From: Cupriavidus sp. MP-37
Lineage (GTDB): Bacteria > Pseudomonadota > Gammaproteobacteria > Burkholderiales > Burkholderiaceae
DNA length: 64,000 nt
Assembly (NCBI RefSeq): GCF_020618415.1
Contig: NZ_CP085345.1
Location: 992,001-1,056,000 of the forward strand
Direction: 5' to 3'
Below, in pieces: positions 1 to 64,000 of the stretch. Position 1 is the stretch's first letter. Every line of letters starts with the position of its first letter. The notes under the pieces are model-generated. The model saw nothing but the letters and a program-made list of their open reading frames with translations. It did not search any database and was not told the DNA's origin. Both the position numbers and the translations under genes were made by a program.

Positions 1-626
1 CCGGTGCGTTCGGCATGGCGCAGCGCGGCCAGCACCGCCACGGTGGCGTACATGCCGGTCAGCATGTCGACCACCGCCACGCCCACCTTCTGCGGCCCGC
101 CGCCGGGCAGGTCGTCGCGCTCGCCGGTGACGCTCATCAGGCCGCCCAGGCCCTGGAAGATGAAGTCATAGCCCGGCTTGTGCGCGCTCGGCCCGGTCTG
201 GCCATAGCCTGTGATCGAGCAGTAGACCAGCGCCGGGTTGACGGCCTTCAGGCTGTCGTAGTCCAGCCCGTAGCGCTTGAGGTCGCCGACCTTGTAGTTC
301 TCCAGCACGATCTGCGACTTCGCGGCCAGCTCGCGCACGATCTGCTGCCCCTGCGCGCTGGCGATATCCAGCGTGACCGACTGCTTGCCGCGGTTGGCGC
401 CGGCAAAGTAGGTGGCGTCGCGCGACGGCTGCCCGTCCGCGCCGGGCAGCCACGGCGGCCCCCACGAACGGGTATCGTCGCCGGCGCCGGGGCGCTCCAC
501 CTTGATCACCTCGGCGCCCAGGTCCGCCAGGTTCTGCGCGCACCACGGGCCGGCCAGGATGCGCGACAGGTCCAGCACGCGCACGCCGGCCAGCGCGCCG
601 CGCGCCGGCGCTTGGCCGCCGGCCAT
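1..626 (-). CDS. CaiB/BaiF family III CoA-transferase, partial at the left edge
   Basis: About 208 N-terminal residues lie in the window and the rest runs off the left edge. The translation begins MAGGQAPARGALAGVRVLDL and continues with the family signature 'LADLGAEVIKVERP', then 'NRGKQSVTLD', 'ITGYGQTGP' and a 'VVDMLTG' segment whose Asp aligns with the catalytic Asp of formyl-CoA transferase. Family III enzymes move CoA between carboxylic acids through an aspartyl-CoA thioester. The ATG overlaps the stop of the upstream SDR (TGATG), so the two are translationally coupled and probably form one operon controlled by the divergent LysR. The substrate is unknown. Confidence 0.88.
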   Translation of the reverse strand, partial: MAGGQAPARGALAGVRVLDLSRILAGPWCAQNLADLGAEVIKVERPGAGDDTRSWGPPWLPGADGQPSRDATYFAGANRGKQSVTLDIASAQGQQIVRELAAKSQIVLENYKVGDLKRYGLDYDSLKAVNPALVYCSITGYGQTGPSAHKPGYDFIFQGLGGLMSVTGERDDLPGGGPQKVGVAVVDMLTGMYATVAVLAALRHAERT

Positions 627-1540
627 CAGATCGGGTCCCAGCTGATCACGTCGGGCGAGCGCTCCAGCTTGAAGAAGCTGTTGCGCATCGCCGGCATGGC
701 GATCTCGCCCACCGACTCGGGCGTCCAGCCCTCGCTCATGTGGACCGAGCGCACCGGACGCGGCTGGCTCATCAGGATGATCTCGTTGGCACGCACCGCG
801 AAGATCTGGCCGTTGACCTCGCTCGCCGCCGGGCTGGCCAGGTAGACCGCGACCGGGCCGATCTTGCCGGCTTCCATCTTCTGCAGCTTGGCCACGCGCG
901 CCTTTTCTTCCGGGGTCTCGGCCGGGATCGAGCTGGTCATGCGGCTCCACGCGAACGGCGCGATGCAGTTCGAGCGCACGTTGAAGCGCTGCATGTCCAG
1001 CGCGATCGACTTGGACAGCGCGGCGATGCCCAGCTTGGCCGCCGAATAGTTGGCCTGGCCCAGGTTGCCGATCAGGCCCGAGGTGGAGGTCATGTGCACG
1101 TAGGCGCCGCTCTCCTGGTCCTTGAAGTAGTTGGCCGCGGCGCGGCTGACGAAGAAGGTGCCGTTCAGGTGCACGTCGATCACCGCGCGCCATTCTTCCT
1201 CGTTCATCTTGAAGAACATGCGGTCGCGCAGGTTGCCGGCGTTGTTGACCACGGCGTCGATGCGGCCGAAATTGTCGAGCGCGCATTGCACGATGGCATT
1301 GGCGCCGGCCCAGGTCGACACGCTGTCGGTGTTGGCCACGGCTTCGCCGCCGGCGGCGCGGATTTCTTCGACCACGCGTTGCGCGGGGCCGGCGTCGCCG
1401 CCCTCGCCCGACATCGATACGCCCAGGTCATTGACCACCACCCTGGCGCCCGCGGCCGCCATGGCCAGCGCGATGCCGCGTCCGATCCCGCCCCCAGCGC
1501 CCGTCACCAGCGCGACCTTGCCTGCCATCAAACCGCTCAT
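626..1540 (-). CDS. SDR-family oxidoreductase, probable 3-hydroxyacyl-CoA dehydrogenase
   Basis: A 304-residue classical short-chain dehydrogenase. It shows the nucleotide-binding TGAGGGIG at residues 13-20, NNAG at 99-102, and Tyr165/Lys169 in YSAAK preceded by a Ser/Thr-rich strand. The long C-terminal tail and overall pattern resemble the hydroxyacyl-CoA dehydrogenase domain of peroxisomal-type multifunctional enzymes (17beta-HSD type 4 group). The start is supported by AGAGGAG seven bases upstream. It is cotranscribed with the CaiB gene that begins inside its stop codon and faces a LysR gene across a 189-bp gap. The predicted role is NAD(P)-dependent oxidation of a 3-hydroxyacyl-CoA; the substrate is not deducible. 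Confidence 0.85.
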   Translation of the reverse strand: MSGLMAGKVALVTGAGGGIGRGIALAMAAAGARVVVNDLGVSMSGEGGDAGPAQRVVEEIRAAGGEAVANTDSVSTWAGANAIVQCALDNFGRIDAVVNNAGNLRDRMFFKMNEEEWRAVIDVHLNGTFFVSRAAANYFKDQESGAYVHMTSTSGLIGNLGQANYSAAKLGIAALSKSIALDMQRFNVRSNCIAPFAWSRMTSSIPAETPEEKARVAKLQKMEAGKIGPVAVYLASPAASEVNGQIFAVRANEIILMSQPRPVRSVHMSEGWTPESVGEIAMPAMRNSFFKLERSPDVISWDPI

Positions 1541-1729
1541 TGCTTGCTCCTCTGAATACTTTTTTGTGCGGTCACCGACCGCAAACCCGGCGAAACAGCC
1601 CCGCGCAGCGGGCAGCGCCCGCCCGTGCGGTCAATCCGGATGTCCATGCCGCAGCGGATACGATAAATTGACGCCCGACCCTTTGGAATTCACGAATCAC
1701 AAAACTGGCCTTTGGCCTGACAGAAGCCC

Positions 1730-2632
1730 ATGCATTACGACCTGACCGACCTCCGCCTCTTCCTGAATGTCGGCGAGACGGAGAACCTGACCCGTGCCGC
1801 CGAGCGCAGCTTTCTGTCGCTGCCCGCCGCCAGCACGCGGATCAAGCAGCTGGAAGAGGCGTTCCAGACACAATTGCTGATCCGGCAGGTCAAGGGCGTG
1901 CGGCTCACGCCGGCGGGCGATGCGCTGCTGCGCCATGCGCGCGAGGTCTTCCGCGAGCTCGAATGCCTGCACGCGGACCTGCGGCCGTATGCCAAGGGCG
2001 TGAAGGGCCGCGTGCGGCTGCTGGCCAATACCACCGCGACCAATTCGTTCCTCGCCGCCGGGGTCTCGCGCTTCCTCAGCGAGAACCCGGACGTGGACAT
2101 CGAGCTGGAAGAGCACCTGTCGCAGGAGATCGTGTCGGCGATCAGCGCCGGCGCGGCGGATCTCGGCATCGTCGCCGGCGAGGTCGCGACGCAGGACCTG
2201 GACGCGATGCACCTGTGCAGCGACGCGCTGATCGTGATCGCACCCGTCAACCATCCGCTGCCGACGTTCAAGCGGCTGCATTTCGCCGACCTGCTCGATA
2301 CCTGCCGCTTTGTCGGGCTGAACCAGTTCAGCGCGATCCAGTCCTTCCTCGACCGCATTGCCGCCGGCATGGGCAAGCGCATCAGCCTGCGCATCCAGGT
2401 GGGCAGCTTCGATGCGGTCTGCCGCATGGTCGAGGCCGGCGCGGGCATTGCCATCGTTCCCAACAGCTGCGCGCGCCGCTATGCCAGCCGCAAGGTGCTG
2501 CGCTTTATCCCGCTGGAAGACGAATGGGCCAAGCGCGAGTTGCGCCTGGTGCGACGGCCCGGGCGCGAACTGCCCCAGTTTGCCGAAACCCTGATCCAGT
2601 ACCTGGTCGACGCCGCGCGCGAGCCGGTGTAG
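1730..2632 (+). CDS. LysR-family transcriptional regulator
   Basis: A 300-residue LysR protein. The N-terminal winged helix-turn-helix (about residues 5-63) has the usual 'FL.V.E..NLTRAAER..LS.PAAS.RIK.LE' pattern, followed by a linker helix and a two-lobe effector domain ending in 'AGAGIAIVPN'. It is divergent from the SDR/CaiB pair, the usual arrangement for a LysR regulator and its target. The 189-bp gap (1541-1729) should hold both promoters. I did not find a convincing T-N11-A operator there. The inducer is unknown, presumably an acid or CoA ester handled by the neighbouring genes. Confidence 0.92.
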   Translation: MHYDLTDLRLFLNVGETENLTRAAERSFLSLPAASTRIKQLEEAFQTQLLIRQVKGVRLTPAGDALLRHAREVFRELECLHADLRPYAKGVKGRVRLLANTTATNSFLAAGVSRFLSENPDVDIELEEHLSQEIVSAISAGAADLGIVAGEVATQDLDAMHLCSDALIVIAPVNHPLPTFKRLHFADLLDTCRFVGLNQFSAIQSFLDRIAAGMGKRISLRIQVGSFDAVCRMVEAGAGIAIVPNSCARRYASRKVLRFIPLEDEWAKRELRLVRRPGRELPQFAETLIQYLVDAAREPV

Positions 2633-2648
2633 CGCGGCGCGGGCCCTA

Positions 2649-3152
2649 TCAGCCTGCGCCCGGCCCGCCGTGGACCATCAGCGCCGCGAGCGGACGCAGC
2701 GACACCACCATCGTCAGCAGCAGCAGGCCCATGGCGAACACGCCCGGCCAGCTGGTGCGGCCGCGGCGCTCCAGCGAGTCGTTTTCCAATTCGGGCGAGT
2801 AGTGGTACGTGCGCAGATGCCGGATGGTGGCCTCGGCATGCCGGCGGTACAGCTCGTTGCCGTACAGCCCCAGCAGCAGCGCCATCGCGTACAGCAACGG
2901 CCGGCCCGCCAGCGGCAACTGCAGGCCGAACCAGGCGTGCAGCAGCGGCTCGGCGCCGACGATCAGCGCATAGACCCCCACCTGCCAGTACATGCGCCGG
3001 TAAGCCATCCAGAACGGGCCCAGCAGGCAGGCCGCCCAGTTCCACGAGATGCCGCCGTGGGTCGCGGCCACCGACCAGCGCTCGCCGTAGTATGGAAATC
3101 GCGGGCCCACGAATGCGGCCAGCGCCGCGTCGTCACGGATCGATGCATGCAT
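2649..3152 (-). CDS. DUF2628 inner-membrane protein
   Basis: A 167-residue protein with the DUF2628 hallmark around residues 36-54: 'SWNWAACLLGPFWMAYRRMY'. About four hydrophobic segments follow (roughly residues 40-70, 80-98 and 138-160). GAGG lies five bases before the ATG. DUF2628 proteins are small membrane proteins of unknown function, found widely in Proteobacteria. It converges on the LysR gene with a 16-bp gap. Nothing links it to the catabolic genes. Confidence 0.8.
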   Translation of the reverse strand: MHASIRDDAALAAFVGPRFPYYGERWSVAATHGGISWNWAACLLGPFWMAYRRMYWQVGVYALIVGAEPLLHAWFGLQLPLAGRPLLYAMALLLGLYGNELYRRHAEATIRHLRTYHYSPELENDSLERRGRTSWPGVFAMGLLLLTMVVSLRPLAALMVHGGPGAG

Positions 3153-3336
3153 GCCAACCTCCCCTCTGCTGCGTCGGCGGCGCCCTGGTTTCGCGGCGCG
3201 GCCTGTGCCACAGCATAGGGCGCGCGCGGCCCTGGCTGTGTGCGCCGGCGCGCATTCGGCGCGGGAAAGCCGTCGGAGAGTGGTGGTTCGGCGCGCAAGG
3301 GCACAGACCGGCGCACCGGTCCGTGGTGCGGCGACG

Positions 3337-3804
3337 CTACTTCCAGCGTTGCAGGATCTGCAGGATGACCAGCGTGAATACCGTGGCGATCACCGCCGTG
3401 GTGTCGCGCCCGAGCCCCGCCGCCACGCCGATGGCCGCCACCATCCAGATGCTGGCCGCGGTGGTCAGCCCCTTGATATGGGCTTCGTCGTTCTGCTTGA
3501 GGATGGCGCCGGCGCCCAGGAAGCCGATGCCGGCGATCAGCCCTTGGAGCACGCGGCTCATATCGGCCAGCGGCACGCCGGCCTGCAGCGGCACCAGCAC
3601 GAACAGCGCCGAGCCCAGCGCCACCAGCATATGGGTGCGCAGCCCCGCCGCCTTGCCGGAAGACTCGCGCTCATAGCCGATCAGGCCGCCGAGCAGCACC
3701 GCCATGCACAGCCGCACCAGGATGCGGGTAGCCTCGGCCGCGTCCGGCACATCGGCAAATTCGGCGCGAAAGGTGCGGAAGATCTCGGTCCAGACAGACT
3801 CCAT
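3337..3804 (-). CDS. MgtC/SapB-family membrane protein
   Basis: A 155-residue integral membrane protein beginning MESVWTEIF. This start is preferred over an in-frame Met 14 codons upstream because GGAGG lies six bases before it. The MgtC-family features are 'LLGGLIGYERE' (about residues 38-48), 'GLRTHMLVALGSALF' and 'GIGFLGAGAILK'. About four membrane segments are visible. Family members are linked to magnesium limitation and membrane energetics, often without demonstrated transport. It is monocistronic; the flanking spacers (3153-3336 and 3805-4016) hold nothing else I recognise. Confidence 0.85.
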   Translation of the reverse strand: MESVWTEIFRTFRAEFADVPDAAEATRILVRLCMAVLLGGLIGYERESSGKAAGLRTHMLVALGSALFVLVPLQAGVPLADMSRVLQGLIAGIGFLGAGAILKQNDEAHIKGLTTAASIWMVAAIGVAAGLGRDTTAVIATVFTLVILQILQRWK

Positions 3805-4016
3805 CGCCAACCTCCGGGGACTTGGATGCAGGCCTGAGCGTAGCACGGCACACCTGGGCTACGGCAAGACTTGCGCGGCACATCCACGGGCCGGCCGGAG
3901 TGTGCGGGGCCTGTGCGGCGGCGTCCTACACGGCAAGCGGAAGCTACCCGACAGTCCCGCCGGCGCGGCATTTCTATATTGGAATCACCAACCACAGTCC
4001 TCCATGGAGTTGCACC

Positions 4017-4091
4017 ATGCCCTATATCCTCGCCTGGCTACTTGGTGTTCCGGCCTTTGTCCTGGTCCTGATCTGGCTCTTCGTCCACTGA
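4017..4091 (+). CDS. 24-residue single-span membrane peptide
   Basis: A short reading frame encodes MPYILAWLLGVPAFVLVLIW plus LFVH, almost entirely hydrophobic and long enough for one membrane helix. GGAG is positioned 8-11 bases before the ATG, and a strong hairpin follows 60 bases after the stop. Together these suggest a real monocistronic small protein. Function is unknown. The combination of start site, composition and terminator-like hairpin is the only support, so it remains tentative. Confidence 0.5.
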   Translation: MPYILAWLLGVPAFVLVLIWLFVH

Positions 4092-4151
4092 CGGCAGGCG
4101 GTGCCATGGCACCGGCCCACTCTCCACCGGCGCCCCGCGCGCCACCCCTGC

Positions 4152-4171
4152 ACGCCCGGTTCGCCGGGCGT
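4152..4171 (+). terminator. Hairpin after the small membrane peptide gene
   Basis: A perfect eight-base-pair stem, ACGCCCGG / CCGGGCGT, closed by a TTCG loop, lies 60 bp downstream of the 24-residue reading frame. The following 'tcttgc' is a poor T-tract, so it could be a weak intrinsic terminator or an RNA-stability element. The remaining spacer to 4308 shows no other structure. Confidence 0.5.
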
Positions 4172-4308
4172 CTTGCATGGTGGCAGCGCCCCGCTGCGAC
4201 GCTTGCTGCCCACCTAAGCCGCCCCTAAGCCGCTCTTTCGCAAATCCGAATTTCAGCGTGCAGGGGGCTCGGGAATAATGGCCTCCAGTTCCAATCGACC
4301 CGGCGACC

Positions 4309-5478
4309 ATGCACGCAGACCAGGATCCCGACCAGCTGTACCCCGAAATCCGCGAGGCGGTGCGCAGCCTGTGCGCGGGTTTCGATTCGGCGTACTGGCA
4401 ACGGGTGGAAGAGCAGGAAGCCTTTCCCGAGCGCTTTGTCCAGGCGCTGACGCAGGCGGGCTGGCTGTCGGCGCTGATTCCTGAAGCCTATGGCGGCTCG
4501 GGGCTATCGCTGACCGCGGCGTCGGTCATCATGGAAGAAATCAACCGCAGCGGCGGCAATTCCGGCGCCTGCCACGGGCAGATGTACGTGATGGGCTGCC
4601 TGCTGCGCCACGGCTCCGAAGCACAGAAACAGCGCTGGCTGCCGGCCATCGCCTCGGGCGAGCTGCGCATGCAGTCGATGGCCGTGACCGAGCCCAGCAC
4701 CGGCACCGACACCACCAAGCTGAAGACCACCGCGGTGCGCCACGGCGACAAGTACCTCGTCAATGGCCAGAAGGTATGGATTTCGCGCGTGCAGCACTCG
4801 GACCTGATGCTGCTGCTGGCGCGCACCACGCCGCTGGACCAGGTCAAGCGCAAGTCCGAGGGCCTGTCGGTGTTCGTGGTCGACCTGCGCGATGCCATCG
4901 GCAAGGGCCTGACGGTCAAGCCGATCCGCAACATGGTCAACCACGAGACCAACGAGCTGTTCTTCGACAACCTGGAAGTCCCCGCCGCAAACCTGATCGG
5001 CGAGGAAGGCCAGGGCCTGACGTACATCCTCGACGGCCTCAACGCCGAGCGCATCCTGATCGCCGCCGAGTGCATCGGCGACGGCTACTGGTTTGTCGAG
5101 CGCGCCAGCAACTACGCGCGCGACCGCATCGTGTTCGACCGCCCGATCGGCCAGAACCAGGCCGTGCAATTCCCGATCGCGCGCGCGTACGTCAACGTCG
5201 AGGCCGCCAGCCTGATGCGCTACAAGGCGGCACGGCTGTTCGACGCCGGCAGGCCGTGCGGCAAGGAAGCCAATATCGCCAAGCTGCTGGCCGCCGATGC
5301 CTCGTGGGAAGCCGCCAACGTGTGCCTGCAGACGCATGGCGGCTTTGGCTTCGCCGCCGAATACGACATCGAGCGCAAGTTCCGCGAGACCCGCCTGTAC
5401 CAGGTGGCGCCGATCTCGACCAACCTGATCCTGTCCTACGTGGCCGAGCACGTGCTCGAGTTGCCGCGTTCGTTCTGA
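4309..5478 (+). CDS. Acyl-CoA dehydrogenase
   Basis: A 389-residue acyl-CoA dehydrogenase: helical N-domain, a central beta-domain with 'AVTEPSTGTDTTKLKT' and 'VNGQKVWISR', and a C-domain with 'RPIGQNQAVQFPIA' and 'QTHGGFGFAAEYDIERKFRE'. It would use FAD to introduce an alpha,beta double bond into an acyl-CoA. It is the first gene of a same-strand run with a CaiB-type transferase (9-bp gap), MmgE/PrpD, CitE and a hotdog hydratase. If that run acts on a C5 dicarboxylate, this enzyme could be a methylsuccinyl-CoA-type dehydrogenase; that is inference. The ribosome site before the ATG is weak. Confidence 0.9.
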   Translation: MHADQDPDQLYPEIREAVRSLCAGFDSAYWQRVEEQEAFPERFVQALTQAGWLSALIPEAYGGSGLSLTAASVIMEEINRSGGNSGACHGQMYVMGCLLRHGSEAQKQRWLPAIASGELRMQSMAVTEPSTGTDTTKLKTTAVRHGDKYLVNGQKVWISRVQHSDLMLLLARTTPLDQVKRKSEGLSVFVVDLRDAIGKGLTVKPIRNMVNHETNELFFDNLEVPAANLIGEEGQGLTYILDGLNAERILIAAECIGDGYWFVERASNYARDRIVFDRPIGQNQAVQFPIARAYVNVEAASLMRYKAARLFDAGRPCGKEANIAKLLAADASWEAANVCLQTHGGFGFAAEYDIERKFRETRLYQVAPISTNLILSYVAEHVLELPRSF

Positions 5479-5487
5479 GAACCCTAC

Positions 5488-6684
5488 ATGTCCCACTCCT
5501 CCCAAGGCATCCGCCCGCTCGACGGCATCCGCGTGGTCTCGCTCGAGCACGCCGTGGCCGCGCCCTTCGCCACGCGCCAGCTGGCCGACCTGGGCGCGCG
5601 CGTGATCAAGGTCGAGCGTCCCGGCGTGGGCGACTTCGCGCGCGGCTATGACCAGTCCGTGCACGGCCAGGCCTCTTACTTCGTCTGGCTCAACCGGGGC
5701 AAGGAAAGCCTGGCCCTGGACCTGAAGGACAGCGAAGCGCAGGCCATCCTGCACCGCCTGCTGGCCGACGCCGACGTGCTGGTGCAGAACCTGGCCCCCG
5801 GCGCCGCCGCCCGCATGGGGCTGGATTTCGACACCCTGCACGGCAAGTACGAGAAGCTGATCGTCTGCGACATCTCCGGCTACGGCGATTCGGGCCCCTA
5901 TCGCGACAAGAAGGCCTACGACCTGCTGATCCAGGCCGCCGCCGGCCTGGTGGGCCTGACCGGCGGCCCCAACGAGCCCTCGCGTGCCGGCGTGTCGATC
6001 GCCGATATCTCGGCCGGCATGTACGCCTACAGCGGGATCCTGTCGGCGCTGCTGCAGCGCGGCCGCACCGGCAAGGGCCTGCGCGTGCAGGTGACCATGT
6101 TCGAAGCCATGGCGGAGTGGATGAACCAGGTGCTCTATTTCGGCCACTACGGCGGCACCACGCCGGCGCGCGTGGGCGCCTCGCACCCGACCATCGCCCC
6201 GTATGGCGTGCATCGCACCAGCAATGGCAGCGTGATCTTCAGCGTGCAGAACGAACGCGAGTTCGCCAATTTCTGCGAGATCGTGCTCGGCGACCGCGCG
6301 CTGGCGCAGGACGAGCGCTATGCCAGCAATACCGCGCGCGTGCGCCACCGCGCCGAACTGACCGCGCTGATCGAAGCCCGCTTCGCCTCGCTGACGGTGG
6401 CGCAGGCCGAGGCGCTGCTGGACCAGGCGCAGATCGCCAATGCGCCGATGAACGACATCGACGCCGTCTGGAACCATCCGCAACTGCAGGCGCGCCAGCG
6501 CTGGCGCGAAGTCAACACGCCGAACGGCCCGATCGGCGCGCTGCTGCCGCCGGCCAACTTGTCGGGCGTGGAACCCGTCATGGGCGACGTGCCGGCGCTG
6601 GGCGCGCACAGCCGCAGCATCCTGGCCGAACTGGGCTACGGCGCGGGCGACATCGACGCCCTGGCGGCCAAGCGCACCATCTGA
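5488..6684 (+). CDS. CaiB-type CoA-transferase, itaconate/citramalate transferase-like
   Basis: A 398-residue family III CoA-transferase. It has 'QLADLGARVIKVERPGVGDFARGYD' near the N-terminus, 'LNRGKESLALDLKD', 'CDISGYGDSGPYRDKKAYD' and 'SIADISAGMYAYSGIL', whose Asp is the predicted acyl-aspartate nucleophile. The last block is typical of transferases acting on itaconate, mesaconate or citramalate with succinyl-CoA as donor. Its position beside a CitE-type lyase and a mesaconyl-CoA-hydratase-like protein supports the same class of substrate. Exact specificity is not shown by sequence. Confidence 0.88.
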   Translation: MSHSSQGIRPLDGIRVVSLEHAVAAPFATRQLADLGARVIKVERPGVGDFARGYDQSVHGQASYFVWLNRGKESLALDLKDSEAQAILHRLLADADVLVQNLAPGAAARMGLDFDTLHGKYEKLIVCDISGYGDSGPYRDKKAYDLLIQAAAGLVGLTGGPNEPSRAGVSIADISAGMYAYSGILSALLQRGRTGKGLRVQVTMFEAMAEWMNQVLYFGHYGGTTPARVGASHPTIAPYGVHRTSNGSVIFSVQNEREFANFCEIVLGDRALAQDERYASNTARVRHRAELTALIEARFASLTVAQAEALLDQAQIANAPMNDIDAVWNHPQLQARQRWREVNTPNGPIGALLPPANLSGVEPVMGDVPALGAHSRSILAELGYGAGDIDALAAKRTI

Positions 6685-6757
6685 ATCCGATACCAGCGTC
6701 CGCGCACACCGGGCGCTTTTCTCTTTCCGCAAGCACTGTTCACTCTCCGGAGCCGGC

Positions 6758-8140
6758 ATGAGCCAAGCCGCAGACACCACTTACCCGACCCGCCAGCTTT
6801 GCGAATTCCTGGCCAACCTCAAGCTGTCCGACGTGCCCGCGCCCGTGATCGAGCGCACCAAGGACCTGTTTCTCGATTGGATCGCCTCGGCCATCGCCGG
6901 CAAGGACGCCCCGGCCGTGCGCAAGCTGCAGGAATTCGCCGCGGCCATGGGCCCGTCCGACGGCGGCGCCGAAGTGCTGGTCGACCGCCGCCGCACCTCG
7001 CCCTACTTTGCCGCGCTGATCAACGGCGCTTCGTCGCACGTGGTCGAGCAGGACGACGTGCACAACGGCTCGGTGCTGCATCCGGCCGCGGTGGTGTTCC
7101 CCGCCGTGGTCGCCGCCGCGCAGGCCGAGGGCAAGACCGGCGCCGAGGTACTGCTGGCCTCGATCGCGGGCTATGAAGCCGGCATCCGCATCGGCGAGTT
7201 CATGGGCCGCTCGCACTACCGCGTGTTCCACACCACCGGCACCGTCGGCACGCTGGCCGCCGCCGCGGCCGTGGCCAAGTTGTTCGGCCTCGATGCCGAA
7301 GGCATCAACCAGGCGCTGGGCTCGGCCGGCACGCAGGCCGCCGGCCTGTGGGAATTCCTGCGCGACGCCGCCGACTCCAAGCAGCTGCACACCGCCAAGG
7401 CGGCCGCCGACGGCCTGCAGTCGGCGTGGCTGGCGCGCGCCGGCTTTACCGGCGCGAAGCAGATCCTCGAGGGCGCCCAGGGCATGGCCGCCGGCATGTC
7501 GAGCGATGCCAACCCCGCCTGCCTGACCGATGGCCTGGGCACGCGCTGGGCCACCGCCGAGACCTCGTTCAAGTTCTTCGCCTCGTGCCGCCACACGCAC
7601 CCCGCCGCCGATGCGCTGAAGGCGCTGATGCAGCGCGAAGGCGTTGCCGCCGACCAGATCGCCAGCGTCACCACGCACGTGCACCAGGGCGCCATCGACG
7701 TGCTCGGCCCCGTGGTCAATCCCGCCACCATCCACCAGGCCAAGTTCTCGATGGGCACGGTGCTTGGGCTGGTGGCCGTGCATGGCCACGCCGGCCTGGG
7801 CGAGTTCGAGCAGCATGCGCTGCAGGACCCCGGGGTGGCCGCGTTCCGTGGCAAAGTCGAGATGGAACTGGACGCCGAGATCAATGCCGCCTACCCGCGC
7901 CAGTGGATCGGCCGCGTGACCGCCAGGACCACCGACGGCCGCACGCTGGCCGCGCGCGTCGACGTGCCCAAGGGCGATCCCGACAACACCCTGTCGCGCC
8001 CGGAACTGGAGGCCAAGGCGCTGCAGCTGGGCGCGTTCCGCCAGGGCGCGAGCGAGGCCGAGATGCGCGCCATCATCGCGCGCGTGTGGTCGCTGGAGCA
8101 GGCGCCCAACGTCAACGACTGGCTGCCGGCCGCGCGCTGA
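6758..8140 (+). CDS. MmgE/PrpD-family protein
   Basis: A 460-residue MmgE/PrpD protein: an N-terminal helical domain with 'KDLFLDWIASAIAG', then 'INGASSHVVEQDDVHNGSVLHPAAVVFPA', 'YEAGIRIGEFMG' and 'HTAKAAADGLQSAWLARAGFTG'. The family includes 2-methylcitrate dehydratase (PrpD) and cis-aconitate decarboxylase, which makes itaconate. Family membership is clear but the reaction is not. In this operon a dehydratase, isomerase or decarboxylase feeding a C5 dicarboxylate route is plausible. GGAG precedes the ATG, and the CitE-like gene follows after 9 bp. Confidence 0.88.
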   Translation: MSQAADTTYPTRQLCEFLANLKLSDVPAPVIERTKDLFLDWIASAIAGKDAPAVRKLQEFAAAMGPSDGGAEVLVDRRRTSPYFAALINGASSHVVEQDDVHNGSVLHPAAVVFPAVVAAAQAEGKTGAEVLLASIAGYEAGIRIGEFMGRSHYRVFHTTGTVGTLAAAAAVAKLFGLDAEGINQALGSAGTQAAGLWEFLRDAADSKQLHTAKAAADGLQSAWLARAGFTGAKQILEGAQGMAAGMSSDANPACLTDGLGTRWATAETSFKFFASCRHTHPAADALKALMQREGVAADQIASVTTHVHQGAIDVLGPVVNPATIHQAKFSMGTVLGLVAVHGHAGLGEFEQHALQDPGVAAFRGKVEMELDAEINAAYPRQWIGRVTARTTDGRTLAARVDVPKGDPDNTLSRPELEAKALQLGAFRQGASEAEMRAIIARVWSLEQAPNVNDWLPAAR

Positions 8141-8149
8141 GGAGTCGCC

Positions 8150-8974
8150 ATGTCCACCGCTGTGACCTACCTGTTCGTGCCGGGCGACCGGCCCGAACGC
8201 TTCGACAAGGCCGCTGCCGCCGGCCCTGACGTGATGATCCTCGACCTCGAGGATGCGGTCCATCCGGACGCCAAGCCCGCAGCGCGCGAGGCCATCGCCG
8301 CATGGCTGACCGCCAAGCCCGGCGCCAAGGCCTTCGTGCGCATCAACGACAGCGCCTCGCCCGCCTTTGCCGCGGACCTGGCCTGGCTGCGCGCCATGCC
8401 TGCCGGCACGGCGCTGGCCGGGCTGCTGGTGCCCAAGGCCGAGGATGCCGCCGCGCTGAATACCATCGCGCAGGCCCTGCGGGCGATCAATCCGCAAGGC
8501 GAGCTGGTCGCCATCATCGAGACCGCACTCGGCCTGCACCAGGTCGATGCCGTGGCATCGGCCGGCGGCGTGGCGCGGCTGGCGTTCGGCTCGCTCGACT
8601 ATGCCGTCGACCTGGGCTGCAGCCATAGCCGCGATGCGCTGGCGTTCGCGCGCGCGCGCATCGTGCTGGCCTCGCGCGTGGCCGGGCTGCCGCCGCCGGT
8701 CGACGGCGTCACCACCGCGCTCAAGGACGAAGCCGTGCTCGCCAGCGACGTCGCCTACGCGCGCGAACTCGGCTTTGCCGGCAAGCTGTGCATCCATCCG
8801 GCGCAGCTGGGCGCGGTGCGCGCCGGCTTCCTGCCCAGCGCAGAACAGCTGGACTGGGCCCGGCGCGTGCTCGACGCTACCGCCAGCGGCAGCCATGCCG
8901 TGCAGGTCGACGGCAAGATGGTCGACCGGCCCGTGATCGAGCAGGCCAAGCGCCTGCTGGCGCTGGCGCAATAG
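8150..8974 (+). CDS. HpcH/HpaI-CitE-type lyase, citramalyl-CoA lyase-like
   Basis: A 274-residue stand-alone CitE-like protein with a TIM-barrel pattern. It has 'YLFVPGDRPERFDKA', the metal-binding 'LDLEDAV' at residues 31-37, 'LLVPKAED', 'IIETALGL', 'LAFGSLDYAVDLG' and 'GKLCIHPAQ'. Such proteins cleave malyl-, beta-methylmalyl- or citramalyl-CoA with Mg2+. The flanking transferase and mesaconyl-CoA-hydratase-like genes favour citramalyl-CoA to acetyl-CoA plus pyruvate. An SD-like GAGG-type sequence overlaps the end of the preceding gene's spacer. Confidence 0.88.
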   Translation: MSTAVTYLFVPGDRPERFDKAAAAGPDVMILDLEDAVHPDAKPAAREAIAAWLTAKPGAKAFVRINDSASPAFAADLAWLRAMPAGTALAGLLVPKAEDAAALNTIAQALRAINPQGELVAIIETALGLHQVDAVASAGGVARLAFGSLDYAVDLGCSHSRDALAFARARIVLASRVAGLPPPVDGVTTALKDEAVLASDVAYARELGFAGKLCIHPAQLGAVRAGFLPSAEQLDWARRVLDATASGSHAVQVDGKMVDRPVIEQAKRLLALAQ

Positions 8975-9016
8975 GCCGCCAATCGACAACCCTTACGCAT
9001 GACAAGGCTCAATGCC

Positions 9017-9883
9017 ATGACTGACGCCACCTCCGAACTCGAACGCCTGCGCGGTTGGATCGGCCGCAGCGAATCGCGCACCGAAACGCTGTCGCCGGAA
9101 CCGGTCGCCGGCCTCGCCGCCACCTTCGACCTCGATCCCGAAGCCATCGCCGCGGGCCCGCTGCCGCCGCTGTGGCACTGGCTCTACTTCCTGCCGCGCG
9201 CCCCGCAACACGAACTGGGCCGCGACGGCCACCCCACGCTCGGTGGCTTCATGCCCCCGGTGCCGCTGCCGCGCCGCATGTGGGCCGGCAGCGAGCTCAG
9301 CTTCAGCCATCCGCTGCATATCGGCGACACCGTCACGCGTACCTCCACCATCGCCGACGTGCAGTACAAGACCGGCCGCAGCGGCGAACTGTGGTTCGTC
9401 GCCGTCGACCATGAACTGACCGTCAACGGCAAGACCGCCGTCAACGAGCGCCACGACATCGTCTACCGCGCCATGCCGGACCCGTCCAAGCCGCAGCCGC
9501 CGCGCCCGCGCCTGGAACACACAGCGCAATGGCAGCGCACGCTGCAGGCGGACCCCGTCATGCTGTTCCGCTATTCGGCACTGACCTTCAACGGCCACCG
9601 CATTCACTATGACCGCAGCTATACCCGCGATGTAGAGGGCTATCCCGGGCTGGTGGTGCATGGGCCGATGCAGGCTATGCTGATGCTGGACCTGGTGGCG
9701 CGTGAGCAGCCCCAGGCGCGCGTGAAGCGCTTTGGGTTTCGGGGGCTGGCGCCGCTGTTTGATCAGGACACCATCATCGTTGGTGGCGCGGCCGATCCTG
9801 AGCAGCCGGGGCGGCTGGTGCTGTGGACGGGGGATGATGCTGGCGGGCAGGCGATGCAGGGGTGGGCGGAGGTGGAAAGTTAA
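9017..9883 (+). CDS. FAS1-type/MaoC double-hotdog hydratase, mesaconyl-CoA hydratase-like
   Basis: A 288-residue double-hotdog protein. The N-half carries 'LGGFMPPVPLPRRMWAGSEL' and 'IGDTVTRTSTI', matching the FAS1-like dehydratase domain. The C-half has 'FRYSALTFNGHRIHYDRSYT' and 'GYPGLVVHGPMQAMLML', the hydratase core. This is the architecture of mesaconyl-C4-CoA and itaconyl-CoA hydratases. The Met at 9017 is preferred to one at 8999 because AAGG lies about nine bases upstream. It is the last gene of the operon and a palindromic repeat follows. Confidence 0.85.
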   Translation: MTDATSELERLRGWIGRSESRTETLSPEPVAGLAATFDLDPEAIAAGPLPPLWHWLYFLPRAPQHELGRDGHPTLGGFMPPVPLPRRMWAGSELSFSHPLHIGDTVTRTSTIADVQYKTGRSGELWFVAVDHELTVNGKTAVNERHDIVYRAMPDPSKPQPPRPRLEHTAQWQRTLQADPVMLFRYSALTFNGHRIHYDRSYTRDVEGYPGLVVHGPMQAMLMLDLVAREQPQARVKRFGFRGLAPLFDQDTIIVGGAADPEQPGRLVLWTGDDAGGQAMQGWAEVES

Positions 9884-9912
9884 TGGCCTGAAGCCTTATC
9901 CGCTTCGCCGGT

Positions 9913-10040
9913 TTGCTCCCCTCGCCCGCTTGCGGGAGAGGGGCAGGGGGTGAGGGAAGGCGGTGGCATACTGCAGGCCATACTTCGTCAGACACGCCCG
10001 CCCTCACCCCAACCCTCTCCCGCACGCGGGAGAGGGAGCG
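9913..10040. repeat. GC-rich palindromic repeat pair (REP/BIME-like), copy 1
   Basis: Two inverted copies of a palindromic unit (core 'ctctcccgc-N-gcgggagagg' flanked by 'ggggtgaggg') face each other around a spacer of about 50 bp. The same unit recurs throughout the window at operon ends. The spacer 9884-10127 holds no gene. The likely role is transcript end or stability, or binding of a nucleoid protein, by analogy with enterobacterial REP elements. Confidence 0.8.
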
Positions 10041-10127
10041 AACAATCGGTCGGCCAAGTCCAGCGGTGCCCACAATCGACACCAGTGGCGCCTGCCACCT
10101 CAATGAACAGCGACCGCCCACGATGGG

Positions 10128-10478
10128 TTACTCGACCATCGCGTCCTCAATTCCCTCCGAGACGTCTTCTACCCTGTCGGCCAGCAATCCAAGAGAAGCT
10201 CGGCACAGCCCTCGCAAGGCATCCAACGTAGCCCCCTGCAAGGCTACGCCTCCCTCTTCCTGTGCATCGCATTCGCTGTGGGTCACCAACGTCAGCACGC
10301 ATGCAGTCCCTCGCGCAACCGCATCGGCCTGGTCTAACAGATTCAACAACAAGAGTTGCCGGGGAACAGGCAGCGCGTCCTTGCGCGCTGCACGGCGGGT
10401 TTCGGGACTAAACCGGGAGAGGGAATCATCAAGTCGAGGCGGGATAAAGGCGTCGGATTCGATGTTGGACTGATACAT
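10128..10478 (-). CDS. Hypothetical protein, 116 residues
   Basis: An acidic, Leu-rich soluble protein starting MYQSNIESDAF. This Met is chosen because GGAGG lies six bases upstream; longer in-frame extensions lack a ribosome site. It has no signal peptide or membrane segment. The middle 'PRQLLLLNLLDQADAVARG' and the end 'LGLLADRVEDVSEGIEDAM' look helical. I do not recognise a family. A GC-rich hairpin sits 28-62 bp before the start. The gene is isolated between repeat clusters and unrelated in composition to the catabolic genes. Confidence 0.55.
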   Translation of the reverse strand: MYQSNIESDAFIPPRLDDSLSRFSPETRRAARKDALPVPRQLLLLNLLDQADAVARGTACVLTLVTHSECDAQEEGGVALQGATLDALRGLCRASLGLLADRVEDVSEGIEDAMVE

Positions 10479-10505
10479 TGCTGACCTCCGTATCGTAGAT
10501 GTGGA

Positions 10506-10540
10506 GGCCCGCCGCTCATTCTCACCTGAGGTGGCGGGCC
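10506..10540 (-). promoter_or_regulatory. Hairpin in the leader of the 116-residue hypothetical gene
   Basis: GGCCCGCC (10506-10513) and GGCGGGCC (10533-10540) form an eight-base-pair stem around a 19-nt loop, 28-62 bp upstream of the start at 10478. It could be a leader RNA structure or an operator. The rest of 10541-10744 holds further short inverted repeats (for example CTCCTG/CAGGAG near 10700) and no gene I can support. Confidence 0.4.
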
Positions 10541-10763
10541 AGACAACGGGGGTGAGAAAACCGGACGATACAGCCGGCCCAGCCGAAGCTAGCCCCGCCC
10601 GGCCCGCCGTAAAGTGAAGGCGCACACAAGCGTAACGGACTTGAAAATTGCCGCTTGCGCGCCAGTCCGCTGTATCGTGAACCGGGTTCTCACACCCGAC
10701 TCCTGTTGATCAGGAGCCAGGCCAGTCTAGAGAACCCCGTCGTTCACAATCAAGGAGCAGATT

Positions 10764-10856
10764 GTGAAGGATGGATACGTCAGGTCAATCGCAGAAGTTG
10801 CCAAAGTTCTGAGGTGGGACAAGCCGCGCTTTGGCGAAGGCACGCGTCATGGTTGA
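10764..10856 (+). CDS. Possible 30-residue peptide with GTG start inside a hairpin
   Basis: GTG-initiated frame reading (M)KDGYVRSIAEVAKVLRWDKP and ending RFGEGTRHG. AAGGAG is placed six bases before the GTG. The Shine-Dalgarno lies in the loop and the start codon in the stem of a seven-base-pair hairpin, CACAATC (10745-10751) / GATTGTG (10760-10766). The peptide is basic and partly helical, with no recognised family. It may be a leader peptide or a chance frame; a hairpin placed this way is the main argument for function. Confidence 0.35.
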   Translation: MKDGYVRSIAEVAKVLRWDKPRFGEGTRHG

Positions 10857-10933
10857 CAGGCGTTGCCTCGATGGCTGGCGAGTCCCGGAAGGCGCGTGGA
10901 TAATTTCGACGCGTGGCTTCGTGGATGCGCCGG

Positions 10934-11090
10934 CCCTCACCCCCGCCCCTCTCCCGCAAGCGGGAGAGGGGAGCAAACCGGCAGCGGCAAGCAATCTCTC
11001 AGCCGTTTCATTTGCCTCCGGCTTTCAAACTCCCGCGTGCGCACTCCCTCTCCCGCTTGCGGGAGAGGGTTGGGGTGAGGGCGGGAGTAT
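10934..11090. repeat. GC-rich palindromic repeat pair, copy 2
   Basis: One unit at about 10934-10975 and an inverted partner at about 11050-11090, separated by roughly 75 bp of non-coding sequence. The following stretch to 11249 contains no gene I can support. Confidence 0.75.
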
Positions 11091-11249
11091 CAACGAAGCG
11101 AAGGCTATCGCTTTTGCCACCGCTTTCAGCGGCAGCAGCGCTACGAAATGCGACCAGCTCAATTGTCGTGACAGCGTCGCGACAATTGGCTCTTGCGGAA
11201 ACGCGGTGGCGAATTGCACCATTTTGCGCAGGTTCCATGCACCTCTCCG

Positions 11250-11278
11250 AAAACAAAAAAGCCGGCGTTTTCGCCGGC
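11250..11278 (-). terminator. Intrinsic terminator of the Bug-protein gene
   Basis: On the minus strand the stem GCCGGCGA/TCGCCGGC type (11261-11278) is followed by a T-rich run read from the A-tract 11250-11260. It lies 24 bp after the stop of the solute-binding protein gene, which fits a Rho-independent terminator for the ligase-Bug transcript. Confidence 0.8.
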
Positions 11279-11301
11279 CCTTCCGCAACATCCACAAGCA
11301 T

Positions 11302-12273
11302 TCAATCCGCCTGAATCCCCGCCTTCTTCACCACCCCACCCCACAACGCCAGCTCCCGCTGAATCCTGTCCCCCAGCGCCTTCGGCGTACTGATATTCAC
11401 GTCATACCCCCCAGCACTCATCCGCTGCCGGAAAGCAGCATCCTCCCCCACCGCCTTCTGCGCCTTGACCAGCCTGTCGACCACATCGGCCGGCAGCTTC
11501 TGCGGTCCCACCAGCGCATACCAGCCGGTCAGGTCATAGTCCTTCTGCCCCGACTCGATCATGGTCGGCACGTTCGGCAATGCCGGGTTGCGCGTCTTGG
11601 AGGTGACCGCCAGCGCGCGCACCTTGCCGCCGTTGATATGGCCGATGGCCGTGCCGGTGATATCGAACATGAAGGTGACCTTGCCGCTCATCACGTCGGC
11701 CATCGCCGGCGCATTGCCCTTGTACGGCACGTGCAGCATCTTCACGTTGTTCATCTGCGCCAGCAGTTCCGCCGACAGGTGGTTCGACGCCCCCACGCCC
11801 GCCGAGCCGAACGACACGCCTTCAGGATTCTTGCGCGCGTAAGCGACCAGCTCGCCCACGTTCTTCGCCGGGAAATCCTTGTTCACCAGCAGCACGTTGG
11901 TGTAGTCGGTGATCAGCCCGATGTAGGTGAAGTCCTTGACCGGATTGAAGTTGACCGAGTGCTGGATCAACGGCGTCATGGTCATGGTGGGGCTGGCGAC
12001 GAAGTACAGCGTGTAGCCGTCCGGCGCCGCCTTAGCGGTCATGTCGGCGGCGATGGCGCCGCTGGCGCCGGCGCGGTTGTCCACCACCACCGGCTGCTTC
12101 AGCACGCGGCCGAGCTGCTCGGCGTAGATGCGCGCGGCGGTGTCGACCGGGCCGCCGGGCGCGTAGCCCACCAGCAGCTTGACCGGGCGCGACGGATAAG
12201 CGTCGGCGGCCCAGGCCGCGCCTTGCAGCAGCAGCGTGGCAGTCAGCGCGGCCAGCGTCTTCCATGTTTTCAT
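11302..12273 (-). CDS. Bug/TctC-family periplasmic solute-binding protein
   Basis: A 323-residue protein with a clear Sec signal peptide (MKTWKTLAALTATLLLQGAA, cleavage after AWA about residue 22). It then has the Bug/TctC pattern 'YPSRPVKLLVGYAPGGPVDTAAR', 'VVVDNRAGASGAIAADM', 'VPYKGNAPAMADVMSGKVTFMF' and 'LPNVPTMIESG'. GGAGGAG lies eight bases before the ATG. Such proteins bind carboxylates and usually feed TctAB transporters, but none is encoded nearby, so it may be an orphan binding or sensing component. It follows an acyl-CoA ligase gene on the same strand, suggesting uptake of the acid that the ligase activates. Confidence 0.93.
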   Translation of the reverse strand: MKTWKTLAALTATLLLQGAAWAADAYPSRPVKLLVGYAPGGPVDTAARIYAEQLGRVLKQPVVVDNRAGASGAIAADMTAKAAPDGYTLYFVASPTMTMTPLIQHSVNFNPVKDFTYIGLITDYTNVLLVNKDFPAKNVGELVAYARKNPEGVSFGSAGVGASNHLSAELLAQMNNVKMLHVPYKGNAPAMADVMSGKVTFMFDITGTAIGHINGGKVRALAVTSKTRNPALPNVPTMIESGQKDYDLTGWYALVGPQKLPADVVDRLVKAQKAVGEDAAFRQRMSAGGYDVNISTPKALGDRIQRELALWGGVVKKAGIQAD

Positions 12274-12328
12274 TTATGTTCTCCTCCAGGGATGGCTGTA
12301 GTGCCCGGGGCCCCGTGCCCCGGGGGCT

Positions 12329-13849
12329 TTAGTCGAGCATGGCGCGCAGCGGCTGCTTGAGCAGCTTGCCGCTCGCCGTGGTCGGAATCACGTCGACGGT
12401 GCGGACTTCGGCGGGCCGCTTGTACGGGGCCAGGCTCTCGCGCAGGTAGGTGTCCAGCGCCTTGCGGTCAAGCTCGGCGCCTTCCTGCAGTTCGATAAAG
12501 GCCACTACCTCTTCGTTGCCGTCGCCCGTGGTGCGCCCCACCACCGCGGACTGGCGCACGCCGGCAAAGGCATTGATCACCGACTCCACTTCGATCGGAT
12601 ACACGTTGAAGCCGGAACGGATGATCAGGTCCTTGGAGCGGCCCGATATGAACAGCGCGCCGTCGGCGTCGAGATAGCCGAGGTCGCCGGTATTGAGCCA
12701 GCCGCCGGGCAGCAGCGCCTCGGCGGTCTGTTCGGGATTGCGGTAGTAGCCCAGCATCACGCCCGGGCCGCGCACGCGGATCTGGCCGCGTTCGCCCGCG
12801 GGCAGCGGCTTGCCTTCGGCATCGGTGATGGCGATCTGCACGCCTTCGACGATATAGCCGGCCGAGCAATCGGCGCGCGGCGCGTCCATGCGCGTGATGA
12901 AGAGCGAGCCGGCGTATTCGGTAATGCCGTAGCCGTGGTGCAGCGGCTGGCCGAACAGCGTTTCGACGTCGCGCTTGAGCGTGGGATCGAGCGGCGCGCC
13001 GCCAGTGTAGAGGTAGCGCAGGCGCGGATAGGCGCCGGGCTTCACGCCCAGCGCGGGCGCCACCGCCATGATGCGCGTGAACATGGTCGGCACGCCCTGC
13101 AGGATGGTGACGCCGGGCGCGGCCAGGGCCTCGAACACTTCATTGGCGTCGAAGCGTGGGCGCAGGAACAGGCCGGCGCCGGCGTACAGCGTGGCCATCA
13201 GCACCGTGGCGATGCCGAAGATATGCGACATCGGCAGCGCGCCGTAGGCCACGTCGGCCGGGCCCATGTCGCGCGAGGTGGCCGAGATGCGCGCGAACTG
13301 CGTCAGCCCGGCGTGCGGCACCATCACGCCCTTGGGAGCCCCGGTGGTGCCGGAGGTATAGATCAGCGTGGCGACGCGGCGGGCCAGTTCGGCGGGCTCG
13401 CGCTGCGGCGCGCTGTGCGCCCGCGCGACGCGCATGCCGTCGTGATAGACCGCGCAGCCGGTGGCTTGTGCGCCCAGACGCTCGCCATGCGCCGCGGCAA
13501 CGTCGGAAACATGGCCGGTGAACAGCACCAGCGCCGGCCGCGCGTGGTCGCGGATATTGTCGATCTCGCGCGCGGACAGGCGCGCGTTGACGTTGATCGG
13601 CCACGCGTGCAGCCGGCTGCAGGCGAACAGCGTCACCACCATCTCGTTGCAGTTCTCGCCGACCACCATGACGCGGTCGCCCTCGCCCACACCCTGCGCC
13701 GCCAGCCAGTCACGGGCGGCTTCGATGCGGCGCCACAACTCGCCATAGCTGATGACGGCACCGTTCTCGTACAGGCATGGCGCCTGCGGTGTCTGCGTGG
13801 CCCAATGGGCGGGGATCTCGTGGATGAATCGGGGGCGGAAGGAAGACAT
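12329..13849 (-). CDS. AMP-forming acyl-CoA ligase
   Basis: A 506-residue ANL-superfamily ligase, starting MSSFRPRFIHEIPAHWATQT. Signatures in order are the P-loop 'TLIYTSGTTGAPKGVM', 'GYGITEYAGS', the hinge region 'LNTGDLGYLDADGALFISGRSKDLI' and the C-terminal catalytic Lys in 'TTASGKLLKQPL'. It activates an unknown carboxylate with ATP and CoA. The Bug gene lies 55 bp downstream, across a GC-rich hairpin (about 12303-12327). It is divergent from a two-subunit acyl-CoA dehydrogenase. The ribosome site is weak, so a slightly different start cannot be excluded. Confidence 0.88.
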   Translation of the reverse strand: MSSFRPRFIHEIPAHWATQTPQAPCLYENGAVISYGELWRRIEAARDWLAAQGVGEGDRVMVVGENCNEMVVTLFACSRLHAWPINVNARLSAREIDNIRDHARPALVLFTGHVSDVAAAHGERLGAQATGCAVYHDGMRVARAHSAPQREPAELARRVATLIYTSGTTGAPKGVMVPHAGLTQFARISATSRDMGPADVAYGALPMSHIFGIATVLMATLYAGAGLFLRPRFDANEVFEALAAPGVTILQGVPTMFTRIMAVAPALGVKPGAYPRLRYLYTGGAPLDPTLKRDVETLFGQPLHHGYGITEYAGSLFITRMDAPRADCSAGYIVEGVQIAITDAEGKPLPAGERGQIRVRGPGVMLGYYRNPEQTAEALLPGGWLNTGDLGYLDADGALFISGRSKDLIIRSGFNVYPIEVESVINAFAGVRQSAVVGRTTGDGNEEVVAFIELQEGAELDRKALDTYLRESLAPYKRPAEVRTVDVIPTTASGKLLKQPLRAMLD

Positions 13850-14208
13850 GGTGCTGGTGGATCTCTCGAATGCAGGCTGAGTCGGATATGCGGCGGAATG
13901 CACCCGGCCACATGAAACTGGCTGCATCAGTTTGCGGCAAGCCCCGCGCCTCAGCCATTTGGAATTCACTAAGGTCGTGTTCGTCCCGGCCAGGGTCCGT
14001 CCGGCGCGCGCCATGACGGGCGCTGACGCGCATGTGGTTCCGCCTCCGCGAAGGACGCCTTTAGTATTGATAAAGCAACGAATCACGGGCCGCCCATACA
14101 ATCGGCCGGCACAGCAAGGGTTTTCGCCATGGCGCGCTGCACAACCACGCGGCACTACCGGTTTGCGCGCCTGCGCCGCGAAGCCCGCGTACCACAGGGG
14201 ACATTCAG
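13850..14208. other. Divergent promoter region, no gene
   Basis: The 359 bp separate the minus-strand ligase from the plus-strand acyl-CoA dehydrogenase pair and must hold both promoters. I see no repeat of the window's GC-rich family, no steroid-type TAGTCC motif and no convincing small gene. Confidence 0.6.
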
Positions 14209-15402
14209 ATGGATTTGCGTTTCACCGCCGAGGAACAGGCCTTCCGCGAGGAAGTCCGCGCTTTCGTGCAGGCCAGGCTGCCGGAAGACATCCGCAACAA
14301 GGTGCTCAACCACCAGCGCGTGGAGAAGGACGACTACGTCCGCTGGCACCGCATCCTGCAGGCGCAGGGCTGGGGCGCCCCCACCTGGCCGAAGCAATGG
14401 GGCGGCACCGGCTGGACCGCGCTGCAGCGGCTGATCTTCGAGATCGAGACCTTCCGCGCCGGCGCGCCGCGGCTGCTGCCGTTCGGGCTGACCATGATCG
14501 GCCCGGTGCTGATGAAGTACGCCAGCCCCGCGATGCAGCAGCGTTTCCTGCCGCGCATCCCGGGCGTGGAAGACTTCTGGTGCCAGGGCTATTCCGAGCC
14601 GGGCTCGGGCTCCGACCTGGCCTCGCTGAAGACCCGCGCGGTGCGCAAGGGCGACAAGTACATCGTCAACGGCCAGAAGACCTGGACCACGATGGCCCAC
14701 TTTGCCGACTGGATCTTCTGCCTGGTGCGCACCGATCCCGAGGCCAAGGCGCAGGAAGGCATTTCGATGCTGCTGATCGACATGAAGTCGCCCGGCGTGA
14801 CGGTGCGTCCGATCACCACGCTCGACGGCGGCCACGACGTCAACGAGACCTGGTTCGAAGACGTGGAAGTGCCGGTCGAGAACCTGGTCGGCGAAGAGAA
14901 CCGCGCCTGGACCTACGCCAAGTACCTGCTCGGCCATGAGCGCACCGGCATCGCCGGCATCGGCCATTGCCACCGCGAGCTGCGCCAGCTCAAGCACTAC
15001 GCCGCCCAGACCACCGACGGCGCCGGCCGCCCGCTGATCGAAGACGTGCGCATGCGCGACAAGATCGCCCGCGTCGAGATGGACATCATGGCGCTGGAAA
15101 TGCTGCTGCTGCGCGTCGCCACGCAGGCCGCCGGCACGCCGGGGCCGGAAGCGTCGATCGTCAAGATCCGCGGCTCGGAGGTGCAGCAGGACCTCGCCAT
15201 GCTGATGATGGAAGTGGCCGGCCCCAACGCGTGGCCGTACTCGCCGGACTGGCTCGAGCCCGGCGCGACGCAGCCGGTATCGGGCCCCGCGTGGGCCGCA
15301 CCGGCCGCCTCCACCTACTACGACATGCGCAAGACCTCGATCTACGGCGGCGCGACCGAAGTGCAGAAGAACATCATCTCCAAGATGATCCTGGGTTTCT
15401 GA
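14209..15402 (+). CDS. Acyl-CoA dehydrogenase, large subunit (pimeloyl-CoA dehydrogenase type)
   Basis: A 397-residue subunit with the full catalytic pattern: 'LPRIPGVEDFWCQGYSEPGSGSDLASLKTRAV', 'VNGQKTWTTMAHFADWIFCLVRT', and the C-terminal 'TSIYGGATEVQKNIISKMILGF'. It resembles the large subunit of PimC/PimD-type dehydrogenases and of the heteromeric enzymes that act on dicarboxyl-CoA or steroid side-chain CoA esters. A second acyl-CoA dehydrogenase gene follows after 13 bp, and the two probably form an alpha2beta2 enzyme. GGGGA precedes the ATG. Confidence 0.9.
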   Translation: MDLRFTAEEQAFREEVRAFVQARLPEDIRNKVLNHQRVEKDDYVRWHRILQAQGWGAPTWPKQWGGTGWTALQRLIFEIETFRAGAPRLLPFGLTMIGPVLMKYASPAMQQRFLPRIPGVEDFWCQGYSEPGSGSDLASLKTRAVRKGDKYIVNGQKTWTTMAHFADWIFCLVRTDPEAKAQEGISMLLIDMKSPGVTVRPITTLDGGHDVNETWFEDVEVPVENLVGEENRAWTYAKYLLGHERTGIAGIGHCHRELRQLKHYAAQTTDGAGRPLIEDVRMRDKIARVEMDIMALEMLLLRVATQAAGTPGPEASIVKIRGSEVQQDLAMLMMEVAGPNAWPYSPDWLEPGATQPVSGPAWAAPAASTYYDMRKTSIYGGATEVQKNIISKMILGF

Positions 15403-15415
15403 AGGGATAGCTGAC

Positions 15416-16543
15416 ATGGACTTCACCTACAGCGAAGAGCAACAGATGCTGGCGGACAGCCTGCGCCGCTTCATCGATACCGAATACACCTTCGAGGCCC
15501 GCCGCAAGAGCGCGCGCCAGGGCGAAAGCCTGGACCGCGGCGTGTGGAGCAAGCTGGCCGAGATGGGCGTGCTGGGCCTGACCGTGCCGGCCGACTTCGG
15601 CGGCTTCGGCGAAGGCCCCGCCAGCCAGCTGGTGGTGCAGCGCGAGCTGGGCCGCGGCCTGGTGCTGGAGCCGGTCACGCCCAGCGGCGTGATGGCCGCC
15701 GCGATCCTGTCGGCCCACGGCAGCGACACGCAAAAGCAGGAATGGCTGCCGGCGATCGCGTCGGGCGAGCGCATCGTCACGCTGGCCTACCTGGAGCCGA
15801 CCACGCGCTACCGCCCGGAATCGGCCCGCGCCAGCGCCGAGCGCAGCGGCGACGGCTACGTGATCAGCGGCACCAAGAGCGTGGTCTGGCACGGCGCCGC
15901 CGCCGACGCCTACCTGCTGACCGCGCGCGTATCGGGCAGCAACGAGATCGCGCTGTTCCTGGTGCCGCGCGACAGCAAGGGCCTGACGGTGACCGCCTAC
16001 CCGACCATCGACGGCCTGCGCGCCGCCGACCTGTCGCTGCAGAACGTCACCGTGCCGGCCAGCGCGCTGGTGGGCCAGCCCGCCGACGGCCTGGCGGCGC
16101 TCGGCGTCGGCCTGGAGCACGGCATCGCCGCGCTGTGCGCCGAGGGCGCGGGCGCAATGGAAAAGCTGATCCAGATCACCGGCGAATACCTCGGCACGCG
16201 CCAGCAGTTCGGCAAGCCGCTGGCCAGCTTCCAGGCGCTGCAGCACCGCATGGCCGACATGCTGGTGCAGAAGGAGCTGGCGCTGTCGATGGCCTACGTC
16301 GCCGCGCAGGCGCTGGATGAAACGGATCCCGCCGCGCGCCGGCGCATGCTGTCCGCCGCCAAGGTGACGGTGGCCCGCGCCGGCCGCTTCGTCGGCCAGC
16401 AAGCGGTGCAGCTGCACGGCGGCATGGGCATGACCGACGAGCTGTCGGTGGGTGACTACTTCAAGCGCCTGACCATGCTCGACCAGCTGCTGGGCGACAG
16501 CGACTACCATCTGCAGCGCTTCGGCGAAGTGATGGAAGCCTGA
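15416..16543 (+). CDS. Acyl-CoA dehydrogenase, small subunit (pimeloyl-CoA dehydrogenase type)
   Basis: A 375-residue partner of the preceding subunit. It keeps the acyl-CoA dehydrogenase fold: 'LGLTVPADFGGFGEGPASQLVV', 'RQQFGKPLASFQALQHRMADM' and 'QAVQLHGGMGMTDELSVGDYFKRL'. The central glycine/serine loop is divergent ('YLEPTTRYRPESARA' in place of the usual T-E-P-x-x-G-S-D), as in non-catalytic partners of heterotetramers. It is the last gene of the pair; the IS3-family element is inserted 208 bp downstream. Confidence 0.88.
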   Translation: MDFTYSEEQQMLADSLRRFIDTEYTFEARRKSARQGESLDRGVWSKLAEMGVLGLTVPADFGGFGEGPASQLVVQRELGRGLVLEPVTPSGVMAAAILSAHGSDTQKQEWLPAIASGERIVTLAYLEPTTRYRPESARASAERSGDGYVISGTKSVVWHGAAADAYLLTARVSGSNEIALFLVPRDSKGLTVTAYPTIDGLRAADLSLQNVTVPASALVGQPADGLAALGVGLEHGIAALCAEGAGAMEKLIQITGEYLGTRQQFGKPLASFQALQHRMADMLVQKELALSMAYVAAQALDETDPAARRRMLSAAKVTVARAGRFVGQQAVQLHGGMGMTDELSVGDYFKRLTMLDQLLGDSDYHLQRFGEVMEA

Positions 16544-16574
16544 ACCGCTGCGGCGTCATTGGCATCGAACCTTC

Positions 16575-16722
16575 CAACTCCCGATTGCGTGCTCCCTCTC
16601 CCGCTTGCGGGAGAGGGTTGGGGTGAGGGCTGGAGCGTCATACGAAGTGCAGGCTGTCGCTATTGCCACCGTCCACCCTCACCCCCGGCCCCTCTCCCGC
16701 AAGCGGGAGAGGGGAGCAACCC
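16575..16722. repeat. GC-rich palindromic repeat pair, copy 3
   Basis: Two inverted units flank a spacer with the recurring 'cgaagtg-aggctgtcgctattgc' sequence. The pair sits between the acyl-CoA dehydrogenase gene and the left end of the IS3-family element, which lies 30 bp beyond it. Confidence 0.8.
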
Positions 16723-16796
16723 AACTGTCAGGCACTCCGAAAGCCGGGCACTGAACTGCACCCCAAAAGTTGGACACCAACTTTTGGGGTGTTTTC

Positions 16797-17330
16797 ATGT
16801 ATAGGTACACCGAGCAGTTCAGACTGTCGGTCATCAAGGAATATCTGCGCGGGCAGGTAGGAGCTGGTGCGCTTGCCAAGCGCCATGGAATAGACGACGG
16901 GACGGTGCGACGCTGGGTGGCAGCCTATCGGCTGCACGGTGAAGCCAGCCTGAGGCGCAGGTACAAGACCTACAGCGCCGAGTTCAAGCTCTCGGTGCTT
17001 GAGCGGATGCGCCGCCAAGGCTTGTCGCATCGGGAAGTGGCGGCACTGTACGACATTCGCAATATCGGCGCCATTGGTGTGTGGGAACGCCAGTATGATG
17101 CTGGGGGTTTAGAAGCTCTGACGCCTCGGCCTAAGGGGCGGCGGCCCAGCAAGATGCCACAACGGACTCCCAAGACAAAGCCATCGCGGTCTTCAGACGA
17201 CCGTACGCGCACACGCGAGGAACTCCTTGAAGAGTTGAACTACCTGCGCATGGAGAACGCGTACCTAAAAAAGCTCGAAGCCTTGGTTCAAGCGAGCAAG
17301 ACATCTGCGCAACCCAAAAGGCGCAAATAG
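16797..17330 (+). CDS. IS3-family OrfA
   Basis: A 177-residue DNA-binding protein with two tandem helix-turn-helix units ('VIKEYLRGQVGAGALAKRHG...VRRW' and 'VLERMRRQGLSHREVAALYD') and a C-terminal leucine-zipper-like 'LLEELNYLRMENAYLKKLEAL'. The frame contains A-AAA-AAG at 17267-17273, the canonical -1 slippery heptamer, which lets some ribosomes continue into orfB to make the OrfAB transposase. The start codon lies just after a 13-bp hairpin that should limit translation from read-through transcripts. Confidence 0.93.
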   Translation: MYRYTEQFRLSVIKEYLRGQVGAGALAKRHGIDDGTVRRWVAAYRLHGEASLRRRYKTYSAEFKLSVLERMRRQGLSHREVAALYDIRNIGAIGVWERQYDAGGLEALTPRPKGRRPSKMPQRTPKTKPSRSSDDRTRTREELLEELNYLRMENAYLKKLEALVQASKTSAQPKRRK

Positions 17331-18166
17331 TGCTTGAGCTGAGGCAGCAGTACCCATTGTCCGGTTTGCTGAGGGTGGCGGGGCTGGCGCGCAGCACCTT
17401 CTACTACCAGCAGGCAGTGCTCCAGGCGCAGGACAAGTATGCGGAGCTGAAAACGCGCATTCGCGAACTCTTCGCCCGACACATGGGTCGTTATGGCTAC
17501 CGCCGCATCACAGCGGCGATCCGGCAAACCGGTACGGTCGTCAACCACAAGACGGTTCAGCGGCTCATGCACGAGATGGGATTGAAGTCGTTGGTCCGGC
17601 CGAAGAAATACCGATCCTACAAGGGCATGGTGGGTCGTGTCGCGCCCAACGTTCTGCAACGGCGATTCCACGCCAAACGCGCGAATCGGAAGTGGGTAAC
17701 CGACGTGACCGAGTTCAACGTGGCCGGCGAGAAGCTCTACCTTTCCCCGGTGCTGGACCTGTACAACGGCGAGATCATCGCCTACGAGACTGCCCGCAGG
17801 CCCGCCTTTGAGATGGTGAGGAATATGCTGAAGAAGGCGTTCCGCCGCCTCGGCCCGAAGGATCGACCCGTACTGCATTCCGATCAGGGCTGGCAGTATC
17901 AGATGCCGGCCTATCAGCGAATGCTCAAAAAGCGCAGCGTCCGTCCCAGCATGTCGCGCAAGGGCAATTGTCTGGACAACGCCGCCATGGAAAGCTTCTT
18001 CGGCACCCTGAAGTCCGAATTCTTCTACCTGAACAAATTCGCCAGCGTCGAGAAACTACAGCAAGGCCTGGCCCAATACATTCACTACTACAATCACGAC
18101 CGCATCAAACTCAAACTAAAAGGGCTGAGTCCCGTGAAGTACAGGACTCAGCCCTCTCAAGCCTAG
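17330..18166 (+). CDS. IS3-family OrfB, transposase catalytic domain
   Basis: A 278-residue rve-type integrase core with the DDE triad in 'RKWVTDVTEF', 'RPVLHSDQGWQY' and 'NAAMESFFGTLKSEF', preceded by 'HMGRYGYRRITAAIR' and 'VNHKTVQRLMHEMGLKS'. The frame can start at a GTG overlapping the orfA stop, but it is normally expressed as an OrfAB fusion by the -1 shift about 60 bp upstream. No stop codons or frame breaks are seen. Confidence 0.95.
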   Translation: MLELRQQYPLSGLLRVAGLARSTFYYQQAVLQAQDKYAELKTRIRELFARHMGRYGYRRITAAIRQTGTVVNHKTVQRLMHEMGLKSLVRPKKYRSYKGMVGRVAPNVLQRRFHAKRANRKWVTDVTEFNVAGEKLYLSPVLDLYNGEIIAYETARRPAFEMVRNMLKKAFRRLGPKDRPVLHSDQGWQYQMPAYQRMLKKRSVRPSMSRKGNCLDNAAMESFFGTLKSEFFYLNKFASVEKLQQGLAQYIHYYNHDRIKLKLKGLSPVKYRTQPSQA

Positions 18167-18248
18167 CCAATCACTGTCCAACTTTTTGGGGTCAGTTCAC
18201 ACCTGCCCGGCCTTTTTCTTCCCCCACTCCACGCTAGGGGAAATCCAC

Positions 18249-18265
18249 TAGTCCGTTCCAACGAT
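18249..18265 (+). promoter_or_regulatory. Candidate steroid-regulon operator 1
   Basis: TAGTCCGTTCCAACGAT, 79 bp before the DUF1329 start. A TACCCT hexamer follows 21 nt later (18287-18292), a reasonable -10 box, so the motif would overlap the -35 region as a class II activator site does. It matches the motif upstream of kshA, hsaC and hsaA. Confidence 0.6.
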
Positions 18266-18343
18266 TCCCGCTCGCGCCGCCCTCTCTACCCTGTGACCAC
18301 AGGCACGGACGTCGCCGGCCATTCCCCTAGGAGCGAGACTGCA

Positions 18344-19723
18344 ATGACATCCACTACACACCGACTGCTGCGCGGCAGCCTGCTGGTGACCAGCATGGCA
18401 CTGGCCGCGGCAGCGTGGGCCAAGGTCACCCCCGAAGAACTCAAGCAACTCGACGGCAACCTCACGCCGATGGGCGCCGAGCGCGCCGCCAGCAAGGACG
18501 GCGACGTACCGGCGTGGAGCGGCAAGTGGCTGGGTGCGCCGCCCCATGTCAAATACCAGCGCGGCGACCGCTATCCGGATCCGTATGCCGACGAGAAGCC
18601 GCTGTTCGTCATCACCGCGCAGAACATGGCGCAGTATGCCGAGCGGCTGACCGAAGGCCAGAAGGCGCTGTTCAAGAAGTACCCCGACACCTTCAAGATG
18701 CCGGTGTACCCCAGCCATCGCGACTTCCGCTTCGAGGACGCCGCCTACAAGGACATCCGCACCTACGCCACCACCGTCAGCATGACCAGCGATGGCAACG
18801 GCCTGAAGAACGCCGGGCCGCAGGTCCCCTACCCGATCCCGAAGACCGCCATGGAGTTGCTGTGGAACCAGCGCTTCTCGGCCGCCATCGGCACCGAGAA
18901 GGCGCAGTACGACCAGGCCGTGGTCTATCCGAACGGCTCGATCGCCTGGGGGCGCGTCTCCTACAGCATCTTCTCACCGCGCAACCACGGCAAGTTCGAG
19001 CCCAACAACCCCCTCAACGAGCGCACCTTCTTCCGCACCGCCACCGACCTGCCGCTGCGTGACCGCGGCCAGGTGATCGTCGGGTATGCCGTGTGGGACC
19101 AGGAAGGCTCGGATACCAACCGCACGTGGATCTACAACCCGGGCACCCGGCGCGTGCGCCAGGCGCCGGAATTCGGCTTCGACCAGCCCCAGGGCCCCGG
19201 CGGCTTCCGCACGGTGGATGACGACCGCCTCTTCAACGGCTCCGGCGAGCGCTACAACTGGAAGATCGTCGGCAAGAAGGAGTTCTACGTCCCGTACCAC
19301 AGCTACAAGCTGATGAGCTCCGCGGTCAAGTACAAGGACCTGCTGACCAACGGGCACGCCAATCCGGACGCCATGCGCTACGAACTCCATCGGGTATGGA
19401 TCCTGGAGGCCACGCTGAAACCGGGCTTCCGCCACCAGTATGCGAAGCGCGTGCTGTATCTCGACGAAGACACCTGGCAATCGGTTGCCGCCGACAACTA
19501 CGACGGCCGCGGCCAGCTGTGGCGCACCAACCTGCAGGCGCTGGTCTACGCCTACGATGCGCGCCGCTTCTCCGCGGCGACGGTGTTCTACCATGACCTG
19601 ATTTCGGGTGCCTATCTGGCAGACCGGCTGACCAACGAGGGGCCGATGGCGAAGTTGAACAACAGTCCGGAGTTCAACGAGGCGTTCTTTTCGCCAGACG
19701 CGGCGCGGGGGTCTGGGACCTGA
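18344..19723 (+). CDS. DUF1329 outer-membrane-associated protein
   Basis: A 459-residue exported protein with signal peptide MTSTTHRLLRGSLLVTSMAL (cleavage after 'AWA', about residue 26), then a beta-rich DUF1329 domain starting 'VTPEELKQLDGNLTPMGAERA'. AGGAG lies nine bases before this Met; an in-frame Met 17 codons earlier lacks one. DUF1329 proteins are commonly encoded with MMPL/RND proteins and YCF48 propellers in hydrocarbon and steroid degradation loci and are suspected to help hydrophobic substrates cross the envelope. The usual DUF1302 partner gene is absent here. A candidate operator lies upstream. Confidence 0.88.
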   Translation: MTSTTHRLLRGSLLVTSMALAAAAWAKVTPEELKQLDGNLTPMGAERAASKDGDVPAWSGKWLGAPPHVKYQRGDRYPDPYADEKPLFVITAQNMAQYAERLTEGQKALFKKYPDTFKMPVYPSHRDFRFEDAAYKDIRTYATTVSMTSDGNGLKNAGPQVPYPIPKTAMELLWNQRFSAAIGTEKAQYDQAVVYPNGSIAWGRVSYSIFSPRNHGKFEPNNPLNERTFFRTATDLPLRDRGQVIVGYAVWDQEGSDTNRTWIYNPGTRRVRQAPEFGFDQPQGPGGFRTVDDDRLFNGSGERYNWKIVGKKEFYVPYHSYKLMSSAVKYKDLLTNGHANPDAMRYELHRVWILEATLKPGFRHQYAKRVLYLDEDTWQSVAADNYDGRGQLWRTNLQALVYAYDARRFSAATVFYHDLISGAYLADRLTNEGPMAKLNNSPEFNEAFFSPDAARGSGT

Positions 19724-19742
19724 TTGGATCGTGGCGGAATGG

Positions 19743-19769
19743 GGCGCTCCTTTGGGGCGCCTTTTTTTT
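19743..19769 (+). terminator. Intrinsic terminator after the DUF1329 gene
   Basis: A stem GGCGCTCC / GGGGCGCC (one G-U pair) with a TTT loop is followed by nine T residues, 20 bp after the stop codon. Confidence 0.88.
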
Positions 19770-19816
19770 GTTCTTTTCGATTTCGGATTCGGGGGCCGAA
19801 CTTCGTCGATGCGTTG

Positions 19817-20037
19817 GCCCTCACCCCCGCCCCTCTCCCGCACGCGGGAGAGGGGAGCAAACCCGCAGCAGCGTCATTTCCTCGAGCTTTTCAACTCACG
19901 CTTGTGTACTCCCTCTCGCGGGCGAGGGACCAAACCGGCAGCGGCATCATTGCTGCGAGCCATGCAACTCCCGCTTGCGTACTCCCTCTCCCGCTTGCGG
20001 GAGAGGGTCGGGGTGAGGGCGGGTGCGTCAACGAAGT
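19817..20037. repeat. GC-rich palindromic repeat cluster, copy 4
   Basis: Units at about 19817-19860 and 19985-20037, with a degenerate half-unit near 19910-19930. They lie between the terminator of the DUF1329 gene and the convergent end of kshA. No gene is seen in 19770-20167. Confidence 0.75.
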
Positions 20038-20167
20038 GAAGGGCGTCGCAATTGCGACCACTGGCATCCACGAAGTCAGGCGCACAAATCCTGACGGCTT
20101 GCCGCTCGGCCAGGACGCAAGTCGCCGGCCGAGCCCGCCAGGCAATCCCGCTAGAAGCCCGCCAGCC

Positions 20168-21244
20168 TCACCCCTCGAACACATGCCGCAGCACCGGCGG
20201 CTCGATATTGCCCGGGTTCATCTCGATCACCCTCCGCGCCACGCTGGACGGCCGCACCTGCTCCACATCGGTATAGAACTGCTGGTACCAGTCGCGCATC
20301 TGGTACATCGGCCCATCCCCTTCGCATAGCAGCGGGTTGTCGATGCGGATCTTGCTGTCCCAGATCGCCACGTCCTCGTAGAACGCGGCGCGGGCCTGGT
20401 CCACATAGGCTTGCGCCATGGCCCGGTTCTGTTCATCGGACAGCCCGGGCACCTTCTTCACCAGCACGCCGTAGCGCAGCACGAAGCTGTTCAGGTCGAT
20501 CGGCACGTGGCAGTTCAGCAGCACCGAATGGATCTCCTGGTCGCCCATGCGGCCGCTCATGTCGGTGATGTGGTAGGCCGGGCCAAAATACGTCGACAGT
20601 GCCGTCAGCTGCGAGTCGCCGGAGAGCCGGGCGCTGCGCCCGATCATCAGCTGCGTGGCCTTGTGGTCTTCGAACAGGTTGGCGAAGTAGTCCACCGGCG
20701 CGCCATGGACCACGCCGAAGTGCGCCATGTCGGAGATGTTGTCGACCAGCTCGCGGCAGTTGGTGCGGATCACCATCTCGTCCATGGCCCAGTCGGACCA
20801 CTCCTCGGAGAAGCACGCGTCGATGCGCGGGATCGCCACTTCCGGCGGTGCCGGCCGGCCTTCGGGATCATGCCAGATAAACAGCAGACGGTTCTGCTCG
20901 CAGGTCTCCCAGGCGCCGATGCGCGCCTTGGGCGGAATCCGCTTGCAGTAGGGAATGGACTTGCAGGCGCCGTCGCCGCCCCATTGCCAGCCGTGGAACG
21001 GGCACACCAGGTTGTCGCCCTGCACGGTGCCGGTGCTGAGGTCGGCGCCCATGTGCGGACAGTGGCCGTCGATCACGCGAATCGCGCCGGTCGAGTCGGC
21101 AAACGCCGCCAGGCGCCGCCCGAAGATATCCAGCGTGTGCGGCATGCCGTCGCGGTAGCTGTCGGCCAGGCCCAGGCAATGCCAGCCGCGCGCGTAGCGG
21201 GCCTCGGGCGGGCGCGATTCGATCTTGTAGCCTTGTACGCTCAT
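20168..21244 (-). CDS. kshA: 3-ketosteroid 9alpha-hydroxylase, oxygenase component KshA
   Basis: A 358-residue Rieske oxygenase closely matching actinobacterial KshA along its length. The Rieske cluster ligands are C62-x-H64 ('HCPHMGADLS') and C81-x2-H84 ('CPFHGWQWGGDG'). The mononuclear iron site is D172, H175 and H180 in 'VDNISDMAHFGVVHG', with the third ligand expected in 'WDSKIRIDNPLL'. It hydroxylates C9 of 3-ketosteroids, which with KstD opens ring B. Its reductase is encoded 24 kb away (KshB). AAGGAG precedes the ATG by nine bases and a candidate operator lies 62 bp upstream. The gene is monocistronic or followed only by repeats. Confidence 0.95.
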   Translation of the reverse strand: MSVQGYKIESRPPEARYARGWHCLGLADSYRDGMPHTLDIFGRRLAAFADSTGAIRVIDGHCPHMGADLSTGTVQGDNLVCPFHGWQWGGDGACKSIPYCKRIPPKARIGAWETCEQNRLLFIWHDPEGRPAPPEVAIPRIDACFSEEWSDWAMDEMVIRTNCRELVDNISDMAHFGVVHGAPVDYFANLFEDHKATQLMIGRSARLSGDSQLTALSTYFGPAYHITDMSGRMGDQEIHSVLLNCHVPIDLNSFVLRYGVLVKKVPGLSDEQNRAMAQAYVDQARAAFYEDVAIWDSKIRIDNPLLCEGDGPMYQMRDWYQQFYTDVEQVRPSSVARRVIEMNPGNIEPPVLRHVFEG

Positions 21245-21305
21245 GGCGTCTGTCTCCTTGAAATCCCGTGGGACCTTCAAGATATGGGCGTACGGCGCCG
21301 GCCTC

Positions 21306-21322
21306 ATCGTCCCATCGGACTA
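21306..21322 (-). promoter_or_regulatory. Candidate steroid-regulon operator 2 (kshA)
   Basis: On the minus strand TAGTCCGATGGGACGAT, containing the dyad GTCC-N4-GGAC. TATCTT follows 21 nt downstream (21279-21284) as a possible -10 box, and kshA starts 62 bp away. Confidence 0.65.
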
Positions 21323-21715
21323 CTGCAGCGCAACCATGCGGGTCAGTGCCGGGTCGTTACCGGGGCCATGCACGCAGCTGACCCCGGCGGGATCGTAGAT
21401 TCGCGCCACGCAGCCATTGCAGCTGTCGCAGGCCGAACGCTGCAGCGTGCCGGCGCGCCAGCCCGCGACCAGCGCCGGGTCATGGATCAGCGCGCGCGCC
21501 AGGGCCACAGCGTCGAAGCCCTCGCCCATCAGCTGCGCCACGTTGTCGAGCGACTTGACCCCGCCGATATAGGCCAGCGGCATCCGCACCGTCTGCCGCA
21601 CCACGCGCGAGGCCGCGTCCGGTTCTCCACGCTGCCGCCGTAGGCATCGCGCCGCAGGTTGCTCAGCGGCGACAGGTGAGGCCTGGATCTCGGGCATGCA
21701 GTCTCTCCGGTTGCG
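21320..21715 (-). pseudogene. Remnant of an old-yellow-enzyme (NADH:flavin oxidoreductase) gene
   Basis: Only C-terminal pieces remain, in two frames. One frame gives 'HLSPLSNLRRDAYGGSVENR', the FMN-enzyme signature of the OYE family. After a frame change the other gives 'RMPLAYIGGVKSLDNVAQLM' through 'GFDAVALARALIHDPALVAG' and a Cys-rich end. In intact family members roughly a hundred residues separate these blocks, so there is an internal deletion as well as a frameshift and loss of the N-terminal two thirds. It lies between kshA and the MMPL gene, and its 3' end touches the kshA operator region. An alternative is a short functional frame from 21697, which is unlikely. Confidence 0.75.
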
Positions 21716-21719
21716 AAGT

Positions 21720-24173
21720 TCAGGCCGTGTCGGACTTCAATCCATGCGTCACCGCCCCCGCCTCGCCGCCGATGGCGGCCCCGGCCGGCCTGGTGGCCGG
21801 GCGCCCGGCGCGGGCGCGCTCTTCCTGCTCGACGCCCAGCCACGCCGCCAGCGCCGGCAGCAGCGACACCGCGCCGAACAGGTTCACCAGGAACATGAAC
21901 GCCAGCAGGATGCCCATGTCGGCCTGGAACTTGAGCGCGGCAAAGGCCCACGTGCCCACGCCGATGCACATCGTCAGCGCCGTGAACAGCGCCGCCGAGC
22001 CGCGCTGGCGCATGGCCTCGGCAAACGCCTGCGGCAACGCCTGCCCTTCCTCGCGGATCTGGTGCTGGATGCGCTCGTACAGGTAGATGCCATAGTCCAC
22101 GCCGACGCCCACGCCGAGCGTGATCACCGGCAGCGTCGACACCTTCAGCCCGATGCCCAGCCGTGCCATCAGCGCATTGCACAGTACCGACACCAGCGTC
22201 AGCGGCACGATGATGCACAGCACCGCGCGCCACGAGCGGAAGGTCAGCAGGCACAGCAGCGTGATCGCGCCGAAGATCGCCAGCAGCATCGCCACTTCGG
22301 CCTCTTCCACCGCCTCGTTGGTCGCCGCCATCACGCCGATATTGCCGCCGGCGAGGCGGAAGGCCACGTTGGGGGTCTTGTCGCTGGCATTGAAGCGGCG
22401 GATCTCGCGGATGATATGGGCAATGGTGGCGCCTTCGTGGTTGGCGGTGTAGATCAGCACCTGGATCGCCTGGCAGTTTGGCGTATTCATGCCGTTGTCG
22501 GGGTCGAAGGCCTTGGCGCCCTGGCTCAGGCCGGCGCTGTTGCGCGGCAGCGCCTCCCAGCGCGGGTTGCCCTCGTTGTACGCGCCGATCACCACCTTGG
22601 CCAGCGACGACACGCTCACCACCGACTGCACGCCGGAGACGCCGCGCATATGCATCTCGAAGCGCTCCACCGCGCTCATCACCGGATAGTGCAGGCAGCC
22701 GTCGTCGAAGCCGGTGGGCTCGACCACCACCGTCAGCGCATCCGAACCGATGTTGTACTGGCTGACGATGCTGGCGCTGTCGCGGTTATAGCGCGAGTCC
22801 GCGCGCAGCTCCGGCGCGCCGGTGCCGACATCGCCGATCTTCAGCCCGCGCGATTCGATTGCGCCGTAAGCCAGCAGCGCCAGCGCCGCGACGAACACGC
22901 CCAGCGCCGGCGCCGGCCGCGCCAGCGCGCCGAACCTGTGCCACAGGCTCCCCTGGCCATTGGCGTGCGCTGCACGCGACGCGCGCGCCAGCGCCGACGG
23001 CTCCAGCCGCGTGTACGACAGCAGGATCGGCAGGAACACCTTGTTGGTCACGATCATCAGCAGCACGCCCAGGCAGGCGGTGATGCCGAGCTCGCGCACG
23101 ATATCGATCTCGATGCGCATGATCACCATGAAGCCCAGCGCATTGGTCAGCAGCGCCACGGTGCCGGGGATGAACAGCTTGCGGAACGCCGCGCTGGCGC
23201 TGTCGAGCGCGCCGTGCCCCTGCGCCACTTCCTGCTTCCACGCATTGGTCATCTGCACCGCGTGCGAGACCCCGATCGAGAAGATCAGGAACGGCACCAG
23301 GATCGACATCGGGTCGATGCCGTAGCCAAGCAGCGGCAGCAGTCCCAGCAGCCAGCCCACCGGCAGCAGCGCCACCACCAGCGCCAGCGCGGTGATGCGC
23401 AGCGAACGCGTGTACAGCCACAGCAGCAGCGCGGTGACGGCAAACGCCAGCGCGAAGAAGCCCATCACACCGGCGATGCCGTCTTCGACATCGCCCACCA
23501 GCTTGGCGAAGCCGACGATATTGACTTCGACATCGGTGCCGCCGAACTGCGCGCGGATCTTCTCGAGCTGGCGCGCCACCGAGCCGTAGTCGATGGTCTT
23601 GCCGGTGGCCGGATCGGTCTCGCGCAGCTCCGCGCGGATCAGCGCGGACTTCAGGTCGTTGCTGACCAGGCGGCCGATCTGGCCGGAGCGGGCCACGTTG
23701 CGCCGCACCTTGTCGAGCTCGTCCGGCGCGCCGGAAAAGCGCCCCGGCACCACCACGTCGCCACGGAAGCCGGCTTCGGTGACCTCGGTGTAGCGCACGT
23801 TGGGCGTGAACAGCGAGAACACGCGCGAGCGGTCCACGCCGGGGATGAAGAACACTTCATCGGTGGCGTGGCGCAGCTTGTCCATGAAGGCGGCGTTGTA
23901 GATGTCGCCGTCGCCCTTCCAGCGCAGGCTCACCAGCACGGTATTGGCACCGGAGAAGGTGCTGGCGTACTTGGTGAACACCTGCATGTACGGGTGCTGC
24001 AGCGGGATCATCTTGTTGAAGCCGGGATCGAGCCGCAGGCGCGTGGCGGAAAAGCCCAGCGCCACGGTCACGGCCAGGCACAGCCACAGCAGCAGGCGGC
24101 GCCGGCGCATCAGCACGCCGGCGCAGGCATCGACGAAGCGGCCCAGGCGGCCGGGGGATTGGGGGCGGGTCAT
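21720..24173 (-). CDS. RND-superfamily (MMPL-type) transporter
   Basis: An 817-residue membrane protein with the two-fold RND layout. A first transmembrane helix (about residues 27-45) and a large periplasmic loop are followed by a helical cluster (about 240-400: 'FFALAFAVTALLLWLY', 'LVPFLIFSIGVSHAVQMTNA', 'FIPGTVALLTNALGFMVI'), then a second helix near 430, a second loop, and a second cluster ('VTLGVGVGVDYGIYLYERIQ', 'FTALTMCIGVGTWAFA'). Such MMPL proteins accompany steroid and hydrophobic-substrate degradation genes and probably move lipophilic substrate. It is 28 bp downstream of the YCF48 gene, in the same transcript. Confidence 0.92.
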   Translation of the reverse strand: MTRPQSPGRLGRFVDACAGVLMRRRRLLLWLCLAVTVALGFSATRLRLDPGFNKMIPLQHPYMQVFTKYASTFSGANTVLVSLRWKGDGDIYNAAFMDKLRHATDEVFFIPGVDRSRVFSLFTPNVRYTEVTEAGFRGDVVVPGRFSGAPDELDKVRRNVARSGQIGRLVSNDLKSALIRAELRETDPATGKTIDYGSVARQLEKIRAQFGGTDVEVNIVGFAKLVGDVEDGIAGVMGFFALAFAVTALLLWLYTRSLRITALALVVALLPVGWLLGLLPLLGYGIDPMSILVPFLIFSIGVSHAVQMTNAWKQEVAQGHGALDSASAAFRKLFIPGTVALLTNALGFMVIMRIEIDIVRELGITACLGVLLMIVTNKVFLPILLSYTRLEPSALARASRAAHANGQGSLWHRFGALARPAPALGVFVAALALLAYGAIESRGLKIGDVGTGAPELRADSRYNRDSASIVSQYNIGSDALTVVVEPTGFDDGCLHYPVMSAVERFEMHMRGVSGVQSVVSVSSLAKVVIGAYNEGNPRWEALPRNSAGLSQGAKAFDPDNGMNTPNCQAIQVLIYTANHEGATIAHIIREIRRFNASDKTPNVAFRLAGGNIGVMAATNEAVEEAEVAMLLAIFGAITLLCLLTFRSWRAVLCIIVPLTLVSVLCNALMARLGIGLKVSTLPVITLGVGVGVDYGIYLYERIQHQIREEGQALPQAFAEAMRQRGSAALFTALTMCIGVGTWAFAALKFQADMGILLAFMFLVNLFGAVSLLPALAAWLGVEQEERARAGRPATRPAGAAIGGEAGAVTHGLKSDTA

Positions 24174-24201
24174 GATGGTTCTCGCGTCCGGTCGGTCGGG
24201 T

Positions 24202-25164
24202 TCAGTGATTGGCGGCTAGCGTGGCGCCGGCGAGGCCGCCATTGCCGCCTAGCGCCAGCGTGTCGTTGCCGGTGGCGGCCAGCGCGGCCAGGGTCTGCGG
24301 GCTGCCCGCCGGCAGCACGGTGAAGCGGCGCCCGCCGTCGGCGGACATCACCAGTACGCCGCCCTGCCCGGCCAGCACGATGCGGCCATCGGGCAGCTCG
24401 GCGCCGCCGAAGAACGAGGTTCGGAGACCAGTCTCGGCCGCCCGCCAGGTGGTGCCGAAGTCTTCGCTGCGCAGGGCGTTGCCGCGCATGCCGTAGGCCA
24501 GCCAGGCGCCGTCGCGCAGCGGCAGCACGCCGTACAGCGAGCCTTCATAAGGGGTCCTGACCGGCTCCCACTGGCTGCCGCCGTCGGTCGAGCGCAGCAC
24601 CAGCCCGGCCTCGCCAACCAGCATCAGCCGCCCCTGCCCGTCGCCGGCGATGGCGTTGAGGTGGCGGTCCTGCATGGCCTTGCCGCCGGCCTCTTCCCAA
24701 TGCCGGCCCTGGTCGCGCGACACCAGGAAACGGCCGAAGCTACCCACCGCGAACCACGGTCCGCTGGCCTGCGCCAGCGCTCCGAGCAGGGGATCGGACG
24801 ATTCAGGATCGAAGACCACCTGCTGCCAGTGCGCGCCGCCGTCTTCGGTGCGCAGGATCTGACCGCTGTGCCCGACCGCGATGCCCAGCCGGCTGTCGGC
24901 AAAGGCCACCTGCGTCAGCGTGGCGCCTTGCGGCTGGTCCACCGTTGCCGGGCGCCAGCTACGGCCCCGGTCATCGCTGAACAGGATCTTGCCGCGCTCG
25001 CCGACGGCGACCAGGCGCTCGCCGGCGCGGGCGATGCCGTTGACCTGCAGGCCGTCCGGACGCAGCGCGGTGGCCGGGAACGGCGGCAGCGGACGCGGCG
25101 CGAAGGCCCACACCGCGGTGGCCAGCACGGCCAGCGACATGGCGATGCCGATCAGTCGTTTCAT
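24202..25164 (-). CDS. YCF48-like beta-propeller protein
   Basis: A 320-residue exported protein starting MKRLIGIAMSLAVLATAVWA (signal peptide or anchor), chosen because GGAGGAG precedes it by five bases. It has repeated BNR/YCF48 blades with the S/G-x-D-G-G-x-x-W pattern: 'SDDRGRSWRPA', 'TEDGGAHWQQV', 'SRDQGRHWEEA', 'STDGGSQWEPV', 'SEDFGTTWRAA'. These propellers are regularly paired with MMPL proteins in degradation loci, presumably as a periplasmic partner. The preceding spacer (25165-25363) contains repeats. Confidence 0.88.
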   Translation of the reverse strand: MKRLIGIAMSLAVLATAVWAFAPRPLPPFPATALRPDGLQVNGIARAGERLVAVGERGKILFSDDRGRSWRPATVDQPQGATLTQVAFADSRLGIAVGHSGQILRTEDGGAHWQQVVFDPESSDPLLGALAQASGPWFAVGSFGRFLVSRDQGRHWEEAGGKAMQDRHLNAIAGDGQGRLMLVGEAGLVLRSTDGGSQWEPVRTPYEGSLYGVLPLRDGAWLAYGMRGNALRSEDFGTTWRAAETGLRTSFFGGAELPDGRIVLAGQGGVLVMSADGGRRFTVLPAGSPQTLAALAATGNDTLALGGNGGLAGATLAANH

Positions 25165-25211
25165 GATGTCTCCTCCGTTTTGGAGTGATGGCACGTGGCC
25201 TTGTGATTGTT

Positions 25212-25342
25212 TGCTCCCCTCTCCCGCGTGCGGGAGAGGGGCGGGGTGAGGGCCAGCGCTCGCAATGCTGACGCCCGTGACTTCGTGGATGCTCTGGCCC
25301 TCACCCCCAGCCCCTCTCCCACTGGCATGGGAGAGGGGAGAA
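25212..25342. repeat. GC-rich palindromic repeat pair, copy 5
   Basis: Two inverted units with a spacer of about 45 bp, between the thiolase gene and the YCF48-MMPL pair. The spacing suggests the transcript may be separated or differentially stabilised here. Confidence 0.75.
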
Positions 25343-25363
25343 AACAGGCAGCGCTACCTCTGC

Positions 25364-26569
25364 TTATGGCAATACGTCAAACAACGCCGCCGCCCCCATC
25401 CCCCCACCAATGCACATCGTCACCACCGCCTGCTGCACCCCGCGGCGGCGCCCTTCGATCAGCGCATGCGCCGTCATGCGCGCGCCCGACATGCCGAACG
25501 GATGGCCGATCGAGATGGCGCCGCCGTTGACGTTCAGCCGCGCATCGGCAATGCCCAGCTGCTGCTGGCAATACAGCACCTGGCAGGCAAAGGCCTCGTT
25601 CAGCTCCCACAGCCCCACATCCGCCACCGTCATGCCGTGGCGCGCCAGCAGTTTCGGCACCGCGAACACCGGGCCAATGCCCATCTCGTCCGGCGCGCAG
25701 CCGGCCACCGCCATGCCGCGATAGCGCCCCAGCGGACGCAGGCCGCGGCGGCGGGCTTCGTCGGCGCTCATCAGCAGCACCGCGGCGGCGCCGTCGGACA
25801 GCTGCGACGCATTGCCGGCGGTGATGTGCTCGCCCGCGGCGACGGCCTGCCCGCCGCTCCAGACCGGCTTGAGCGCCTCCAGGCTGGCAGCCGTGGTGTC
25901 GGGCCGGTTGCATTCATCCCGAGCCAGCCGCACGGTCTCGTGCCCGGTCAGCGCGCCGGCCTTGTCGAACAGCGCGCGGCGTGTTTCCAGCGGCACGATC
26001 TCGTCATCGAAGGCGCCGCGCCGCTGCGCCTCGGCGGTGCGCTGCTGGCTGCGCCAGGCGTAGGCGTCCTGCTCGGCGCGGCTGATGCCATAGCGGCGCG
26101 CCACCACCTCGGCGGTTTCGATCATGGCCATGTAGGCGGCGGGCTGGCGCGCCAGCACCGCTTCGGACTGGGCCCGGTAGCTGTTCTTGTGCTTGTTCTG
26201 CGTCAGCGAGATCGACTCCGCGCCGCCGGCGACGATGATGTCGGCCTCGCCGCATTGAATGGCGCGCGCGCCCGCCGCGATCGTCATCAGCCCGGAGCCG
26301 CACATGCGGTCCATGGTCATGCCAGGCACGCTGTCGGGCAGGCCCGCCGCCACCGCACACAGGCGGCCCAGGTTATAGCCCTGGGTGCCCTGCTGCGCGG
26401 CCGCGCCGATCAGCACATCGTCGACCTCGGCCGGATCCACGCCGGCGCGCTCCACCACCGCGCGCACCACGTGGCCGCCCAGCACCGGAGCTTCGGTATC
26501 GTTGAAGGCGCCGCGGAAGGCCTTGCCGATGGGGGTGCGCGCGACCGCGACGATGACTGCGTCTTTCAT
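25364..26569 (-). CDS. Acetyl-CoA acyltransferase (thiolase)
   Basis: A 401-residue thiolase. The nucleophile is C90 in '[11 protein letters not shown]'; the other catalytic blocks are '[11 protein letters not shown]', '[16 protein letters not shown]' and the second cysteine in '[13 protein letters not shown]'. It cleaves a 3-ketoacyl-CoA. It is 15 bp downstream of a MaoC-type hydratase gene, which would supply the hydroxyacyl step. It is a different lineage from the FadA6-like thiolase at 31.5 kb, so it may act on a later intermediate or the side chain. Confidence 0.93.
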
Positions 26570-26584
26570 GCTGTGTGTTCCTGT

Positions 26585-27040
26585 TCAGAAGTAGTAGCGG
26601 CTGATGGTTTCAGCCACGCAGGCGGGCTTGGGCTCGCCTTCGATCTCGACGGTCATGCGCACCACCGACTGCACGCCGCCATCCAGGGTCTCGGCGCGCA
26701 CCACTTCTCCCACGCCGCGCACGCGTGCACCGACGCGCACCGGCGCCGGGAAACGCACCTTGTCGCAGCCGTAGTTGACGCCGAACTTCATGCCTTCGAC
26801 CGCGACCAGCTCGGGCAGGAACTGGTTGACCAGCGCCAGCGTCAGGTAGCCGTGCGCGATGCAGGCGCCGTAGGGGCCCTGCGCGGCGCGTTCGGGGTCG
26901 ACGTGCAGCCATTGGTGGTCGCCGGTGGCGTGGGCAAACTGGTTGACCTGGTCCTGGGTGATTTGGGTCCAGGCGCTGGCGCCGAGGTGGTGGCCGACAG
27001 CGGCGTGGATGTCTTCGGCGGAACGGAAGATTCTTGGCAT
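26585..27040 (-). CDS. MaoC/NodN-like hotdog dehydratase
   Basis: A 151-residue single-hotdog protein starting MPRIFRSAEDIHAAVGHHLG. The hydratase motif is D41/H46 in 'ATGDHQWLHVDPERAAQGPYG', followed by 'CIAHGYLTLALV'. These enzymes hydrate (R)-specific enoyl-CoA esters. The start at 27040 is chosen by domain length; the ribosome site is weak (GGAA). It pairs with the thiolase downstream as a beta-oxidation step inside the ring C/D gene block. Confidence 0.85.
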   Translation of the reverse strand: MPRIFRSAEDIHAAVGHHLGASAWTQITQDQVNQFAHATGDHQWLHVDPERAAQGPYGACIAHGYLTLALVNQFLPELVAVEGMKFGVNYGCDKVRFPAPVRVGARVRGVGEVVRAETLDGGVQSVVRMTVEIEGEPKPACVAETISRYYF

Positions 27041-27136
27041 ATGTGGTTCCAGCATTGATTCGAGTACCAACTGTGCTTCCCGGTCAGAACGGATTGCCGA
27101 TTCCAGCGACGAACGCAGCCAGCGCCCTTCGCGAAG

Positions 27137-27262
27137 GCTCCCCTCTCCCACAACGTGGGAGAGGGGTGGGGGTGAGGGCCGGAGCATCGACGAAGTGACG
27201 CGCGTCGCTTTGGCCAACGCCCGCCCTCACCCCCGCCCCTCTCCCGCAAGCGTGAGAGGGGA
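27137..27262. repeat. GC-rich palindromic repeat pair, copy 6
   Basis: Two inverted units, the first with the variant core 'ctcccacaacgtgggag' and the second 'ctcccgcaagcgtgagag', with the shared 'cgaagtgacgcgcgtcgctttggc' type spacer. It separates the MaoC-thiolase pair from the SDR operon. Confidence 0.75.
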
Positions 27263-27299
27263 GCAAACCCTCAGGGGTTGACCGCATCGCGAATGCCCC

Positions 27300-28103
27300 T
27301 CAAGCCCGCTGGCTGCTAACCGGCAACACTTCCCCCGTCATATACGACGCATAATCACTGGCCAGAAACACCATCACATTGGCCACCTCCCATACCTCCG
27401 CCGCGCGCCCGAACGCCTCGCGCTCGCTCAGTTGCCGCAGCAGGTCCGCCGGCGCCGACTTCTTCAGGAAGTCATGCAGCGCAATGCTCGGTGCCACCGC
27501 GTTGATGCGCACGCCAAACTCGGCGGCTTCCATCGCGCTGCAGCGCGTCAGCGCCATCACCCCGGCCTTGGCCGCGGCGTAGTGCGCCTGTTCCTTCTGC
27601 GCCCGCCAGCCCAGCACCGAGGCGTTGTTGACGATGGCGCCGCGGCGGCGCGACTGCATGTGCGGCAGCATCGCGCGCGTCATGCGGAAGGCGCCGGTGA
27701 GGGAAATATCGATCACGCGCGACCACTCGGCATCGTCCATATCAACTAGGCGGCGCGAGCCGCCCAGGCCGGCGTTGTTGATCAGCACGTCGGTGCCGCC
27801 GAGCGTTTCCTCGGCAGCGGCGACGAGTGCGCGCACCTGCGCTTCGTCGGACACATCGCACAGCTGGCCATGGATGGACCGCAGGCCGGTTTCCGCGCGC
27901 AGGCGCTCAACCGCCTCGTCCAGCCGCTTGGGATGGATATCGGAAATCATCAGCGCGCGGCAGCCCTCCTCGGCGCAGCGGCGCGCGGCGGCAAAGCCGA
28001 TGCCGGCGCCCGCGGCGGCGGTAATCAGCACACTCTTGTCGGCAAGCAGTTGATGGCCCGGCACATAGGCCGGGGCGCTGGGGATTTCTGCGTGAAGGGT
28101 CAT
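27300..28103 (-). CDS. SDR-family dehydrogenase in the ring C/D block
   Basis: A 267-residue SDR with a shifted glycine motif 'ITAAAGAGIG' (about 27-36), 'INNAGLGGSRRL', S162 in 'NNASVLGWRAQ' and Y175/K179 in 'AHYAAAKAG'. Its start overlaps the fadE30 stop (ATGA), so it is translationally coupled. The pattern is that of SDRs found in HIP-degradation clusters of steroid degraders. A role in oxidising a hydroxyacyl-CoA from ring C/D breakdown is likely, but the substrate is not assigned. Confidence 0.87.
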   Translation of the reverse strand: MTLHAEIPSAPAYVPGHQLLADKSVLITAAAGAGIGFAAARRCAEEGCRALMISDIHPKRLDEAVERLRAETGLRSIHGQLCDVSDEAQVRALVAAAEETLGGTDVLINNAGLGGSRRLVDMDDAEWSRVIDISLTGAFRMTRAMLPHMQSRRRGAIVNNASVLGWRAQKEQAHYAAAKAGVMALTRCSAMEAAEFGVRINAVAPSIALHDFLKKSAPADLLRQLSEREAFGRAAEVWEVANVMVFLASDYASYMTGEVLPVSSQRA

Positions 28104-29302
28104 GGCTGTCCTCGGGCCTCGCGCGGCATGCCCAGCCCGCGTTCGGCGATGATGTTGAGCTGGATTTCGTTGGTGCCGGCGTAGATGGTGTCGGCGCGCG
28201 AGAACAGCGCCATCTGCTGCAGCCGCCTGCGGCGCGTGTCGGCGGGATCCAGCACGTTGGCGAGCGGGCCCAGCACGTCGAGCGCCAGTTGCCCCAGGTC
28301 GCGGTGCCAGTTGGACCAGTAGTACTTGTAGATCAGCGCCTCGCGCTGCAACGCGGTGCCGCCGTCGTGGCCGGCCTGCGCGGCGCCGGCCAGCATGCGC
28401 AAGGCGTTGGCGCGCATCACGCGCAGGCCGGCCCAGGCGCGCGCGATGCGCTGGCGCACCAGCGCGTCGCGGTGGCTGCCGTTGTCGCGCGCGGCCTGCG
28501 CCACCCATTCCAGCTCATGCGTGAACTGCATCTGCTGGCCCAGCGTGGAGATGCCGCGCTCGAAGCCGAGCAGCGCCATGGCAATGCGCCAGCCGTCGCC
28601 CGGCGCGCCCAGCACGTCGGCGGCCGCGGCGCGCGCGCCGTCGAAGAAGACCTCGTTGAACTCCGCACCGCCCCCCATCTGGCGGATCGGGCGGATTTCG
28701 ATGCCGGGCTGGTCCAGCGGCAGCATCAGGAAGATCAGTCCCTTGCTGCCGCACGAGCCGGGCTCGCAGCGCGCCAGCACAAAGATCCAGTCGGATTCGT
28801 GCGCCAGCGAGGTCCAGACCTTCTGCCCGCTGACCAGCCAGTCGCCGCTGGCGGCATCGCGCAGCGCGCGCGTGCGCACGTTGGCCAGGTCCGAGCCCGC
28901 GCCGGGTTCGGAATAGCCCTGGCACCAGAACGTGGTGCCGTTGCGGATGCCGGGCAGCAGCCGCGCCTTCTGGTCCTCGGTGCCGAATGCGATCAGGGTC
29001 GGGCCGATCAGCCCCTCGCCGATATGCCCCATGCGGCCCGGGCCGCCGGCGCGCGCGTACTCCTCGTGGAAGATCACCTGCTGCATCACCGGCAGCTCGC
29101 GCCCGCCATGCGCGCGCGGCCAGCCCAGCCCGGTCCAGCCGCCTTCGGCCAGCCGCCGCTCCCACGCCTTGCGCAGCTCGGGATAGGCCTCTTCGTCGCC
29201 GGGGCCGCCGCGGTGCTTCAGGCATTCGAATTCGCCGGCCAGGTTCCCGGCCAGCCACCCCGCCACCTCGGCGCGGAATGCCGACTCGTCATTCGCTTTC
29301 AT
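28100..29302 (-). CDS. fadE30: FadE30-like acyl-CoA dehydrogenase
   Basis: A 400-residue acyl-CoA dehydrogenase aligning well with mycobacterial FadE30 from 'FRAEVAGWLAGNLAGEFECL' through 'GPTLIAFGTEDQKARLLPGI', 'FWCQGYSEPGAGSDLANVRT', 'GQKVWTSLAHESDWIFVLAR' and the C-terminal 'TIYAGTNEIQLNIIAERGLG'. FadE30 acts early on the propionyl side chain of HIP-CoA. GGAGG lies inside the 3' end of the upstream subunit gene, whose stop overlaps this ATG (ATGA). Confidence 0.9.
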   Translation of the reverse strand: MKANDESAFRAEVAGWLAGNLAGEFECLKHRGGPGDEEAYPELRKAWERRLAEGGWTGLGWPRAHGGRELPVMQQVIFHEEYARAGGPGRMGHIGEGLIGPTLIAFGTEDQKARLLPGIRNGTTFWCQGYSEPGAGSDLANVRTRALRDAASGDWLVSGQKVWTSLAHESDWIFVLARCEPGSCGSKGLIFLMLPLDQPGIEIRPIRQMGGGAEFNEVFFDGARAAAADVLGAPGDGWRIAMALLGFERGISTLGQQMQFTHELEWVAQAARDNGSHRDALVRQRIARAWAGLRVMRANALRMLAGAAQAGHDGGTALQREALIYKYYWSNWHRDLGQLALDVLGPLANVLDPADTRRRRLQQMALFSRADTIYAGTNEIQLNIIAERGLGMPREARGQP

Positions 29303-30447
29303 GCTGTCCTCCATGCCTGCGGGCCGTTGGCGGCAATGTAGGCAAGCGCCGCAGCAACACCGCCCAGCCACTGGCCGGCGGCCTGCGCGCGCTTGAGATA
29401 GAGTTGCGGGTCGTATTCCCAGGTGAAGCCGGCCCCGCCATGCAACTGGATGGCTTCCTGCGCGCAGAAGCGCAGGGCGTCGTCGGCCGCGACGGCGGCA
29501 GCGCAGATCTCGAGCCGCGCGTCGGCGACAGCCGCCGCCTCCCACGCCTGGGCCGCGCCATACACGGCCGAGCGCGCCGCCTCGACCAGCACCATCATTT
29601 GCGCGCAGCGATGCTTGACCGCCTGGAACGACGCGATGGCGCGGCCAAACTGGATCCGCTCCGCGGCATAGGCAACGGTCAGGTCCAGGCACTGCTGGGC
29701 GGCGCCCAGTTGCTCCGCGGCGAGCATCAGCTTGCCGTGCCACCAGGCCTGGGCCAGGCCCTGCGCCGCGGCTTCCCCACGGGCCACGCAGGCGCTTGCG
29801 GCAACGGCCAGGCCGTCGAGCCGCAGCGACGCCAACGGCCGCGTGCGGTCGAGTGTGTCGAGCGGCGCCAGCACGAAGCGCGCATCCCGCGCCAACGCCG
29901 TGGGCTCCAGCAGGAACAGCGCCGGCTCGCCGTCATCGACCCGCGCCGGCACCAGCAGCCAGTCGGCCCCGGCGGCATCGGCCACCTGGGCGGCGCTGCC
30001 ACGCAGCACGAAGCCGTCCGCCCCGGCCCGCGCAGTGATCAGGACACCGTCGTAGTGCCAGCCGCCGTCGTCCGGCAACACCGCCGCGGCGCGGCATTCG
30101 CCCGCGGCCAGCCGCTCCAGCCACGGTCCGCTGTGGCCGACGCTGCCTTGCAGCCACGGCGCCACCACGCATGCCGTCGACCAGAACGGCACGCACGCCA
30201 GCCGCTGGCCCAGTTGCTCCTGCAGCAGCGCCAGCCCGGGCGCGCCCAGGGCGGCGCCACCGACGGCTTCGGGCAGCGCGATGCCGCACCAGCCCAGTTC
30301 GCCCGCGATGGCGCGCCACAGCGCGTCGTCGTGCGCCGGACCGGCCTCGGTCACGCGCCGGACCGCCGCCGAATCGCTGTGCGTGGCGAGGTAGTCGCGC
30401 GCGCTGTCGCGGACCATCTGGAGTTCGACTGAGAGGGAAAAATCCAT
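29299..30447 (-). CDS. Acyl-CoA dehydrogenase, partner-type subunit
   Basis: A 382-residue acyl-CoA dehydrogenase homologue. The C-terminal half is well conserved ('RIQFGRAIASFQAVKHRCAQM', 'AIQLHGGAGFTWEYDPQLYLKRAQ'). The central beta-domain is divergent and lacks the usual substrate loop. It overlaps fadE30 by four bases, so the two likely form a heteromeric enzyme. It follows the IpdF gene by 11 bp. Confidence 0.85.
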   Translation of the reverse strand: MDFSLSVELQMVRDSARDYLATHSDSAAVRRVTEAGPAHDDALWRAIAGELGWCGIALPEAVGGAALGAPGLALLQEQLGQRLACVPFWSTACVVAPWLQGSVGHSGPWLERLAAGECRAAAVLPDDGGWHYDGVLITARAGADGFVLRGSAAQVADAAGADWLLVPARVDDGEPALFLLEPTALARDARFVLAPLDTLDRTRPLASLRLDGLAVAASACVARGEAAAQGLAQAWWHGKLMLAAEQLGAAQQCLDLTVAYAAERIQFGRAIASFQAVKHRCAQMMVLVEAARSAVYGAAQAWEAAAVADARLEICAAAVAADDALRFCAQEAIQLHGGAGFTWEYDPQLYLKRAQAAGQWLGGVAAALAYIAANGPQAWRTA

Positions 30448-30458
30448 GGCCGTCGCGC

Positions 30459-31334
30459 TCAGCTGCCGTACACCGCCTGGGGCGGCTGCGCCTGTGCCAG
30501 CAGCCCCGCCACTGCCGCGCCGATTTCCGCGGGCTGCCAGCGCCCGCCCTTGTCGGCCTTGGGGCCGGTGCGCCAGCCGTCGGCCACCGACACCATGCCG
30601 CCGGCCGCCTCAAACATGCGCCCGTTGACCTGCGCGGAGCCGGCGCTGCCCAGCCACACCACCAGCGGGGCGACGTTGGCCGGGTCGTAGTAGTCGAAGC
30701 CGCCTTCCGGCGCCTTCATCATGTCGGCGAACACGTCTGCGGTCATGCCGGTGCGAGCAGCCGGCGCGAGAGCATTGGCGGTGATGCCGTAGCGGCCCAG
30801 TTCCGCGGCCTGCACCAGCGTCAGCGCAGCAATGCCGGCCTTGGCGGCGGCATAGTTGGACTGGCCGACCGAGCCTTGCAGGCCCGCGCCGGAGCTGGTG
30901 TTGATGATGCGCGCGTCGACCGCGCGGCCCGCCTTGGCTGCATCCCGCCAGCGCCGTGCCAGCAGGTTGGCCAGGCAGAAATGGCCGCGCAGGTGCACGC
31001 GCATGACCTCGTCCCAGTCCGACTCGGTCAGGCTGACGAACATGCGGTCGCGGCAGATGCCGGCGTTGTTGACCAGCACGTGGATCTCGCCGTAGGCCGC
31101 GACCGCGGCATCGACGATGCGCTGCGCGGTGGCCAGCGTGGTGATGTCGTCATCGCTGGCCAGCGCGCTGCCGCCGGCGGCGCGGATCTCCGCGCAAACG
31201 GACTCGGCCGCATCGCGCCGGATGTCGTTGACGACCACGTTGGCGCCCTCGGCGCCGAAGGCCAGCGCATAGGCGCGGCCCAGCCCGCCGCCGGCGCCGG
31301 TGATGATGACGGTGCGTCCGTCGCAGATACCCAT
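30459..31334 (-). CDS. ipdF: IpdF-like SDR (hydroxy-HIP-CoA dehydrogenase)
   Basis: A 291-residue SDR resembling IpdF of the actinobacterial HIP pathway. It has TGAGGGLG at 12-19, 'LVNNAGICRDRMF', 'RVHLRGHFCL', S147/S148, Y161 and K165 in 'GQSNYAAAKAGIAALTL', and 'APAARTGMTADVF'. IpdF oxidises the 5-hydroxyl of hydroxy-HIP-CoA to the ketone before ring opening. AAGGAG lies seven bases before the ATG. It starts a four-gene run (ipdF, acyl-CoA dehydrogenase subunit, fadE30, SDR) with overlapping or near-touching genes. Confidence 0.88.
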   Translation of the reverse strand: MGICDGRTVIITGAGGGLGRAYALAFGAEGANVVVNDIRRDAAESVCAEIRAAGGSALASDDDITTLATAQRIVDAAVAAYGEIHVLVNNAGICRDRMFVSLTESDWDEVMRVHLRGHFCLANLLARRWRDAAKAGRAVDARIINTSSGAGLQGSVGQSNYAAAKAGIAALTLVQAAELGRYGITANALAPAARTGMTADVFADMMKAPEGGFDYYDPANVAPLVVWLGSAGSAQVNGRMFEAAGGMVSVADGWRTGPKADKGGRWQPAEIGAAVAGLLAQAQPPQAVYGS

Positions 31335-31369
31335 ATTCGTACTCCTTGCCCCAACACAGAAATTGGCAC

Positions 31370-31458
31370 CGTCATTCCCGCGCAGGCGGGAATCCAGCGT
31401 CTTTCAGCGCCCCAGCGGGGCAAAAGTCACTGGGTTCCCGCCTGCGCGGGAACGACGA
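31370..31458. repeat. Second repeat family: 'ttcccgc-gcgcaggcggga' inverted pair
   Basis: Two inverted arms, 'cattcccgcgcaggcgggaa' at the left and 'ttcccgcctgcgcgggaa' at the right, enclose about 45 bp. The sequence is unrelated to the ctcccgc/gcgggag family of the rest of the window. It lies in the 145-bp gap between fadA6 and ipdF. Confidence 0.8.
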
Positions 31459-31479
31459 CAAAATCGCTTCCCAGACTGC

Positions 31480-32631
31480 TTACAACCGTTCGATGATGGT
31501 GACGTTGGCCAGCCCGCCGCCTTCGCACATGGTCTGCAGGCCGTAGCGGCCACCGGTGCGTTCCAGTTCATGCAGCAGCGTGGTCATCAGGCGCGCGCCG
31601 GTGGCCCCCAGCGGGTGGCCCAGCGCGATGGCGCCGCCATTGGGGTTGGTGCGCTCGGGTGCATAGCCGGTCTCGGCCAGCCAGGCCATCGCCACCGAAG
31701 CGAAGGCTTCGTTGATCTCCACCACGTCGATATCGCCCAGGCGCAGCCCGCTGCGCTCCAGCGCGCGCTTCGTTGCCGGAATCGGCGCGGTCAGCATCCA
31801 CAGCGGGTCGTCGCCCAGCACGCTCATATGCGCGATGCGCGCGCGCGGCGTGAGTCCGTAGCGCTTGAGCGCGTCTTCGGAAACGATCAGCAGCGCGGCG
31901 GCGGCATCGGCGGTCTGGCTGGACACGGCAGCGGTCAGCGAACTGCCCGGCATCAGCGGTTCGAGTGCGGCCATCCTGGCCAGCGTGGTATCGGGGCGCG
32001 GGGTTTCGTCGTGCTTCACGCCCTCGCACGGCACGATCTCGCGTGCAAAGCGGCCGTCCTCGATCGCCGCGGCTGCGCGCCGGTGGCTCTCCAGCGCATA
32101 GGCTTCCATGGCCTCGCGCGACAGCTGCCAGTGCTCGGCAATGCGCTGCGCGGCGTGGAACTGCGATACCGGCGCAGCGCCGAAGCGCGCCTGCCAGCCC
32201 TTGCTGCCCGAGAACGGATCGGCAAAGCCCAGCGCCTGCCCGGCCAGCATCGCCGACGAGATCGGGATCTGCGTCATGGTCTGCACGCCGCCGGCGACCA
32301 CCACGTCCTGCGTGCCGCTCATCACCGCCTGCGCGGCGAAGTGCACGGCCTGCTGCGACGAGCCGCACTGGCGGTCCACCGTCACGCCCGGCACCGTCAG
32401 CGGCAGGCCCGCGGCCAGCCAGGCGCTGCGCGCGATATTGCCGGCCAGCGGGCCGATGGTGTCGACGCAGCCGAACACCACGTCGTCATAGTCCTCGGCG
32501 GGAATGCCGTTGCGCCGCACCAGCTCGGCCAGCACGAAGCCGCCCAGGTCGGCGCCGTGCAGGTGCGACAGTCCACCCTTGCGGCGCCCGGTGGGCGTGC
32601 GCAGGGCATCAACGATATAGGCGTTGTTCAT
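31480..32631 (-). CDS. fadA6: FadA6-like thiolase
   Basis: A 383-residue thiolase very similar to FadA6: 'GVTVDRQCGSSQQAVHFAAQ' with the nucleophilic Cys, 'VVAGGVQTMTQIPISSAML', 'VVEINEAFASVAMAWL', 'NPNGGAIALGHPLGATGARL' and 'GLQTMCEGGGLANVTIIERL'. FadA6 cleaves the 3-keto ester produced after ring C opening in the HIP pathway. AAGGAG lies ten bases before the ATG. It is the last gene of a run echA20, fadE31, fadE32, fadA6. Confidence 0.93.
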   Translation of the reverse strand: MNNAYIVDALRTPTGRRKGGLSHLHGADLGGFVLAELVRRNGIPAEDYDDVVFGCVDTIGPLAGNIARSAWLAAGLPLTVPGVTVDRQCGSSQQAVHFAAQAVMSGTQDVVVAGGVQTMTQIPISSAMLAGQALGFADPFSGSKGWQARFGAAPVSQFHAAQRIAEHWQLSREAMEAYALESHRRAAAAIEDGRFAREIVPCEGVKHDETPRPDTTLARMAALEPLMPGSSLTAAVSSQTADAAAALLIVSEDALKRYGLTPRARIAHMSVLGDDPLWMLTAPIPATKRALERSGLRLGDIDVVEINEAFASVAMAWLAETGYAPERTNPNGGAIALGHPLGATGARLMTTLLHELERTGGRYGLQTMCEGGGLANVTIIERL

Positions 32632-32660
32632 GGTCTTGGTTCTCCTTGGGATCGGCCCAT

Positions 32661-33728
32661 TCAGGCAAAGGTGGCGCCGGCGCCGATCGGATGCTCGCCG
32701 TCCAGGATGTGCGCGCCCAGGCGTGCCTTGTGGAAGGCGCGGTCGCCCCAGCTTCCGGCTAGGGCCCAGGCGCGCTTGGTGAAGATCTGCAGGTCCAGCT
32801 CCCAGGTGTAGCCCATCGCGCCATGCACCTGGATCGCCTGCCGCGCCGCGCTCCATGCGCAACGCGCGGCGGCGACGCGGGCATGCGAGACATGCAGCCC
32901 CGCATGCGGCAAGTTATGTGCTATTGCGGCGGCGGCGCGCAGCAGCACCGGCTTGGAAAACTCCAGCTGGATCGCCACGTCGGCCAGCAGGTGCTTGACC
33001 GCCTGGTAGGCGCCGATGGCCTTACCGAACTGCTTGCGCTGCGCGCTGTAGTCGATCGCCAGGTCGAGCATGCGCTGGGTCAGGCCCAGCTGCTGTGCCG
33101 CTACGCCGAGCGCACCGCGGTTCAGCGCGGCCTCCCACAAGCCGTTGCCGCAGGCGACCAGCTCGGTGTCGCGCGCCGGCGTCCACGCCAGTTCGAACAG
33201 CCGGCGCGAAGGGTCGAGGCCGGTGCGGGCCGTCAGCGTGGCCTGGTCCGGGCGCAGCAGGTGTACGGCGCCCGCGTGCGCGCACAGGATGGCATCGGCG
33301 ACATGGGCGTCGACCACCAGCCGCTCCTGCGGATGGGCGACCGCGATGCGCGCGTCGCCGGCGGCGATGCGCTCCAGCAGCGCGGCGCAGCGCGCGCGCG
33401 CCGACGCGTGCGGCGCAGCGTCCAGTGCATCGCGCAGCAGGCCGGCCGCCACCAGCGCGGTGTCGAGCAACGGCTCAGGCAACGCAAAGTAGCCGCATGC
33501 CTGCGCCAGCGGCGCCCATTCCACCTCGCCCAGTCCCATCCCGCCCTGCTCGTGCGGCACCATCAGCGCGGTCAGGCCTTGCGCGGCAAGCTGGCGCCAC
33601 AAGGCGTCGGAGCGCCCGCTCTCGGTGCTCCACAGCTCGCGCGTCAGCTCCGGCGTCATCTCGGTCATCAGGAAGCGCCGGATCGCCTCGGCAAACTGTT
33701 CCTGCTCTTCGGTCAATGCGAAATCCAT
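32661..33728 (-). CDS. FadE32-like acyl-CoA dehydrogenase subunit
   Basis: A 355-residue small-type acyl-CoA dehydrogenase. It has 'TALMVPHEQGGMGLGEVEWAPLAQACGYF', 'RKQFGKAIGAYQAVKHLLADVAIQLEF' and 'QAIQVHGAMGYTWELDLQIFTKRAWALA'. The central T-E-P loop is missing, as in partner subunits. It follows the FadE31-like gene by 19 bp. In actinobacteria FadE31, FadE32 and FadE33 act together late in ring C/D catabolism; which of FadE32 or FadE33 is the closer relative cannot be settled by eye. Confidence 0.85.
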   Translation of the reverse strand: MDFALTEEQEQFAEAIRRFLMTEMTPELTRELWSTESGRSDALWRQLAAQGLTALMVPHEQGGMGLGEVEWAPLAQACGYFALPEPLLDTALVAAGLLRDALDAAPHASARARCAALLERIAAGDARIAVAHPQERLVVDAHVADAILCAHAGAVHLLRPDQATLTARTGLDPSRRLFELAWTPARDTELVACGNGLWEAALNRGALGVAAQQLGLTQRMLDLAIDYSAQRKQFGKAIGAYQAVKHLLADVAIQLEFSKPVLLRAAAAIAHNLPHAGLHVSHARVAAARCAWSAARQAIQVHGAMGYTWELDLQIFTKRAWALAGSWGDRAFHKARLGAHILDGEHPIGAGATFA

Positions 33729-33747
33729 GTGTATTCCCCGGGTGCCG

Positions 33748-34914
33748 TCATGCGCGCGGCATGCCGAGCAGGCGCTCGGCGACGATGTTGCGCTGGATCT
33801 CGTTGGTGCCGGCGTAGATCGGCCCGGCCTGCGCGAACAGGAAGCCATCCAGCCAATGTCCGAGCGAGCCCGGCGGCTGGCCGGCGGGCGCGACTTCGGC
33901 GGCCTGCCCCAGGATGGCCAGCGCGGTATCGTGCATATGGATGTCCAGCTCGGACCAGAACACCTTGTTGGTGCTCGATTCCGCGCCGATGTGGCCGCCC
34001 TTGACCAGCCGGCTGGCGGTGGCGTAGGTCGACAGCGTGTAGGCCTCCGCATCCATCCACGCGCGCAGCACCGCGTCGCGCAGCGACGGGTCGCGGTCCG
34101 CCGCCTCGCGGTTGGCCTGGTACAGCCGCACCAGCGCGCGCGCGGTTTCCTGGAAGCGGGCCGGCGAGCGCAGCATCAAGCCACGCTCGAAGCCGGCGGT
34201 GGCCATCGCCACCTGCCAGCCGGCGCCTTCGGCGGCCAGGCGGTTTCCCACCGGCACGCGCACGTCGTCGAAGAAGATCTCGGCAAAGCCGGTCTGGCCG
34301 TTGAGCTGGCGGATCGGGCGCACGGTGATGCCGGGTGTATTCAGCGGCACCAGCACGAAGGTCAGCCCGTGATGGCGCGTCGACGCCGGGTCGGTGCGGA
34401 ACAGCCCGAACAGCCAGTCGGCCCACACCGCGCGCGTCGACCAGATCTTCTGGCCGTTGATCACATAGTCATCGCCGTCGCGGATCGCACTGCAGCGGAT
34501 CGCGGCCATGTCGGAGCCGGCGTTGGGCTCGGACCAGCCCTGCGCCCAGATATGCTCGCCGGCGGCCATGCGCGGCAGAAAACGCGCCTTTTGCGCCGCC
34601 GTGCCGAACTCCATCAGCGTGGGGCCGAGCAGGAAGATGCCGTTCTGGTTGACGCGCATCGGTGCGCCAGCACGCCAGTACTCTTCCTCGAAGATCAGCC
34701 ATTCGATCAGGTCGCAACCGCGCCCGCCCAGTTCGGCCGGCCACGTGACCATGCTCCAGCGGCCCTGGTTGAGCGTGGCTTCCCAGGCGCGGTGCTGGGC
34801 AAAGCCCGCTTCCGTATCGAAGCTTTCCAGCGGCGTGCGCGGCACGTGCGCGGCCATCCAGTCGCGCACCTCGGCGCGGAACGCGCGCTGGGCGTCGGTG
34901 TATTCAAGCTGCAT
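33748..34914 (-). CDS. fadE31: FadE31-like acyl-CoA dehydrogenase
   Basis: A 388-residue acyl-CoA dehydrogenase closely resembling FadE31: 'FAQHRAWEATLNQGRWSMVT', 'EWLIFEEEYWRAGAP', 'WAQGWSEPNAGSDMAAIRCS', 'NGQKIWSTRAVWADWLFGLF', 'RGLMLRSPARFQETARALV', 'KVFWSELDIHMHDTALAILG' and 'AGPIYAGTNEIQRNIVAERL'. It is expected to dehydrogenate the CoA ester formed after ring C hydrolysis, together with the subunit encoded next. AAGGAG precedes the ATG, which lies 11 bp inside the end of echA20. Confidence 0.92.
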   Translation of the reverse strand: MQLEYTDAQRAFRAEVRDWMAAHVPRTPLESFDTEAGFAQHRAWEATLNQGRWSMVTWPAELGGRGCDLIEWLIFEEEYWRAGAPMRVNQNGIFLLGPTLMEFGTAAQKARFLPRMAAGEHIWAQGWSEPNAGSDMAAIRCSAIRDGDDYVINGQKIWSTRAVWADWLFGLFRTDPASTRHHGLTFVLVPLNTPGITVRPIRQLNGQTGFAEIFFDDVRVPVGNRLAAEGAGWQVAMATAGFERGLMLRSPARFQETARALVRLYQANREAADRDPSLRDAVLRAWMDAEAYTLSTYATASRLVKGGHIGAESSTNKVFWSELDIHMHDTALAILGQAAEVAPAGQPPGSLGHWLDGFLFAQAGPIYAGTNEIQRNIVAERLLGMPRA

Positions 34915-35707
34915 CGCGTGCTCCTTGTGCGAAGGAGGCTTCCCGGCCTTCGACGAACGCGGCGCGCGCCTCGCCGGAATCGGCGCTCATATACGCCTGC
35001 AGCGTGAAGCCCTGCTCCCAGCGGTACTTGTCTTCCAGGTTGCCGTCTTCCACGCCGTTGAGCGCTTCCTTGGCCAGCCGCAGCATGGCCGGGCTCTTGG
35101 CCGCGATCTGGCGCGCCAGCGCCATGGCGGCATCGCGCAGTTCGCTGCGCGGCACCACGCGCTCGACCGCGCCCAGGCGATAGGCTTCGGCGGCTTCGAT
35201 CATCTCGCCGGTGAAGTACATCGCCCGGACCTTTTGCACGCCAAACATGCGCTGCAGGTGCGCGCCGCCACCCATCGCGCCGCGGTCGATCTCGGGCACG
35301 CCAAAGCGGGCGCACTCCGACGCGACGATGATGTCGGCCGCGCCGCAGATGCCGATGCCGCCGCCCAGCACGAAGCCGTGCACGGCGACGATGACCGGCT
35401 TGGGATTGCGGTGCACCGCGCGGAAGGTGGCGTAGTTGCCCGCGTTGACGTCGACGATGCGCTCCGGGTGCGCGGCCAGCTCCTTGATATCGACGCCGGC
35501 GCAGAAGCCGCGGCCTTCGCCGCGCAGCACGATCACGCGCACCGCCGGGTCGCTACCGAGGCGGTCGATGGCCCCGGCCAGCGCGTGCCAGCCAGCGTTG
35601 TCGAGCGCGTTGACGGGGGGGTGATCGATCACCAGCTCGGCGATGCCGTTGGCGGTGTCGATGCGGAAGGGGTGGGTGGTCGGTTGCATGGTGGAATGGC
35701 TTGTCAT
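34904..35707 (-). CDS. echA20: EchA20-like crotonase (ring D hydrolase of the HIP pathway)
   Basis: A 267-residue crotonase-fold protein matching EchA20: 'IDHPPVNALDNAGWHALAGA', oxyanion residues in 'FCAGVDIKELA' and 'GFVLGGGIGICGAADI', Glu in 'FGVPEIDRGAMGGGAHLQRM', and the diagnostic end 'KEALNGVEDGNLEDKYRWEQGFTLQ'. EchA20 hydrolyses ring D of the CoA-activated diketo intermediate by retro-Claisen chemistry, just before IpdAB. No good ribosome site is visible at 35707 or at the in-frame Met 35689. The gene follows a repeat-containing gap and begins the fadE31-fadE32-fadA6 run. Confidence 0.9.
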   Translation of the reverse strand: MTSHSTMQPTTHPFRIDTANGIAELVIDHPPVNALDNAGWHALAGAIDRLGSDPAVRVIVLRGEGRGFCAGVDIKELAAHPERIVDVNAGNYATFRAVHRNPKPVIVAVHGFVLGGGIGICGAADIIVASECARFGVPEIDRGAMGGGAHLQRMFGVQKVRAMYFTGEMIEAAEAYRLGAVERVVPRSELRDAAMALARQIAAKSPAMLRLAKEALNGVEDGNLEDKYRWEQGFTLQAYMSADSGEARAAFVEGREASFAQGARDAA

Positions 35708-35759
35708 GATTGTTTATGGGTTGGGTCGGCTCTATTAGGGCTCGCTGCGATGGAAACGC

Positions 35760-35895
35760 TGGCCCTCACCCCCGCCCCTCTCCCGCAAGCGGGAGAGGGG
35801 AGCAAACCGGCGGTATTTGCAATGCCCTCTGTCCTGTTCGATCCCGCTTGGGTACTCCCTCTCCCGCTCGCGGGAGAGGGCCGGGGTGAGGGCCG
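35760..35895. repeat. GC-rich palindromic repeat pair, copy 7
   Basis: Two units, at about 35765-35805 and 35855-35895, between ipdC and echA20. Both neighbours are on the minus strand in what is probably one long transcript, so the element lies inside the operon rather than at its end. Confidence 0.75.
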
Positions 35896-35901
35896 GGCGC
35901 A

Positions 35902-36981
35902 TCAACGAAGTGCAGCTTGCCGTGATGCCAGCGCCTGCAGCTGCGCTTGCGCCTGCGTGACCATGCCCGCCACGATCTCCTCGCACGACTCGATCGCCCC
36001 AATCGCCGCCGCAGCCTGCCCGCTCGGCAACACCCCTTCATCCGGGCACCCCTCCACCATCGCGCGCTGGATCAGCACCGGCGCGTTGGCGGCCATCAGC
36101 GTTTGCGCGGCGCTGTAGTCCTGTTCGCGCATCGCGCGCCAGGCCGTTGCCAGCAGTTGCGTGCTGCGCATGCCGGTACGCGCCTGCCATTTGCGCGCGG
36201 CCGCCAGCGCCAGCCAGGTACGCCGCAACGGGCCGGCCTGTTCCAGTCCGACCAGCAGGTCGTTGTCGATCATCCGCTGCGGCAACCCGTCGATCGCCAG
36301 CGAGACGCGGATCTGTCCCGGCTCGCGCACCTTGACGTAGCGCTCCAGCGTCTGCGCCGGCACCGGCGACTCGGCCGACATCAGGAAACGCGTGCCCATG
36401 GCCACGCCGGCGGCGCCGTAGGCCAGCGCCGCGGCCAGCCCGCGGCCATCGAAGAAGCCGCCCGCGGCCACCACCGGCACGCTGACACTGTCCAGCACCT
36501 GCGGCAGCAGCAGCGTGGTTGGCGTGGCGCCGGTATGGCCGCCGCCCTCGCCGCCCTGCACGGTGACCACGTCCGCGCCCATCTCCACGGCCTTGGCGGC
36601 ATGCTTGGCTGCGCCCACGGTCGGCATGCAGACCACGCCAGCCGCCTTGAGCCGGCCGACCATCTTCGCGTCCGGCCCGCGCCCGTAGCTGACCGCGCGC
36701 AGCCGGTGGCGGATCGCCATCTCGATGACTTCGTCGGCGTTGGGCTGGAACATATGGAAGTTGATGCCGAACGGCCGGTCGCTAAGCGCCTTGACGCGCA
36801 GGATCTCCTGTTCGACCTCGCCGGGCGGAATGGTCGCGCCGGCCAGGAAGCCGAAGGCCCCGGCATTGCCGCTGGCGGCGACCAGCTTCGCGTCGGCGAC
36901 CCATCCCATCGCCGTCTGCACGATCGGATAGCGGCAGCCGAGCAGGTCGCACAGCACGGTGTGCAGGCTCGCGTTGCTCAT
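35902..36981 (-). CDS. ipdC: IpdC-like FMN-dependent oxidoreductase (nitronate monooxygenase family)
   Basis: A 359-residue TIM-barrel flavoprotein of the 2-nitropropane dioxygenase/NMO family: 'PIVQTAMGWVADAKLVAASG', 'GINFHMFQPNADEVIEMA', the FMN-phosphate region 'VQGGEGGGHTGATPT' (about 141-154) and 'VVAAGGFFDGRGLAAALAYG'. In the HIP pathway IpdC introduces a double bond into the five-oxo CoA ester, which allows EchA20 to open ring D. Its ATG overlaps the stop of the crotonase gene upstream (ATGA). Context with ipdAB and echA20 makes the assignment firm despite the broad family. Confidence 0.88.
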   Translation of the reverse strand: MSNASLHTVLCDLLGCRYPIVQTAMGWVADAKLVAASGNAGAFGFLAGATIPPGEVEQEILRVKALSDRPFGINFHMFQPNADEVIEMAIRHRLRAVSYGRGPDAKMVGRLKAAGVVCMPTVGAAKHAAKAVEMGADVVTVQGGEGGGHTGATPTTLLLPQVLDSVSVPVVAAGGFFDGRGLAAALAYGAAGVAMGTRFLMSAESPVPAQTLERYVKVREPGQIRVSLAIDGLPQRMIDNDLLVGLEQAGPLRRTWLALAAARKWQARTGMRSTQLLATAWRAMREQDYSAAQTLMAANAPVLIQRAMVEGCPDEGVLPSGQAAAAIGAIESCEEIVAGMVTQAQAQLQALASRQAALR

Positions 36982-37868
36982 GCCCTGTCCTCGCCGCCGG
37001 TACGCTGCGACGCCGCCATCGCGCGCGCGTCGTAGCCGCCCAGCTTGTCGCCGCTGATCAGCTCGTTGTGCGCGTGGGCAAAGTGGTGCCAGGCAAAGAC
37101 CGCATCCATCGCGCTGCGCTTGCCCTGCAGGTCTTCCACATGGTTGACCGCCTGCTTGGTCAGCGTCAGGCCCAGGCGCGGCATCTGCGCCACCTTGGCG
37201 GCCATGCCGTAGACGGTGTCCTCGAGCGCGTCGCGCGGCACTACGCGGTTGACCATGCCCATGCGCTCGGCGCGCTCGGCCCCCATGCGCTCGCCCAGGA
37301 ACAGGAATTCCTTGGCGATGCGGGGATGCAGCTCGTAGGCATGGGCGAAGTACTCGACGCCGGGAATCCCCATGCGCACCACCGGATCGGCAAAGAAGGC
37401 ATCGTCGGAGGCCACGATCAGGTCGCACACCCAGGCCAGCATCAGGCCGCCGGCGATGCAGGCGCCGTGCACCATGGCGATGATCGGCTTGGGCAGCTCG
37501 CGCCAGCGCCGGCACATGCCCAGGTAGACCTCCTGCTCGCGCGCATAGAGAAACTCGCCGCCGGGCTTGTTGACGTGGTCATACCAGAGCGAGGCACGCT
37601 CGAACGACTCGTTGATGTCGCGCCCCGGCGTACCGATGTCGTGCCCGGCCGAGAAATGCTTGCCGGCGCCGCGCAGCACGATCACCTTGACCGCGTCATC
37701 GGCGGCCGCGCGCCGGTAGGCCTCGTCCAGCGCATACGTCATCTTCGAGTTCTGCGCGTTGTGGAACTGCGGCCGGTTCATGGTCACGGTGGCAATGCCG
37801 TCCGCGACCTGGTAGAGCACTTCGGCGTTGGGGCCGAATTCGATGGCTTCGGTAGCTGGCAAGGTCAT
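36978..37868 (-). CDS. Enoyl-CoA hydratase/isomerase-family protein
   Basis: A 296-residue crotonase-fold protein distinct from EchA20. Oxyanion blocks are 'KHFSAGHDIG' and 'HGACIAGGLMLAW', followed by 'DAFFADPVVRMGIPGVEYFAHAYEL' and a longer C-terminal region. An acidic residue usual in hydratases is replaced near 'FFADPVV', so isomerase or hydrolase activity is possible. GGAG precedes the ATG by nine bases. It sits between ipdB (16-bp gap) and ipdC (4-bp overlap), so it almost certainly works in ring C/D degradation. Confidence 0.87.
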   Translation of the reverse strand: MTLPATEAIEFGPNAEVLYQVADGIATVTMNRPQFHNAQNSKMTYALDEAYRRAAADDAVKVIVLRGAGKHFSAGHDIGTPGRDINESFERASLWYDHVNKPGGEFLYAREQEVYLGMCRRWRELPKPIIAMVHGACIAGGLMLAWVCDLIVASDDAFFADPVVRMGIPGVEYFAHAYELHPRIAKEFLFLGERMGAERAERMGMVNRVVPRDALEDTVYGMAAKVAQMPRLGLTLTKQAVNHVEDLQGKRSAMDAVFAWHHFAHAHNELISGDKLGGYDARAMAASQRTGGEDRA

Positions 37869-37884
37869 GACTGGGATCTCCGTG

Positions 37885-38685
37885 TCACGCGCGACCGGCA
37901 GGATTGCCGCGCACGATCGCGGCGCGCAGGTTGTGCGGATCGAGCTGCGCGATCAGCCGCAGTTCTTCCGGCGTCGGCGCCGCCGTCTCCGGCAGCGCTT
38001 CACCGGGCGCGTTGGCCAGCGCGAAACCGGTGGCTGCCTGCACCTGGTCCAGGCTCACGCCGGGGTGCAGCGAACGCACGCGGATGGCATGTTCCGGCCC
38101 GCCGAAATCCATCACGCACAGGTCGGTGACGATCACGCGCAGGTCGACGAAGCTGCGCATGCCTTCGATCCGGCGCGCCGGGTTGTAGCCGACGCTGCAG
38201 ACCATGTCGACTTCGCCGGCGACAAAGGCGCGCGTGCTGTGCCCGGGCACGAAGTAGGAGTTGGCGTGGTGGATGCTGTTGCCCGGGAAGCCGCGTGCGC
38301 CGAGCAGCTGCGTTTTCGGCTGCGCATGGGTGCCGCCCAGGCAGGAGATATTGGCCTGGCCGAAGCGGTCGATCTGCGTCGGCATCACCAGCGCGTGGCG
38401 GCGCCCGCCCCACAGGCAGTCGAACACGCGCGCATAGCCCATCCAGCCGCTGGCGCGCACCTGGTAGCCCGGTTCGCGCGGGCCCAGCGGTACCGGCGTT
38501 TCGACCAGGTAGGCCTCGCCGTCGGTCAGCAGCAGGCCGGGGTTGTGCGCAAGCCGCGCCAGACCGGCGGCGATGCGCGGGCCGGTGCCGATGCCGGTGG
38601 CCAGCACCTCGCCGTCGTCGCGCCAGGCGCGGGCGGCGACGGCAATCATCAGCTCGGCGCGGGTGAATTCATAAGTGGCGCTCAC
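37885..38685 (-). CDS. ipdB: IpdB-like beta subunit of the ring C hydrolase (CoA-transferase family)
   Basis: A 266-residue class I CoA-transferase beta-type subunit aligning with IpdB: 'ELMIAVAARAWRDDGEVLATG', 'GYARVFDCLWGGRRHALVMP', 'QIDRFGQANISCLGG', 'GFPGNSIHHANSYFVPGHST', 'VDMVCSVGYNPARRI' and 'RSLHPGVSLDQVQAATGFAL'. IpdAB is a hydrolase that opens ring C of the COCHEA-CoA intermediate rather than a CoA transferase. The gene starts with GTG behind AAGGAG and lies 16 bp after ipdA. Confidence 0.92.
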   Translation of the reverse strand: MSATYEFTRAELMIAVAARAWRDDGEVLATGIGTGPRIAAGLARLAHNPGLLLTDGEAYLVETPVPLGPREPGYQVRASGWMGYARVFDCLWGGRRHALVMPTQIDRFGQANISCLGGTHAQPKTQLLGARGFPGNSIHHANSYFVPGHSTRAFVAGEVDMVCSVGYNPARRIEGMRSFVDLRVIVTDLCVMDFGGPEHAIRVRSLHPGVSLDQVQAATGFALANAPGEALPETAAPTPEELRLIAQLDPHNLRAAIVRGNPAGRA

Positions 38686-38701
38686 GGTTGCTCCTTGGGG
38701 A

Positions 38702-39592
38702 TCAAAGTACGGGCAGCGGCAGGTCGTGCACGTGGCCAGGGCCGCCGATGCACGCCAGGTAGTGCGCCTCGCTGTCGCCCACCACCTCGTCGCGGTAGGC
38801 GCGGAAGCCGTCTTCCGCCTCGGCGCTGGCGCAGTAGGACTTCAGCGCCGGCAGGTCCCAGCCATAGGCCGGCGCGCACGAGGTGGGATGGGCCCCTGCC
38901 GGCGCGTGCACCACGCCGGTCACCAGCGCGCGCTCGAACGGGTTGTTGCGGGCGCGCGCCAGGTCGGTGTCTTCAAGGCGCGGGTGCAGCGTTTCGCAGC
39001 TGACATAGCAGCGCTGCGCGGCGCGCGCGAACCAGTCATCGAAGAACGGATCGGGGCCGTCGATGCGGGTGTTGCCCAGCACATCGCTTTCGTTCACATG
39101 CAGCAGCGCCGCATCCAGCGGGATCGCCGGCATCGCCAGCAGGACTTCGCCATCGTCGTACGGCGAACGCACGGTCTTCAGGTGCGGGTTGCGGTCCAGC
39201 ACATCGGTGCCCAGCGCGGCGCGCGTCGGCAGGAACGGCAGGCGCGCGGCGGCCGCGCGCAGGCCCAGCTGCAGCATGCCTTCGTCCAGCTCCGTCACCT
39301 CCAGCAGGCCGCGTTCGCGCGCCTGGCGGAAGTACGGCTCGAGCGGGATCACGTCGAGCGAGACAAAGCCGAACACCAGCCGGCGCACCTTGCCGGCCGC
39401 GCACAGCATGCCCACCTCGGGGCCGCCGTAGGCGACCACGGTCAGGTCCTTCAGCGGCGAGCGCAGGATCTCGCGCACCAGCGCCATCGGCTTGCGGCGC
39501 GGGCCCCAGCCGCCGATGCCGAGGGTCATGCCGTCGGCGAGCTGGCCGACCACGTCGGCCGCGCTCATGGTCTTGTCGATCGTCTTGGTCAT
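38702..39592 (-). CDS. ipdA: IpdA-like alpha subunit of the ring C hydrolase
   Basis: A 296-residue partner of IpdB: 'LADGMTLGIGGWGPRRKPMA', 'VVAYGGPEVGMLCAAGKVRR', 'FGFVSLDVIPLEPYFRQARE', 'TELDEGMLQLGLRAAAARLP', 'HVNESDVLGNTRIDGPDPFF' and 'APAYGWDLPALKSYC'. The ELDEGM segment (E101, E104) aligns with the region holding the catalytic Glu of characterised IpdA. It follows hsaC by only seven bases, so it is cotranscribed with the ring A cleavage gene from the promoter near 40.6 kb. Confidence 0.93.
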   Translation of the reverse strand: MTKTIDKTMSAADVVGQLADGMTLGIGGWGPRRKPMALVREILRSPLKDLTVVAYGGPEVGMLCAAGKVRRLVFGFVSLDVIPLEPYFRQARERGLLEVTELDEGMLQLGLRAAAARLPFLPTRAALGTDVLDRNPHLKTVRSPYDDGEVLLAMPAIPLDAALLHVNESDVLGNTRIDGPDPFFDDWFARAAQRCYVSCETLHPRLEDTDLARARNNPFERALVTGVVHAPAGAHPTSCAPAYGWDLPALKSYCASAEAEDGFRAYRDEVVGDSEAHYLACIGGPGHVHDLPLPVL

Positions 39593-39599
39593 GGTGTGT

Positions 39600-40496
39600 T
39601 TAGCGGTATCCGATGCTGAAGTCGTGTCCCCACAGGCTGACGCGCGTGGCCTCGTAGGCGGCGTGGCGGCTCCAGTCCACCACCAGCCCGCCGTGGCCGA
39701 ACTCGAGGTCGAAGCCGGCGGGGGTCTTCATGTAGAACGAGGTCATGCGGTCATTGCAGTGCTGGCCCAGCGTGGCGGAGAGCTTCACGCCGTGCTGCTG
39801 CACGCGGTCGAGCGCGCGGCCCACCTCCGCCATGTCGGGCACCTCGGCCATCACGTGGATGCAGCCGGCTTCCGACGGCATCTCGAAGATCGCCAGGCTG
39901 TGGTGGCGGCCGTTGGCGCAATGCAGGAAGTGGATGCGCTTCTCCGGTTCGGCCGGGTCGTTGGTAAAGCGCACGCGGAAGATGTCGGACAGGCCGAAGC
40001 CCATCACGTCGCACAGGAAGGCGTAGGTCTCGTCGAAGGCCGGCGCGGGCAGCACCGCATGGCCGGCGCCCATCGGGTCCGTCACAAAGCGCGGCACGCC
40101 CTGCGGCGAGACGAAGCGCAGAAAATCCGAGCGCATGCCCCACGAGACCTCATGCCGGTTGCCCGACGGATCGGCAAACCAGGCCATGGCCTGCACGCGA
40201 CGCTGCGCCAGTTCCGCGGGGCTGGCGTGCACGACTTCCACGTTGGCCCGGCGCAGCGTCTCGAGCGCGTGGCGGTAGGCGGGCTCGTCGGCCAGCTCCC
40301 AGCCCGATGCCAGGTAGCGGTCGCGCGCACCGGGCACCACCAGGTAGCGGTAGTCGCGCTCATCCATCTTCACGTACAGCGCACCGCCGGGCGCGCCGGA
40401 ACAGGCCATGCCGAGCACCTGCTCGGCGTAGTGCCGCCACTGCCCGATGTCGGTGGACTCGACCACGATGTAGCCAAGCGCACGAATGTCCAACAT
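39600..40496 (-). CDS. hsaC: HsaC/TesB-type extradiol dioxygenase (3,4-DHSA 4,5-dioxygenase)
   Basis: A 298-residue type I extradiol dioxygenase of two vicinal-oxygen-chelate domains. Predicted Fe(II) ligands are H146 ('GAGHAVLP'), H199 ('NGRHHSLAIF') and E265 ('GFDLEFGHGG'); second-shell catalytic residues H192, H246 and Y255 are also present. The end 'ATRVSLWGHDFSIGYR' is typical of steroid enzymes (HsaC, TesB). It cleaves the catechol made from ring A by HsaAB. It is the first gene of the ipd operon and carries a candidate operator 99 bp upstream. The hydrolase that follows in the pathway (HsaD) is not in the window. Confidence 0.95.
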   Translation of the reverse strand: MLDIRALGYIVVESTDIGQWRHYAEQVLGMACSGAPGGALYVKMDERDYRYLVVPGARDRYLASGWELADEPAYRHALETLRRANVEVVHASPAELAQRRVQAMAWFADPSGNRHEVSWGMRSDFLRFVSPQGVPRFVTDPMGAGHAVLPAPAFDETYAFLCDVMGFGLSDIFRVRFTNDPAEPEKRIHFLHCANGRHHSLAIFEMPSEAGCIHVMAEVPDMAEVGRALDRVQQHGVKLSATLGQHCNDRMTSFYMKTPAGFDLEFGHGGLVVDWSRHAAYEATRVSLWGHDFSIGYR

Positions 40497-40594
40497 GCCG
40501 GTCTCCTCTGGTTCGATGTGGGTGTCGAAGTCGGCCGCGGCATCGCCGCAGCCCGTCGATGGAACCGATTCTTTCGTGTGCGGGCACTTGCTGC

Positions 40595-40611
40595 ATCGTC
40601 CTGGCGGACTA
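40595..40611 (-). promoter_or_regulatory. Candidate steroid-regulon operator 3 (hsaC-ipd operon)
   Basis: On the minus strand TAGTCCGCCAGGACGAT, with dyad GTCC-N4-GGAC, 99 bp before hsaC. The hexamer 22 nt downstream is AGAATC, a poorer -10 match than at kshA. The divergent SDR gene starts 131 bp away on the other side. Confidence 0.65.
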
Positions 40612-40741
40612 GCCGGTATGGCCGCGCCGGCGCCATCCGGCCACGCCGCGGGCACGGCTGGGGTAGTCCGAACGAGTGATGTGCCGGCGGCGCGCTGGCC
40701 GCACCCTCTGCGCGGGACGACCCCTACACAGAGGAGCAGAA

Positions 40742-41608
40742 ATGACGGAATCAGGACACGCCTGCGTCGCCGTGGTGACCGGCGCCTCGCGCGGCGCCGG
40801 CCGCGGCATTGCGCTGGCGCTGGGCGCGGCGGGCGCCACGGTGTATGTCACCGGGCGCACTGAACAGGAAGGCAGCGCGCCGCTGCCGGGCACCATCCAC
40901 GCCACGGCGCGCGAGATCGATGCGCTCGGCGGGCGCGGCATCGCGGTGGCCTGCGACCACGGCGACGACGCCCAGGTGGCGGCCCTGTTCCGCCGCGTGC
41001 GCGAGCAGAGCGGGCGGCTGGACATCCTGGTCAACAACGCCACCTTCCTGCACGACCAGCTGATCCAGCCCGGACCGTTCTGGCACAAGCCGCTGGACAT
41101 GGCCGGCATCCTCGACGTCGGGCTGCGCTCCGGCTACGTCGCAAGCTGGCACGCTGCGCCAGTGATGGCCGCGCAGCAGCGCGGCCTGATCGTGTTCACC
41201 TCTTCCTTCGGCGCCAACTGCTATATGCACGGGCCGGCCTACGGCGCGCAGAAGGCCGGCATCGACAAGTTCGCGCACGACATGGCCGTGGACCTGCGGC
41301 CGTATGGCGTGGCCGCGGTGTCGCTGTGGATGGGACCATTGCGCACCGCGCGCACGCTGCGGGTATGGGAGGCGCATCCGGACAAGTACGCGGCGTTTGC
41401 ACCGGTGGCGGAAACGCCGGAGTTCACCGGGCGCATCATCGACGCGCTGTATCGGGATCCGGCGTTGATGGACAAGTCCGGGCAGGTGCTGATCGGGGCG
41501 GAGGCGGCGCTGGCTTATGGCATCGTCGATGCGGAAGGGGTGCAGCCGCCGTCGTATCGGCAGGCGCTGGGCGGCCCGCCGGCGGTGCACCCGGCGATTG
41601 TGGAATAG
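40742..41608 (+). CDS. SDR-family oxidoreductase, DHRS1-like
   Basis: A 288-residue SDR with 'VVTGASRGAGRGIALALGAA' (cofactor motif 13-20), 'TVYVTGRT', 'LVNNATFLHDQL', S154/S155 in 'VFTSSFGANCY' and Y167/K171 in 'PAYGAQKAG'. The 'VYVTGRT' segment and long C-terminal part resemble the DHRS1 group. GAGGAG lies six bases before the ATG. It is divergent from hsaC and may share its regulatory region. Substrate unknown. Confidence 0.87.
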   Translation: MTESGHACVAVVTGASRGAGRGIALALGAAGATVYVTGRTEQEGSAPLPGTIHATAREIDALGGRGIAVACDHGDDAQVAALFRRVREQSGRLDILVNNATFLHDQLIQPGPFWHKPLDMAGILDVGLRSGYVASWHAAPVMAAQQRGLIVFTSSFGANCYMHGPAYGAQKAGIDKFAHDMAVDLRPYGVAAVSLWMGPLRTARTLRVWEAHPDKYAAFAPVAETPEFTGRIIDALYRDPALMDKSGQVLIGAEAALAYGIVDAEGVQPPSYRQALGGPPAVHPAIVE

Positions 41609-41612
41609 GGTT

Positions 41613-41630
41613 CGGGCGCATTGGCGCCCG
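41613..41630 (+). terminator. Hairpin after the DHRS1-like gene
   Basis: CGGGCGC / GCGCCCG with an ATTG loop, five bases after the stop codon, but without a T-tract. It may be a Rho-linked or processing hairpin. Confidence 0.4.
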
Positions 41631-41658
41631 GGACGCGCCTGCTCTCCCCAGACCTTCC

Positions 41659-41698
41659 AACTCCCACTTGGGTACTCCCTCTCCCGCTTGCGGGAGAG
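41659..41698 (+). repeat. Left part of a palindromic repeat split by the IS1111-type element
   Basis: The unit reads 'ctcccgcttgcgggagag' and stops exactly where the mobile element begins. Its natural continuation 'ggttgggg' resumes at 43137. Confidence 0.85.
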
Positions 41699-41703
41699 AT
41701 GGA

Positions 41704-41716
41704 ATGAACACCGCCC
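41704..41716 (+). repeat. Left subterminal inverted repeat of the IS1111-type element
   Basis: ATGAACACCGCCC, an exact inverted match of 43119-43131. Confidence 0.9.
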
Positions 41717-41831
41717 ATCTACCGCCAAGCCAGGCCGCGGCCTAGAAAACAAAGGGGCTCTCGCTTGACCGACGGCATCGATGTGCCAGAGTGAAAGTTC
41801 GATCCAACACTCAAGGTCGAGGAGAGCCCAA

Positions 41832-42854
41832 ATGAATGCTATGACATATGGGCTGGACATTGCAAAGACAGTGTTCCAGATGTACTGGATAGACCCCATT
41901 ACGGGGAAGCCCCAGAACCGGCGATTCAGCCGCACCGCGCTCATCGAATTCCTGTCCAATTGCCAGCCTGGGCAGATCGCACTGGAGGCCTGTGGCGGTG
42001 CCCACTGGTGGGCGCGCAAGATCCAGAGCCTTGGCCACGAAGTGGTGTTGCTCAACCCGGGTTACGTACGCGCCTTCGTGCGTACGAACAAGAACGACGC
42101 GGCGGACGCCCGAGCCATCTGGACTGCAGCCCGGCAACCCGACATGCCGGTCGTGTCGGTCAAGACCGAAGCGCAGCAGGCTGTGCTCTCGTTGCATCGT
42201 ATACGGGACGGGCTGGTCAAGACGCGCACCCGGCAGAGCAACCAGATGCGCGGGCTGCTGGGCGAATATGGCCTGCACTTCCGCACGGGGCGGCTGGCCT
42301 TCCGGGCCGAGCTGCGCCAGCGCTGGGCTGAGGTCGCTCAGGTCGTACCGCCCTTGTTGATGCGCGCGCTGGAGCGGCAGGTCTGTGCGCTGCGCGAACT
42401 CGACGAACAGATCCAACTGGTTGAGCGTGACCTCCAGGAATGGCTGAGGTCTGATCCGGCCGCGCAGATCGTGGAGAAGATTCCCGGCGTCGGCCCCATT
42501 ACCGCCACCGCCTTGGTCGCGACCATGGGCTGTGCCCAGGCCTTCCGCTCAGGCAGAGCCTTCGCTGCAAGCCTGGGACTGGTTCCCGCGCAGACCGGCA
42601 CGGGCGGCAACGTACGGCTCGGTCACATCAGCAAGCGCGGCGACGCTTACGTGCGACGACAGTTGGTCAACGCCGGACGCACGATGCTCACGCGCACCAA
42701 ACATCCGCCGGCCTGGGCACTGTCCATGCTGCAGCGGCGCCCCAAGAACGTGGTGGTCGTGGCGCTGGCCAACAAGATCGCCCGGACAGCCTGGGCATTA
42801 ATGGCCCATGGGCGCCAATACGATCCCGGACATGTGAGCTTGCGCCCGGCCTGA
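41832..42854 (+). CDS. IS110-family transposase (DEDD, serine-type C-terminal domain)
   Basis: A 340-residue IS110-family recombinase starting MNAMTYGLDIAKTVFQ, behind GAGGAGAG. The N-terminal RuvC-like DEDD domain shows D9 in 'YGLDIAKTVFQMYW', Glu in 'ALEACGGAHWW' and the paired Asp in 'TNKNDAADARAIW'. The C-terminal Tnp20 domain has 'IPGVGPITATALVATMG' and 'AASLGLVPAQTGTGGNVRLG', whose Ser is the predicted nucleophile. The frame is uninterrupted, so the copy should be active. Confidence 0.95.
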   Translation: MNAMTYGLDIAKTVFQMYWIDPITGKPQNRRFSRTALIEFLSNCQPGQIALEACGGAHWWARKIQSLGHEVVLLNPGYVRAFVRTNKNDAADARAIWTAARQPDMPVVSVKTEAQQAVLSLHRIRDGLVKTRTRQSNQMRGLLGEYGLHFRTGRLAFRAELRQRWAEVAQVVPPLLMRALERQVCALRELDEQIQLVERDLQEWLRSDPAAQIVEKIPGVGPITATALVATMGCAQAFRSGRAFAASLGLVPAQTGTGGNVRLGHISKRGDAYVRRQLVNAGRTMLTRTKHPPAWALSMLQRRPKNVVVVALANKIARTAWALMAHGRQYDPGHVSLRPA

Positions 42855-42938
42855 GCCGGGGGGCATCACCTTCCCTTAACCAGCGCTTGATTAACCTTCA
42901 CGGCTGCACAGGCAAGAAACAGCAATGACGAAACAGGT

Positions 42939-43098
42939 AGGACCGTGGGAACCCAAACCTGCCCCAACCCAAGCGGCTTACAAGCCCGTGGCGAGAGATT
43001 GAGGACGGTTCTCAGCAGCTTCCATTGTGGCCCGCGAGAACAAGTACTCGCTCCAGGCCGGATATAAGGCAGCAGCCCCATCCTGCGACGTCAAGCTG
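42939..43098 (+). ncRNA. Candidate bridge RNA of the IS1111-type element
   Basis: The non-coding right end folds into two similar modules. Module 1: outer stem AGGACCGT (42939-42946) / ACGGTTCT (43005-43012), guide CCCCAACCC (42962-42970), inner hairpin GGCT/AGCC, guide GAGAG (42993-42997). CCCCAACCC is the complement of the target side GGGTTGGGG, and GAGAG equals the other target side. Module 2: guide TTCCAT (43020-43025), inner hairpin GCGAG (43034-43038) / CTCGC (43047-43051), guide ATATAAGG (43062-43069). TTCCAT complements the element's left end ATGGAA; ATATAAGG equals its right end with the next base. This matches the target loop and donor loop logic of IS110 bridge RNAs. RNA ends are approximate and expression is inferred. 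Confidence 0.65.
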
Positions 43099-43118
43099 GT
43101 TCCAAAACCTTGCAACCG

Positions 43119-43131
43119 GGGCGGTGTTCAT
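43119..43131 (-). repeat. Right subterminal inverted repeat of the IS1111-type element
   Basis: GGGCGGTGTTCAT, exact inverted partner of 41704-41716. Confidence 0.9.
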
Positions 43132-43136
43132 ATAAG

Positions 43137-43515
43137 GGTTGGGGAGAGGGCCAGAGCATCAACGGAGTGAAGGCCGTCGCTATTGCACGCGCCTGCCCTC
43201 TCCCCCGGCCCCTCTCCCGCAAGCGGGAGAGGGGAGAAAACCCGCAGGGTCAAGATGCGCCCCAGGTCTTCCAAACTCCCACTTGCGTGCTCCCTCTCCC
43301 GCTCGCGGGAGAGGGTTGGGGTGAGGGCCAGAGCATCAACGAAGTGAAGGCCGTCGCCATTGCACGCGCCTGCCCTCTCCCCCGGCCCCTCTCCCGCAAG
43401 CGGGAGAGGGGAGAAAACCCGCAGGGTCAAGATGCGCCCCAGGTCTTCCCAACTCCCACTTGCGTGCTCCCTCTCCCGCTCGCGGGAGAGGGTTGGGGTG
43501 AGGGCCAGCGCCTCA
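43137..43515. repeat. Palindromic repeat array with two 177-bp tandem copies
   Basis: It begins with the right half of the repeat split by the IS. Two nearly identical 177-bp units follow, starting at about 43153 and 43330, each containing an inverted pair of ctcccgc/gcgggag palindromes. Differences between copies are only a few bases, so the duplication is recent or homogenised. No gene is seen in 43137-43539. Confidence 0.9.
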
Positions 43516-43539
43516 ACGAAGTGCAAACCGTATCCCCCG

Positions 43540-45171
43540 TCACGATGCCCGCAACTGGTACTTCAGCACCTTGCCCGCCGCGCTGACCGGCAGCGAGCTC
43601 ACGAACAGCACCTCGCGCGGCACCTTGTAGTTGGCCATGTGCCGGCGCGCCCAGGCGATCAGCGTGTCGGCATCGACGCGCGCGCCGTGGCGCAGCACCA
43701 CATAGGCGCGGCCGACCTCGCCGAGGCGGTCGTGCGGCATGCCCACCACCGCCACCTGGGCCACCGCCGGATGCGCCACCAGCAGCTTTTCCACCTCAGC
43801 CGGATAGCAGTTGAAGCCGCCGACGATAAACATGTCCTTGATGCGGTCGGTGATGCGCAGGTAGCCGCGCGCATCGAGCGTGCCGACATCGCCGGTATGC
43901 AGCCAGCCGTCGCTGTCGATGGCTTCGGCAGTCGCTTCGGGCAGGCCGAAGTAGCCCTGCATCACGTTGTAGCCGCGCACCAGCACTTCGCCCGGCTCGC
44001 CGGTGGCAACCGGCTGGCCCTGCGCATCGATGCAGCGGATCTCGATGCCCGGCATGGCGCGGCCGGAGGTGCCGGCAACGGTCTCGGCGTCGTCGCCGGC
44101 GCGCGTGAGCGTGGCGAAGCCGCACGATTCGGTCAGGCCATAACCGGTGATGATGGTGTCGAAACCCAGTTCGTCACGCATGCGCTGGATCAGCGCCGGT
44201 GCGATCGCCGAGGCGCCGGTCACCGCCACGCGCAGCGAGGACAGGTCGAACTCGCGCAGGCGCGGCGCATTGAGCAGCGTCTGGTACAGCGTGGGTGGAC
44301 CGGGCAGCACCGTGATGCGCTCGTTCTCCACGCGCGTCATCACGGCCTCGGCGTCGAACACCAGGTGGGGCAGCACCGTGGCGCCGCGCGACAGCGCCGC
44401 CAGCCATCCGGCCTTGTAGCCGAAGGTATGGAAGAACGGATTGACGATCAGGTAGCGGTCCCCGGCGCGCACGCCGGTGATGGCGGCCCAGCCGTCGATG
44501 GCGCGCAGGTTTTGCGCGTGCGCGGTCATCACGCCCTTGGGCCGGCCGGTGGTGCCCGAAGTGAACATGATGTCCATCGGGGTGTCGCCGCGCACGCCGG
44601 CTTCGCGCGCGGCAAGTGCCGCCGGCTCGGTACGCGACGCCAGTGCGAGGAAATCGTCCCATGTCAGTTCGTCCGCGCCGGCGGCCCGGCCCTGTCCCGG
44701 GCGCAGGATCACCAGCCGCTCCAGCGTGGCGGGGCGATGCGGCGCCAGCATCCGCGGATAGCTTTCGCCGAGGAAGCCGTCGACGCAGAACAGCAGGCGC
44801 GCGCCGCTGTCGGCCAGCACCGCGCCGGCTTCGGCCCCTTTCATGCGCGTGTTGAGCGGCACCAGCGCCGCCCCCACGCTGTGCGTGGCCAGCGCCGCGA
44901 TGATCCACTCTGAAAAGTTCGGCGCCCACACGGCGACGCGGTCGCCAGGCTGCACGCCGAGCGCCATCAGCGCGCGGGCCGCCTGGATCCGGCCGGCGTC
45001 GAGCGCGGCGTAGCTCAGGCGCAGCCCGTCTTCCTGGATGGCGATGCGCTCGCCGTGGCGGCTGGCCGCGCGCCGCAGCAGCTCGGGAATGGTCTCGGCA
45101 ATGCTGTCGTTGGCCGCGGCTTCGATGCCGGCCGGTGCCACAATGGCGTCGAGGGTGTCAGATGGAGTCAT
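43540..45171 (-). CDS. fadD3: FadD3-like HIP-CoA ligase
   Basis: A 543-residue AMP-forming ligase matching FadD3: 'DIMFTSGTTGRPKGVMTAHA' (P-loop), 'VNPFFHTFGYKAGWLAALSR', 'ITVLPGPPTLYQTLLNAPRL', 'FDLSSLRVAVTGASAIAP', 'ITGYGLTESCGFATL', 'WLHTGDVGTLDARGYLRITD', 'DMFIVGGFNCYPAEVE' and the terminal Lys in 'SAAGKVLKYQL'. FadD3 activates the propionate side chain of HIP, the entry into ring C/D breakdown. It is the last gene of the hsaA operon; its ATG lies one base after the kshB stop. Confidence 0.92.
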   Translation of the reverse strand: MTPSDTLDAIVAPAGIEAAANDSIAETIPELLRRAASRHGERIAIQEDGLRLSYAALDAGRIQAARALMALGVQPGDRVAVWAPNFSEWIIAALATHSVGAALVPLNTRMKGAEAGAVLADSGARLLFCVDGFLGESYPRMLAPHRPATLERLVILRPGQGRAAGADELTWDDFLALASRTEPAALAAREAGVRGDTPMDIMFTSGTTGRPKGVMTAHAQNLRAIDGWAAITGVRAGDRYLIVNPFFHTFGYKAGWLAALSRGATVLPHLVFDAEAVMTRVENERITVLPGPPTLYQTLLNAPRLREFDLSSLRVAVTGASAIAPALIQRMRDELGFDTIITGYGLTESCGFATLTRAGDDAETVAGTSGRAMPGIEIRCIDAQGQPVATGEPGEVLVRGYNVMQGYFGLPEATAEAIDSDGWLHTGDVGTLDARGYLRITDRIKDMFIVGGFNCYPAEVEKLLVAHPAVAQVAVVGMPHDRLGEVGRAYVVLRHGARVDADTLIAWARRHMANYKVPREVLFVSSLPVSAAGKVLKYQLRAS

Positions 45172-45172
45172 G

Positions 45173-46228
45173 TCAATCCGGGAACTTCAGGTGGATCTCG
45201 CTGCTGGCCGGGCGCGCCTGGCAGGCCAGGGTCCAGCCCGCCTCCAGGTCGGCGCGGTCGAGCACGTGGTTTTCGCCGAGCGTCACGTCGCCCTGCGTCA
45301 CCTGGCACATGCAGGCGCCGCACAAGCCGGCGCGGCAGGAGTTGGGCGCGGCCACGCCGGCGCGCTGCAGCGCGTCGAGCACGGTTTCATCGGGCGCCAC
45401 GCCGACCTGATGGGTCGCGCCGTCCAGCTGCACGGTCAGTGCGGCGCCGCGCATCGCGGGCGCGGCCTGGCTGGCGCCGGTCGCAGGGATGCTGGCCGGC
45501 GCCGGCGCCGCCGGCGCATCGGGCAACGAGACGAAGCGCTCCACGTGCAGCTGGCCGCGCGGCACCCCCAGCGCCTGCAGCGCGGCCTGGGCACCGTCCA
45601 TGAACGGCCCGGGCCCGCACACAAAGCACTGCGCCATGCTCCACGGCCGCACCAGTTCCTCGATCTGGCGCTGCGTGGGCGGGCCCTGCACGCTGTCGAG
45701 CCAGTGGATCACGCGCAGGCGGCCGGGATGGCTGCGCGCCAGTTCCGCCAGCGCCTCGCGGAAGATGATGGAGCGCTCGTCGCGGTTGGCATACACCAGC
45801 GTGACCGCGCCGCGCCCGTGCCGCAGCGCCGCCTTGGCGATCGACAGCACCGGCGTGATGCCGCTGCCGCCCGCCAGCAGCAGGAAATCGCCCTGCAGCG
45901 CTGGCGGCGTGAACACGCCGGCAGGCGGCATCGCCTCCACCATGTCGCCGGCGCCGAGATGGTCGCAGATCCAGTTGGAGACGCGCCCGCTCTGCACGCG
46001 CTTGACGGTCACGCGCAGCGCGCCGTCAACGCCCGGGGTGCTGGACAGCGAATAGCAACGCTGCAGCGGCACGCCGTCGACCGGCACGCGCAAGGTCAGG
46101 AACTGGCCCGGGCGGTAGGCGAAGGTCTCGCGCAGCCCCTCCGGCAGCGCGAAAACCAGTGAATGCGCCTGGTCCGTCTCCGCGACCACTTCGGCAATCT
46201 GCAGCCGATGGAATTGCACTGGCGCCAT
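45173..46228 (-). CDS. kshB: 3-ketosteroid 9alpha-hydroxylase reductase KshB
   Basis: A 351-residue FAD/NAD(P)H reductase with C-terminal plant-type ferredoxin. FAD domain: 'YRPGQFLTLRVPVDGVPLQRCYSLSSTP'. NAD domain: 'LLLAGGSGITPVLSIAKAAL' and 'CFVCGPGPFMDGAQAAL'. The [2Fe-2S] ligands are C298, C303, C306 and C336 ('NSCRAGLCGACMCQ' ... 'WTLACQARP'). It passes electrons to KshA. PaaE/HmpX-type reductases share the layout, but the company of kstD, hsaAB and fadD3 identifies it. AAGGA lies six bases before the ATG. An Ala/Pro-rich linker (about 230-255) joins the domains. Confidence 0.9.
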   Translation of the reverse strand: MAPVQFHRLQIAEVVAETDQAHSLVFALPEGLRETFAYRPGQFLTLRVPVDGVPLQRCYSLSSTPGVDGALRVTVKRVQSGRVSNWICDHLGAGDMVEAMPPAGVFTPPALQGDFLLLAGGSGITPVLSIAKAALRHGRGAVTLVYANRDERSIIFREALAELARSHPGRLRVIHWLDSVQGPPTQRQIEELVRPWSMAQCFVCGPGPFMDGAQAALQALGVPRGQLHVERFVSLPDAPAAPAPASIPATGASQAAPAMRGAALTVQLDGATHQVGVAPDETVLDALQRAGVAAPNSCRAGLCGACMCQVTQGDVTLGENHVLDRADLEAGWTLACQARPASSEIHLKFPD

Positions 46229-46254
46229 GATGTCCTTCTCTGCGGTGAGCGCGC

Positions 46255-47019
46255 TCAGGCCACGCCCATGATGGTCTGCGCGTTGTCGATGCGCAGTTCC
46301 GCGCCGTTGATGAAGCGCGACTCGTCGGAGGCCAGAAACAGCACCAGGTTGGCCACATCGCGCGGATGGCACATGCGCTGCATCGGCTCGGCGCCGCCGA
46401 CTTCCTCGGGCAGCGCGGTGGCGCCGCCGGGCAGGAAGGCCGCGGTCATCGGCGTCAGGATGCCGTCCGGGTGGATCGAATTGCAGCGGATGCGGTAGCC
46501 GCTCTGCTTGCAATGGCCCGCCACCGCGCGCGTCAGCGCGGCCACCGCACCCTTGCTGGCGCTATAGGCGCAAAACGCGCCCATGCCGCCCAGCGCCGCC
46601 ACCGACGACATATTGACGATGCTGCCGCCGCCCGCCTTCATCGCCGCCACGCCGTACTTGCAGCCCAGGAAGTAACCGTCGGCGTTGATGCGCATCACGC
46701 GCTGCCACTGCTCCAGCGTCGCTTCCTCGACCGTTCCCAGCATCAGGATGGCGGCATTGTTGACCAGCACATTGGGCGCGCCGAAGCGCTGCCCGGTGCG
46801 CGCCATCACTTGTTGCCAGCCGGCTTCGCTGGCGATGTCGTGCGGCACGAACAGCGCGGTCTCGCCGATCTCGCGCGCCAGCGCGTGGCCCGCTTCCTCG
46901 TTAACGTCGGTCAGCACCACGCGCGCGCCTTCGCGCGCCAGCAGCAGTGCGTCTTCCTTGCCGACGCCGCTGGCGGCTCCGGTGACGATGGCGATCTTTC
47001 CTTCAGTACGTCGGCTCAT
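46255..47019 (-). CDS. 3beta/17beta-hydroxysteroid dehydrogenase (SDR)
   Basis: A 254-residue SDR, the same length as the Comamonas testosteroni 3beta/17beta-HSD and very similar across it: TGAASGVG (13-20), 'VVLTDVNEEAGHALAREIGE', 'VPHDIASEAGWQQVMA', 'LVNNAAILMLGTVEEATLEQ', S138/S139, Y152 and K156 in 'AYSASKGAVAALTRAVA', and 'RCNSIHPDGILTPM'. It would oxidise the 3beta- or 17beta-hydroxyl of incoming steroids with NAD+. AGGAG precedes the ATG. Its start lies 17 bp inside the end of the FAD dehydrogenase gene. Confidence 0.9.
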   Translation of the reverse strand: MSRRTEGKIAIVTGAASGVGKEDALLLAREGARVVLTDVNEEAGHALAREIGETALFVPHDIASEAGWQQVMARTGQRFGAPNVLVNNAAILMLGTVEEATLEQWQRVMRINADGYFLGCKYGVAAMKAGGGSIVNMSSVAALGGMGAFCAYSASKGAVAALTRAVAGHCKQSGYRIRCNSIHPDGILTPMTAAFLPGGATALPEEVGGAEPMQRMCHPRDVANLVLFLASDESRFINGAELRIDNAQTIMGVA

Positions 47020-48715
47020 GGGTAGTCTCCTGGTGGTTGTCTGCCTGCTTTCCGCCGATGGGGTCGCCGGCAGCCTGTTGTGCGACATGGCGGCCCGCGT
47101 TGCGTCCCGACCAGATGCAGTCGGCAAGCGACAGGCCGCTCACGTAATGGTTGGATGCGATGCCGACGGCGGTGCGGCCGACGGCGTAGAGCCCGGGGAT
47201 GGGCGCCCCGCCCGCGGCAGCGAGCACGCGGCCGCTGGTTTCCTCCACCGCCAGCCCGCCCAGCGTGATCGCCGGGCACGGAAAGACCCGGCTGTCGGCC
47301 GAGATGTCGATGGCCAGCCACGGCCCGGCCTCGAGCGACGCGCACATGGCTGCCGACTTGCCGGCCGGATCGGGCGTCTCGCCGCGCGCCGCGGCGTTAT
47401 AGGCGTCGACGGTCGCGCGCAGCGCCTGCGCGGGCATGCCGAGCTTGCCGGCCAGCGCCTCGATGCTGGTGGCGCGGCGCGCACCGGCCAGCATCAGCAG
47501 CGCCGCGGGCAGCGCCTGGAACGCCCACAGCCGCCCGCCCAGGCATTCGCGCAGGGCCTCGCGCGCCAGCGTGCGGTTCAGCACCAGCCAGGCGCGCCCG
47601 CCGTGCCGTTCGCAGATGGCGTGGCCGAGAGTGGCGCCGTAGGTTTCCTCGTTGCCGATGCGCACGCCTTGCGCATCGACCACGCAGCCGCGCGCCCACG
47701 CGAACGGCGGATTGATGAAGCGCCACGCCGACACGCGCGCCAGGTGCCGCGTGGCGCCGCCGGCGGACTCACCGAGGCGGATGCCGCTGCCGTCGCAGCC
47801 GGTCGCGCCCAGGCGCCAGGCCTGCTGGTACTTGCCGGCATGGCGCGCCACCATGGCGCGGTTGAAGATGAAGCCGCCGGTGGCCAGCACCACCGCGCGG
47901 GAGCGCACCGCGACCGGCTGCGCGTGGCGCAGCTCCAGCTGCAGCACCTGCGCGCGCAGCCGGTCGGCCAGCGCCGGCATGGCGTTGTGCAGGCGCTCGG
48001 CCAGGCGCGCCAGGCGCGCATGGCGCTTCTGGTGGCGTCCCGGCGGCAGCTGCCACAGCTCGACGCCGACGACCGCGCTGTCGCGGTCCAGGATCAGCCG
48101 CCGCGCCGCGCACTGGCGCATCACCGTGATCTGCCGGCTGTCTTCCACGGCGCGGCGCAGCACGCCATACAGCGTGCGGCCGGACATGCCGGGACCCTTC
48201 ACGCGGTGTCCGCGCGGTGCGGGCGCGGCATGCTGCGCGTAGGCGGGCACCGCCTCGTTGCCGGAGTAGTACAGGTAATACGGTTGCGCCGGATACGAGG
48301 TCTTGCGCGGCGGCACGGTGGCGGCAAAGCGAACGCCCAGCGCTTCGAGCCATCCGAGCATCGCGCGGCTGTTCTCGCAGAAGTCCTGCAGCGTGGCGTC
48401 GCTGACTACCCCTCCGGTTTCCTGACGCAGGTAGCCCGCCATGGCCTGCGGCGTATCGTCATAACCCGCGGCGCGCTGGTAAGGCGTGCCGCCGCCGGCA
48501 TAGACCACGCCGCCGCTTCTGGCGCTGGCGCCGCCGCCTTCGAAGCGCTCCGCCACGATCACGCGCGCGCCGCCATGCGCGGCTTCCAGCGCGGCGCAAG
48601 CGCCGGCGGCGCCGAAGCCGACCACCACGGCATCGCAGGCGGCCTGCCAGGGATGCGCGTCGGGGTCATCGAGCCGCAACGGGGCGTGGACGGGGGTGAC
48701 GGCGTCGTGAGCCAT
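47003..48715 (-). CDS. FAD-dependent 3-ketosteroid dehydrogenase, delta4(5alpha)-type
   Basis: A 570-residue FAD flavoprotein of the fumarate reductase/KstD superfamily: 'ACDAVVVGFGAAGACAALEA' (ADP-binding), 'GASARSGGVVYAGGGTPYQR', 'VVLATGGFIFNRAMV', and the C-terminal 'PAITLGGLAVEETSGRVL' and 'SNHYVSGLSLADCIWSGRNA'. The last block, instead of the TSYPGAG of delta1-dehydrogenases, resembles the NYY-SG-SLAD motif of delta4-(5alpha)-dehydrogenases (TesI, Kst4D). The likely reaction is removal of hydrogens at C4-C5 of 5alpha-3-ketosteroids. It is cotranscribed with kstD and hsaB. Confidence 0.82.
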   Translation of the reverse strand: MAHDAVTPVHAPLRLDDPDAHPWQAACDAVVVGFGAAGACAALEAAHGGARVIVAERFEGGGASARSGGVVYAGGGTPYQRAAGYDDTPQAMAGYLRQETGGVVSDATLQDFCENSRAMLGWLEALGVRFAATVPPRKTSYPAQPYYLYYSGNEAVPAYAQHAAPAPRGHRVKGPGMSGRTLYGVLRRAVEDSRQITVMRQCAARRLILDRDSAVVGVELWQLPPGRHQKRHARLARLAERLHNAMPALADRLRAQVLQLELRHAQPVAVRSRAVVLATGGFIFNRAMVARHAGKYQQAWRLGATGCDGSGIRLGESAGGATRHLARVSAWRFINPPFAWARGCVVDAQGVRIGNEETYGATLGHAICERHGGRAWLVLNRTLAREALRECLGGRLWAFQALPAALLMLAGARRATSIEALAGKLGMPAQALRATVDAYNAAARGETPDPAGKSAAMCASLEAGPWLAIDISADSRVFPCPAITLGGLAVEETSGRVLAAAGGAPIPGLYAVGRTAVGIASNHYVSGLSLADCIWSGRNAGRHVAQQAAGDPIGGKQADNHQETTHEPTY

Positions 48716-48733
48716 GCTGGCGCTTGCTCCGGG

Positions 48734-49282
48734 TCAGGCCGAACACAGCGCGCCCAGCGGCGCGGAGGTGGTATAGGCGCCATCGACATAGACCAGCGGC
48801 GAAACCTCGCCCGCCAGCCTGACCTCGCGCAGCCGGCCGATAAATACCGCATGGGTGCCGTAGTCAAAGCGGCCGTCCTGCTGGCAGAACAGGTTGGCCT
48901 GCGCATTGCGCAGCGATGGCACGCCCAGCAGGTCGTCTTCCCACTCGCCGCTGGTGAAGCGCGCTTCGCCCTTGAGCCGGCCGCTGCAGTCGACCGCGAT
49001 ATCGCGATGGTCGGCAGCGAGCAGGTTGATGCAGAAGTCCGCGCCGGCATCCAGCGGCGGGTAGATCGAAGCATTGCGGTTGATGCAGATCAGCAGCGAA
49101 GGCGGATCGGCCGACAGCGAATCGACCGCGGTGACCGACATCGAATAGCGGCGCTCGCCATGGCGGCAGCTGATCACGGCGACGGAGCGGGCCATGCGGC
49201 GCATCGCCATCAGCATGTCATCGCGCAGCGCGCTGCCGGCTTCGGCGCTGGCATCCGCACTGGATTGAGGTCTGGCGCTCAT
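48734..49282 (-). CDS. hsaB: HsaB-like flavin reductase of 3-HSA hydroxylase
   Basis: A 182-residue flavin-reductase-domain protein: 'MRRMARSVAVISCRHGERRYSMSVTAVDSLSADPPSLLICINRN', 'FCINLLAADHRDIA', 'GRFDYGTHAVFIGRLREVRL' and 'LVYVDGAYTT'. It supplies reduced flavin to the HsaA monooxygenase. AGGAGG lies five bases before the ATG, which overlaps the kstD stop (ATGA). It is separated from hsaA by kstD, an unusual order. Confidence 0.9.
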   Translation of the reverse strand: MSARPQSSADASAEAGSALRDDMLMAMRRMARSVAVISCRHGERRYSMSVTAVDSLSADPPSLLICINRNASIYPPLDAGADFCINLLAADHRDIAVDCSGRLKGEARFTSGEWEDDLLGVPSLRNAQANLFCQQDGRFDYGTHAVFIGRLREVRLAGEVSPLVYVDGAYTTSAPLGALCSA

Positions 49283-51030
49283 AGAGCCTCCTGTACAGGT
49301 TGAGCGGGGTGCGTGGCGGGCTGCCGCGCAGGCTGCGAAATCACGTCCGCGGCGATCATGCCGAAGGTCATCGCCGGGCCCAGCGTCGAGCCGGCGCCGG
49401 GATAGCTGGTGCCCATCATCGAGGCACTGGTATTGCCGATCGCGAACAGGCCGGCGATGGGACTGCCGTCGCCGCGCAGCACGCGCGCGCTGGCGTCGGT
49501 CACCAACCCGCCCTTGGTGCCGATGTCGCCGGCGTCGAGCCGCACCGCGTAGAACGGCGCCTTGCCGATCGGCGCCAGGCACGGATTGGGACGTACCGCC
49601 GGGTCGCTGTAGTAGGTGTCGAACAGGTTGTCGCCCTTGCCGAACTCGGCGTCGACGCCGGTGGCCGCGTAGTCGTTCATGCGCGCGACGCTGGCGGCGA
49701 GGCCATCGGCATCCACGCCGATCTTCCGCGCCAGCTGCGCCAGCGTGTCGGCGCGCACCAGGATGCCGGACAGGCCGGCCGGAATGCTGCGGTCCGGCAT
49801 CACCGAGCCGGGCAGGATCGGCCCGCACGGGTACTTGTGGCGGAAGGTGGCGTCGAACACCATCCAGGCCGGCACGCTGCAGCCGGTCTGCGCATGGTCG
49901 CGGTACATCGCGGGCACGAACTCGGAATACGGCGCGGCCTCGTTGACGAAGCGCCGGCCCTGCCCGTTCACCACCAGGCAGCCAGGCATGGCGCGCTCGA
50001 TAAACAGCGCGCGCTGCTTTTCCTCGCCCTGCACCCGCACCGTGGGCGCGCCCCAGACGTGGGACATCAGCGCCACCTCGGCACCGGCCGCCTGCGCGGC
50101 GCGGATGGCGTCGCCGGTATTGTTGGGTGGGGTTGCACTCCAGGCCGCCTGGGTCGGTTGCGGCAGGTATTGTTCGCGCATGGCCTGGTTGCGCTCGAAG
50201 CCGCCGGCGGCCAGGATCACGCCGCGCCGCGCGCGGATCTCCACCACGCGTCCGTCCTGCACCGCGCGCACGCCGCGCACGGTGCCGTCCTCGACCATCA
50301 GGTCCTGCAGCGCGGTATCGAGCCACAGCGGCACCGCGCGGTCCATCAGCGCGCGCCGCAGGCCGCCGACCAGGCTGTTGCCGAGCGTGAGCCGGCGGTC
50401 GCGCCGGGTCTTGCGGCGCCAGCGCAGGTCGAGCCAGTAGCGGGCGAACTGGCGCAGCGCCAGCCCGAACCAGCCGGGCGAGCGGCACAGCAGCGCGTGC
50501 GCCTCGCCGGAAGTCACGGCGACGCGGCCGCCCACCAGCGTGCCCGGTGACGGCGGACGCAGCCGGTCGAACTCCTCGCGCAGCTGCGCGCCGTCGAACG
50601 GCATCGGGTCGAGCGCGCGGTAGCCCGGCATCGCCCCCGGCAGCTTCTGGAAGTAGTCGGCGTAGCGCGGCAGCGTGTAGTAGCGCACGCCGGCCTGCTG
50701 CTCCAGGTATTGCAGCATGCGCGGCGCCTGCTCCAGGTAGGCGCGGATGCGCTGCGGGTCGCCGTGCTCGCCGGTGCAGGCGAGCACATATTCCAGCGCC
50801 CGGTCATAGTCATCCTGCCCCCCGGCCGGCCCGATATGGTGGTTCAGCGGAATCCAGATGCCGCCGCCGGACACCGCCGAGGTGCCGCCGTACTGGCTGC
50901 TCTTCTCCAGCACCACCACCGACAGCCCGCGATCGGCGGCGCGGCAGGCGGCCAGCATGCCGCCGGCGCCGGAGCCAACCACCACCACGTCAAACTCGCT
51001 GGGCTGCATGCGCGCTCTGCTCTGGCTCAT
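49279..51030 (-). CDS. kstD: 3-ketosteroid delta1-dehydrogenase KstD
   Basis: A 583-residue FAD enzyme: 'FDVVVVGSGAGGMLAACRAA' and 'SSQYGGTSAVSGGGIWIPLN' at the N-terminus, 'GVILAAGGFERNQAMREQYL', 'CLVVNGQGRRFVNEAAPYSEF', and 'DIGTKGGLVTDASARVLR' with 'TSASMMGTSYPGAGSTLGPA'. Y543 in TSYPGAG is equivalent to the catalytic Tyr, and the following Gly helps bind the 3-keto oxygen. It dehydrogenates C1-C2, which with KshA breaks ring B. AAGGA lies seven bases before the ATG. It follows hsaA by 23 bp. Confidence 0.95.
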   Translation of the reverse strand: MSQSRARMQPSEFDVVVVGSGAGGMLAACRAADRGLSVVVLEKSSQYGGTSAVSGGGIWIPLNHHIGPAGGQDDYDRALEYVLACTGEHGDPQRIRAYLEQAPRMLQYLEQQAGVRYYTLPRYADYFQKLPGAMPGYRALDPMPFDGAQLREEFDRLRPPSPGTLVGGRVAVTSGEAHALLCRSPGWFGLALRQFARYWLDLRWRRKTRRDRRLTLGNSLVGGLRRALMDRAVPLWLDTALQDLMVEDGTVRGVRAVQDGRVVEIRARRGVILAAGGFERNQAMREQYLPQPTQAAWSATPPNNTGDAIRAAQAAGAEVALMSHVWGAPTVRVQGEEKQRALFIERAMPGCLVVNGQGRRFVNEAAPYSEFVPAMYRDHAQTGCSVPAWMVFDATFRHKYPCGPILPGSVMPDRSIPAGLSGILVRADTLAQLARKIGVDADGLAASVARMNDYAATGVDAEFGKGDNLFDTYYSDPAVRPNPCLAPIGKAPFYAVRLDAGDIGTKGGLVTDASARVLRGDGSPIAGLFAIGNTSASMMGTSYPGAGSTLGPAMTFGMIAADVISQPARQPATHPAQPVQEAL

Positions 51031-51053
51031 GATGGGTCCTTGTGCCGCGCGGC

Positions 51054-52247
51054 TCAGATAAAGAAGTCCGTGTTGGCGCGGCCCATCATCACGCCACCCA
51101 GGTTCTGGCCGAAGCGGTCCAGGTTGTTGGCGTAGTGGGCGCGCGCCGCGTGCAGGTCAAGGAAGCGGCGCACCATCGGGTTGCTGCGGTAGATGCCGTT
51201 GCCGCCGGCATAGCGCAGCAGGCCGTTGGCCAGCTGCGCGCAGCGCTCCGCCACCTGCGCCGACTGGAAGCGGAAATGCAGCCGGCGCGGCGTGTCGACC
51301 TGGCCGCCGTCGCGCGCCACCGCCAGCAGCTCGTCGAAGTTGCGCTCCAGGATGGTCCGCATCTCGTCGATGGCCACCTGCGCGCTGGCGCACGCCATCT
51401 GCGCGCCGCCGTCTTCCGCGGTCTTGCCGCCGCCGTTGCTGCTGACGCGGCCGTCGGCGTAGGCGACGAAGTCGTCCAGCGTGCCTTCCAGCGCGCCGAT
51501 GCAGGCGGTGCAGACCGCGCGCACGAAGATCTGCGCGAACGGCAGCCGGTACAGCGGCACGTCATTGACGGCCAGCCCCGGGCTGGTGCCCATGGCGCCA
51601 TCGACGGCGCGATGGGTGCGGTAGTCGGGCACGAACACATCGTCGACCACGATATCGTGGCTGCCGGTCGCGCGCAGGCCCAGCACATCCCAGTTGCGCA
51701 CGATCTTGTAGTCCGAGCGTGGCAGCAGGAAGGTGCGGTAGTCATAGGCGCCGCCAGGCTCGGCGGGGGGCACCAGGCCGCCAAGGAAGATCCAGTCGCA
51801 CAGCTCGCTGCCGCTGGAGAACTTCCAGTGGCCGGAAAAGCGGTAGCCGCCTTCGACCGGCGTCACCTTGCCGACCGGCATGTAGGTCGACGCGATCAGC
51901 GTGGCGGGATCGTTGCCCCACACTTCCTGTTGCGCGCGTTCATCGAACAGCGCCAGCTGCCAGTTGTGCACGCCGACCACGCCGTAGACCCAGGCGGTGG
52001 ACATGCAGCCTTTGGCCAGCGCCATCTGGATGCGGAAGAAGGTTTGCGGGTCCAGCTCATAGCCGCCGTGGCGGCGCGGCTGCAGCACCTTGAAGAAGCC
52101 CGCGGCCTGCATCTCGGCGATGGTCTCGGCGGGAATGCGGCCTTCGGCCTCGGCCTGCGCGGCGCGTTCGGCCAACGCCGGGATCATCTGCTCGGCACGC
52201 GCGATCAGGCGTGCGGCGAGTTCCTTGGGATTGATGTCGTGATGCAC
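51054..52247 (-). CDS. hsaA: HsaA-like 3-HSA hydroxylase, oxygenase component
   Basis: A 397-residue flavin-dependent monooxygenase with an acyl-CoA dehydrogenase fold, as HsaA and TesA2: 'EMQAAGFFKVLQPRRHGGYE', 'ALAKGCMSTAWVYGVVGVHN', 'FSGHWKFSSGSELCDWIFLG', 'DVLGLRATGSHDIVVDDVFV' and the end 'NNLDRFGQNLGGVMMGRANTDFFI'. It hydroxylates the phenolic ring A to a catechol using FMNH2 or FADH2 from HsaB. The start codon is GTG with AAGGAG eight bases upstream. It opens a seven-gene operon down to fadD3, and a candidate operator lies 67 bp upstream. Confidence 0.94.
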   Translation of the reverse strand: MHHDINPKELAARLIARAEQMIPALAERAAQAEAEGRIPAETIAEMQAAGFFKVLQPRRHGGYELDPQTFFRIQMALAKGCMSTAWVYGVVGVHNWQLALFDERAQQEVWGNDPATLIASTYMPVGKVTPVEGGYRFSGHWKFSSGSELCDWIFLGGLVPPAEPGGAYDYRTFLLPRSDYKIVRNWDVLGLRATGSHDIVVDDVFVPDYRTHRAVDGAMGTSPGLAVNDVPLYRLPFAQIFVRAVCTACIGALEGTLDDFVAYADGRVSSNGGGKTAEDGGAQMACASAQVAIDEMRTILERNFDELLAVARDGGQVDTPRRLHFRFQSAQVAERCAQLANGLLRYAGGNGIYRSNPMVRRFLDLHAARAHYANNLDRFGQNLGGVMMGRANTDFFI

Positions 52248-52313
52248 CGCGGTCTCCTTGTTTGCCTGGTTTTGTGGCTGGCATCGATGTTTGCACCGGC
52301 GCGGCGGCGTGCC

Positions 52314-52330
52314 ATCGTCTGTTGGGACTA
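52314..52330 (-). promoter_or_regulatory. Candidate steroid-regulon operator 4 (hsaA operon)
   Basis: On the minus strand TAGTCCCAACAGACGAT, 67 bp before hsaA. The right half-site is weaker (AGAC instead of GGAC) but ACGAT is intact. Confidence 0.6.
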
Positions 52331-52373
52331 GCTGTTATCGCGCTCTGTGTTGCGGTACTTCGTGGATGCGCTG

Positions 52374-52845
52374 GCCCTCACCCCCGCCCCTCTCCCGCGA
52401 GCGGGAGAGGGGAGCAAACCCGCGGCAGACCATTGCTTCGAGCCATCCAACTCCCGCCTGTGTACTCCCTCTCCCGCTTGCGGGAGAGGGTTGGGGTGAG
52501 GGCGGGAGCATCAACGAAGTGCAGGCCGTCGCTATTGCAAACGCCCGCCCTCACCCCCGCCCCTCTCCCGCACGCGGGAGAGGGGAGCAAACCGCAGCGG
52601 TGTCATTTGCCTCGAGCCTTCCAATTCCCACTTGCGTGCTCCCTCTCCCGCTTGCGGGAGAGGGGAGCAAACCCGCGGCAGACCATTGCTTCGAGCCATC
52701 CAACTCCCGCCTGTGTACTCCCTCTCCCGCTTGCGGGAGAGGGTTGGGGTGAGGGCGGGAGCATCCACGAAGTGCGGGCTGTCGCTTTTGCACGCGCCGG
52801 CCCTCTCCCCCGCCCCTCTCCCGCAAGCGGGAGAGGGGAGAAAAC
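52374..52845. repeat. Palindromic repeat array with 253-bp direct duplication
   Basis: At least five ctcccgc/gcgggag palindromes. A block of about 100 bp starting at 52412 ('gagcaaacccgcggcagacc') is repeated at 52665, a period of 253 bp with hardly any change. It fills the gap between the LLM gene and hsaA; no gene is seen in 52331-52872. Confidence 0.9.
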
Positions 52846-52872
52846 CGCAGGGGGAGCCAGACACCTGCGTAA

Positions 52873-54024
52873 CTAAGCCAACGCCCGCAACTTCCTCCCC
52901 TGCTTGCGGAAATGCGGAATCACGTACTCGCCGATATTGCGGATGGTCTCCAGCTGCGCCCACTGCGGCACCGTGCCCATCTGGCAGATAAACAGGATTT
53001 CATCGGCGCCGGCATCGATCAGGCGCTGCACGTAGCCGATGCAGTCGTCCACCGTGCCGTAGGCGTGGTTGGGGTTCAGCATCATCATCGACGGATCGCT
53101 GAAGTCCACCGAGACCTTCTCCGACGCGAACTTCGTATTGATCACGGCCTTGCCCTGCGCATCGGTTGCCGTGACCTGCTCGTCGTCCCACGCCGACGGA
53201 TCGGGACGCTCGCCGCCGGCATACCAGTACGACAGCGACTCCATGAAATAGCGCTGTCCCTTGATGCCGATCTTGCGCGCCGCCAGCCCATCTTCCAGCA
53301 CGATGGTCGGGCACAGCGCCGCCAGGTGCTGGTGCGGGCGGAAGCCGACCTGGTCCTCCGGCTTGCGCGTTTCCCAGGCGGCGCGGTAGATCTCGTTCTT
53401 CTTGGCGACATCCTCCGGCCCGCCGAAGCCGAGCACCAGTGCGCCCATGCCGCGCGCGCCGGCGCGCTGCAGCGTGTCGGCGTTGGTGCAGGCCAGGTAC
53501 ATCAGCGGGTGCGGGTCCTGGCGCGGCTTGGGATGGATCGGGCGGCGCGGGATCTTGATGAACTCGCCGTCGTGCTCGATCTCGTCCTGCGTCAGGATCT
53601 TCGGGATCAGGTACATCGACTCGTCGATCATCGGGTGCAGGGTGTTGAGGTCGTAGCCGAAGGTGCCGGCCTCCTGCTGGGTGCCGCCCTTGCCCACGCC
53701 GAAGTGCACGCGGCCGCCGGACAGGATGTCGAGCGTGGCGATGCGCTCGGCCACCTTCACCGGATGGTTCATCGCCGGCGGCAGGCACACCACGCCGTGG
53801 CCGATGCCGATGCGCTGGGTGCGCCCGGCGACGAAGGCCAGGAAAGTCTCCGGCGCGCTCATGTGCGCGTAGTTGGTCAGCGCAGTGTGCTCGACCGCCC
53901 AGACCACGTCGAAGCCCATGTCCTCGGCCAGCACCACTTGTTCCATGATGTCGTCGAACACCTTGTGGTCGCCGGCGCGCGAGGCATCGACGGTCTGGGC
54001 TTCATAGATCAACGAAAAACGCAT
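52873..54024 (-). CDS. LLM-class flavin-dependent oxidoreductase (luciferase-like)
   Basis: A 383-residue luciferase-fold monooxygenase: 'VLAEDMGFDVVWAVEHTAL', 'GRTQRIGIGHGVVCLPPAMNHPVKVAERIATLDILSGGRVHFG', 'GKGGTQQEAGTFGYD', 'GALVLGFGGPEDVAKKNEIY' and 'GTVDDCIGYVQRLIDAGADEI'. Such enzymes use reduced FMN or F420; in a proteobacterium FMN is likely. AGGGGA precedes the ATG and a variant operator lies 118 bp upstream, tying it to the steroid regulon. A Baeyer-Villiger or hydroxylation step is possible but unproven. Confidence 0.88.
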   Translation of the reverse strand: MRFSLIYEAQTVDASRAGDHKVFDDIMEQVVLAEDMGFDVVWAVEHTALTNYAHMSAPETFLAFVAGRTQRIGIGHGVVCLPPAMNHPVKVAERIATLDILSGGRVHFGVGKGGTQQEAGTFGYDLNTLHPMIDESMYLIPKILTQDEIEHDGEFIKIPRRPIHPKPRQDPHPLMYLACTNADTLQRAGARGMGALVLGFGGPEDVAKKNEIYRAAWETRKPEDQVGFRPHQHLAALCPTIVLEDGLAARKIGIKGQRYFMESLSYWYAGGERPDPSAWDDEQVTATDAQGKAVINTKFASEKVSVDFSDPSMMMLNPNHAYGTVDDCIGYVQRLIDAGADEILFICQMGTVPQWAQLETIRNIGEYVIPHFRKQGRKLRALA

Positions 54025-54141
54025 TGCAGTCCCCTCTCGCTTGGTCGGTACCAGACCGCATCCGGGGCACTGCGAGGCGCTGCGCCTTGGGCCGGAAGCG
54101 GCCTGCGTGATCGCAGTGTGGTCGGCGCAAGACGTCGCAAC

Positions 54142-54158
54142 ATCGTCTGATTGGATTA
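54142..54158 (-). promoter_or_regulatory. Candidate steroid-regulon operator 5 (variant)
   Basis: On the minus strand TAATCCAATCAGACGAT, one mismatch in the left TAGTCC block, ACGAT intact, 118 bp before the LLM gene. The VOC gene starts 75 bp away on the other strand. No clear -10 box at the usual spacing. Confidence 0.45.
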
Positions 54159-54232
54159 TGAGCCGCGCACGGCGCGTCCCTATCATGGGCACGCGGGCAT
54201 GCCGCCCGCGCTCATCGAAAGGAACTGACACC

Positions 54233-54577
54233 ATGCAAGCCAGGCTGCTGCTATACCCCGTTGCGGACATCGACGCCGCGCTGCCGTTCTTCACCGGAGC
54301 ACTGGGACTGCCGGTGAAGTTCCGCGATGGCGACCGCTATTGCGCGCTCGACGCGGGCGCGCTGACGCTGGCGCTGGTGGCCGGCGCGGAACGGCTGGTG
54401 GACCAGCCGGCGCTGGCCTTCAGGGTGGAGGAAGGCAACGATATCGCCGCGGCCATTGCGCGGCTGGTGGAGGCTGGCGCCACCGTGGCGCAGCCCCCGG
54501 CGCAGGGTCCGCACGAGACCCGCGCGGTACTGCGCACGCCGGAAGGCTTTGCGCTGGTGCTCAGCGCAAAGCCCTGA
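54233..54577 (+). CDS. VOC/glyoxalase-fold protein
   Basis: A 114-residue single vicinal-oxygen-chelate domain: 'LLLYPVADIDAALPFFTGALGLPVKFRDGDRYCALDAG' and 'HETRAVLRTPEGFALVLSAK'. Family members are isomerases, dioxygenases or binding proteins. AAGGA lies nine bases before the ATG. It is divergent from the LLM gene and ends nine bases before the LuxR stop (convergent). Substrate not inferable. Confidence 0.8.
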   Translation: MQARLLLYPVADIDAALPFFTGALGLPVKFRDGDRYCALDAGALTLALVAGAERLVDQPALAFRVEEGNDIAAAIARLVEAGATVAQPPAQGPHETRAVLRTPEGFALVLSAKP

Positions 54578-54586
54578 CGTCTTGCT

Positions 54587-55789
54587 CTAGCCGAGCGAAA
54601 TCACGCTGCTCAGCAGCATGCGCACCAGCGTGGCCTGGCGCGTCACGCCGGTCTTGGAGAAGATCGCGCGCAGGTGCGCGCGCGCGGTGTTCTTGCTGAT
54701 GCCGAGTTCGTCGGCGGCTTCATCGAGCGTCAGGCCGTTGGCCAGCTGCAGCGCCAGCTGGGTCTCGGCCGGAGTGAAGTCGAACAGCTGGCGCACCACG
54801 TCGTGCGAGGCCTGCGAACGGCGTTCGGGATCGCGGATAAACACCACGCAGGCGGGGCGCTTGCGGTTGTCCTCGGACCACTCGCTCAGCGGGATGGTGC
54901 GGACCAGCACGCCCAGCCTGGCGCTGCCGGACGGACGCGTGATCGACATCGCTTCCATCACCGCCGGCGCGGTGCCCAGGTGGCCCATCATCGCCTGGCG
55001 CAGCAGCCGCTGGAACTTGCGGTTCTCCTGGCCATATTCCACGTCCAGGCTGCCCTTGGCGATGCGCATGCCGTCCCGGGCGCCCAGGATCTCGTCGGCG
55101 GCGGCATTGGTCTTGATGATGGCGCCGGACTCGTCGAGGATCACCATGCCGACCAGCATGCGGTCGATCGCGCTGGCATAGACGGTGCGCTCCGATTCCA
55201 CCACGTCGAGGCGCGAGTGCAGGTCCACCGCGCGCTTCAGGTGCGGCAGCAGCGCGGTGCACAGGGCCTTGTCCGCGGCCGAGAAGTCGCGGCTCTCATG
55301 CTTGCGGCAGACCCGGAAGCGGCATTCCACGCCATCGTCGGTACGCAGGTCCGCGCCCAGGATATAGCGGATGCCGACGTCCTTGAGGAACTGCAGGTAG
55401 ATCTCGCTCTGGCACCAGACGCCCGGCCCGAGATGCTCGTCGATGGTCACCACGCGGTCCGACGGCAAGCCGATAAACGGATCGAGCGCGTAGTAGTAGT
55501 TGTTGTAGGAAGTCTCGCCCGGCAGCGTCGAGCCGCCATGCTCGGACGCATTGATCATGAGCCCGCGCCGGTCCGTGGCCGGCGAGCGCAGGATCAGCGT
55601 GACGTAGTTGGCATCGAGCTGCCTGCGGATCTGCTCCAGCGCCTTGCCCCAGGGCACCTGCTCCATCGGTCCCTGGTAGATATTGCCCAGCAACGCGCTG
55701 AAGTCAGACAGCGACACCGTCGTCTGCGCGAACAGGTGCGCGGCTGCCTGGTTGTGGCTCACCTCCATCAGCATTTCCTCTGTCTCCAT
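54587..55789 (-). CDS. LuxR-type transcriptional regulator, TesR-like
   Basis: A 400-residue regulator with a GAF/autoinducer-like N-terminal region, a PAS-like middle ('DRMLVGMVILDESGAIIKTNAAADEILG', about 208-235) and a C-terminal LuxR helix-turn-helix ('FTPAETQLALQLANGLTLDEAADELGISKNTARAHLRAIFSKTG', about 340-385). The size and layout match TesR, the steroid-degradation activator of Comamonas testosteroni, and it is the only LuxR protein in the locus. The Met codons at 55774 and 55768 have better ribosome spacing than 55789. A palindromic copy of the regulon motif lies 161 bp upstream, which would permit autoregulation. Confidence 0.88.
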   Translation of the reverse strand: METEEMLMEVSHNQAAAHLFAQTTVSLSDFSALLGNIYQGPMEQVPWGKALEQIRRQLDANYVTLILRSPATDRRGLMINASEHGGSTLPGETSYNNYYYALDPFIGLPSDRVVTIDEHLGPGVWCQSEIYLQFLKDVGIRYILGADLRTDDGVECRFRVCRKHESRDFSAADKALCTALLPHLKRAVDLHSRLDVVESERTVYASAIDRMLVGMVILDESGAIIKTNAAADEILGARDGMRIAKGSLDVEYGQENRKFQRLLRQAMMGHLGTAPAVMEAMSITRPSGSARLGVLVRTIPLSEWSEDNRKRPACVVFIRDPERRSQASHDVVRQLFDFTPAETQLALQLANGLTLDEAADELGISKNTARAHLRAIFSKTGVTRQATLVRMLLSSVISLG

Positions 55790-55949
55790 TGTGGCGTGCT
55801 CAGCGCTCCGGTCAGGCCGGGCCGCTGGCTTGTGCGGGCTCTGCGGCCCTTTTTTGTGCCCCGATTATAGGGACGGCGAGGGGGTCGCGGCTTGCCCCCT
55901 GCCTTCATGGTTTGCCCTAGGCGAGCCCGGCTGCGCCCGCCAGCCGGAC

Positions 55950-55966
55950 TAGTCCCGCGGGACAGG
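55950..55966 (+). promoter_or_regulatory. Candidate steroid-regulon operator 6 (luxR / SDR intergenic)
   Basis: TAGTCCCGCGGGACAGG, with the perfect 12-bp palindrome GTCCCGCGGGAC (55952-55963). The left half matches the motif; the right ends ACAGG rather than ACGAT. It lies in the 378-bp gap between the regulator and the plus-strand SDR, which otherwise contains no gene. Confidence 0.5.
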
Positions 55967-56167
55967 CCCATCGTCACGCGCCGGCGGCGCAAACACATAC
56001 TCCAAACAGACTAAGGACAGACCCATGCCGGCCCGGCAAGGGCAAACCCCTATGCAACCGGTAGCGCAGGCGCGTCCCACCCAAACAGACGATGCCCGCG
56101 CGCCGCGCCGCGGCTACAAGAAGCCATGCGCGGCGATCGACGCCGCCGTTTTGAGGAGACCTCCACC

Positions 56168-56977
56168 ATGGCGGCAAACCCGCGGCAGCAAGCCGCAGTG
56201 ATCACCGGAGCAGCCGGCGGCATCGGCCTCGCGCTGGCGCAAGCGCTGGCCGCGCAGGGCTATGCGCTGGCGCTGGCCGATATCGATGCCGAAGCGCTCG
56301 AAACCGCACGCGCGGCGCTGGCCGGCGACGGCGCGACCGTCATCGCCGTGCCCACCGACGTCTGCGATGCACGGCAGATCGCGCACCTGTGCGACGAGAG
56401 CTTCCGGCAACTGGGCCGCGTCGACCTGCTGTTCAACAACGCCGGCGTGCTCGCCACCGGCCGTTGCTGGGAACTGCCGCCCGAGGTGTTCGACCATGTG
56501 ATGCGCGTCAACCTGTGGAGCGTGCTGCATGCGCTGCGCTGCTTCGTGCCGCGCATGGCGGCGCAGGGCTCGGGGCATATCGTCAACGTGGCATCGATGG
56601 CCGGCCTCGCGGTCGGCCCCTGGCTGGCGCCCTACACGCTGTCAAAGCAGGGCGTGGTAGCGCTCAGCGAAGGACTGGCGCTGGAGCTGCAGGCGGCCGG
56701 CCTGCCGATCCGGGTCTCGGTGGTCTGCCCCGGCCCGGTCGCCACCGGCATCGCCGCGGACCTCGACGGCGCCGGTCCGCAGGAGGTGAACCAGATGAAC
56801 GGCGCGCTGCGCAGCGGCATTGCCGCCGGCATGACGCCGGACGAGGTCGCGCGCGTGATTCTCGATGGCGTCTGCGCCGGCCGCTTCTGGATCCTGCCGC
56901 ACGAGCAGGCGACGCACGCCGCGCTGGCGCGCGCGCAAGGCATTGCCGCCGGCAGCCAGCCTGCGTTTGCTCTCTGA
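56168..56977 (+). CDS. SDR-family oxidoreductase
   Basis: A 269-residue SDR with TGAAGGIG at 13-20, 'LLFNNAGVLATGRCWELPPE', S143 in 'NVASMAGLAVGPW', Y156/K160 in 'APYTLSKQGVVALSE', and 'VVCPGPVATGIAADLDG'. GAGGAG lies eight bases before the ATG. It begins a plus-strand run with an alpha/beta hydrolase and a RibBA-like gene. It probably acts on an alcohol or ketone of the steroid route; the substrate is unknown. Confidence 0.87.
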   Translation: MAANPRQQAAVITGAAGGIGLALAQALAAQGYALALADIDAEALETARAALAGDGATVIAVPTDVCDARQIAHLCDESFRQLGRVDLLFNNAGVLATGRCWELPPEVFDHVMRVNLWSVLHALRCFVPRMAAQGSGHIVNVASMAGLAVGPWLAPYTLSKQGVVALSEGLALELQAAGLPIRVSVVCPGPVATGIAADLDGAGPQEVNQMNGALRSGIAAGMTPDEVARVILDGVCAGRFWILPHEQATHAALARAQGIAAGSQPAFAL

Positions 56978-57035
56978 ACCAGCTCTCTGAACTCGCGCTC
57001 CGCACCTGAATCCTCAACCGCAACCGGGAGACACC

Positions 57036-57989
57036 ATGCCGCTCGATCCCCAGGCCCGCGCCATGCTTGACGCCATGGCCGCCATGCCCAGCCCCGACTT
57101 CTCCACGCTGCGCGCCGCCGATTACCGTGCCGCGCTGGCGGCCATGCCCGGATTCGCTCCCGGCGATGCCATCGCTGCGCAGCACGACCTGACCCTGAAC
57201 GGCGCGGCCGGCCCGCTGCGGGCGCGCCTGTACCGGCCGGACGACGGCGCCGCGCTGCCGCTCGTGATCTATTTCCACGGCGGCGGCTTCGTCCTGTGCG
57301 GCCTCGATTCGCACGACAACATCTGCCGCAGCCTGGCGCGCCGCAGCGGCGCGCTGGTGCTGTCGGTCGACTACCGGCTCGCGCCGGAAGCGCGCTTCCC
57401 GGCCGCCGCGGACGATGCCGTCGCGGCGGTGCGATGGGCCGCCGCGCATGCGGCGCAACTGGGCGCGGATCCGGCGCGGATCGCGGTGGCGGGCGACAGC
57501 GCCGGCGGCAATCTCGCCGCGGTGGCTTGCCAGCAATTGCGCGGCAGCGGCATCGCCCTGAGGCACCAGCTGCTGCTCTACCCCTGGCTGGACTGCACCG
57601 ATGCCGCGACCGGCAGCGCCAGCTACCGCGAATGCGCAACCGGCTATTTCCTGAGCGCGGCGGAACTGGACTGGTATCGCGCCCAGTACCTTGCCAATCG
57701 CGCCGATGCCGCGGACGTGCGTGCCAGTCCGCTGTGCCAGCGCGACCTGCATGGCTTGCCACCAGCGACCATCATCACCGCCGAGTTCGACCCGCTGCGC
57801 GACCAGGGCGAAGCCTACGGCGAAGCGCTGCAGCGCGCGGGCAACAGCGCCACCGTGCGCCGCTGGCCCGGGCAGTTCCATGGCTTTGCCAGCATGCAGG
57901 GCGTGATCGATGCGGCCAGCCATGCGCTGGATGCGGCCGCGGCGGCGCTGGTCCAGGCATTCGGCGGCAGCCGCCAGGAGGCCGCATGA
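57036..57989 (+). CDS. HSL-family alpha/beta hydrolase (esterase)
   Basis: A 317-residue hormone-sensitive-lipase-type esterase: oxyanion motif HGGGF at 81-85, nucleophile S155 in 'VAGDSAGGNLAAVA', Asp in 'AEFDPLRDQGEAY', His in 'WPGQFHGFASM'. It would hydrolyse short acyl esters or lactones. It is not the HsaD type of C-C hydrolase, which lacks the HGGGF motif. GGGAG precedes the ATG, and the stop overlaps the next start (ATGA). A steroid ester or lactone substrate is conceivable. Confidence 0.88.
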   Translation: MPLDPQARAMLDAMAAMPSPDFSTLRAADYRAALAAMPGFAPGDAIAAQHDLTLNGAAGPLRARLYRPDDGAALPLVIYFHGGGFVLCGLDSHDNICRSLARRSGALVLSVDYRLAPEARFPAAADDAVAAVRWAAAHAAQLGADPARIAVAGDSAGGNLAAVACQQLRGSGIALRHQLLLYPWLDCTDAATGSASYRECATGYFLSAAELDWYRAQYLANRADAADVRASPLCQRDLHGLPPATIITAEFDPLRDQGEAYGEALQRAGNSATVRRWPGQFHGFASMQGVIDAASHALDAAAAALVQAFGGSRQEAA

Positions 57990-59086
57990 ACCCGACGCAA
58001 GTCCTGCCGCCGATGGCCGACGTGCTTGCCGCACTGGCCGCTGGCGAGCGTGTGGTGGTGATCGAAGACGAAACCGCGGAAGCCACCGGCTGCGTGCTGG
58101 TGGCCGCCGAGCGCGCCACCGAGGCCGACGTCAACTTCATGGCCGCCGAGGCGCGCGGCCTGGTGTGCATGGCCATCACCGAGGCGCGCCGCGCGCTGCT
58201 GCAGCTGCCGCCCATGGCCGCCGGCCAGCGCCAGCGCGAGCGCTACACCGTGTCGATCGAGGCGGCCAGCGGCGTCAGCACCGGCATCTCGGCCGCCGAC
58301 CGCGCGCTGACGCTGCGCGTGGCGGCCGCGCCGCGCGCGCGGCCGCATGACCTGGTCCAGCCCGGCCATATCTTCCCGGTGGTGGCGCAGCCGGACGGCG
58401 TGCTGCGCCGCGCCGGCTTTGCCGAGGCGTGCTCAGACCTGCCGCGGCTGGCCGGGCGCGTCGCGGCCGGGGCCTATGCAATGGTGCTCGACGACGACGG
58501 CGAGCTGCTGCGTGGCGCGGCCCTGCTTGGCTTCGCCCGGCGCCACGGCCTGCCGGCGGTCTCCGTCAGCGGGCTGATCCACCACCGGCTGCTGACCGAG
58601 GGCGCGCTGCGCCGTACCCGCTCGAGCGAACTGGCGACGCCGTTCGGGCGCTTCACCGTGCACGCCTACCACGACGCGCCAGTGGACGCGCTGCACCTGG
58701 CGCTGGTGCTGGGCCAGCCTGACCCGCGCACGCCCGTGCTGACCCGCGTGCAGACCGTGGAAATGCAGCGCGACGTGCTGGCCTTCGGCGCGCCCGCGCA
58801 GCCGGCATGGAACCTGGCGCGCTCGCTGGAGCGGATCGGCGCCGAAGGCTGCGGCGTGCTGGTGCTGCTGGATGAGCGCGAGTCGCCGCTGCAGCGGCTG
58901 GACCGGCTGGCCGCTACCGCAGCGGCCGCGCCGGCACCGGCGTTCGCCCAGCGCGCGCTCGGCGTCGGCGCGCAGATCCTGCGCGACGTGGGCGCGCACA
59001 AGCTGCGCCTGCTGAGCCATCCGGTGCCCTATCGCGCCGTCACCGGCTTCGAGCTGGAGGTGACGGAGTTTGTCCCGCCGGGCTGA
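57986..59086 (+). CDS. RibBA-like protein with degenerate active sites
   Basis: A 366-residue homologue of the fused 3,4-dihydroxy-2-butanone-4-phosphate synthase / GTP cyclohydrolase II. RibB framework: 'VNFMAAEARGLVCMAIT', 'STGISAADRALT', 'PHDLVQPGHIFPVVAQPDGVLRR'. The acidic loop usually R-E-N-E-G-D reads 'AEATGC' (31-36), and the catalytic His of G-H-T-E-A is Phe ('GFAEA', F145). The RibA half lacks the zinc-binding cysteines (C-L-T-G-D and R-C-D-C). Both activities are probably lost. AGGAGG precedes the ATG. It may bind flavin precursors or have a new function in this flavin-rich pathway. Confidence 0.82.
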   Translation: MNPTQVLPPMADVLAALAAGERVVVIEDETAEATGCVLVAAERATEADVNFMAAEARGLVCMAITEARRALLQLPPMAAGQRQRERYTVSIEAASGVSTGISAADRALTLRVAAAPRARPHDLVQPGHIFPVVAQPDGVLRRAGFAEACSDLPRLAGRVAAGAYAMVLDDDGELLRGAALLGFARRHGLPAVSVSGLIHHRLLTEGALRRTRSSELATPFGRFTVHAYHDAPVDALHLALVLGQPDPRTPVLTRVQTVEMQRDVLAFGAPAQPAWNLARSLERIGAEGCGVLVLLDERESPLQRLDRLAATAAAAPAPAFAQRALGVGAQILRDVGAHKLRLLSHPVPYRAVTGFELEVTEFVPPG

Positions 59087-60056
59087 GCGGCGCGCCGAAG
59101 CAGTCGGCAAAGCGGCGCGTGAAGCGGTCCACCTCGGCGTCGGGCAGGTGGTTGATGCCACCGGCCAGGCGCCGCCCGCCGCCGGTCTCGAAGGCGCGGC
59201 AGAAGTCCGCCGCGCCGGTAGCGCTGTGCGGCGGCACCCGTACGCTGACCACGTAGCCGCCGCCGGACCGGGGCGACAGCAGGCCGATCGCATCGCCAGG
59301 ACGCATTCCCACCAGCTCGTTGGCCAGCACGCCGAGCGCGCGCCGTGCCCACGGCGCGTCGGGCAGCACCAGCAGCGCGGCCCCGGGCACCTCATGCACC
59401 GGCGACAGCCGGCGCGCCTGGGCCATGTCGTCGTCGAAACCCTCGCACAGCAGCGTGTAGGTGGCACACTGCGCGGCGAAGTCGAGCGGATCGGCGAAGG
59501 GCAGCATATGCTGCGCCAGTTCGGCGGGGTCGCAATGCAGGTCGGCCACGCACTCGCCGTACGCGTTGTAGTTCAGGCAGGTGCCAAGGCGTTCCAGCAC
59601 CGCCGTCTGGCGTCCGTCCAGCCCCAGCTGCGCCGCCATGCCGCGCGCCACGTCGCCGAGGTTGTCGCCAAAGGCCGCGGTGACCGCCCAGCGCCGGTGG
59701 CGGCCGGCGAGATGGCGGTCGACCAGGATGCTGGTGCAGACCTGCGCCCCTTCGTCGATATGCGGGCGCAGCCCGGCATGCGACGGCAGCTCGCCGGCAT
59801 GGTGGTGGTCGAAGTAATCCACCCGCACGCCGGCGCCAAGCAGCCGCAGCAGCCCGTCGCGGTTCTGCTCGAGCGAGATGTCGAGCGCCGTCACGGTATC
59901 GCCGGCGCGGGCGTCGATGCGCTCGAGCAACCGGATATCGCGCTTGACGCCGGTCACCAGCGTGGCATCGCCGGCTTGCGAATGATCGGCCAGGCGCAGC
60001 TGCTGCAGCGCGCACAGGCCGTCGGCGTCGCCGTTGAAGGCAAAGTAGCGTGTCAT
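59040..60056 (-). CDS. DHH-family phosphoesterase-like protein
   Basis: A 338-residue protein starting MTRYFAFNGDADGLCALQQL. It has the DHH-family metal motifs: D-x-D-G in 'FNGDADGLCAL', 'VTALDISLEQN', 'VDYFDHHHAGELP', and a DHHA1-type C-terminal region with 'GGGRRLAGGINHL'. Relatives include RecJ-like exonucleases and nanoRNA phosphatases; the exact substrate is unknown. Its last 47 bp overlap the end of the RibBA-like gene on the opposite strand. It follows the upstream SDR gene by 19 bp. Confidence 0.85.
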   Translation of the reverse strand: MTRYFAFNGDADGLCALQQLRLADHSQAGDATLVTGVKRDIRLLERIDARAGDTVTALDISLEQNRDGLLRLLGAGVRVDYFDHHHAGELPSHAGLRPHIDEGAQVCTSILVDRHLAGRHRRWAVTAAFGDNLGDVARGMAAQLGLDGRQTAVLERLGTCLNYNAYGECVADLHCDPAELAQHMLPFADPLDFAAQCATYTLLCEGFDDDMAQARRLSPVHEVPGAALLVLPDAPWARRALGVLANELVGMRPGDAIGLLSPRSGGGYVVSVRVPPHSATGAADFCRAFETGGGRRLAGGINHLPDAEVDRFTRRFADCFGAPLSPAGQTPSPPARSR

Positions 60057-60075
60057 GGCAGGCGGTGCTGAGGTC

Positions 60076-60867
60076 TCAGGGCATGAAATCGCCACCATTG
60101 GCGTCGAGCGAGGCGCCGGTGATGGCCCTGGCGTAGTCTGACACGAGAAACAGCGCAGCGCGCGCGCAGTCATCGTCGGTCGGCATGCGGCCCAGCGCGA
60201 TCTGCGCGGTGACCGGCGCGATCACCGTGTCTTCGCTCACGCCCTGCTCGGCGGCGGCGTGGCGCACATAGCCCTGCACCGGCGCGCCCCACATCCAGCC
60301 CATGAAGATGCTGTTGGCGCGGATGCCGTGCGGCCCCAGCTCGCGCGCCAGGTACTTGACCGCCACCGCCAGCGCGCCCTTGGACGCCGCGTAGCCCGAT
60401 TCGCCCGGCATCGGCTTGCGCGTGGCCTGGGTATTGATCATGACGATGGCGCCGCCGCCCTGCGGCTTCATCAGCGCCGCCACTTCCTGGGTCAGCGTCA
60501 TGGTGCCGAAGACATTGGTGTCGAACACCTGCCGCCACACGTCCAGGTCGGCCGCTTCCACCGGCTCGGGGAAATTGCCGTGCTGGAAGGCGCTGTTGAC
60601 CAGCGCGTCGATGCGGCCGAAGCGGCGCAGGGTTTCGCCGGCCAGGTGCCGCGACTGGGCGCGGTCGGTGATGTCGGTCACCACCTTCAGCACTTCGCAA
60701 TCGGCGCCCAGGGCATCGATGCGCGCCTGGGCCTCGTCCAGCCTGGCGGCGGTGCGCGCGGCGATGGCCACGGCGCGGGCGCCTTCGCGCGCGGCCTCAA
60801 CGGCCAGCTTGATGCCCAGGCCGGGGCCGATGCCGGATACGATGACGATCTTGTCTTTCAGCAGCAT
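60076..60867 (-). CDS. SDR-family protein with altered catalytic serine
   Basis: A 263-residue SDR: 'IVIVSGIGPGLGIKLAVEAA' (variant glycine motif), 'LVNSAFQHGNFPEP' in place of NNAG, Y159/K163 in 'SGYAASKGALAVAVKYLARE'. The position of the catalytic Ser, 13 residues before the Tyr, is Thr (T146, 'MINTQATRK'). Activity may be reduced or altered. The end 'ITGASLDANGGDFMP' is normal. GGAG lies eight bases before the ATG. It is cotranscribed with the DHH-family gene. Confidence 0.85.
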   Translation of the reverse strand: MLLKDKIVIVSGIGPGLGIKLAVEAAREGARAVAIAARTAARLDEAQARIDALGADCEVLKVVTDITDRAQSRHLAGETLRRFGRIDALVNSAFQHGNFPEPVEAADLDVWRQVFDTNVFGTMTLTQEVAALMKPQGGGAIVMINTQATRKPMPGESGYAASKGALAVAVKYLARELGPHGIRANSIFMGWMWGAPVQGYVRHAAAEQGVSEDTVIAPVTAQIALGRMPTDDDCARAALFLVSDYARAITGASLDANGGDFMP

Positions 60868-60918
60868 GTTGGTGTCTCCAATTTCGGTGATCTTGAGAGC
60901 CTGTCAGAATGGCCGAGT

Positions 60919-61440
60919 GTTTGCTCCCCTCTCCCGCTTGCGGGAGAGGGGCGGGGGTGAGGGCCGGCGTGTGAAATAGCGACAGCCTTTACTTCGTGGA
61001 CACTCCCGCCCTCTCCCCAACCCTCTCCCGCAAGCGGGAGAGGGAGTACGCAAGTGGCAGTTGGAAAGCCGGAGGCAATTGAACGCGCTGAGCGCTTGCT
61101 GGCCGCCGTTGGTTTGCTCCCCTCTCCCGATTGCGGGAGAGGGGCGGGGGTGAGGGCCGGCGTGTGAAATAGCGACAGCCTTTACTTCGTGGATACTCCC
61201 GCCCTCTCCCCAACCCTCTCCCGCAGCGGGAGAGGGAGTACGCAAGTGGCAGTTGGAAAGCCGGAGGCAATTGAACGCGCTGAGCGCTTGCTTGCCGCCG
61301 TCGGTTTGCTCCCCTCTCCCGCTTGCGGGAGAGGGGCGGGGGTGAGGGCCGGCGCTGGCAATAGCGACGCGCTTCACTTCGTTGACGCTCCCGCCCTCAC
61401 CCCAGCCCTCTCCCGCAAGCGGGAGAGGGAGTACGCAAGC
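60919..61440. repeat. Palindromic repeat array, three 192-193-bp tandem units
   Basis: Units begin at about 60919, 61112 and 61304 ('gtttgctcccctctcccg'). Each contains an inverted pair of palindromes plus the conserved 'ttgaacgcgctgagcgcttg' segment in the first two. The third unit is partly diverged. This fills the 621-bp gap between the SDR and sulfotransferase genes (60868-61488), where no gene is seen. Confidence 0.92.
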
Positions 61441-61488
61441 GGGAGTTGGAAGGCCTGTGGCGAACGATCCCGCTGCGGCTTTTCCCGA

Positions 61489-62667
61489 TCATCTGGTTGC
61501 TTTGCGGTTCAGCACGTGCCGCGCGCGGTAACCGGCAAAATCGCGCTCAAGCTGTGCCTGGCTCAGCCCGAACCGTTCGGGCGTATAGGCGTGCGCCGCG
61601 CGCTGGTTGCGCGGGTTGCCTTCCATCCACGCCCACATGCCGGCGCGCGCGGCCTCGGTCAGCGGCATGCCGGCGAAGCGGTAGACCGCCTGCGCCACGC
61701 CGAAGGGATCGCGCACCGTGTCCTCGAAACGCACGTCGAGGAAGCGCTCGGCGGGCATGGCGTCGCGCACGGCCGTGGCGTGGTCGGTGCCGCGCCGCAT
61801 CTGTTCGCTCCACTGGCGGCCCACCGCGACCGGATCCGGATCGTCGGCATACAGCTGCCACAGCGTATGCGCCATGCTCGCCATCGACGGGATGGTCTGG
61901 ACCGGATCGCGGTGGGTCAGCACCACCTGCGCGCCCGGGAACACCCGGAACAGCACTTCCAGCGTATGCAGGTGCTGCGGGGTCTTCAGCACCCACCGCC
62001 GCGCCGGTGTCTCGCCGCGCTGGCGCTTCTGCCACTGCAGGAACTGCAGCATGGTCTTCAGGCAGGCATAGACCTCGGTGTGGTCCTGCTGCGCCAGCCA
62101 GCCGGTATAGGACGGCACGTTGGCATAGGAATCCATTGCGCACAGGAACGAATGCTCCATCAGCATGAATTCCTCGTCCGCGGCCATCGCATCGAGCGGA
62201 TGGATGGCGAGGATGTCGGGGATACATTCGATCATCTGCGCCACTTCCGCACGCGCCGTGGCGATGCGCCGGCTGGGGTCGCGCACGTCCTCGCCGGGCA
62301 GCGGCGCCGGGTAGCGGGTCTCCCACCACGCCGCCGAGCAGAAGCGCGCGTCGGTGGCCAGCATGCGCTGCAGCAGCGTGGTGCCGGTACGCGGCAGGCC
62401 GACGATGACCAGCGGGTCGTCCACGCACTCGTGCAGGATTTCCGGATGGCGCCGGCAGTAGTCCTGCATCACCAGCCGGTTCACCAGCTGGCCCTGCAGC
62501 TTGCCTGCCAGCATGTGTGCGCCTTGCGGCGACAGGTTGGCCTCGCGTGCCAGCGAGTCGGACAGCACCTGCAGCGCCTCGCGATAGTTGCCCGGGCCGA
62601 AGTCGTCCAGGCCGCCGGCCTGCTCGCTCGCCTGCGCCAGCAGGCGTTCCACGTCGATGGCGTTCAT
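61489..62667 (-). CDS. Sulfotransferase-family protein
   Basis: A 392-residue PAPS-type sulfotransferase. The 5'-phosphosulfate loop is 'VIVGLPRTGTTLLQRMLATD' (about 87-106); the 3'-phosphate-binding region is 'VVLTHRDPVQTIPSMASM' and 'FEDTVRDPFGV'. Bacterial members of this group are common in degradation loci and may not all transfer sulfate. The ATG overlaps the stop of the DUF1214 gene (ATGA), and an operator lies before that gene, so the pair belongs to the steroid regulon. Confidence 0.87.
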   Translation of the reverse strand: MNAIDVERLLAQASEQAGGLDDFGPGNYREALQVLSDSLAREANLSPQGAHMLAGKLQGQLVNRLVMQDYCRRHPEILHECVDDPLVIVGLPRTGTTLLQRMLATDARFCSAAWWETRYPAPLPGEDVRDPSRRIATARAEVAQMIECIPDILAIHPLDAMAADEEFMLMEHSFLCAMDSYANVPSYTGWLAQQDHTEVYACLKTMLQFLQWQKRQRGETPARRWVLKTPQHLHTLEVLFRVFPGAQVVLTHRDPVQTIPSMASMAHTLWQLYADDPDPVAVGRQWSEQMRRGTDHATAVRDAMPAERFLDVRFEDTVRDPFGVAQAVYRFAGMPLTEAARAGMWAWMEGNPRNQRAAHAYTPERFGLSQAQLERDFAGYRARHVLNRKATR

Positions 62668-63785
62668 GCGTTGTTCTCCATGGGGAATTCACCGAGCGAT
62701 GCCAGCTTGACCACGCGCGTGCGCGGATGCGCGGGCTGCGCCGCGCCGACCCAGCGCCAGCACATGGTGCCGTGGCGATGGCCCGCAGTTTCCAGCCAGT
62801 TGGGCAGGCCCGGGTCGCGCGCACTGAGGATGACGGTGACGCCGCCGTCGGCGTTCAGCCGCGCGCCGTGCTTGTTGAGGCAGATGTCGTGGTAGCGGTA
62901 GTCGAGCGATTCCATCCAGTAGTTGTTGATCTGGAAGTTCCAGAATTCGCAGTCCGGCACCCGGTCGACCTCGACCACCAGCGCCTCGTCATCCGCGAGC
63001 CGCCAGCACGAGTGGTAATAGAAGATGTTGGGATCGCCGCCGGCTGCCTGGCAAACCGCCTGGTCCGCCGGCGGCAGCGCGTTGACGTGGCCGCCATAAC
63101 CCTCGGCCCAGTCGGCGAAGATGCGCGCGGTGCTTTCGACAAAGCCTGCGGCGCGCAGCAGGCCGGCATGCAGGCGCTCCGCACTCAGCACGGGCGGCTT
63201 GCCGTTGGCGTCGATGCGCTCGATCTGCAATTCCGCTGGCGTCTCCGCCTTGCGGTCGAGGAAGGTCTGACGCACCACCAGTGCATTGGTGGCCGGCTCG
63301 ATGCGCACCCAGTTGCCCGGCTGCGGCTGCGCGCTCAGGACGATCTCGAAACTGCCGTCCGGCGCAACAGCAAGCTGGTTGCTGTCGAGAAAACCAGTCT
63401 GGACCATGCGCCCGTCGGTTTCATAGCCGCCCTTCTGCGTGCCGAAGCTCAGGTACGCCACCGTGCCGCGCCGGCCGCGGATGCGGTATGCCGCGCTGCC
63501 GTCCAGCCGCGCGTAGCGGTACAGGTTGTCCGGGTTGTCGGCGCCGATCTTGGCGGTCTCGTGCGATGGCGAGAAGAATCCCGGGAACGCCGGATCGGCG
63601 AACTCCACATGCATCTCCAGCGCAATGCGCAGCAGGCGGCTCAGGTAGCGGAAGCCCTCGGCGCGCGTGAGCGCATCCGCCGGCGCTTCCGGGCGCAGGA
63701 TCTGCTGCCCGCTGCGCTTGAGCACGTCGCAAAACTCGGCCCAGGTCTGGCCGCCCAGCAATTGGTCTTCGGCGGAGGTCGCCAT
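62664..63785 (-). CDS. DUF1214-domain protein
   Basis: A 373-residue protein with a DUF1214 domain in the C-terminal half: 'YYHSCWRLADDEALVVEVDRVPDCEFWNFQINNYWMESLDY' and 'GVTVILSARDPGLPNWLETAGHRHGTMCWRW'. The N-terminal part has 'LLRIALEMHVEFADPAFPGF' and a region of beta strands. Function unknown. GGAG precedes the ATG. It is the first gene of the pair with the sulfotransferase and has a candidate operator 60 bp upstream, which includes a TATCGT hexamer at 22 nt spacing. Confidence 0.85.
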   Translation of the reverse strand: MATSAEDQLLGGQTWAEFCDVLKRSGQQILRPEAPADALTRAEGFRYLSRLLRIALEMHVEFADPAFPGFFSPSHETAKIGADNPDNLYRYARLDGSAAYRIRGRRGTVAYLSFGTQKGGYETDGRMVQTGFLDSNQLAVAPDGSFEIVLSAQPQPGNWVRIEPATNALVVRQTFLDRKAETPAELQIERIDANGKPPVLSAERLHAGLLRAAGFVESTARIFADWAEGYGGHVNALPPADQAVCQAAGGDPNIFYYHSCWRLADDEALVVEVDRVPDCEFWNFQINNYWMESLDYRYHDICLNKHGARLNADGGVTVILSARDPGLPNWLETAGHRHGTMCWRWVGAAQPAHPRTRVVKLASLGEFPMENNA

Positions 63786-63844
63786 CTGCCTGCTCCCGTG
63801 GTTCGTCGGCGCAGCAACGATACCCAGCACGGGGCGGCGCCTTC

Positions 63845-63861
63845 CTCGTCCGGGTGGACTA
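63845..63861 (-). promoter_or_regulatory. Candidate steroid-regulon operator 7 (DUF1214-sulfotransferase)
   Basis: On the minus strand TAGTCCACCCGGACGAG, with dyad GTCC-N4-GGAC. TATCGT follows 22 nt later (63817-63822). Confidence 0.65.
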
Positions 63862-63890
63862 GGAAATGCGCGCCGCCGCCCGCGATTTCT

Positions 63891-63907
63891 TAGTCCGCCC
63901 GGACGAA
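63891..63907 (+). promoter_or_regulatory. Candidate steroid-regulon operator 8 (gene at the right edge)
   Basis: TAGTCCGCCCGGACGAA, with dyad GTCC-N4-GGAC. TACCTT follows 22 nt later (63930-63935), and a start codon at 63998 lies 91 bp downstream. Operators 7 and 8 form a back-to-back divergent pair 29 bp apart. Confidence 0.65.
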
Positions 63908-63997
63908 GTGGTGCAGGCCCGCGGCTCGCTACCTTCTGGCCATGCCCGACGGCCGCGACCACCCGGCGCGGCGCCGGCAAACCAAGAGGAGACCCCG

Positions 63998-64000
63998 ATG
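63998..64000 (+). other. Start codon of a gene continuing beyond the window
   Basis: The window ends on ATG preceded by 'aagaggagacccc' (AGGAG eight bases upstream). With operator 8 upstream this is probably the first codon of another steroid-regulon gene. Nothing of the protein can be read. Confidence 0.6.

Follow-up and report, generated by a model that had tools for sequence, protein, structure and literature searches.

A predicted dyad operator upstream of steroid-catabolism genes in Cupriavidus sp. MP-37, probably recognized by a TesR/TeiR-type LuxR-family regulator

A short motif recurs upstream of genes in a steroid-catabolic locus of the soil bacterium Cupriavidus sp. MP-37, which raises the question of whether it is a common operator and, if so, which regulator binds it. 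The window analyzed here is a stretch of 64,000 nucleotides (contig NZ_CP085345.1, positions 992,001 to 1,056,000). The best reading of its sequence is that the motif is the predicted operator of a steroid-catabolism regulon, with consensus T(A/C)GTCC-N4-(G/A)GACGATG. Searching for TAGTCCNNNNRRACGAT with at most one mismatch returned seven window sites, against 0.02 expected from 100 dinucleotide shuffles. The original prediction had listed eight occurrences, each between genes and 60-120 bp from a start codon (farther at 55950); seven were recovered (Table 1), while the eighth, at 55950, carries three mismatches and was not. Distances to the predicted start codons at the seven sites measured 60-118 nt, and all were intergenic except 21306, where a small ORF predicted upstream (21320-21583) terminates on the TAG of the motif. 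Gene models throughout were our own uncurated predictions, in which short or AT-rich loci were called poorly (few genes in G262) and from which several "3-kb" loci could not be classed. Together, 89 nonredundant sites gave the dyad-symmetric form T-[AC]-G-T-C-C-N4-[GA]-G-A-C-G-A, and a fully symmetric version, TCGTCCGATCGGACGA, was found in one Burkholderia locus (L194).

Table 1. Candidate operator sites and regulator genes (-10 hexamers are predicted; C2 coordinates lie outside the window).
Feature	Position	Strand	Remarks
Candidate operator, DUF1329 gene (18344-19723 +)	18249..18265	+	-10 TACCCT 18287-18292
Candidate operator, kshA (20168-21244 -)	21306..21322	-	-10 TATCTT 21279-21284; KshA_C, Rieske domains
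Candidate operator, tesB-like extradiol dioxygenase gene (39600-40496 -)	40595..40611	-	-10 AAGAAT 40568-40573
Weaker candidate site, SDR gene (40742-41608 +)	40664..40680	+	poor -10 score
Candidate operator, Acyl-CoA_dh_2 family gene (51054-52247 -)	52314..52330	-	-10 AAACAT 52287-52292
Candidate operator, luciferase-like monooxygenase gene (52873-54024 -)	54142..54158	-	-10 CACACT 54115-54120
TesR/TeiR-like LuxR-family regulator, proposed binder	54587..55774	-	GerE domain, TeiR homology
Eighth site of the original prediction, unconvincing	55950..55966	+	TAGTCCCGCGGGACAGG, 3 mismatches
Weak site, divergent LuxR/SDR intergenic region	55997..56013	-	+ strand from 55998 reads TACTCCAAACAGACTAA; low -10 score
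Candidate operator, DUF1214 (62664-63785 -) and sulfotransferase (61489-62667 -) genes	63845..63861	-	-10 TATCGT 63817-63822
Candidate operator, cysD-like (start 63998 +) and cysNC-like genes	63891..63907	+	-10 TACCTT 63930-63935
Site outside window	C2:1058814	+	
LuxR paralogue, 53% identical to window regulator, with own site	C2:1059072-1060235		
Site outside window	C2:1100930	-	
Site outside window	C2:1103768	-	
Site outside window	C2:1104690	+	

The tesB-like gene forms the upstream end of a long minus-strand gene run, and the Acyl-CoA_dh_2 gene heads seven minus-strand genes that include a flavin reductase, a ferredoxin-type reductase and two FAD_binding_2 proteins, the latter probably of KstD type. 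The sites at 63845 and 63891 are arranged back to back. With respect to conservation among seven other genomes scanned, the same site was present upstream of the closest DUF1329 orthologue in four (G003, G030, G007 and G008), and sites related to 40664 were present at the orthologous promoter in all seven.

Four exact copies were found in the whole genome, three in the window and one 48 kb outside it, upstream of a TesD-like gene. A random genome-wide distribution, which the original prediction had named as grounds for abandoning the idea, was not observed: nine of the 17 matches with at most one mismatch fell within one 94-kb steroid region of the 6.1-Mb genome, each directly upstream of a gene, whereas seven of the other eight were intragenic by gene models. 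The C2:1058814 copy overlaps a stop codon, as does 21306. Among 27 matches outside the cluster, four also had a fair -10 in the 20-22 offset range, where the background rate is 4.4%. The degenerate pattern TMRTCYNNNNNRACGAD was rejected as too loose: it matched 41 times, nine times inside the 94-kb cluster, and its mirror matched 28 times. Of the 41 matches, 13 began with TA, including nine in the cluster. A well-matched site upstream of a thiolase gene (C1:2446294) was likewise rejected as a regulon member: it was present in only six of 20 aligned upstream regions (from 22 loci, two having been dropped as no start codon was found), occurred also in two regulator-negative genomes and lay distant from that promoter's conserved TATACT. 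It is a sub-clade feature regardless of TesR presence.

The proposed binder is encoded in the window together with steroid-catabolic genes (KshA_C, a BphC-type dioxygenase and FAD_binding_2 proteins). It contains a C-terminal LuxR/GerE helix-turn-helix (PF00196, residues 333-386, 29.8 bits against a cut-off of 23.5) and is 39% identical to Comamonas TeiR (Q6URL0) over 376 aa, a homology that spans the whole length and not the helix-turn-helix alone. The recognition helix is nearly invariant among 33 aligned relatives, with N, T, R, H, L, R, K, G, R and Q fully kept; in homologues at roughly 22-27% identity, ETxR(T/S)QLK was found in 18 of 22 segments and NTARAHLR in none of the 22. The structure model of the regulator (pLDDT 75.9, pTM 0.51) gave, in whole-protein comparison, weak matches to phytochromes, PDE6 and VqmA, with the acyl-homoserine-lactone receptor RhlR also listed, hinting that the sensor region may consist of GAF/PAS-type modules. 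The claim of a single LuxR regulator stands inside the window but fails beyond it, as a paralogue lies 3.1 kb past the right edge. The genome thus encodes two TesR-type proteins, and some relatives encode more.

Among 36 genomes of the same genus, the 13 with a TesR/TeiR-like LuxR regulator had three to six exact copies each (56 in total) and the 23 without it had zero to two (18 in total; Mann-Whitney p 2.4e-7, with genomes treated as unrelated). Outside the genus, the eight-site matrix matched upstream of tesB in 13 of 13 genomes. These genomes had been selected by TesB alone, independently of the regulator, and all encoded TesR relatives (7/7 and 6/6). In 49 loci from outside Cupriavidus that were retrieved through the regulator, the matrix gave 118 matches scoring at least 16, whereas its mirror image gave six and 20 permuted versions averaged 4.05, near-palindromic sites being scored twice (on each strand, one base apart) in the counts and controls alike. 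Beyond tesB, matrix matches in distant genomes were above background in some cases but not always (matches scoring at least 14 against the mirrored matrix: G682, 3 vs 2; G463, 3 vs 2; G493, 16 vs 4; G126, 5 vs 1). G810, which its protein names suggest is a Diaphorobacter-like genome, encodes a regulator 83% identical to TeiR and carries the motif upstream of tesB. In G026, kshA has a perfect site and -10, yet the regulator homologues there are only 24% identical.

The 18 exact copies in the regulator-negative genomes, against one for the mirrored pattern, indicate that some copies are not TesR's. Copies in some regulator-negative genomes also speak for a rival reading, in which the motif is a genuine steroid-regulon operator bound by another regulator, for example a TetR-type protein near tesD or an unlinked factor. 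A TetR-like gene, named by eye from its sequence, does lie near tesD (C2:1100944-1101579), and TetR proteins likewise fit dyads of this length. We consider this reading unlikely: across the 13 operator-bearing tesB genomes this TetR gave no match at E<=1e-15 (a weak comparison, run without a positive control), while of the two regulators compared it was TesR that had relatives in 13 of 13, and the position of the site, fixed and overlapping the -35 region, is that of an activator.

That position was derived from predicted -10 hexamers. At all seven window sites the best -10-like hexamer among 45 offsets was at offset 21 or 22, and at sites of the genome's own cluster scoring at least 15.5 the best of 45 offsets was 20-22 in 11 of 11. 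Among 28 target families, analyzed with the Vibrio locus left out, the predicted -10 was at offset 20-22 in 25, and at one identical offset in 18. A -10 hexamer 20-22 nt downstream of the site places the dyad centre near -42.5, the position of a class II activator. The TAnCnT-like hexamer proposed 21-22 nt downstream at four named promoters was confirmed (TACCCT, TATCTT, TATCGT and TACCTT), and the suggested class II arrangement overlapping the -35 region was borne out more strongly than had been claimed. In the lux box and other class II LuxR-type promoters, the dyad is similarly centred near -42.5 over the -35 region and is bound by an activator with a C-terminal GerE-type helix-turn-helix. 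The predicted position and activator type are alike here; the sequence is different.

A centre near -42 would also be compatible with blocking of polymerase, and a statement on testosteroni in PMC6678751 counts in favour of a repressor operator over the -35 region. This is very unlikely, because the almost fixed distance between site and -10 (within 3 nt in the 25 families) would be required by an activator and unnecessary for a repressor, and the available portions of the literature give TeiR/TesR a positive regulatory role. It is scarcely credible that the sites are functionless conserved sequence or a chance set that repeats through the promoters' shared ancestry; orthologous Cupriavidus promoters are indeed close relatives of one another, and the comparison across the genus treats genomes as unrelated, but by eye the 20-21 nt spacer varies from one distant tesB promoter to another without loss of site or hexamer, unrelated target genes within one genome have the same site/-10 arrangement, and shuffled, mirrored and permuted controls were low. 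An RNA-level element (a small hairpin or terminator) is judged equally improbable. The dyad could form a short hairpin, and two copies (21306 and C2:1058814) overlap stop codons, but at all 11 strong sites the motif precedes the predicted -10, which would put it outside the transcript under its control.

With respect to autoregulation, 55950 had been put forward as the regulator's own site. As an autoregulatory operator it was rejected as unconvincing: it ranked 55th of 154 window matches when excluded from the matrix, lacks a -10 at the expected distance and was matched in three of seven other clusters scanned. Its three mismatches and patchy conservation do not support it as a meaningful copy. 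The neighbouring site at 55997/55998 is conserved across several genomes (five of the seven scanned: G003, G030, G007, G017 and G008) but lacks the operator -10 geometry. Matrix and -10 scoring found no convincing canonical site upstream of the regulator gene.

Taken on its sequence, the motif is thus most probably a steroid-regulon operator whose dyad would be bound at about -42.5 by a TesR/TeiR-type dimer in class II activation, a reading we hold with considerable confidence. In the proposed mechanism, the LuxR-family dimer would bind the imperfect dyad directly, with the half-site nearest the promoter overlapping the -35 region, and in response to a steroid or pathway intermediate would recruit sigma-70 RNA polymerase to the -10 hexamer 20-22 nt past the 17-mer, from which the putative transcription starts follow. 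Most main transcription units appear to carry one upstream site. Putative targets in the window are DUF1329, kshA, the tesB run, the KstD-type/reductase run, the luciferase-like gene, the DUF1214/sulfotransferase pair and cysD-cysNC, and those outside it would be the second luxR, tesD and an outer-membrane-protein gene preceding tesEFG.

A published TesR/TeiR operator was not found in the literature searched, which did not extend to the 2004 TeiR paper; the operator sequence looks new, while LuxR-type class II operators as a kind are already known. In the excerpts available, TeiR/TesR has since 2004 been credited with activating steroid degradation in Proteobacteria and steroid induction of catabolic genes is reported to require it, while two publications present TeiR as a polar kinase-type sensor acting through kinase signalling. 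TeiR/TesR of Comamonas testosteroni is a LuxR-family, whole-length homologue likewise encoded in a steroid cluster, and against the kinase-type view we argue for a regulator that would act as a direct DNA-bound class II activator. The available text of PMC6895838 relays an earlier report restricting tesR-like genes to C. testosteroni strains, while that of PMC12239570 already notes that Caenibius has a TesR-like regulator, homologues of which occur elsewhere. CrbR of Pseudomonas fluorescens, as presented in the part of PMC5715377 at hand, is a LuxR-family activator of a two-component system (acetate regulon) with a comparable site: its ACTU motif, an imperfect inverted repeat that several species have in conserved form, occupies -52 to -36 relative to a mapped start in the acs promoter. 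The promoter position is near that proposed here, but by eye the ACTU half-site (e.g. TACTACCATCGTCGAAT) given there is unlike the present one. Dedicated steroid-regulon operators are known for actinobacterial KstR/KstR2 and for EdcR (Caenibius, estrogen), but those regulators are repressors of the TetR family. The available portion of PMC8700777 places the EdcR palindrome TnnCnnTACnAnTnGTAnnGnnA over the -10, and bile-acid-degrading Proteobacteria are without KstR homologues according to the section seen of the review PMC8399759.

In summary, a short near-mirror-symmetric sequence before steroid-breakdown genes, here and in distant relatives, is very probably the landing site of an activator. 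A broader reading is more tentative and falls somewhat short of even chances: one operator-regulator pair, inherited or transferred as a unit, may run aerobic steroid catabolism in Alpha-, Beta- and Gammaproteobacteria. On this reading, a pair shared across classes would make TesR/TeiR a direct activator bound to DNA at the fixed -42.5 position and not primarily a membrane kinase, and the regulon would include a sulfate-activation/sulfotransfer arm, in which cysD-cysNC facing DUF1214-sulfotransferase, with two operators, would point to an unrecognized sulfo-conjugation step in steroid breakdown. With a concrete 18-bp site at a fixed -10 distance, direct binding, membership of the regulon and the sensing of steroids can be tested together, and the site may serve as a part for steroid biosensors. 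The operator would also allow regulons to be read off genomes, including members outside the cluster such as tesD 48 kb away and sulfate activation, and indicates that TesR control probably reaches well past Comamonas.

The motif, an imperfect dyad T(A/C)GTCC-N4-(G/A)GACGATG, was scored with a matrix built on the eight sites of the original prediction, with mirrored and permuted matrices as controls. Seven of these sites (18249, 21306, 40595, 52314, 54142, 63845 and 63891) matched TAGTCCNNNNRRACGAT with at most one mismatch and lay 60 to 118 nt from a predicted start codon, in line with the 60-120 bp first proposed. The eighth, at 55950, was rejected as a copy, as it carried three mismatches, ranked 55th when omitted from the matrix and had no correctly spaced -10 hexamer. 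Shuffled sequences gave 0.02 such matches versus seven in the window, a count which is circular on its own because the motif was derived from the same window.

The genome comprises two contigs (C1 and C2, 6.11 Mb; the window is C2:992001-1056000) and contains four exact copies, three in the window and one 54 nt 5' of a TesD/HsaD-like hydrolase gene near genes resembling tesEFG (both named by eye from sequences). Copies with at most one mismatch numbered 17, and the mirrored pattern gave 15. These 17 were not spread at random: nine fell between C2:1010249 and C2:1103784, each directly 5' of a gene in our own gene models, while seven of the other eight were intragenic and one lay 5' of a thiolase gene. 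Two of the nine share bases with the stop codon of the ORF before them, one of these (21306) being an exception to the claim that every site lies between genes, and a third runs into a divergent gene's doubtful TTG extension. The thiolase site was kept in one sub-clade only, whether TesR was present or absent, and probably has no part in the regulon.

Gene models, with Pfam applied to 29 called genes, identified the region as a steroid-degradation cluster. Its products include KshA, a BphC/TesB-type dioxygenase, thiolase, MaoC and SDR proteins, the LuxR-family regulator, an MMPL protein with a sterol-sensing match, flavin reductase, ferredoxin-type reductase, a luciferase-like monooxygenase and FAD_binding_2 proteins, the latter presumed to be of KstD type. 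The ribBA-like gene perhaps supplies flavin to flavin-dependent steroid enzymes. Two back-to-back operator sites separate the sulfotransferase and DUF1214 genes from the facing sulfate activation genes cysD and cysNC, and DUF1214-like and cysD-like genes in two other genomes (G299 and G493) likewise carry one site each, which suggests a steroid-inducible sulfonation step.

Features of the steroid cluster and related sites (plain numbers, window; C1 and C2, contigs; L, compared loci)
Feature	Coordinates	Strand	Observation
Steroid-degradation cluster	18 to 64 kb		
Transposase-type gene	17375-18166		Within cluster; Pfam rve
Small ORF 5' of kshA	21320-21583	-	Resembles C-terminal piece of flavin oxidoreductase (by eye); stop codon is first three bases of kshA operator site
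Transposase-type gene	41832-42854		Within cluster; by eye; shorter copy at C2:974386-975000
TesR/TeiR-like regulator	54587-55774	-	
ribBA-like gene	57986-59083	+	DHBP synthase and GTP cyclohydrolase II domains; in SDR/hydrolase run beside regulator
Sulfotransferase and DUF1214 genes	61489-63785	-	
cysD and cysNC	63998 to C2:1058816	+	
Site	C2:1058814		5' of second luxR; its TAG is cysNC stop codon; also in relatives' clusters
Second TesR-like LuxR paralogue	C2:1059072-1060235	+	
Site	C2:1100930		Also in relatives' clusters
Exact site	C2:1103768		5' of TesD/HsaD-like gene
Site	C2:1104690		5' of outer-membrane-protein-like gene upstream of tesEFG; also in relatives' clusters
Thiolase site (L010, L260-L281)	C1:2446294		Near-perfect; upstream region has another conserved element, TTAGGTAAAAGTACG...CGTTC, in most aligned relatives
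Match outside cluster (L299)	C1:2981019		TCATCCAATCGGACGAG with fair -10 CACAAT at correct offset

Among 36 genomes of the genus, including our own, 13 were regulator-positive (79-100% identity) and 23 regulator-negative. The positive genomes held three to six exact copies each (56 in total), most near the regulator or tesD region, versus zero to two (18 in total) in the negative genomes (p 2.4e-7, Mann-Whitney, relatedness ignored). The mirrored pattern occurred three times in the 36 genomes and once in the 23 regulator-negative ones, so that the 18 copies there exceed the control. Those placed were two thiolase copies (G014 and G015) and kshA of G026 (L069), where a perfect site and -10 accompany a best regulator homologue only 24% identical; this locus may be a fragment that was acquired or left orphaned. 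Across the eight genomes whose clusters were compared, sites occurred at the same promoters.

Named loci were fetched by regulator alignment (best 80 of 403), among which the nearest relatives were Cupriavidus. Thirty-one were grouped as such (30 so named and 'Burkholderiaceae bacterium 16'), some being the same genomes as in the eight-cluster comparison. The remaining 49, from Ralstonia, Paraburkholderia and Burkholderia, gave 118 matches at a score of at least 16 versus 6 with the mirrored matrix, while 20 permuted matrices averaged 4.05 (maximum 20), and 39 versus 0 and 0.0 at a score of at least 20, near-palindromic sites entering these counts twice. Recurrent targets were a luciferase-like gene, an acyl-CoA-dehydrogenase-like gene and the regulator/hydrolase divergon; two of the 49 loci (L162 and L184) had no match at a score of at least 15.5.

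Genomes were also chosen by TesB alone (E<=1e-70), independently of regulator and motif. TesB was found in 4 of 399 genomes of the order, 7 of 397 of the phylum (our own in both) and 7 of 299 of one family, giving 13 different genomes outside the genus, four of them outside the order and one of those four outside the class. All 13 had a best match scoring 12.1-24.3 within 300 nt 5' of tesB, which was reached by none of 200 permuted matrices in 11 genomes, one in G918 and two in G262. Relatives of TesR (37-65%) were present in seven of seven and six of six TesB-chosen genomes, and a search of all 13 for the TetR protein encoded nearby, run without a positive control, found no match. Beyond tesB, matches scoring at least 14 versus mirrored numbered 16 to 4 in G493, 5 to 1 in both G126 and G262 and 1 to 0 in G792, and were close to background (3 to 2) in both G682 and G463. 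A Sphingobium plasmid carried a site 55 nt 5' of annotated kshA. Three modest candidate sites in a Vibrio alfacsensis plasmid cluster (L215) are suggestive only; this cluster holds acyl-CoA dehydrogenase, thiolase, hydratase and cysDN genes and a 40% TesR relative.

With respect to promoter geometry, 311 intergenic sites (score at least 15.5, 40-260 nt from a start) in 98 regions were reduced to 89 dissimilar ones. Over 60 offsets between the 17-mer and the predicted -10, 30 of 35 TAnnnT hexamers fell at 20-22, as did the best offset for 25 of the 28 target families (18 of which peaked at 21; the exceptions at 24, 32 and 45). A hexamer was originally placed 21-22 nt after four of the sites; in the own cluster, all 11 sites scoring at least 15.5 had their best hexamer at 20-22, and 40664, 55950 and 55997/55998 had poor -10 scores. 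Before tesB, the best hexamer at this offset scored 2.6-6.8 and ranked first among 45 offsets in every genome but G792 (12 of 13). Outside the cluster, 4 of 27 matches had a hexamer scoring at least 2 there versus a 4.4% background. Alignment lengthened the 17-bp consensus to 18 bp; 90% of the sites have G as the last base (position 18). If the hexamer begins at -12, the starts being predicted, the dyad axis would lie at -42.5.

The regulator was 39% identical to TeiR of Comamonas testosteroni over 376 aa, and G810, a Diaphorobacter-like genome whose regulator shares 83% identity with TeiR, had the site 5' of tesB. In 33 aligned relatives, recognition-region residues N362, T363, R365, H367, L368, R369, K374, G376, R379 and Q380 were invariant. 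Among homologues of roughly 22-27%, 18 of 22 HTH segments read ETxR(T/S)QLK and none of the 22 NTARAHLR (two of 16 loci yielded no segment). The regulator, described at first as the only LuxR protein of the locus, is single inside the window, but a 53% identical paralogue lies 3.1 kb past its right edge; several relatives have an additional TesR paralogue (about 67-71%). TesR relatives of ~59-64% identity (P0072, P0088, P0097 and P0119) also occurred in Candidatus Binataceae/Binatus assemblies, distant from Burkholderiales, which suggests that the regulator was transferred.

In the portions of the literature searched, TeiR/TesR is classed as LuxR-type or called a positive regulator (PMC6678751, PMC8700777, PMC8399759, PMC6895838, PMC12239570, PMC13101464). 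They yielded no TeiR/TesR operator, the original 2004 TeiR paper and other subscription journals being outside their scope, and the nearest precedent found in them was the CrbR ACTU motif. Judged from sequence comparison, the motif is a genuine, conserved operator of a steroid regulon, its predicted geometry is that of a class II activator site, and its most probable binders are TesR-family proteins. Our confidence is high, though two things lowered it slightly: regulator-negative genomes also hold copies, and in two distant genomes the signal beyond tesB is weak. The same two points slightly lowered our estimate of a broader, tentative reading, somewhat more doubtful than probable, in which a single operator-regulator pair controls aerobic steroid catabolism across Alpha-, Beta- and Gammaproteobacteria, TesR acts as a direct DNA-bound activator and the regulon includes an arm for sulfate activation and sulfotransfer. 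The LuxR-type class II operator was already known as a kind; the operator itself looks new.
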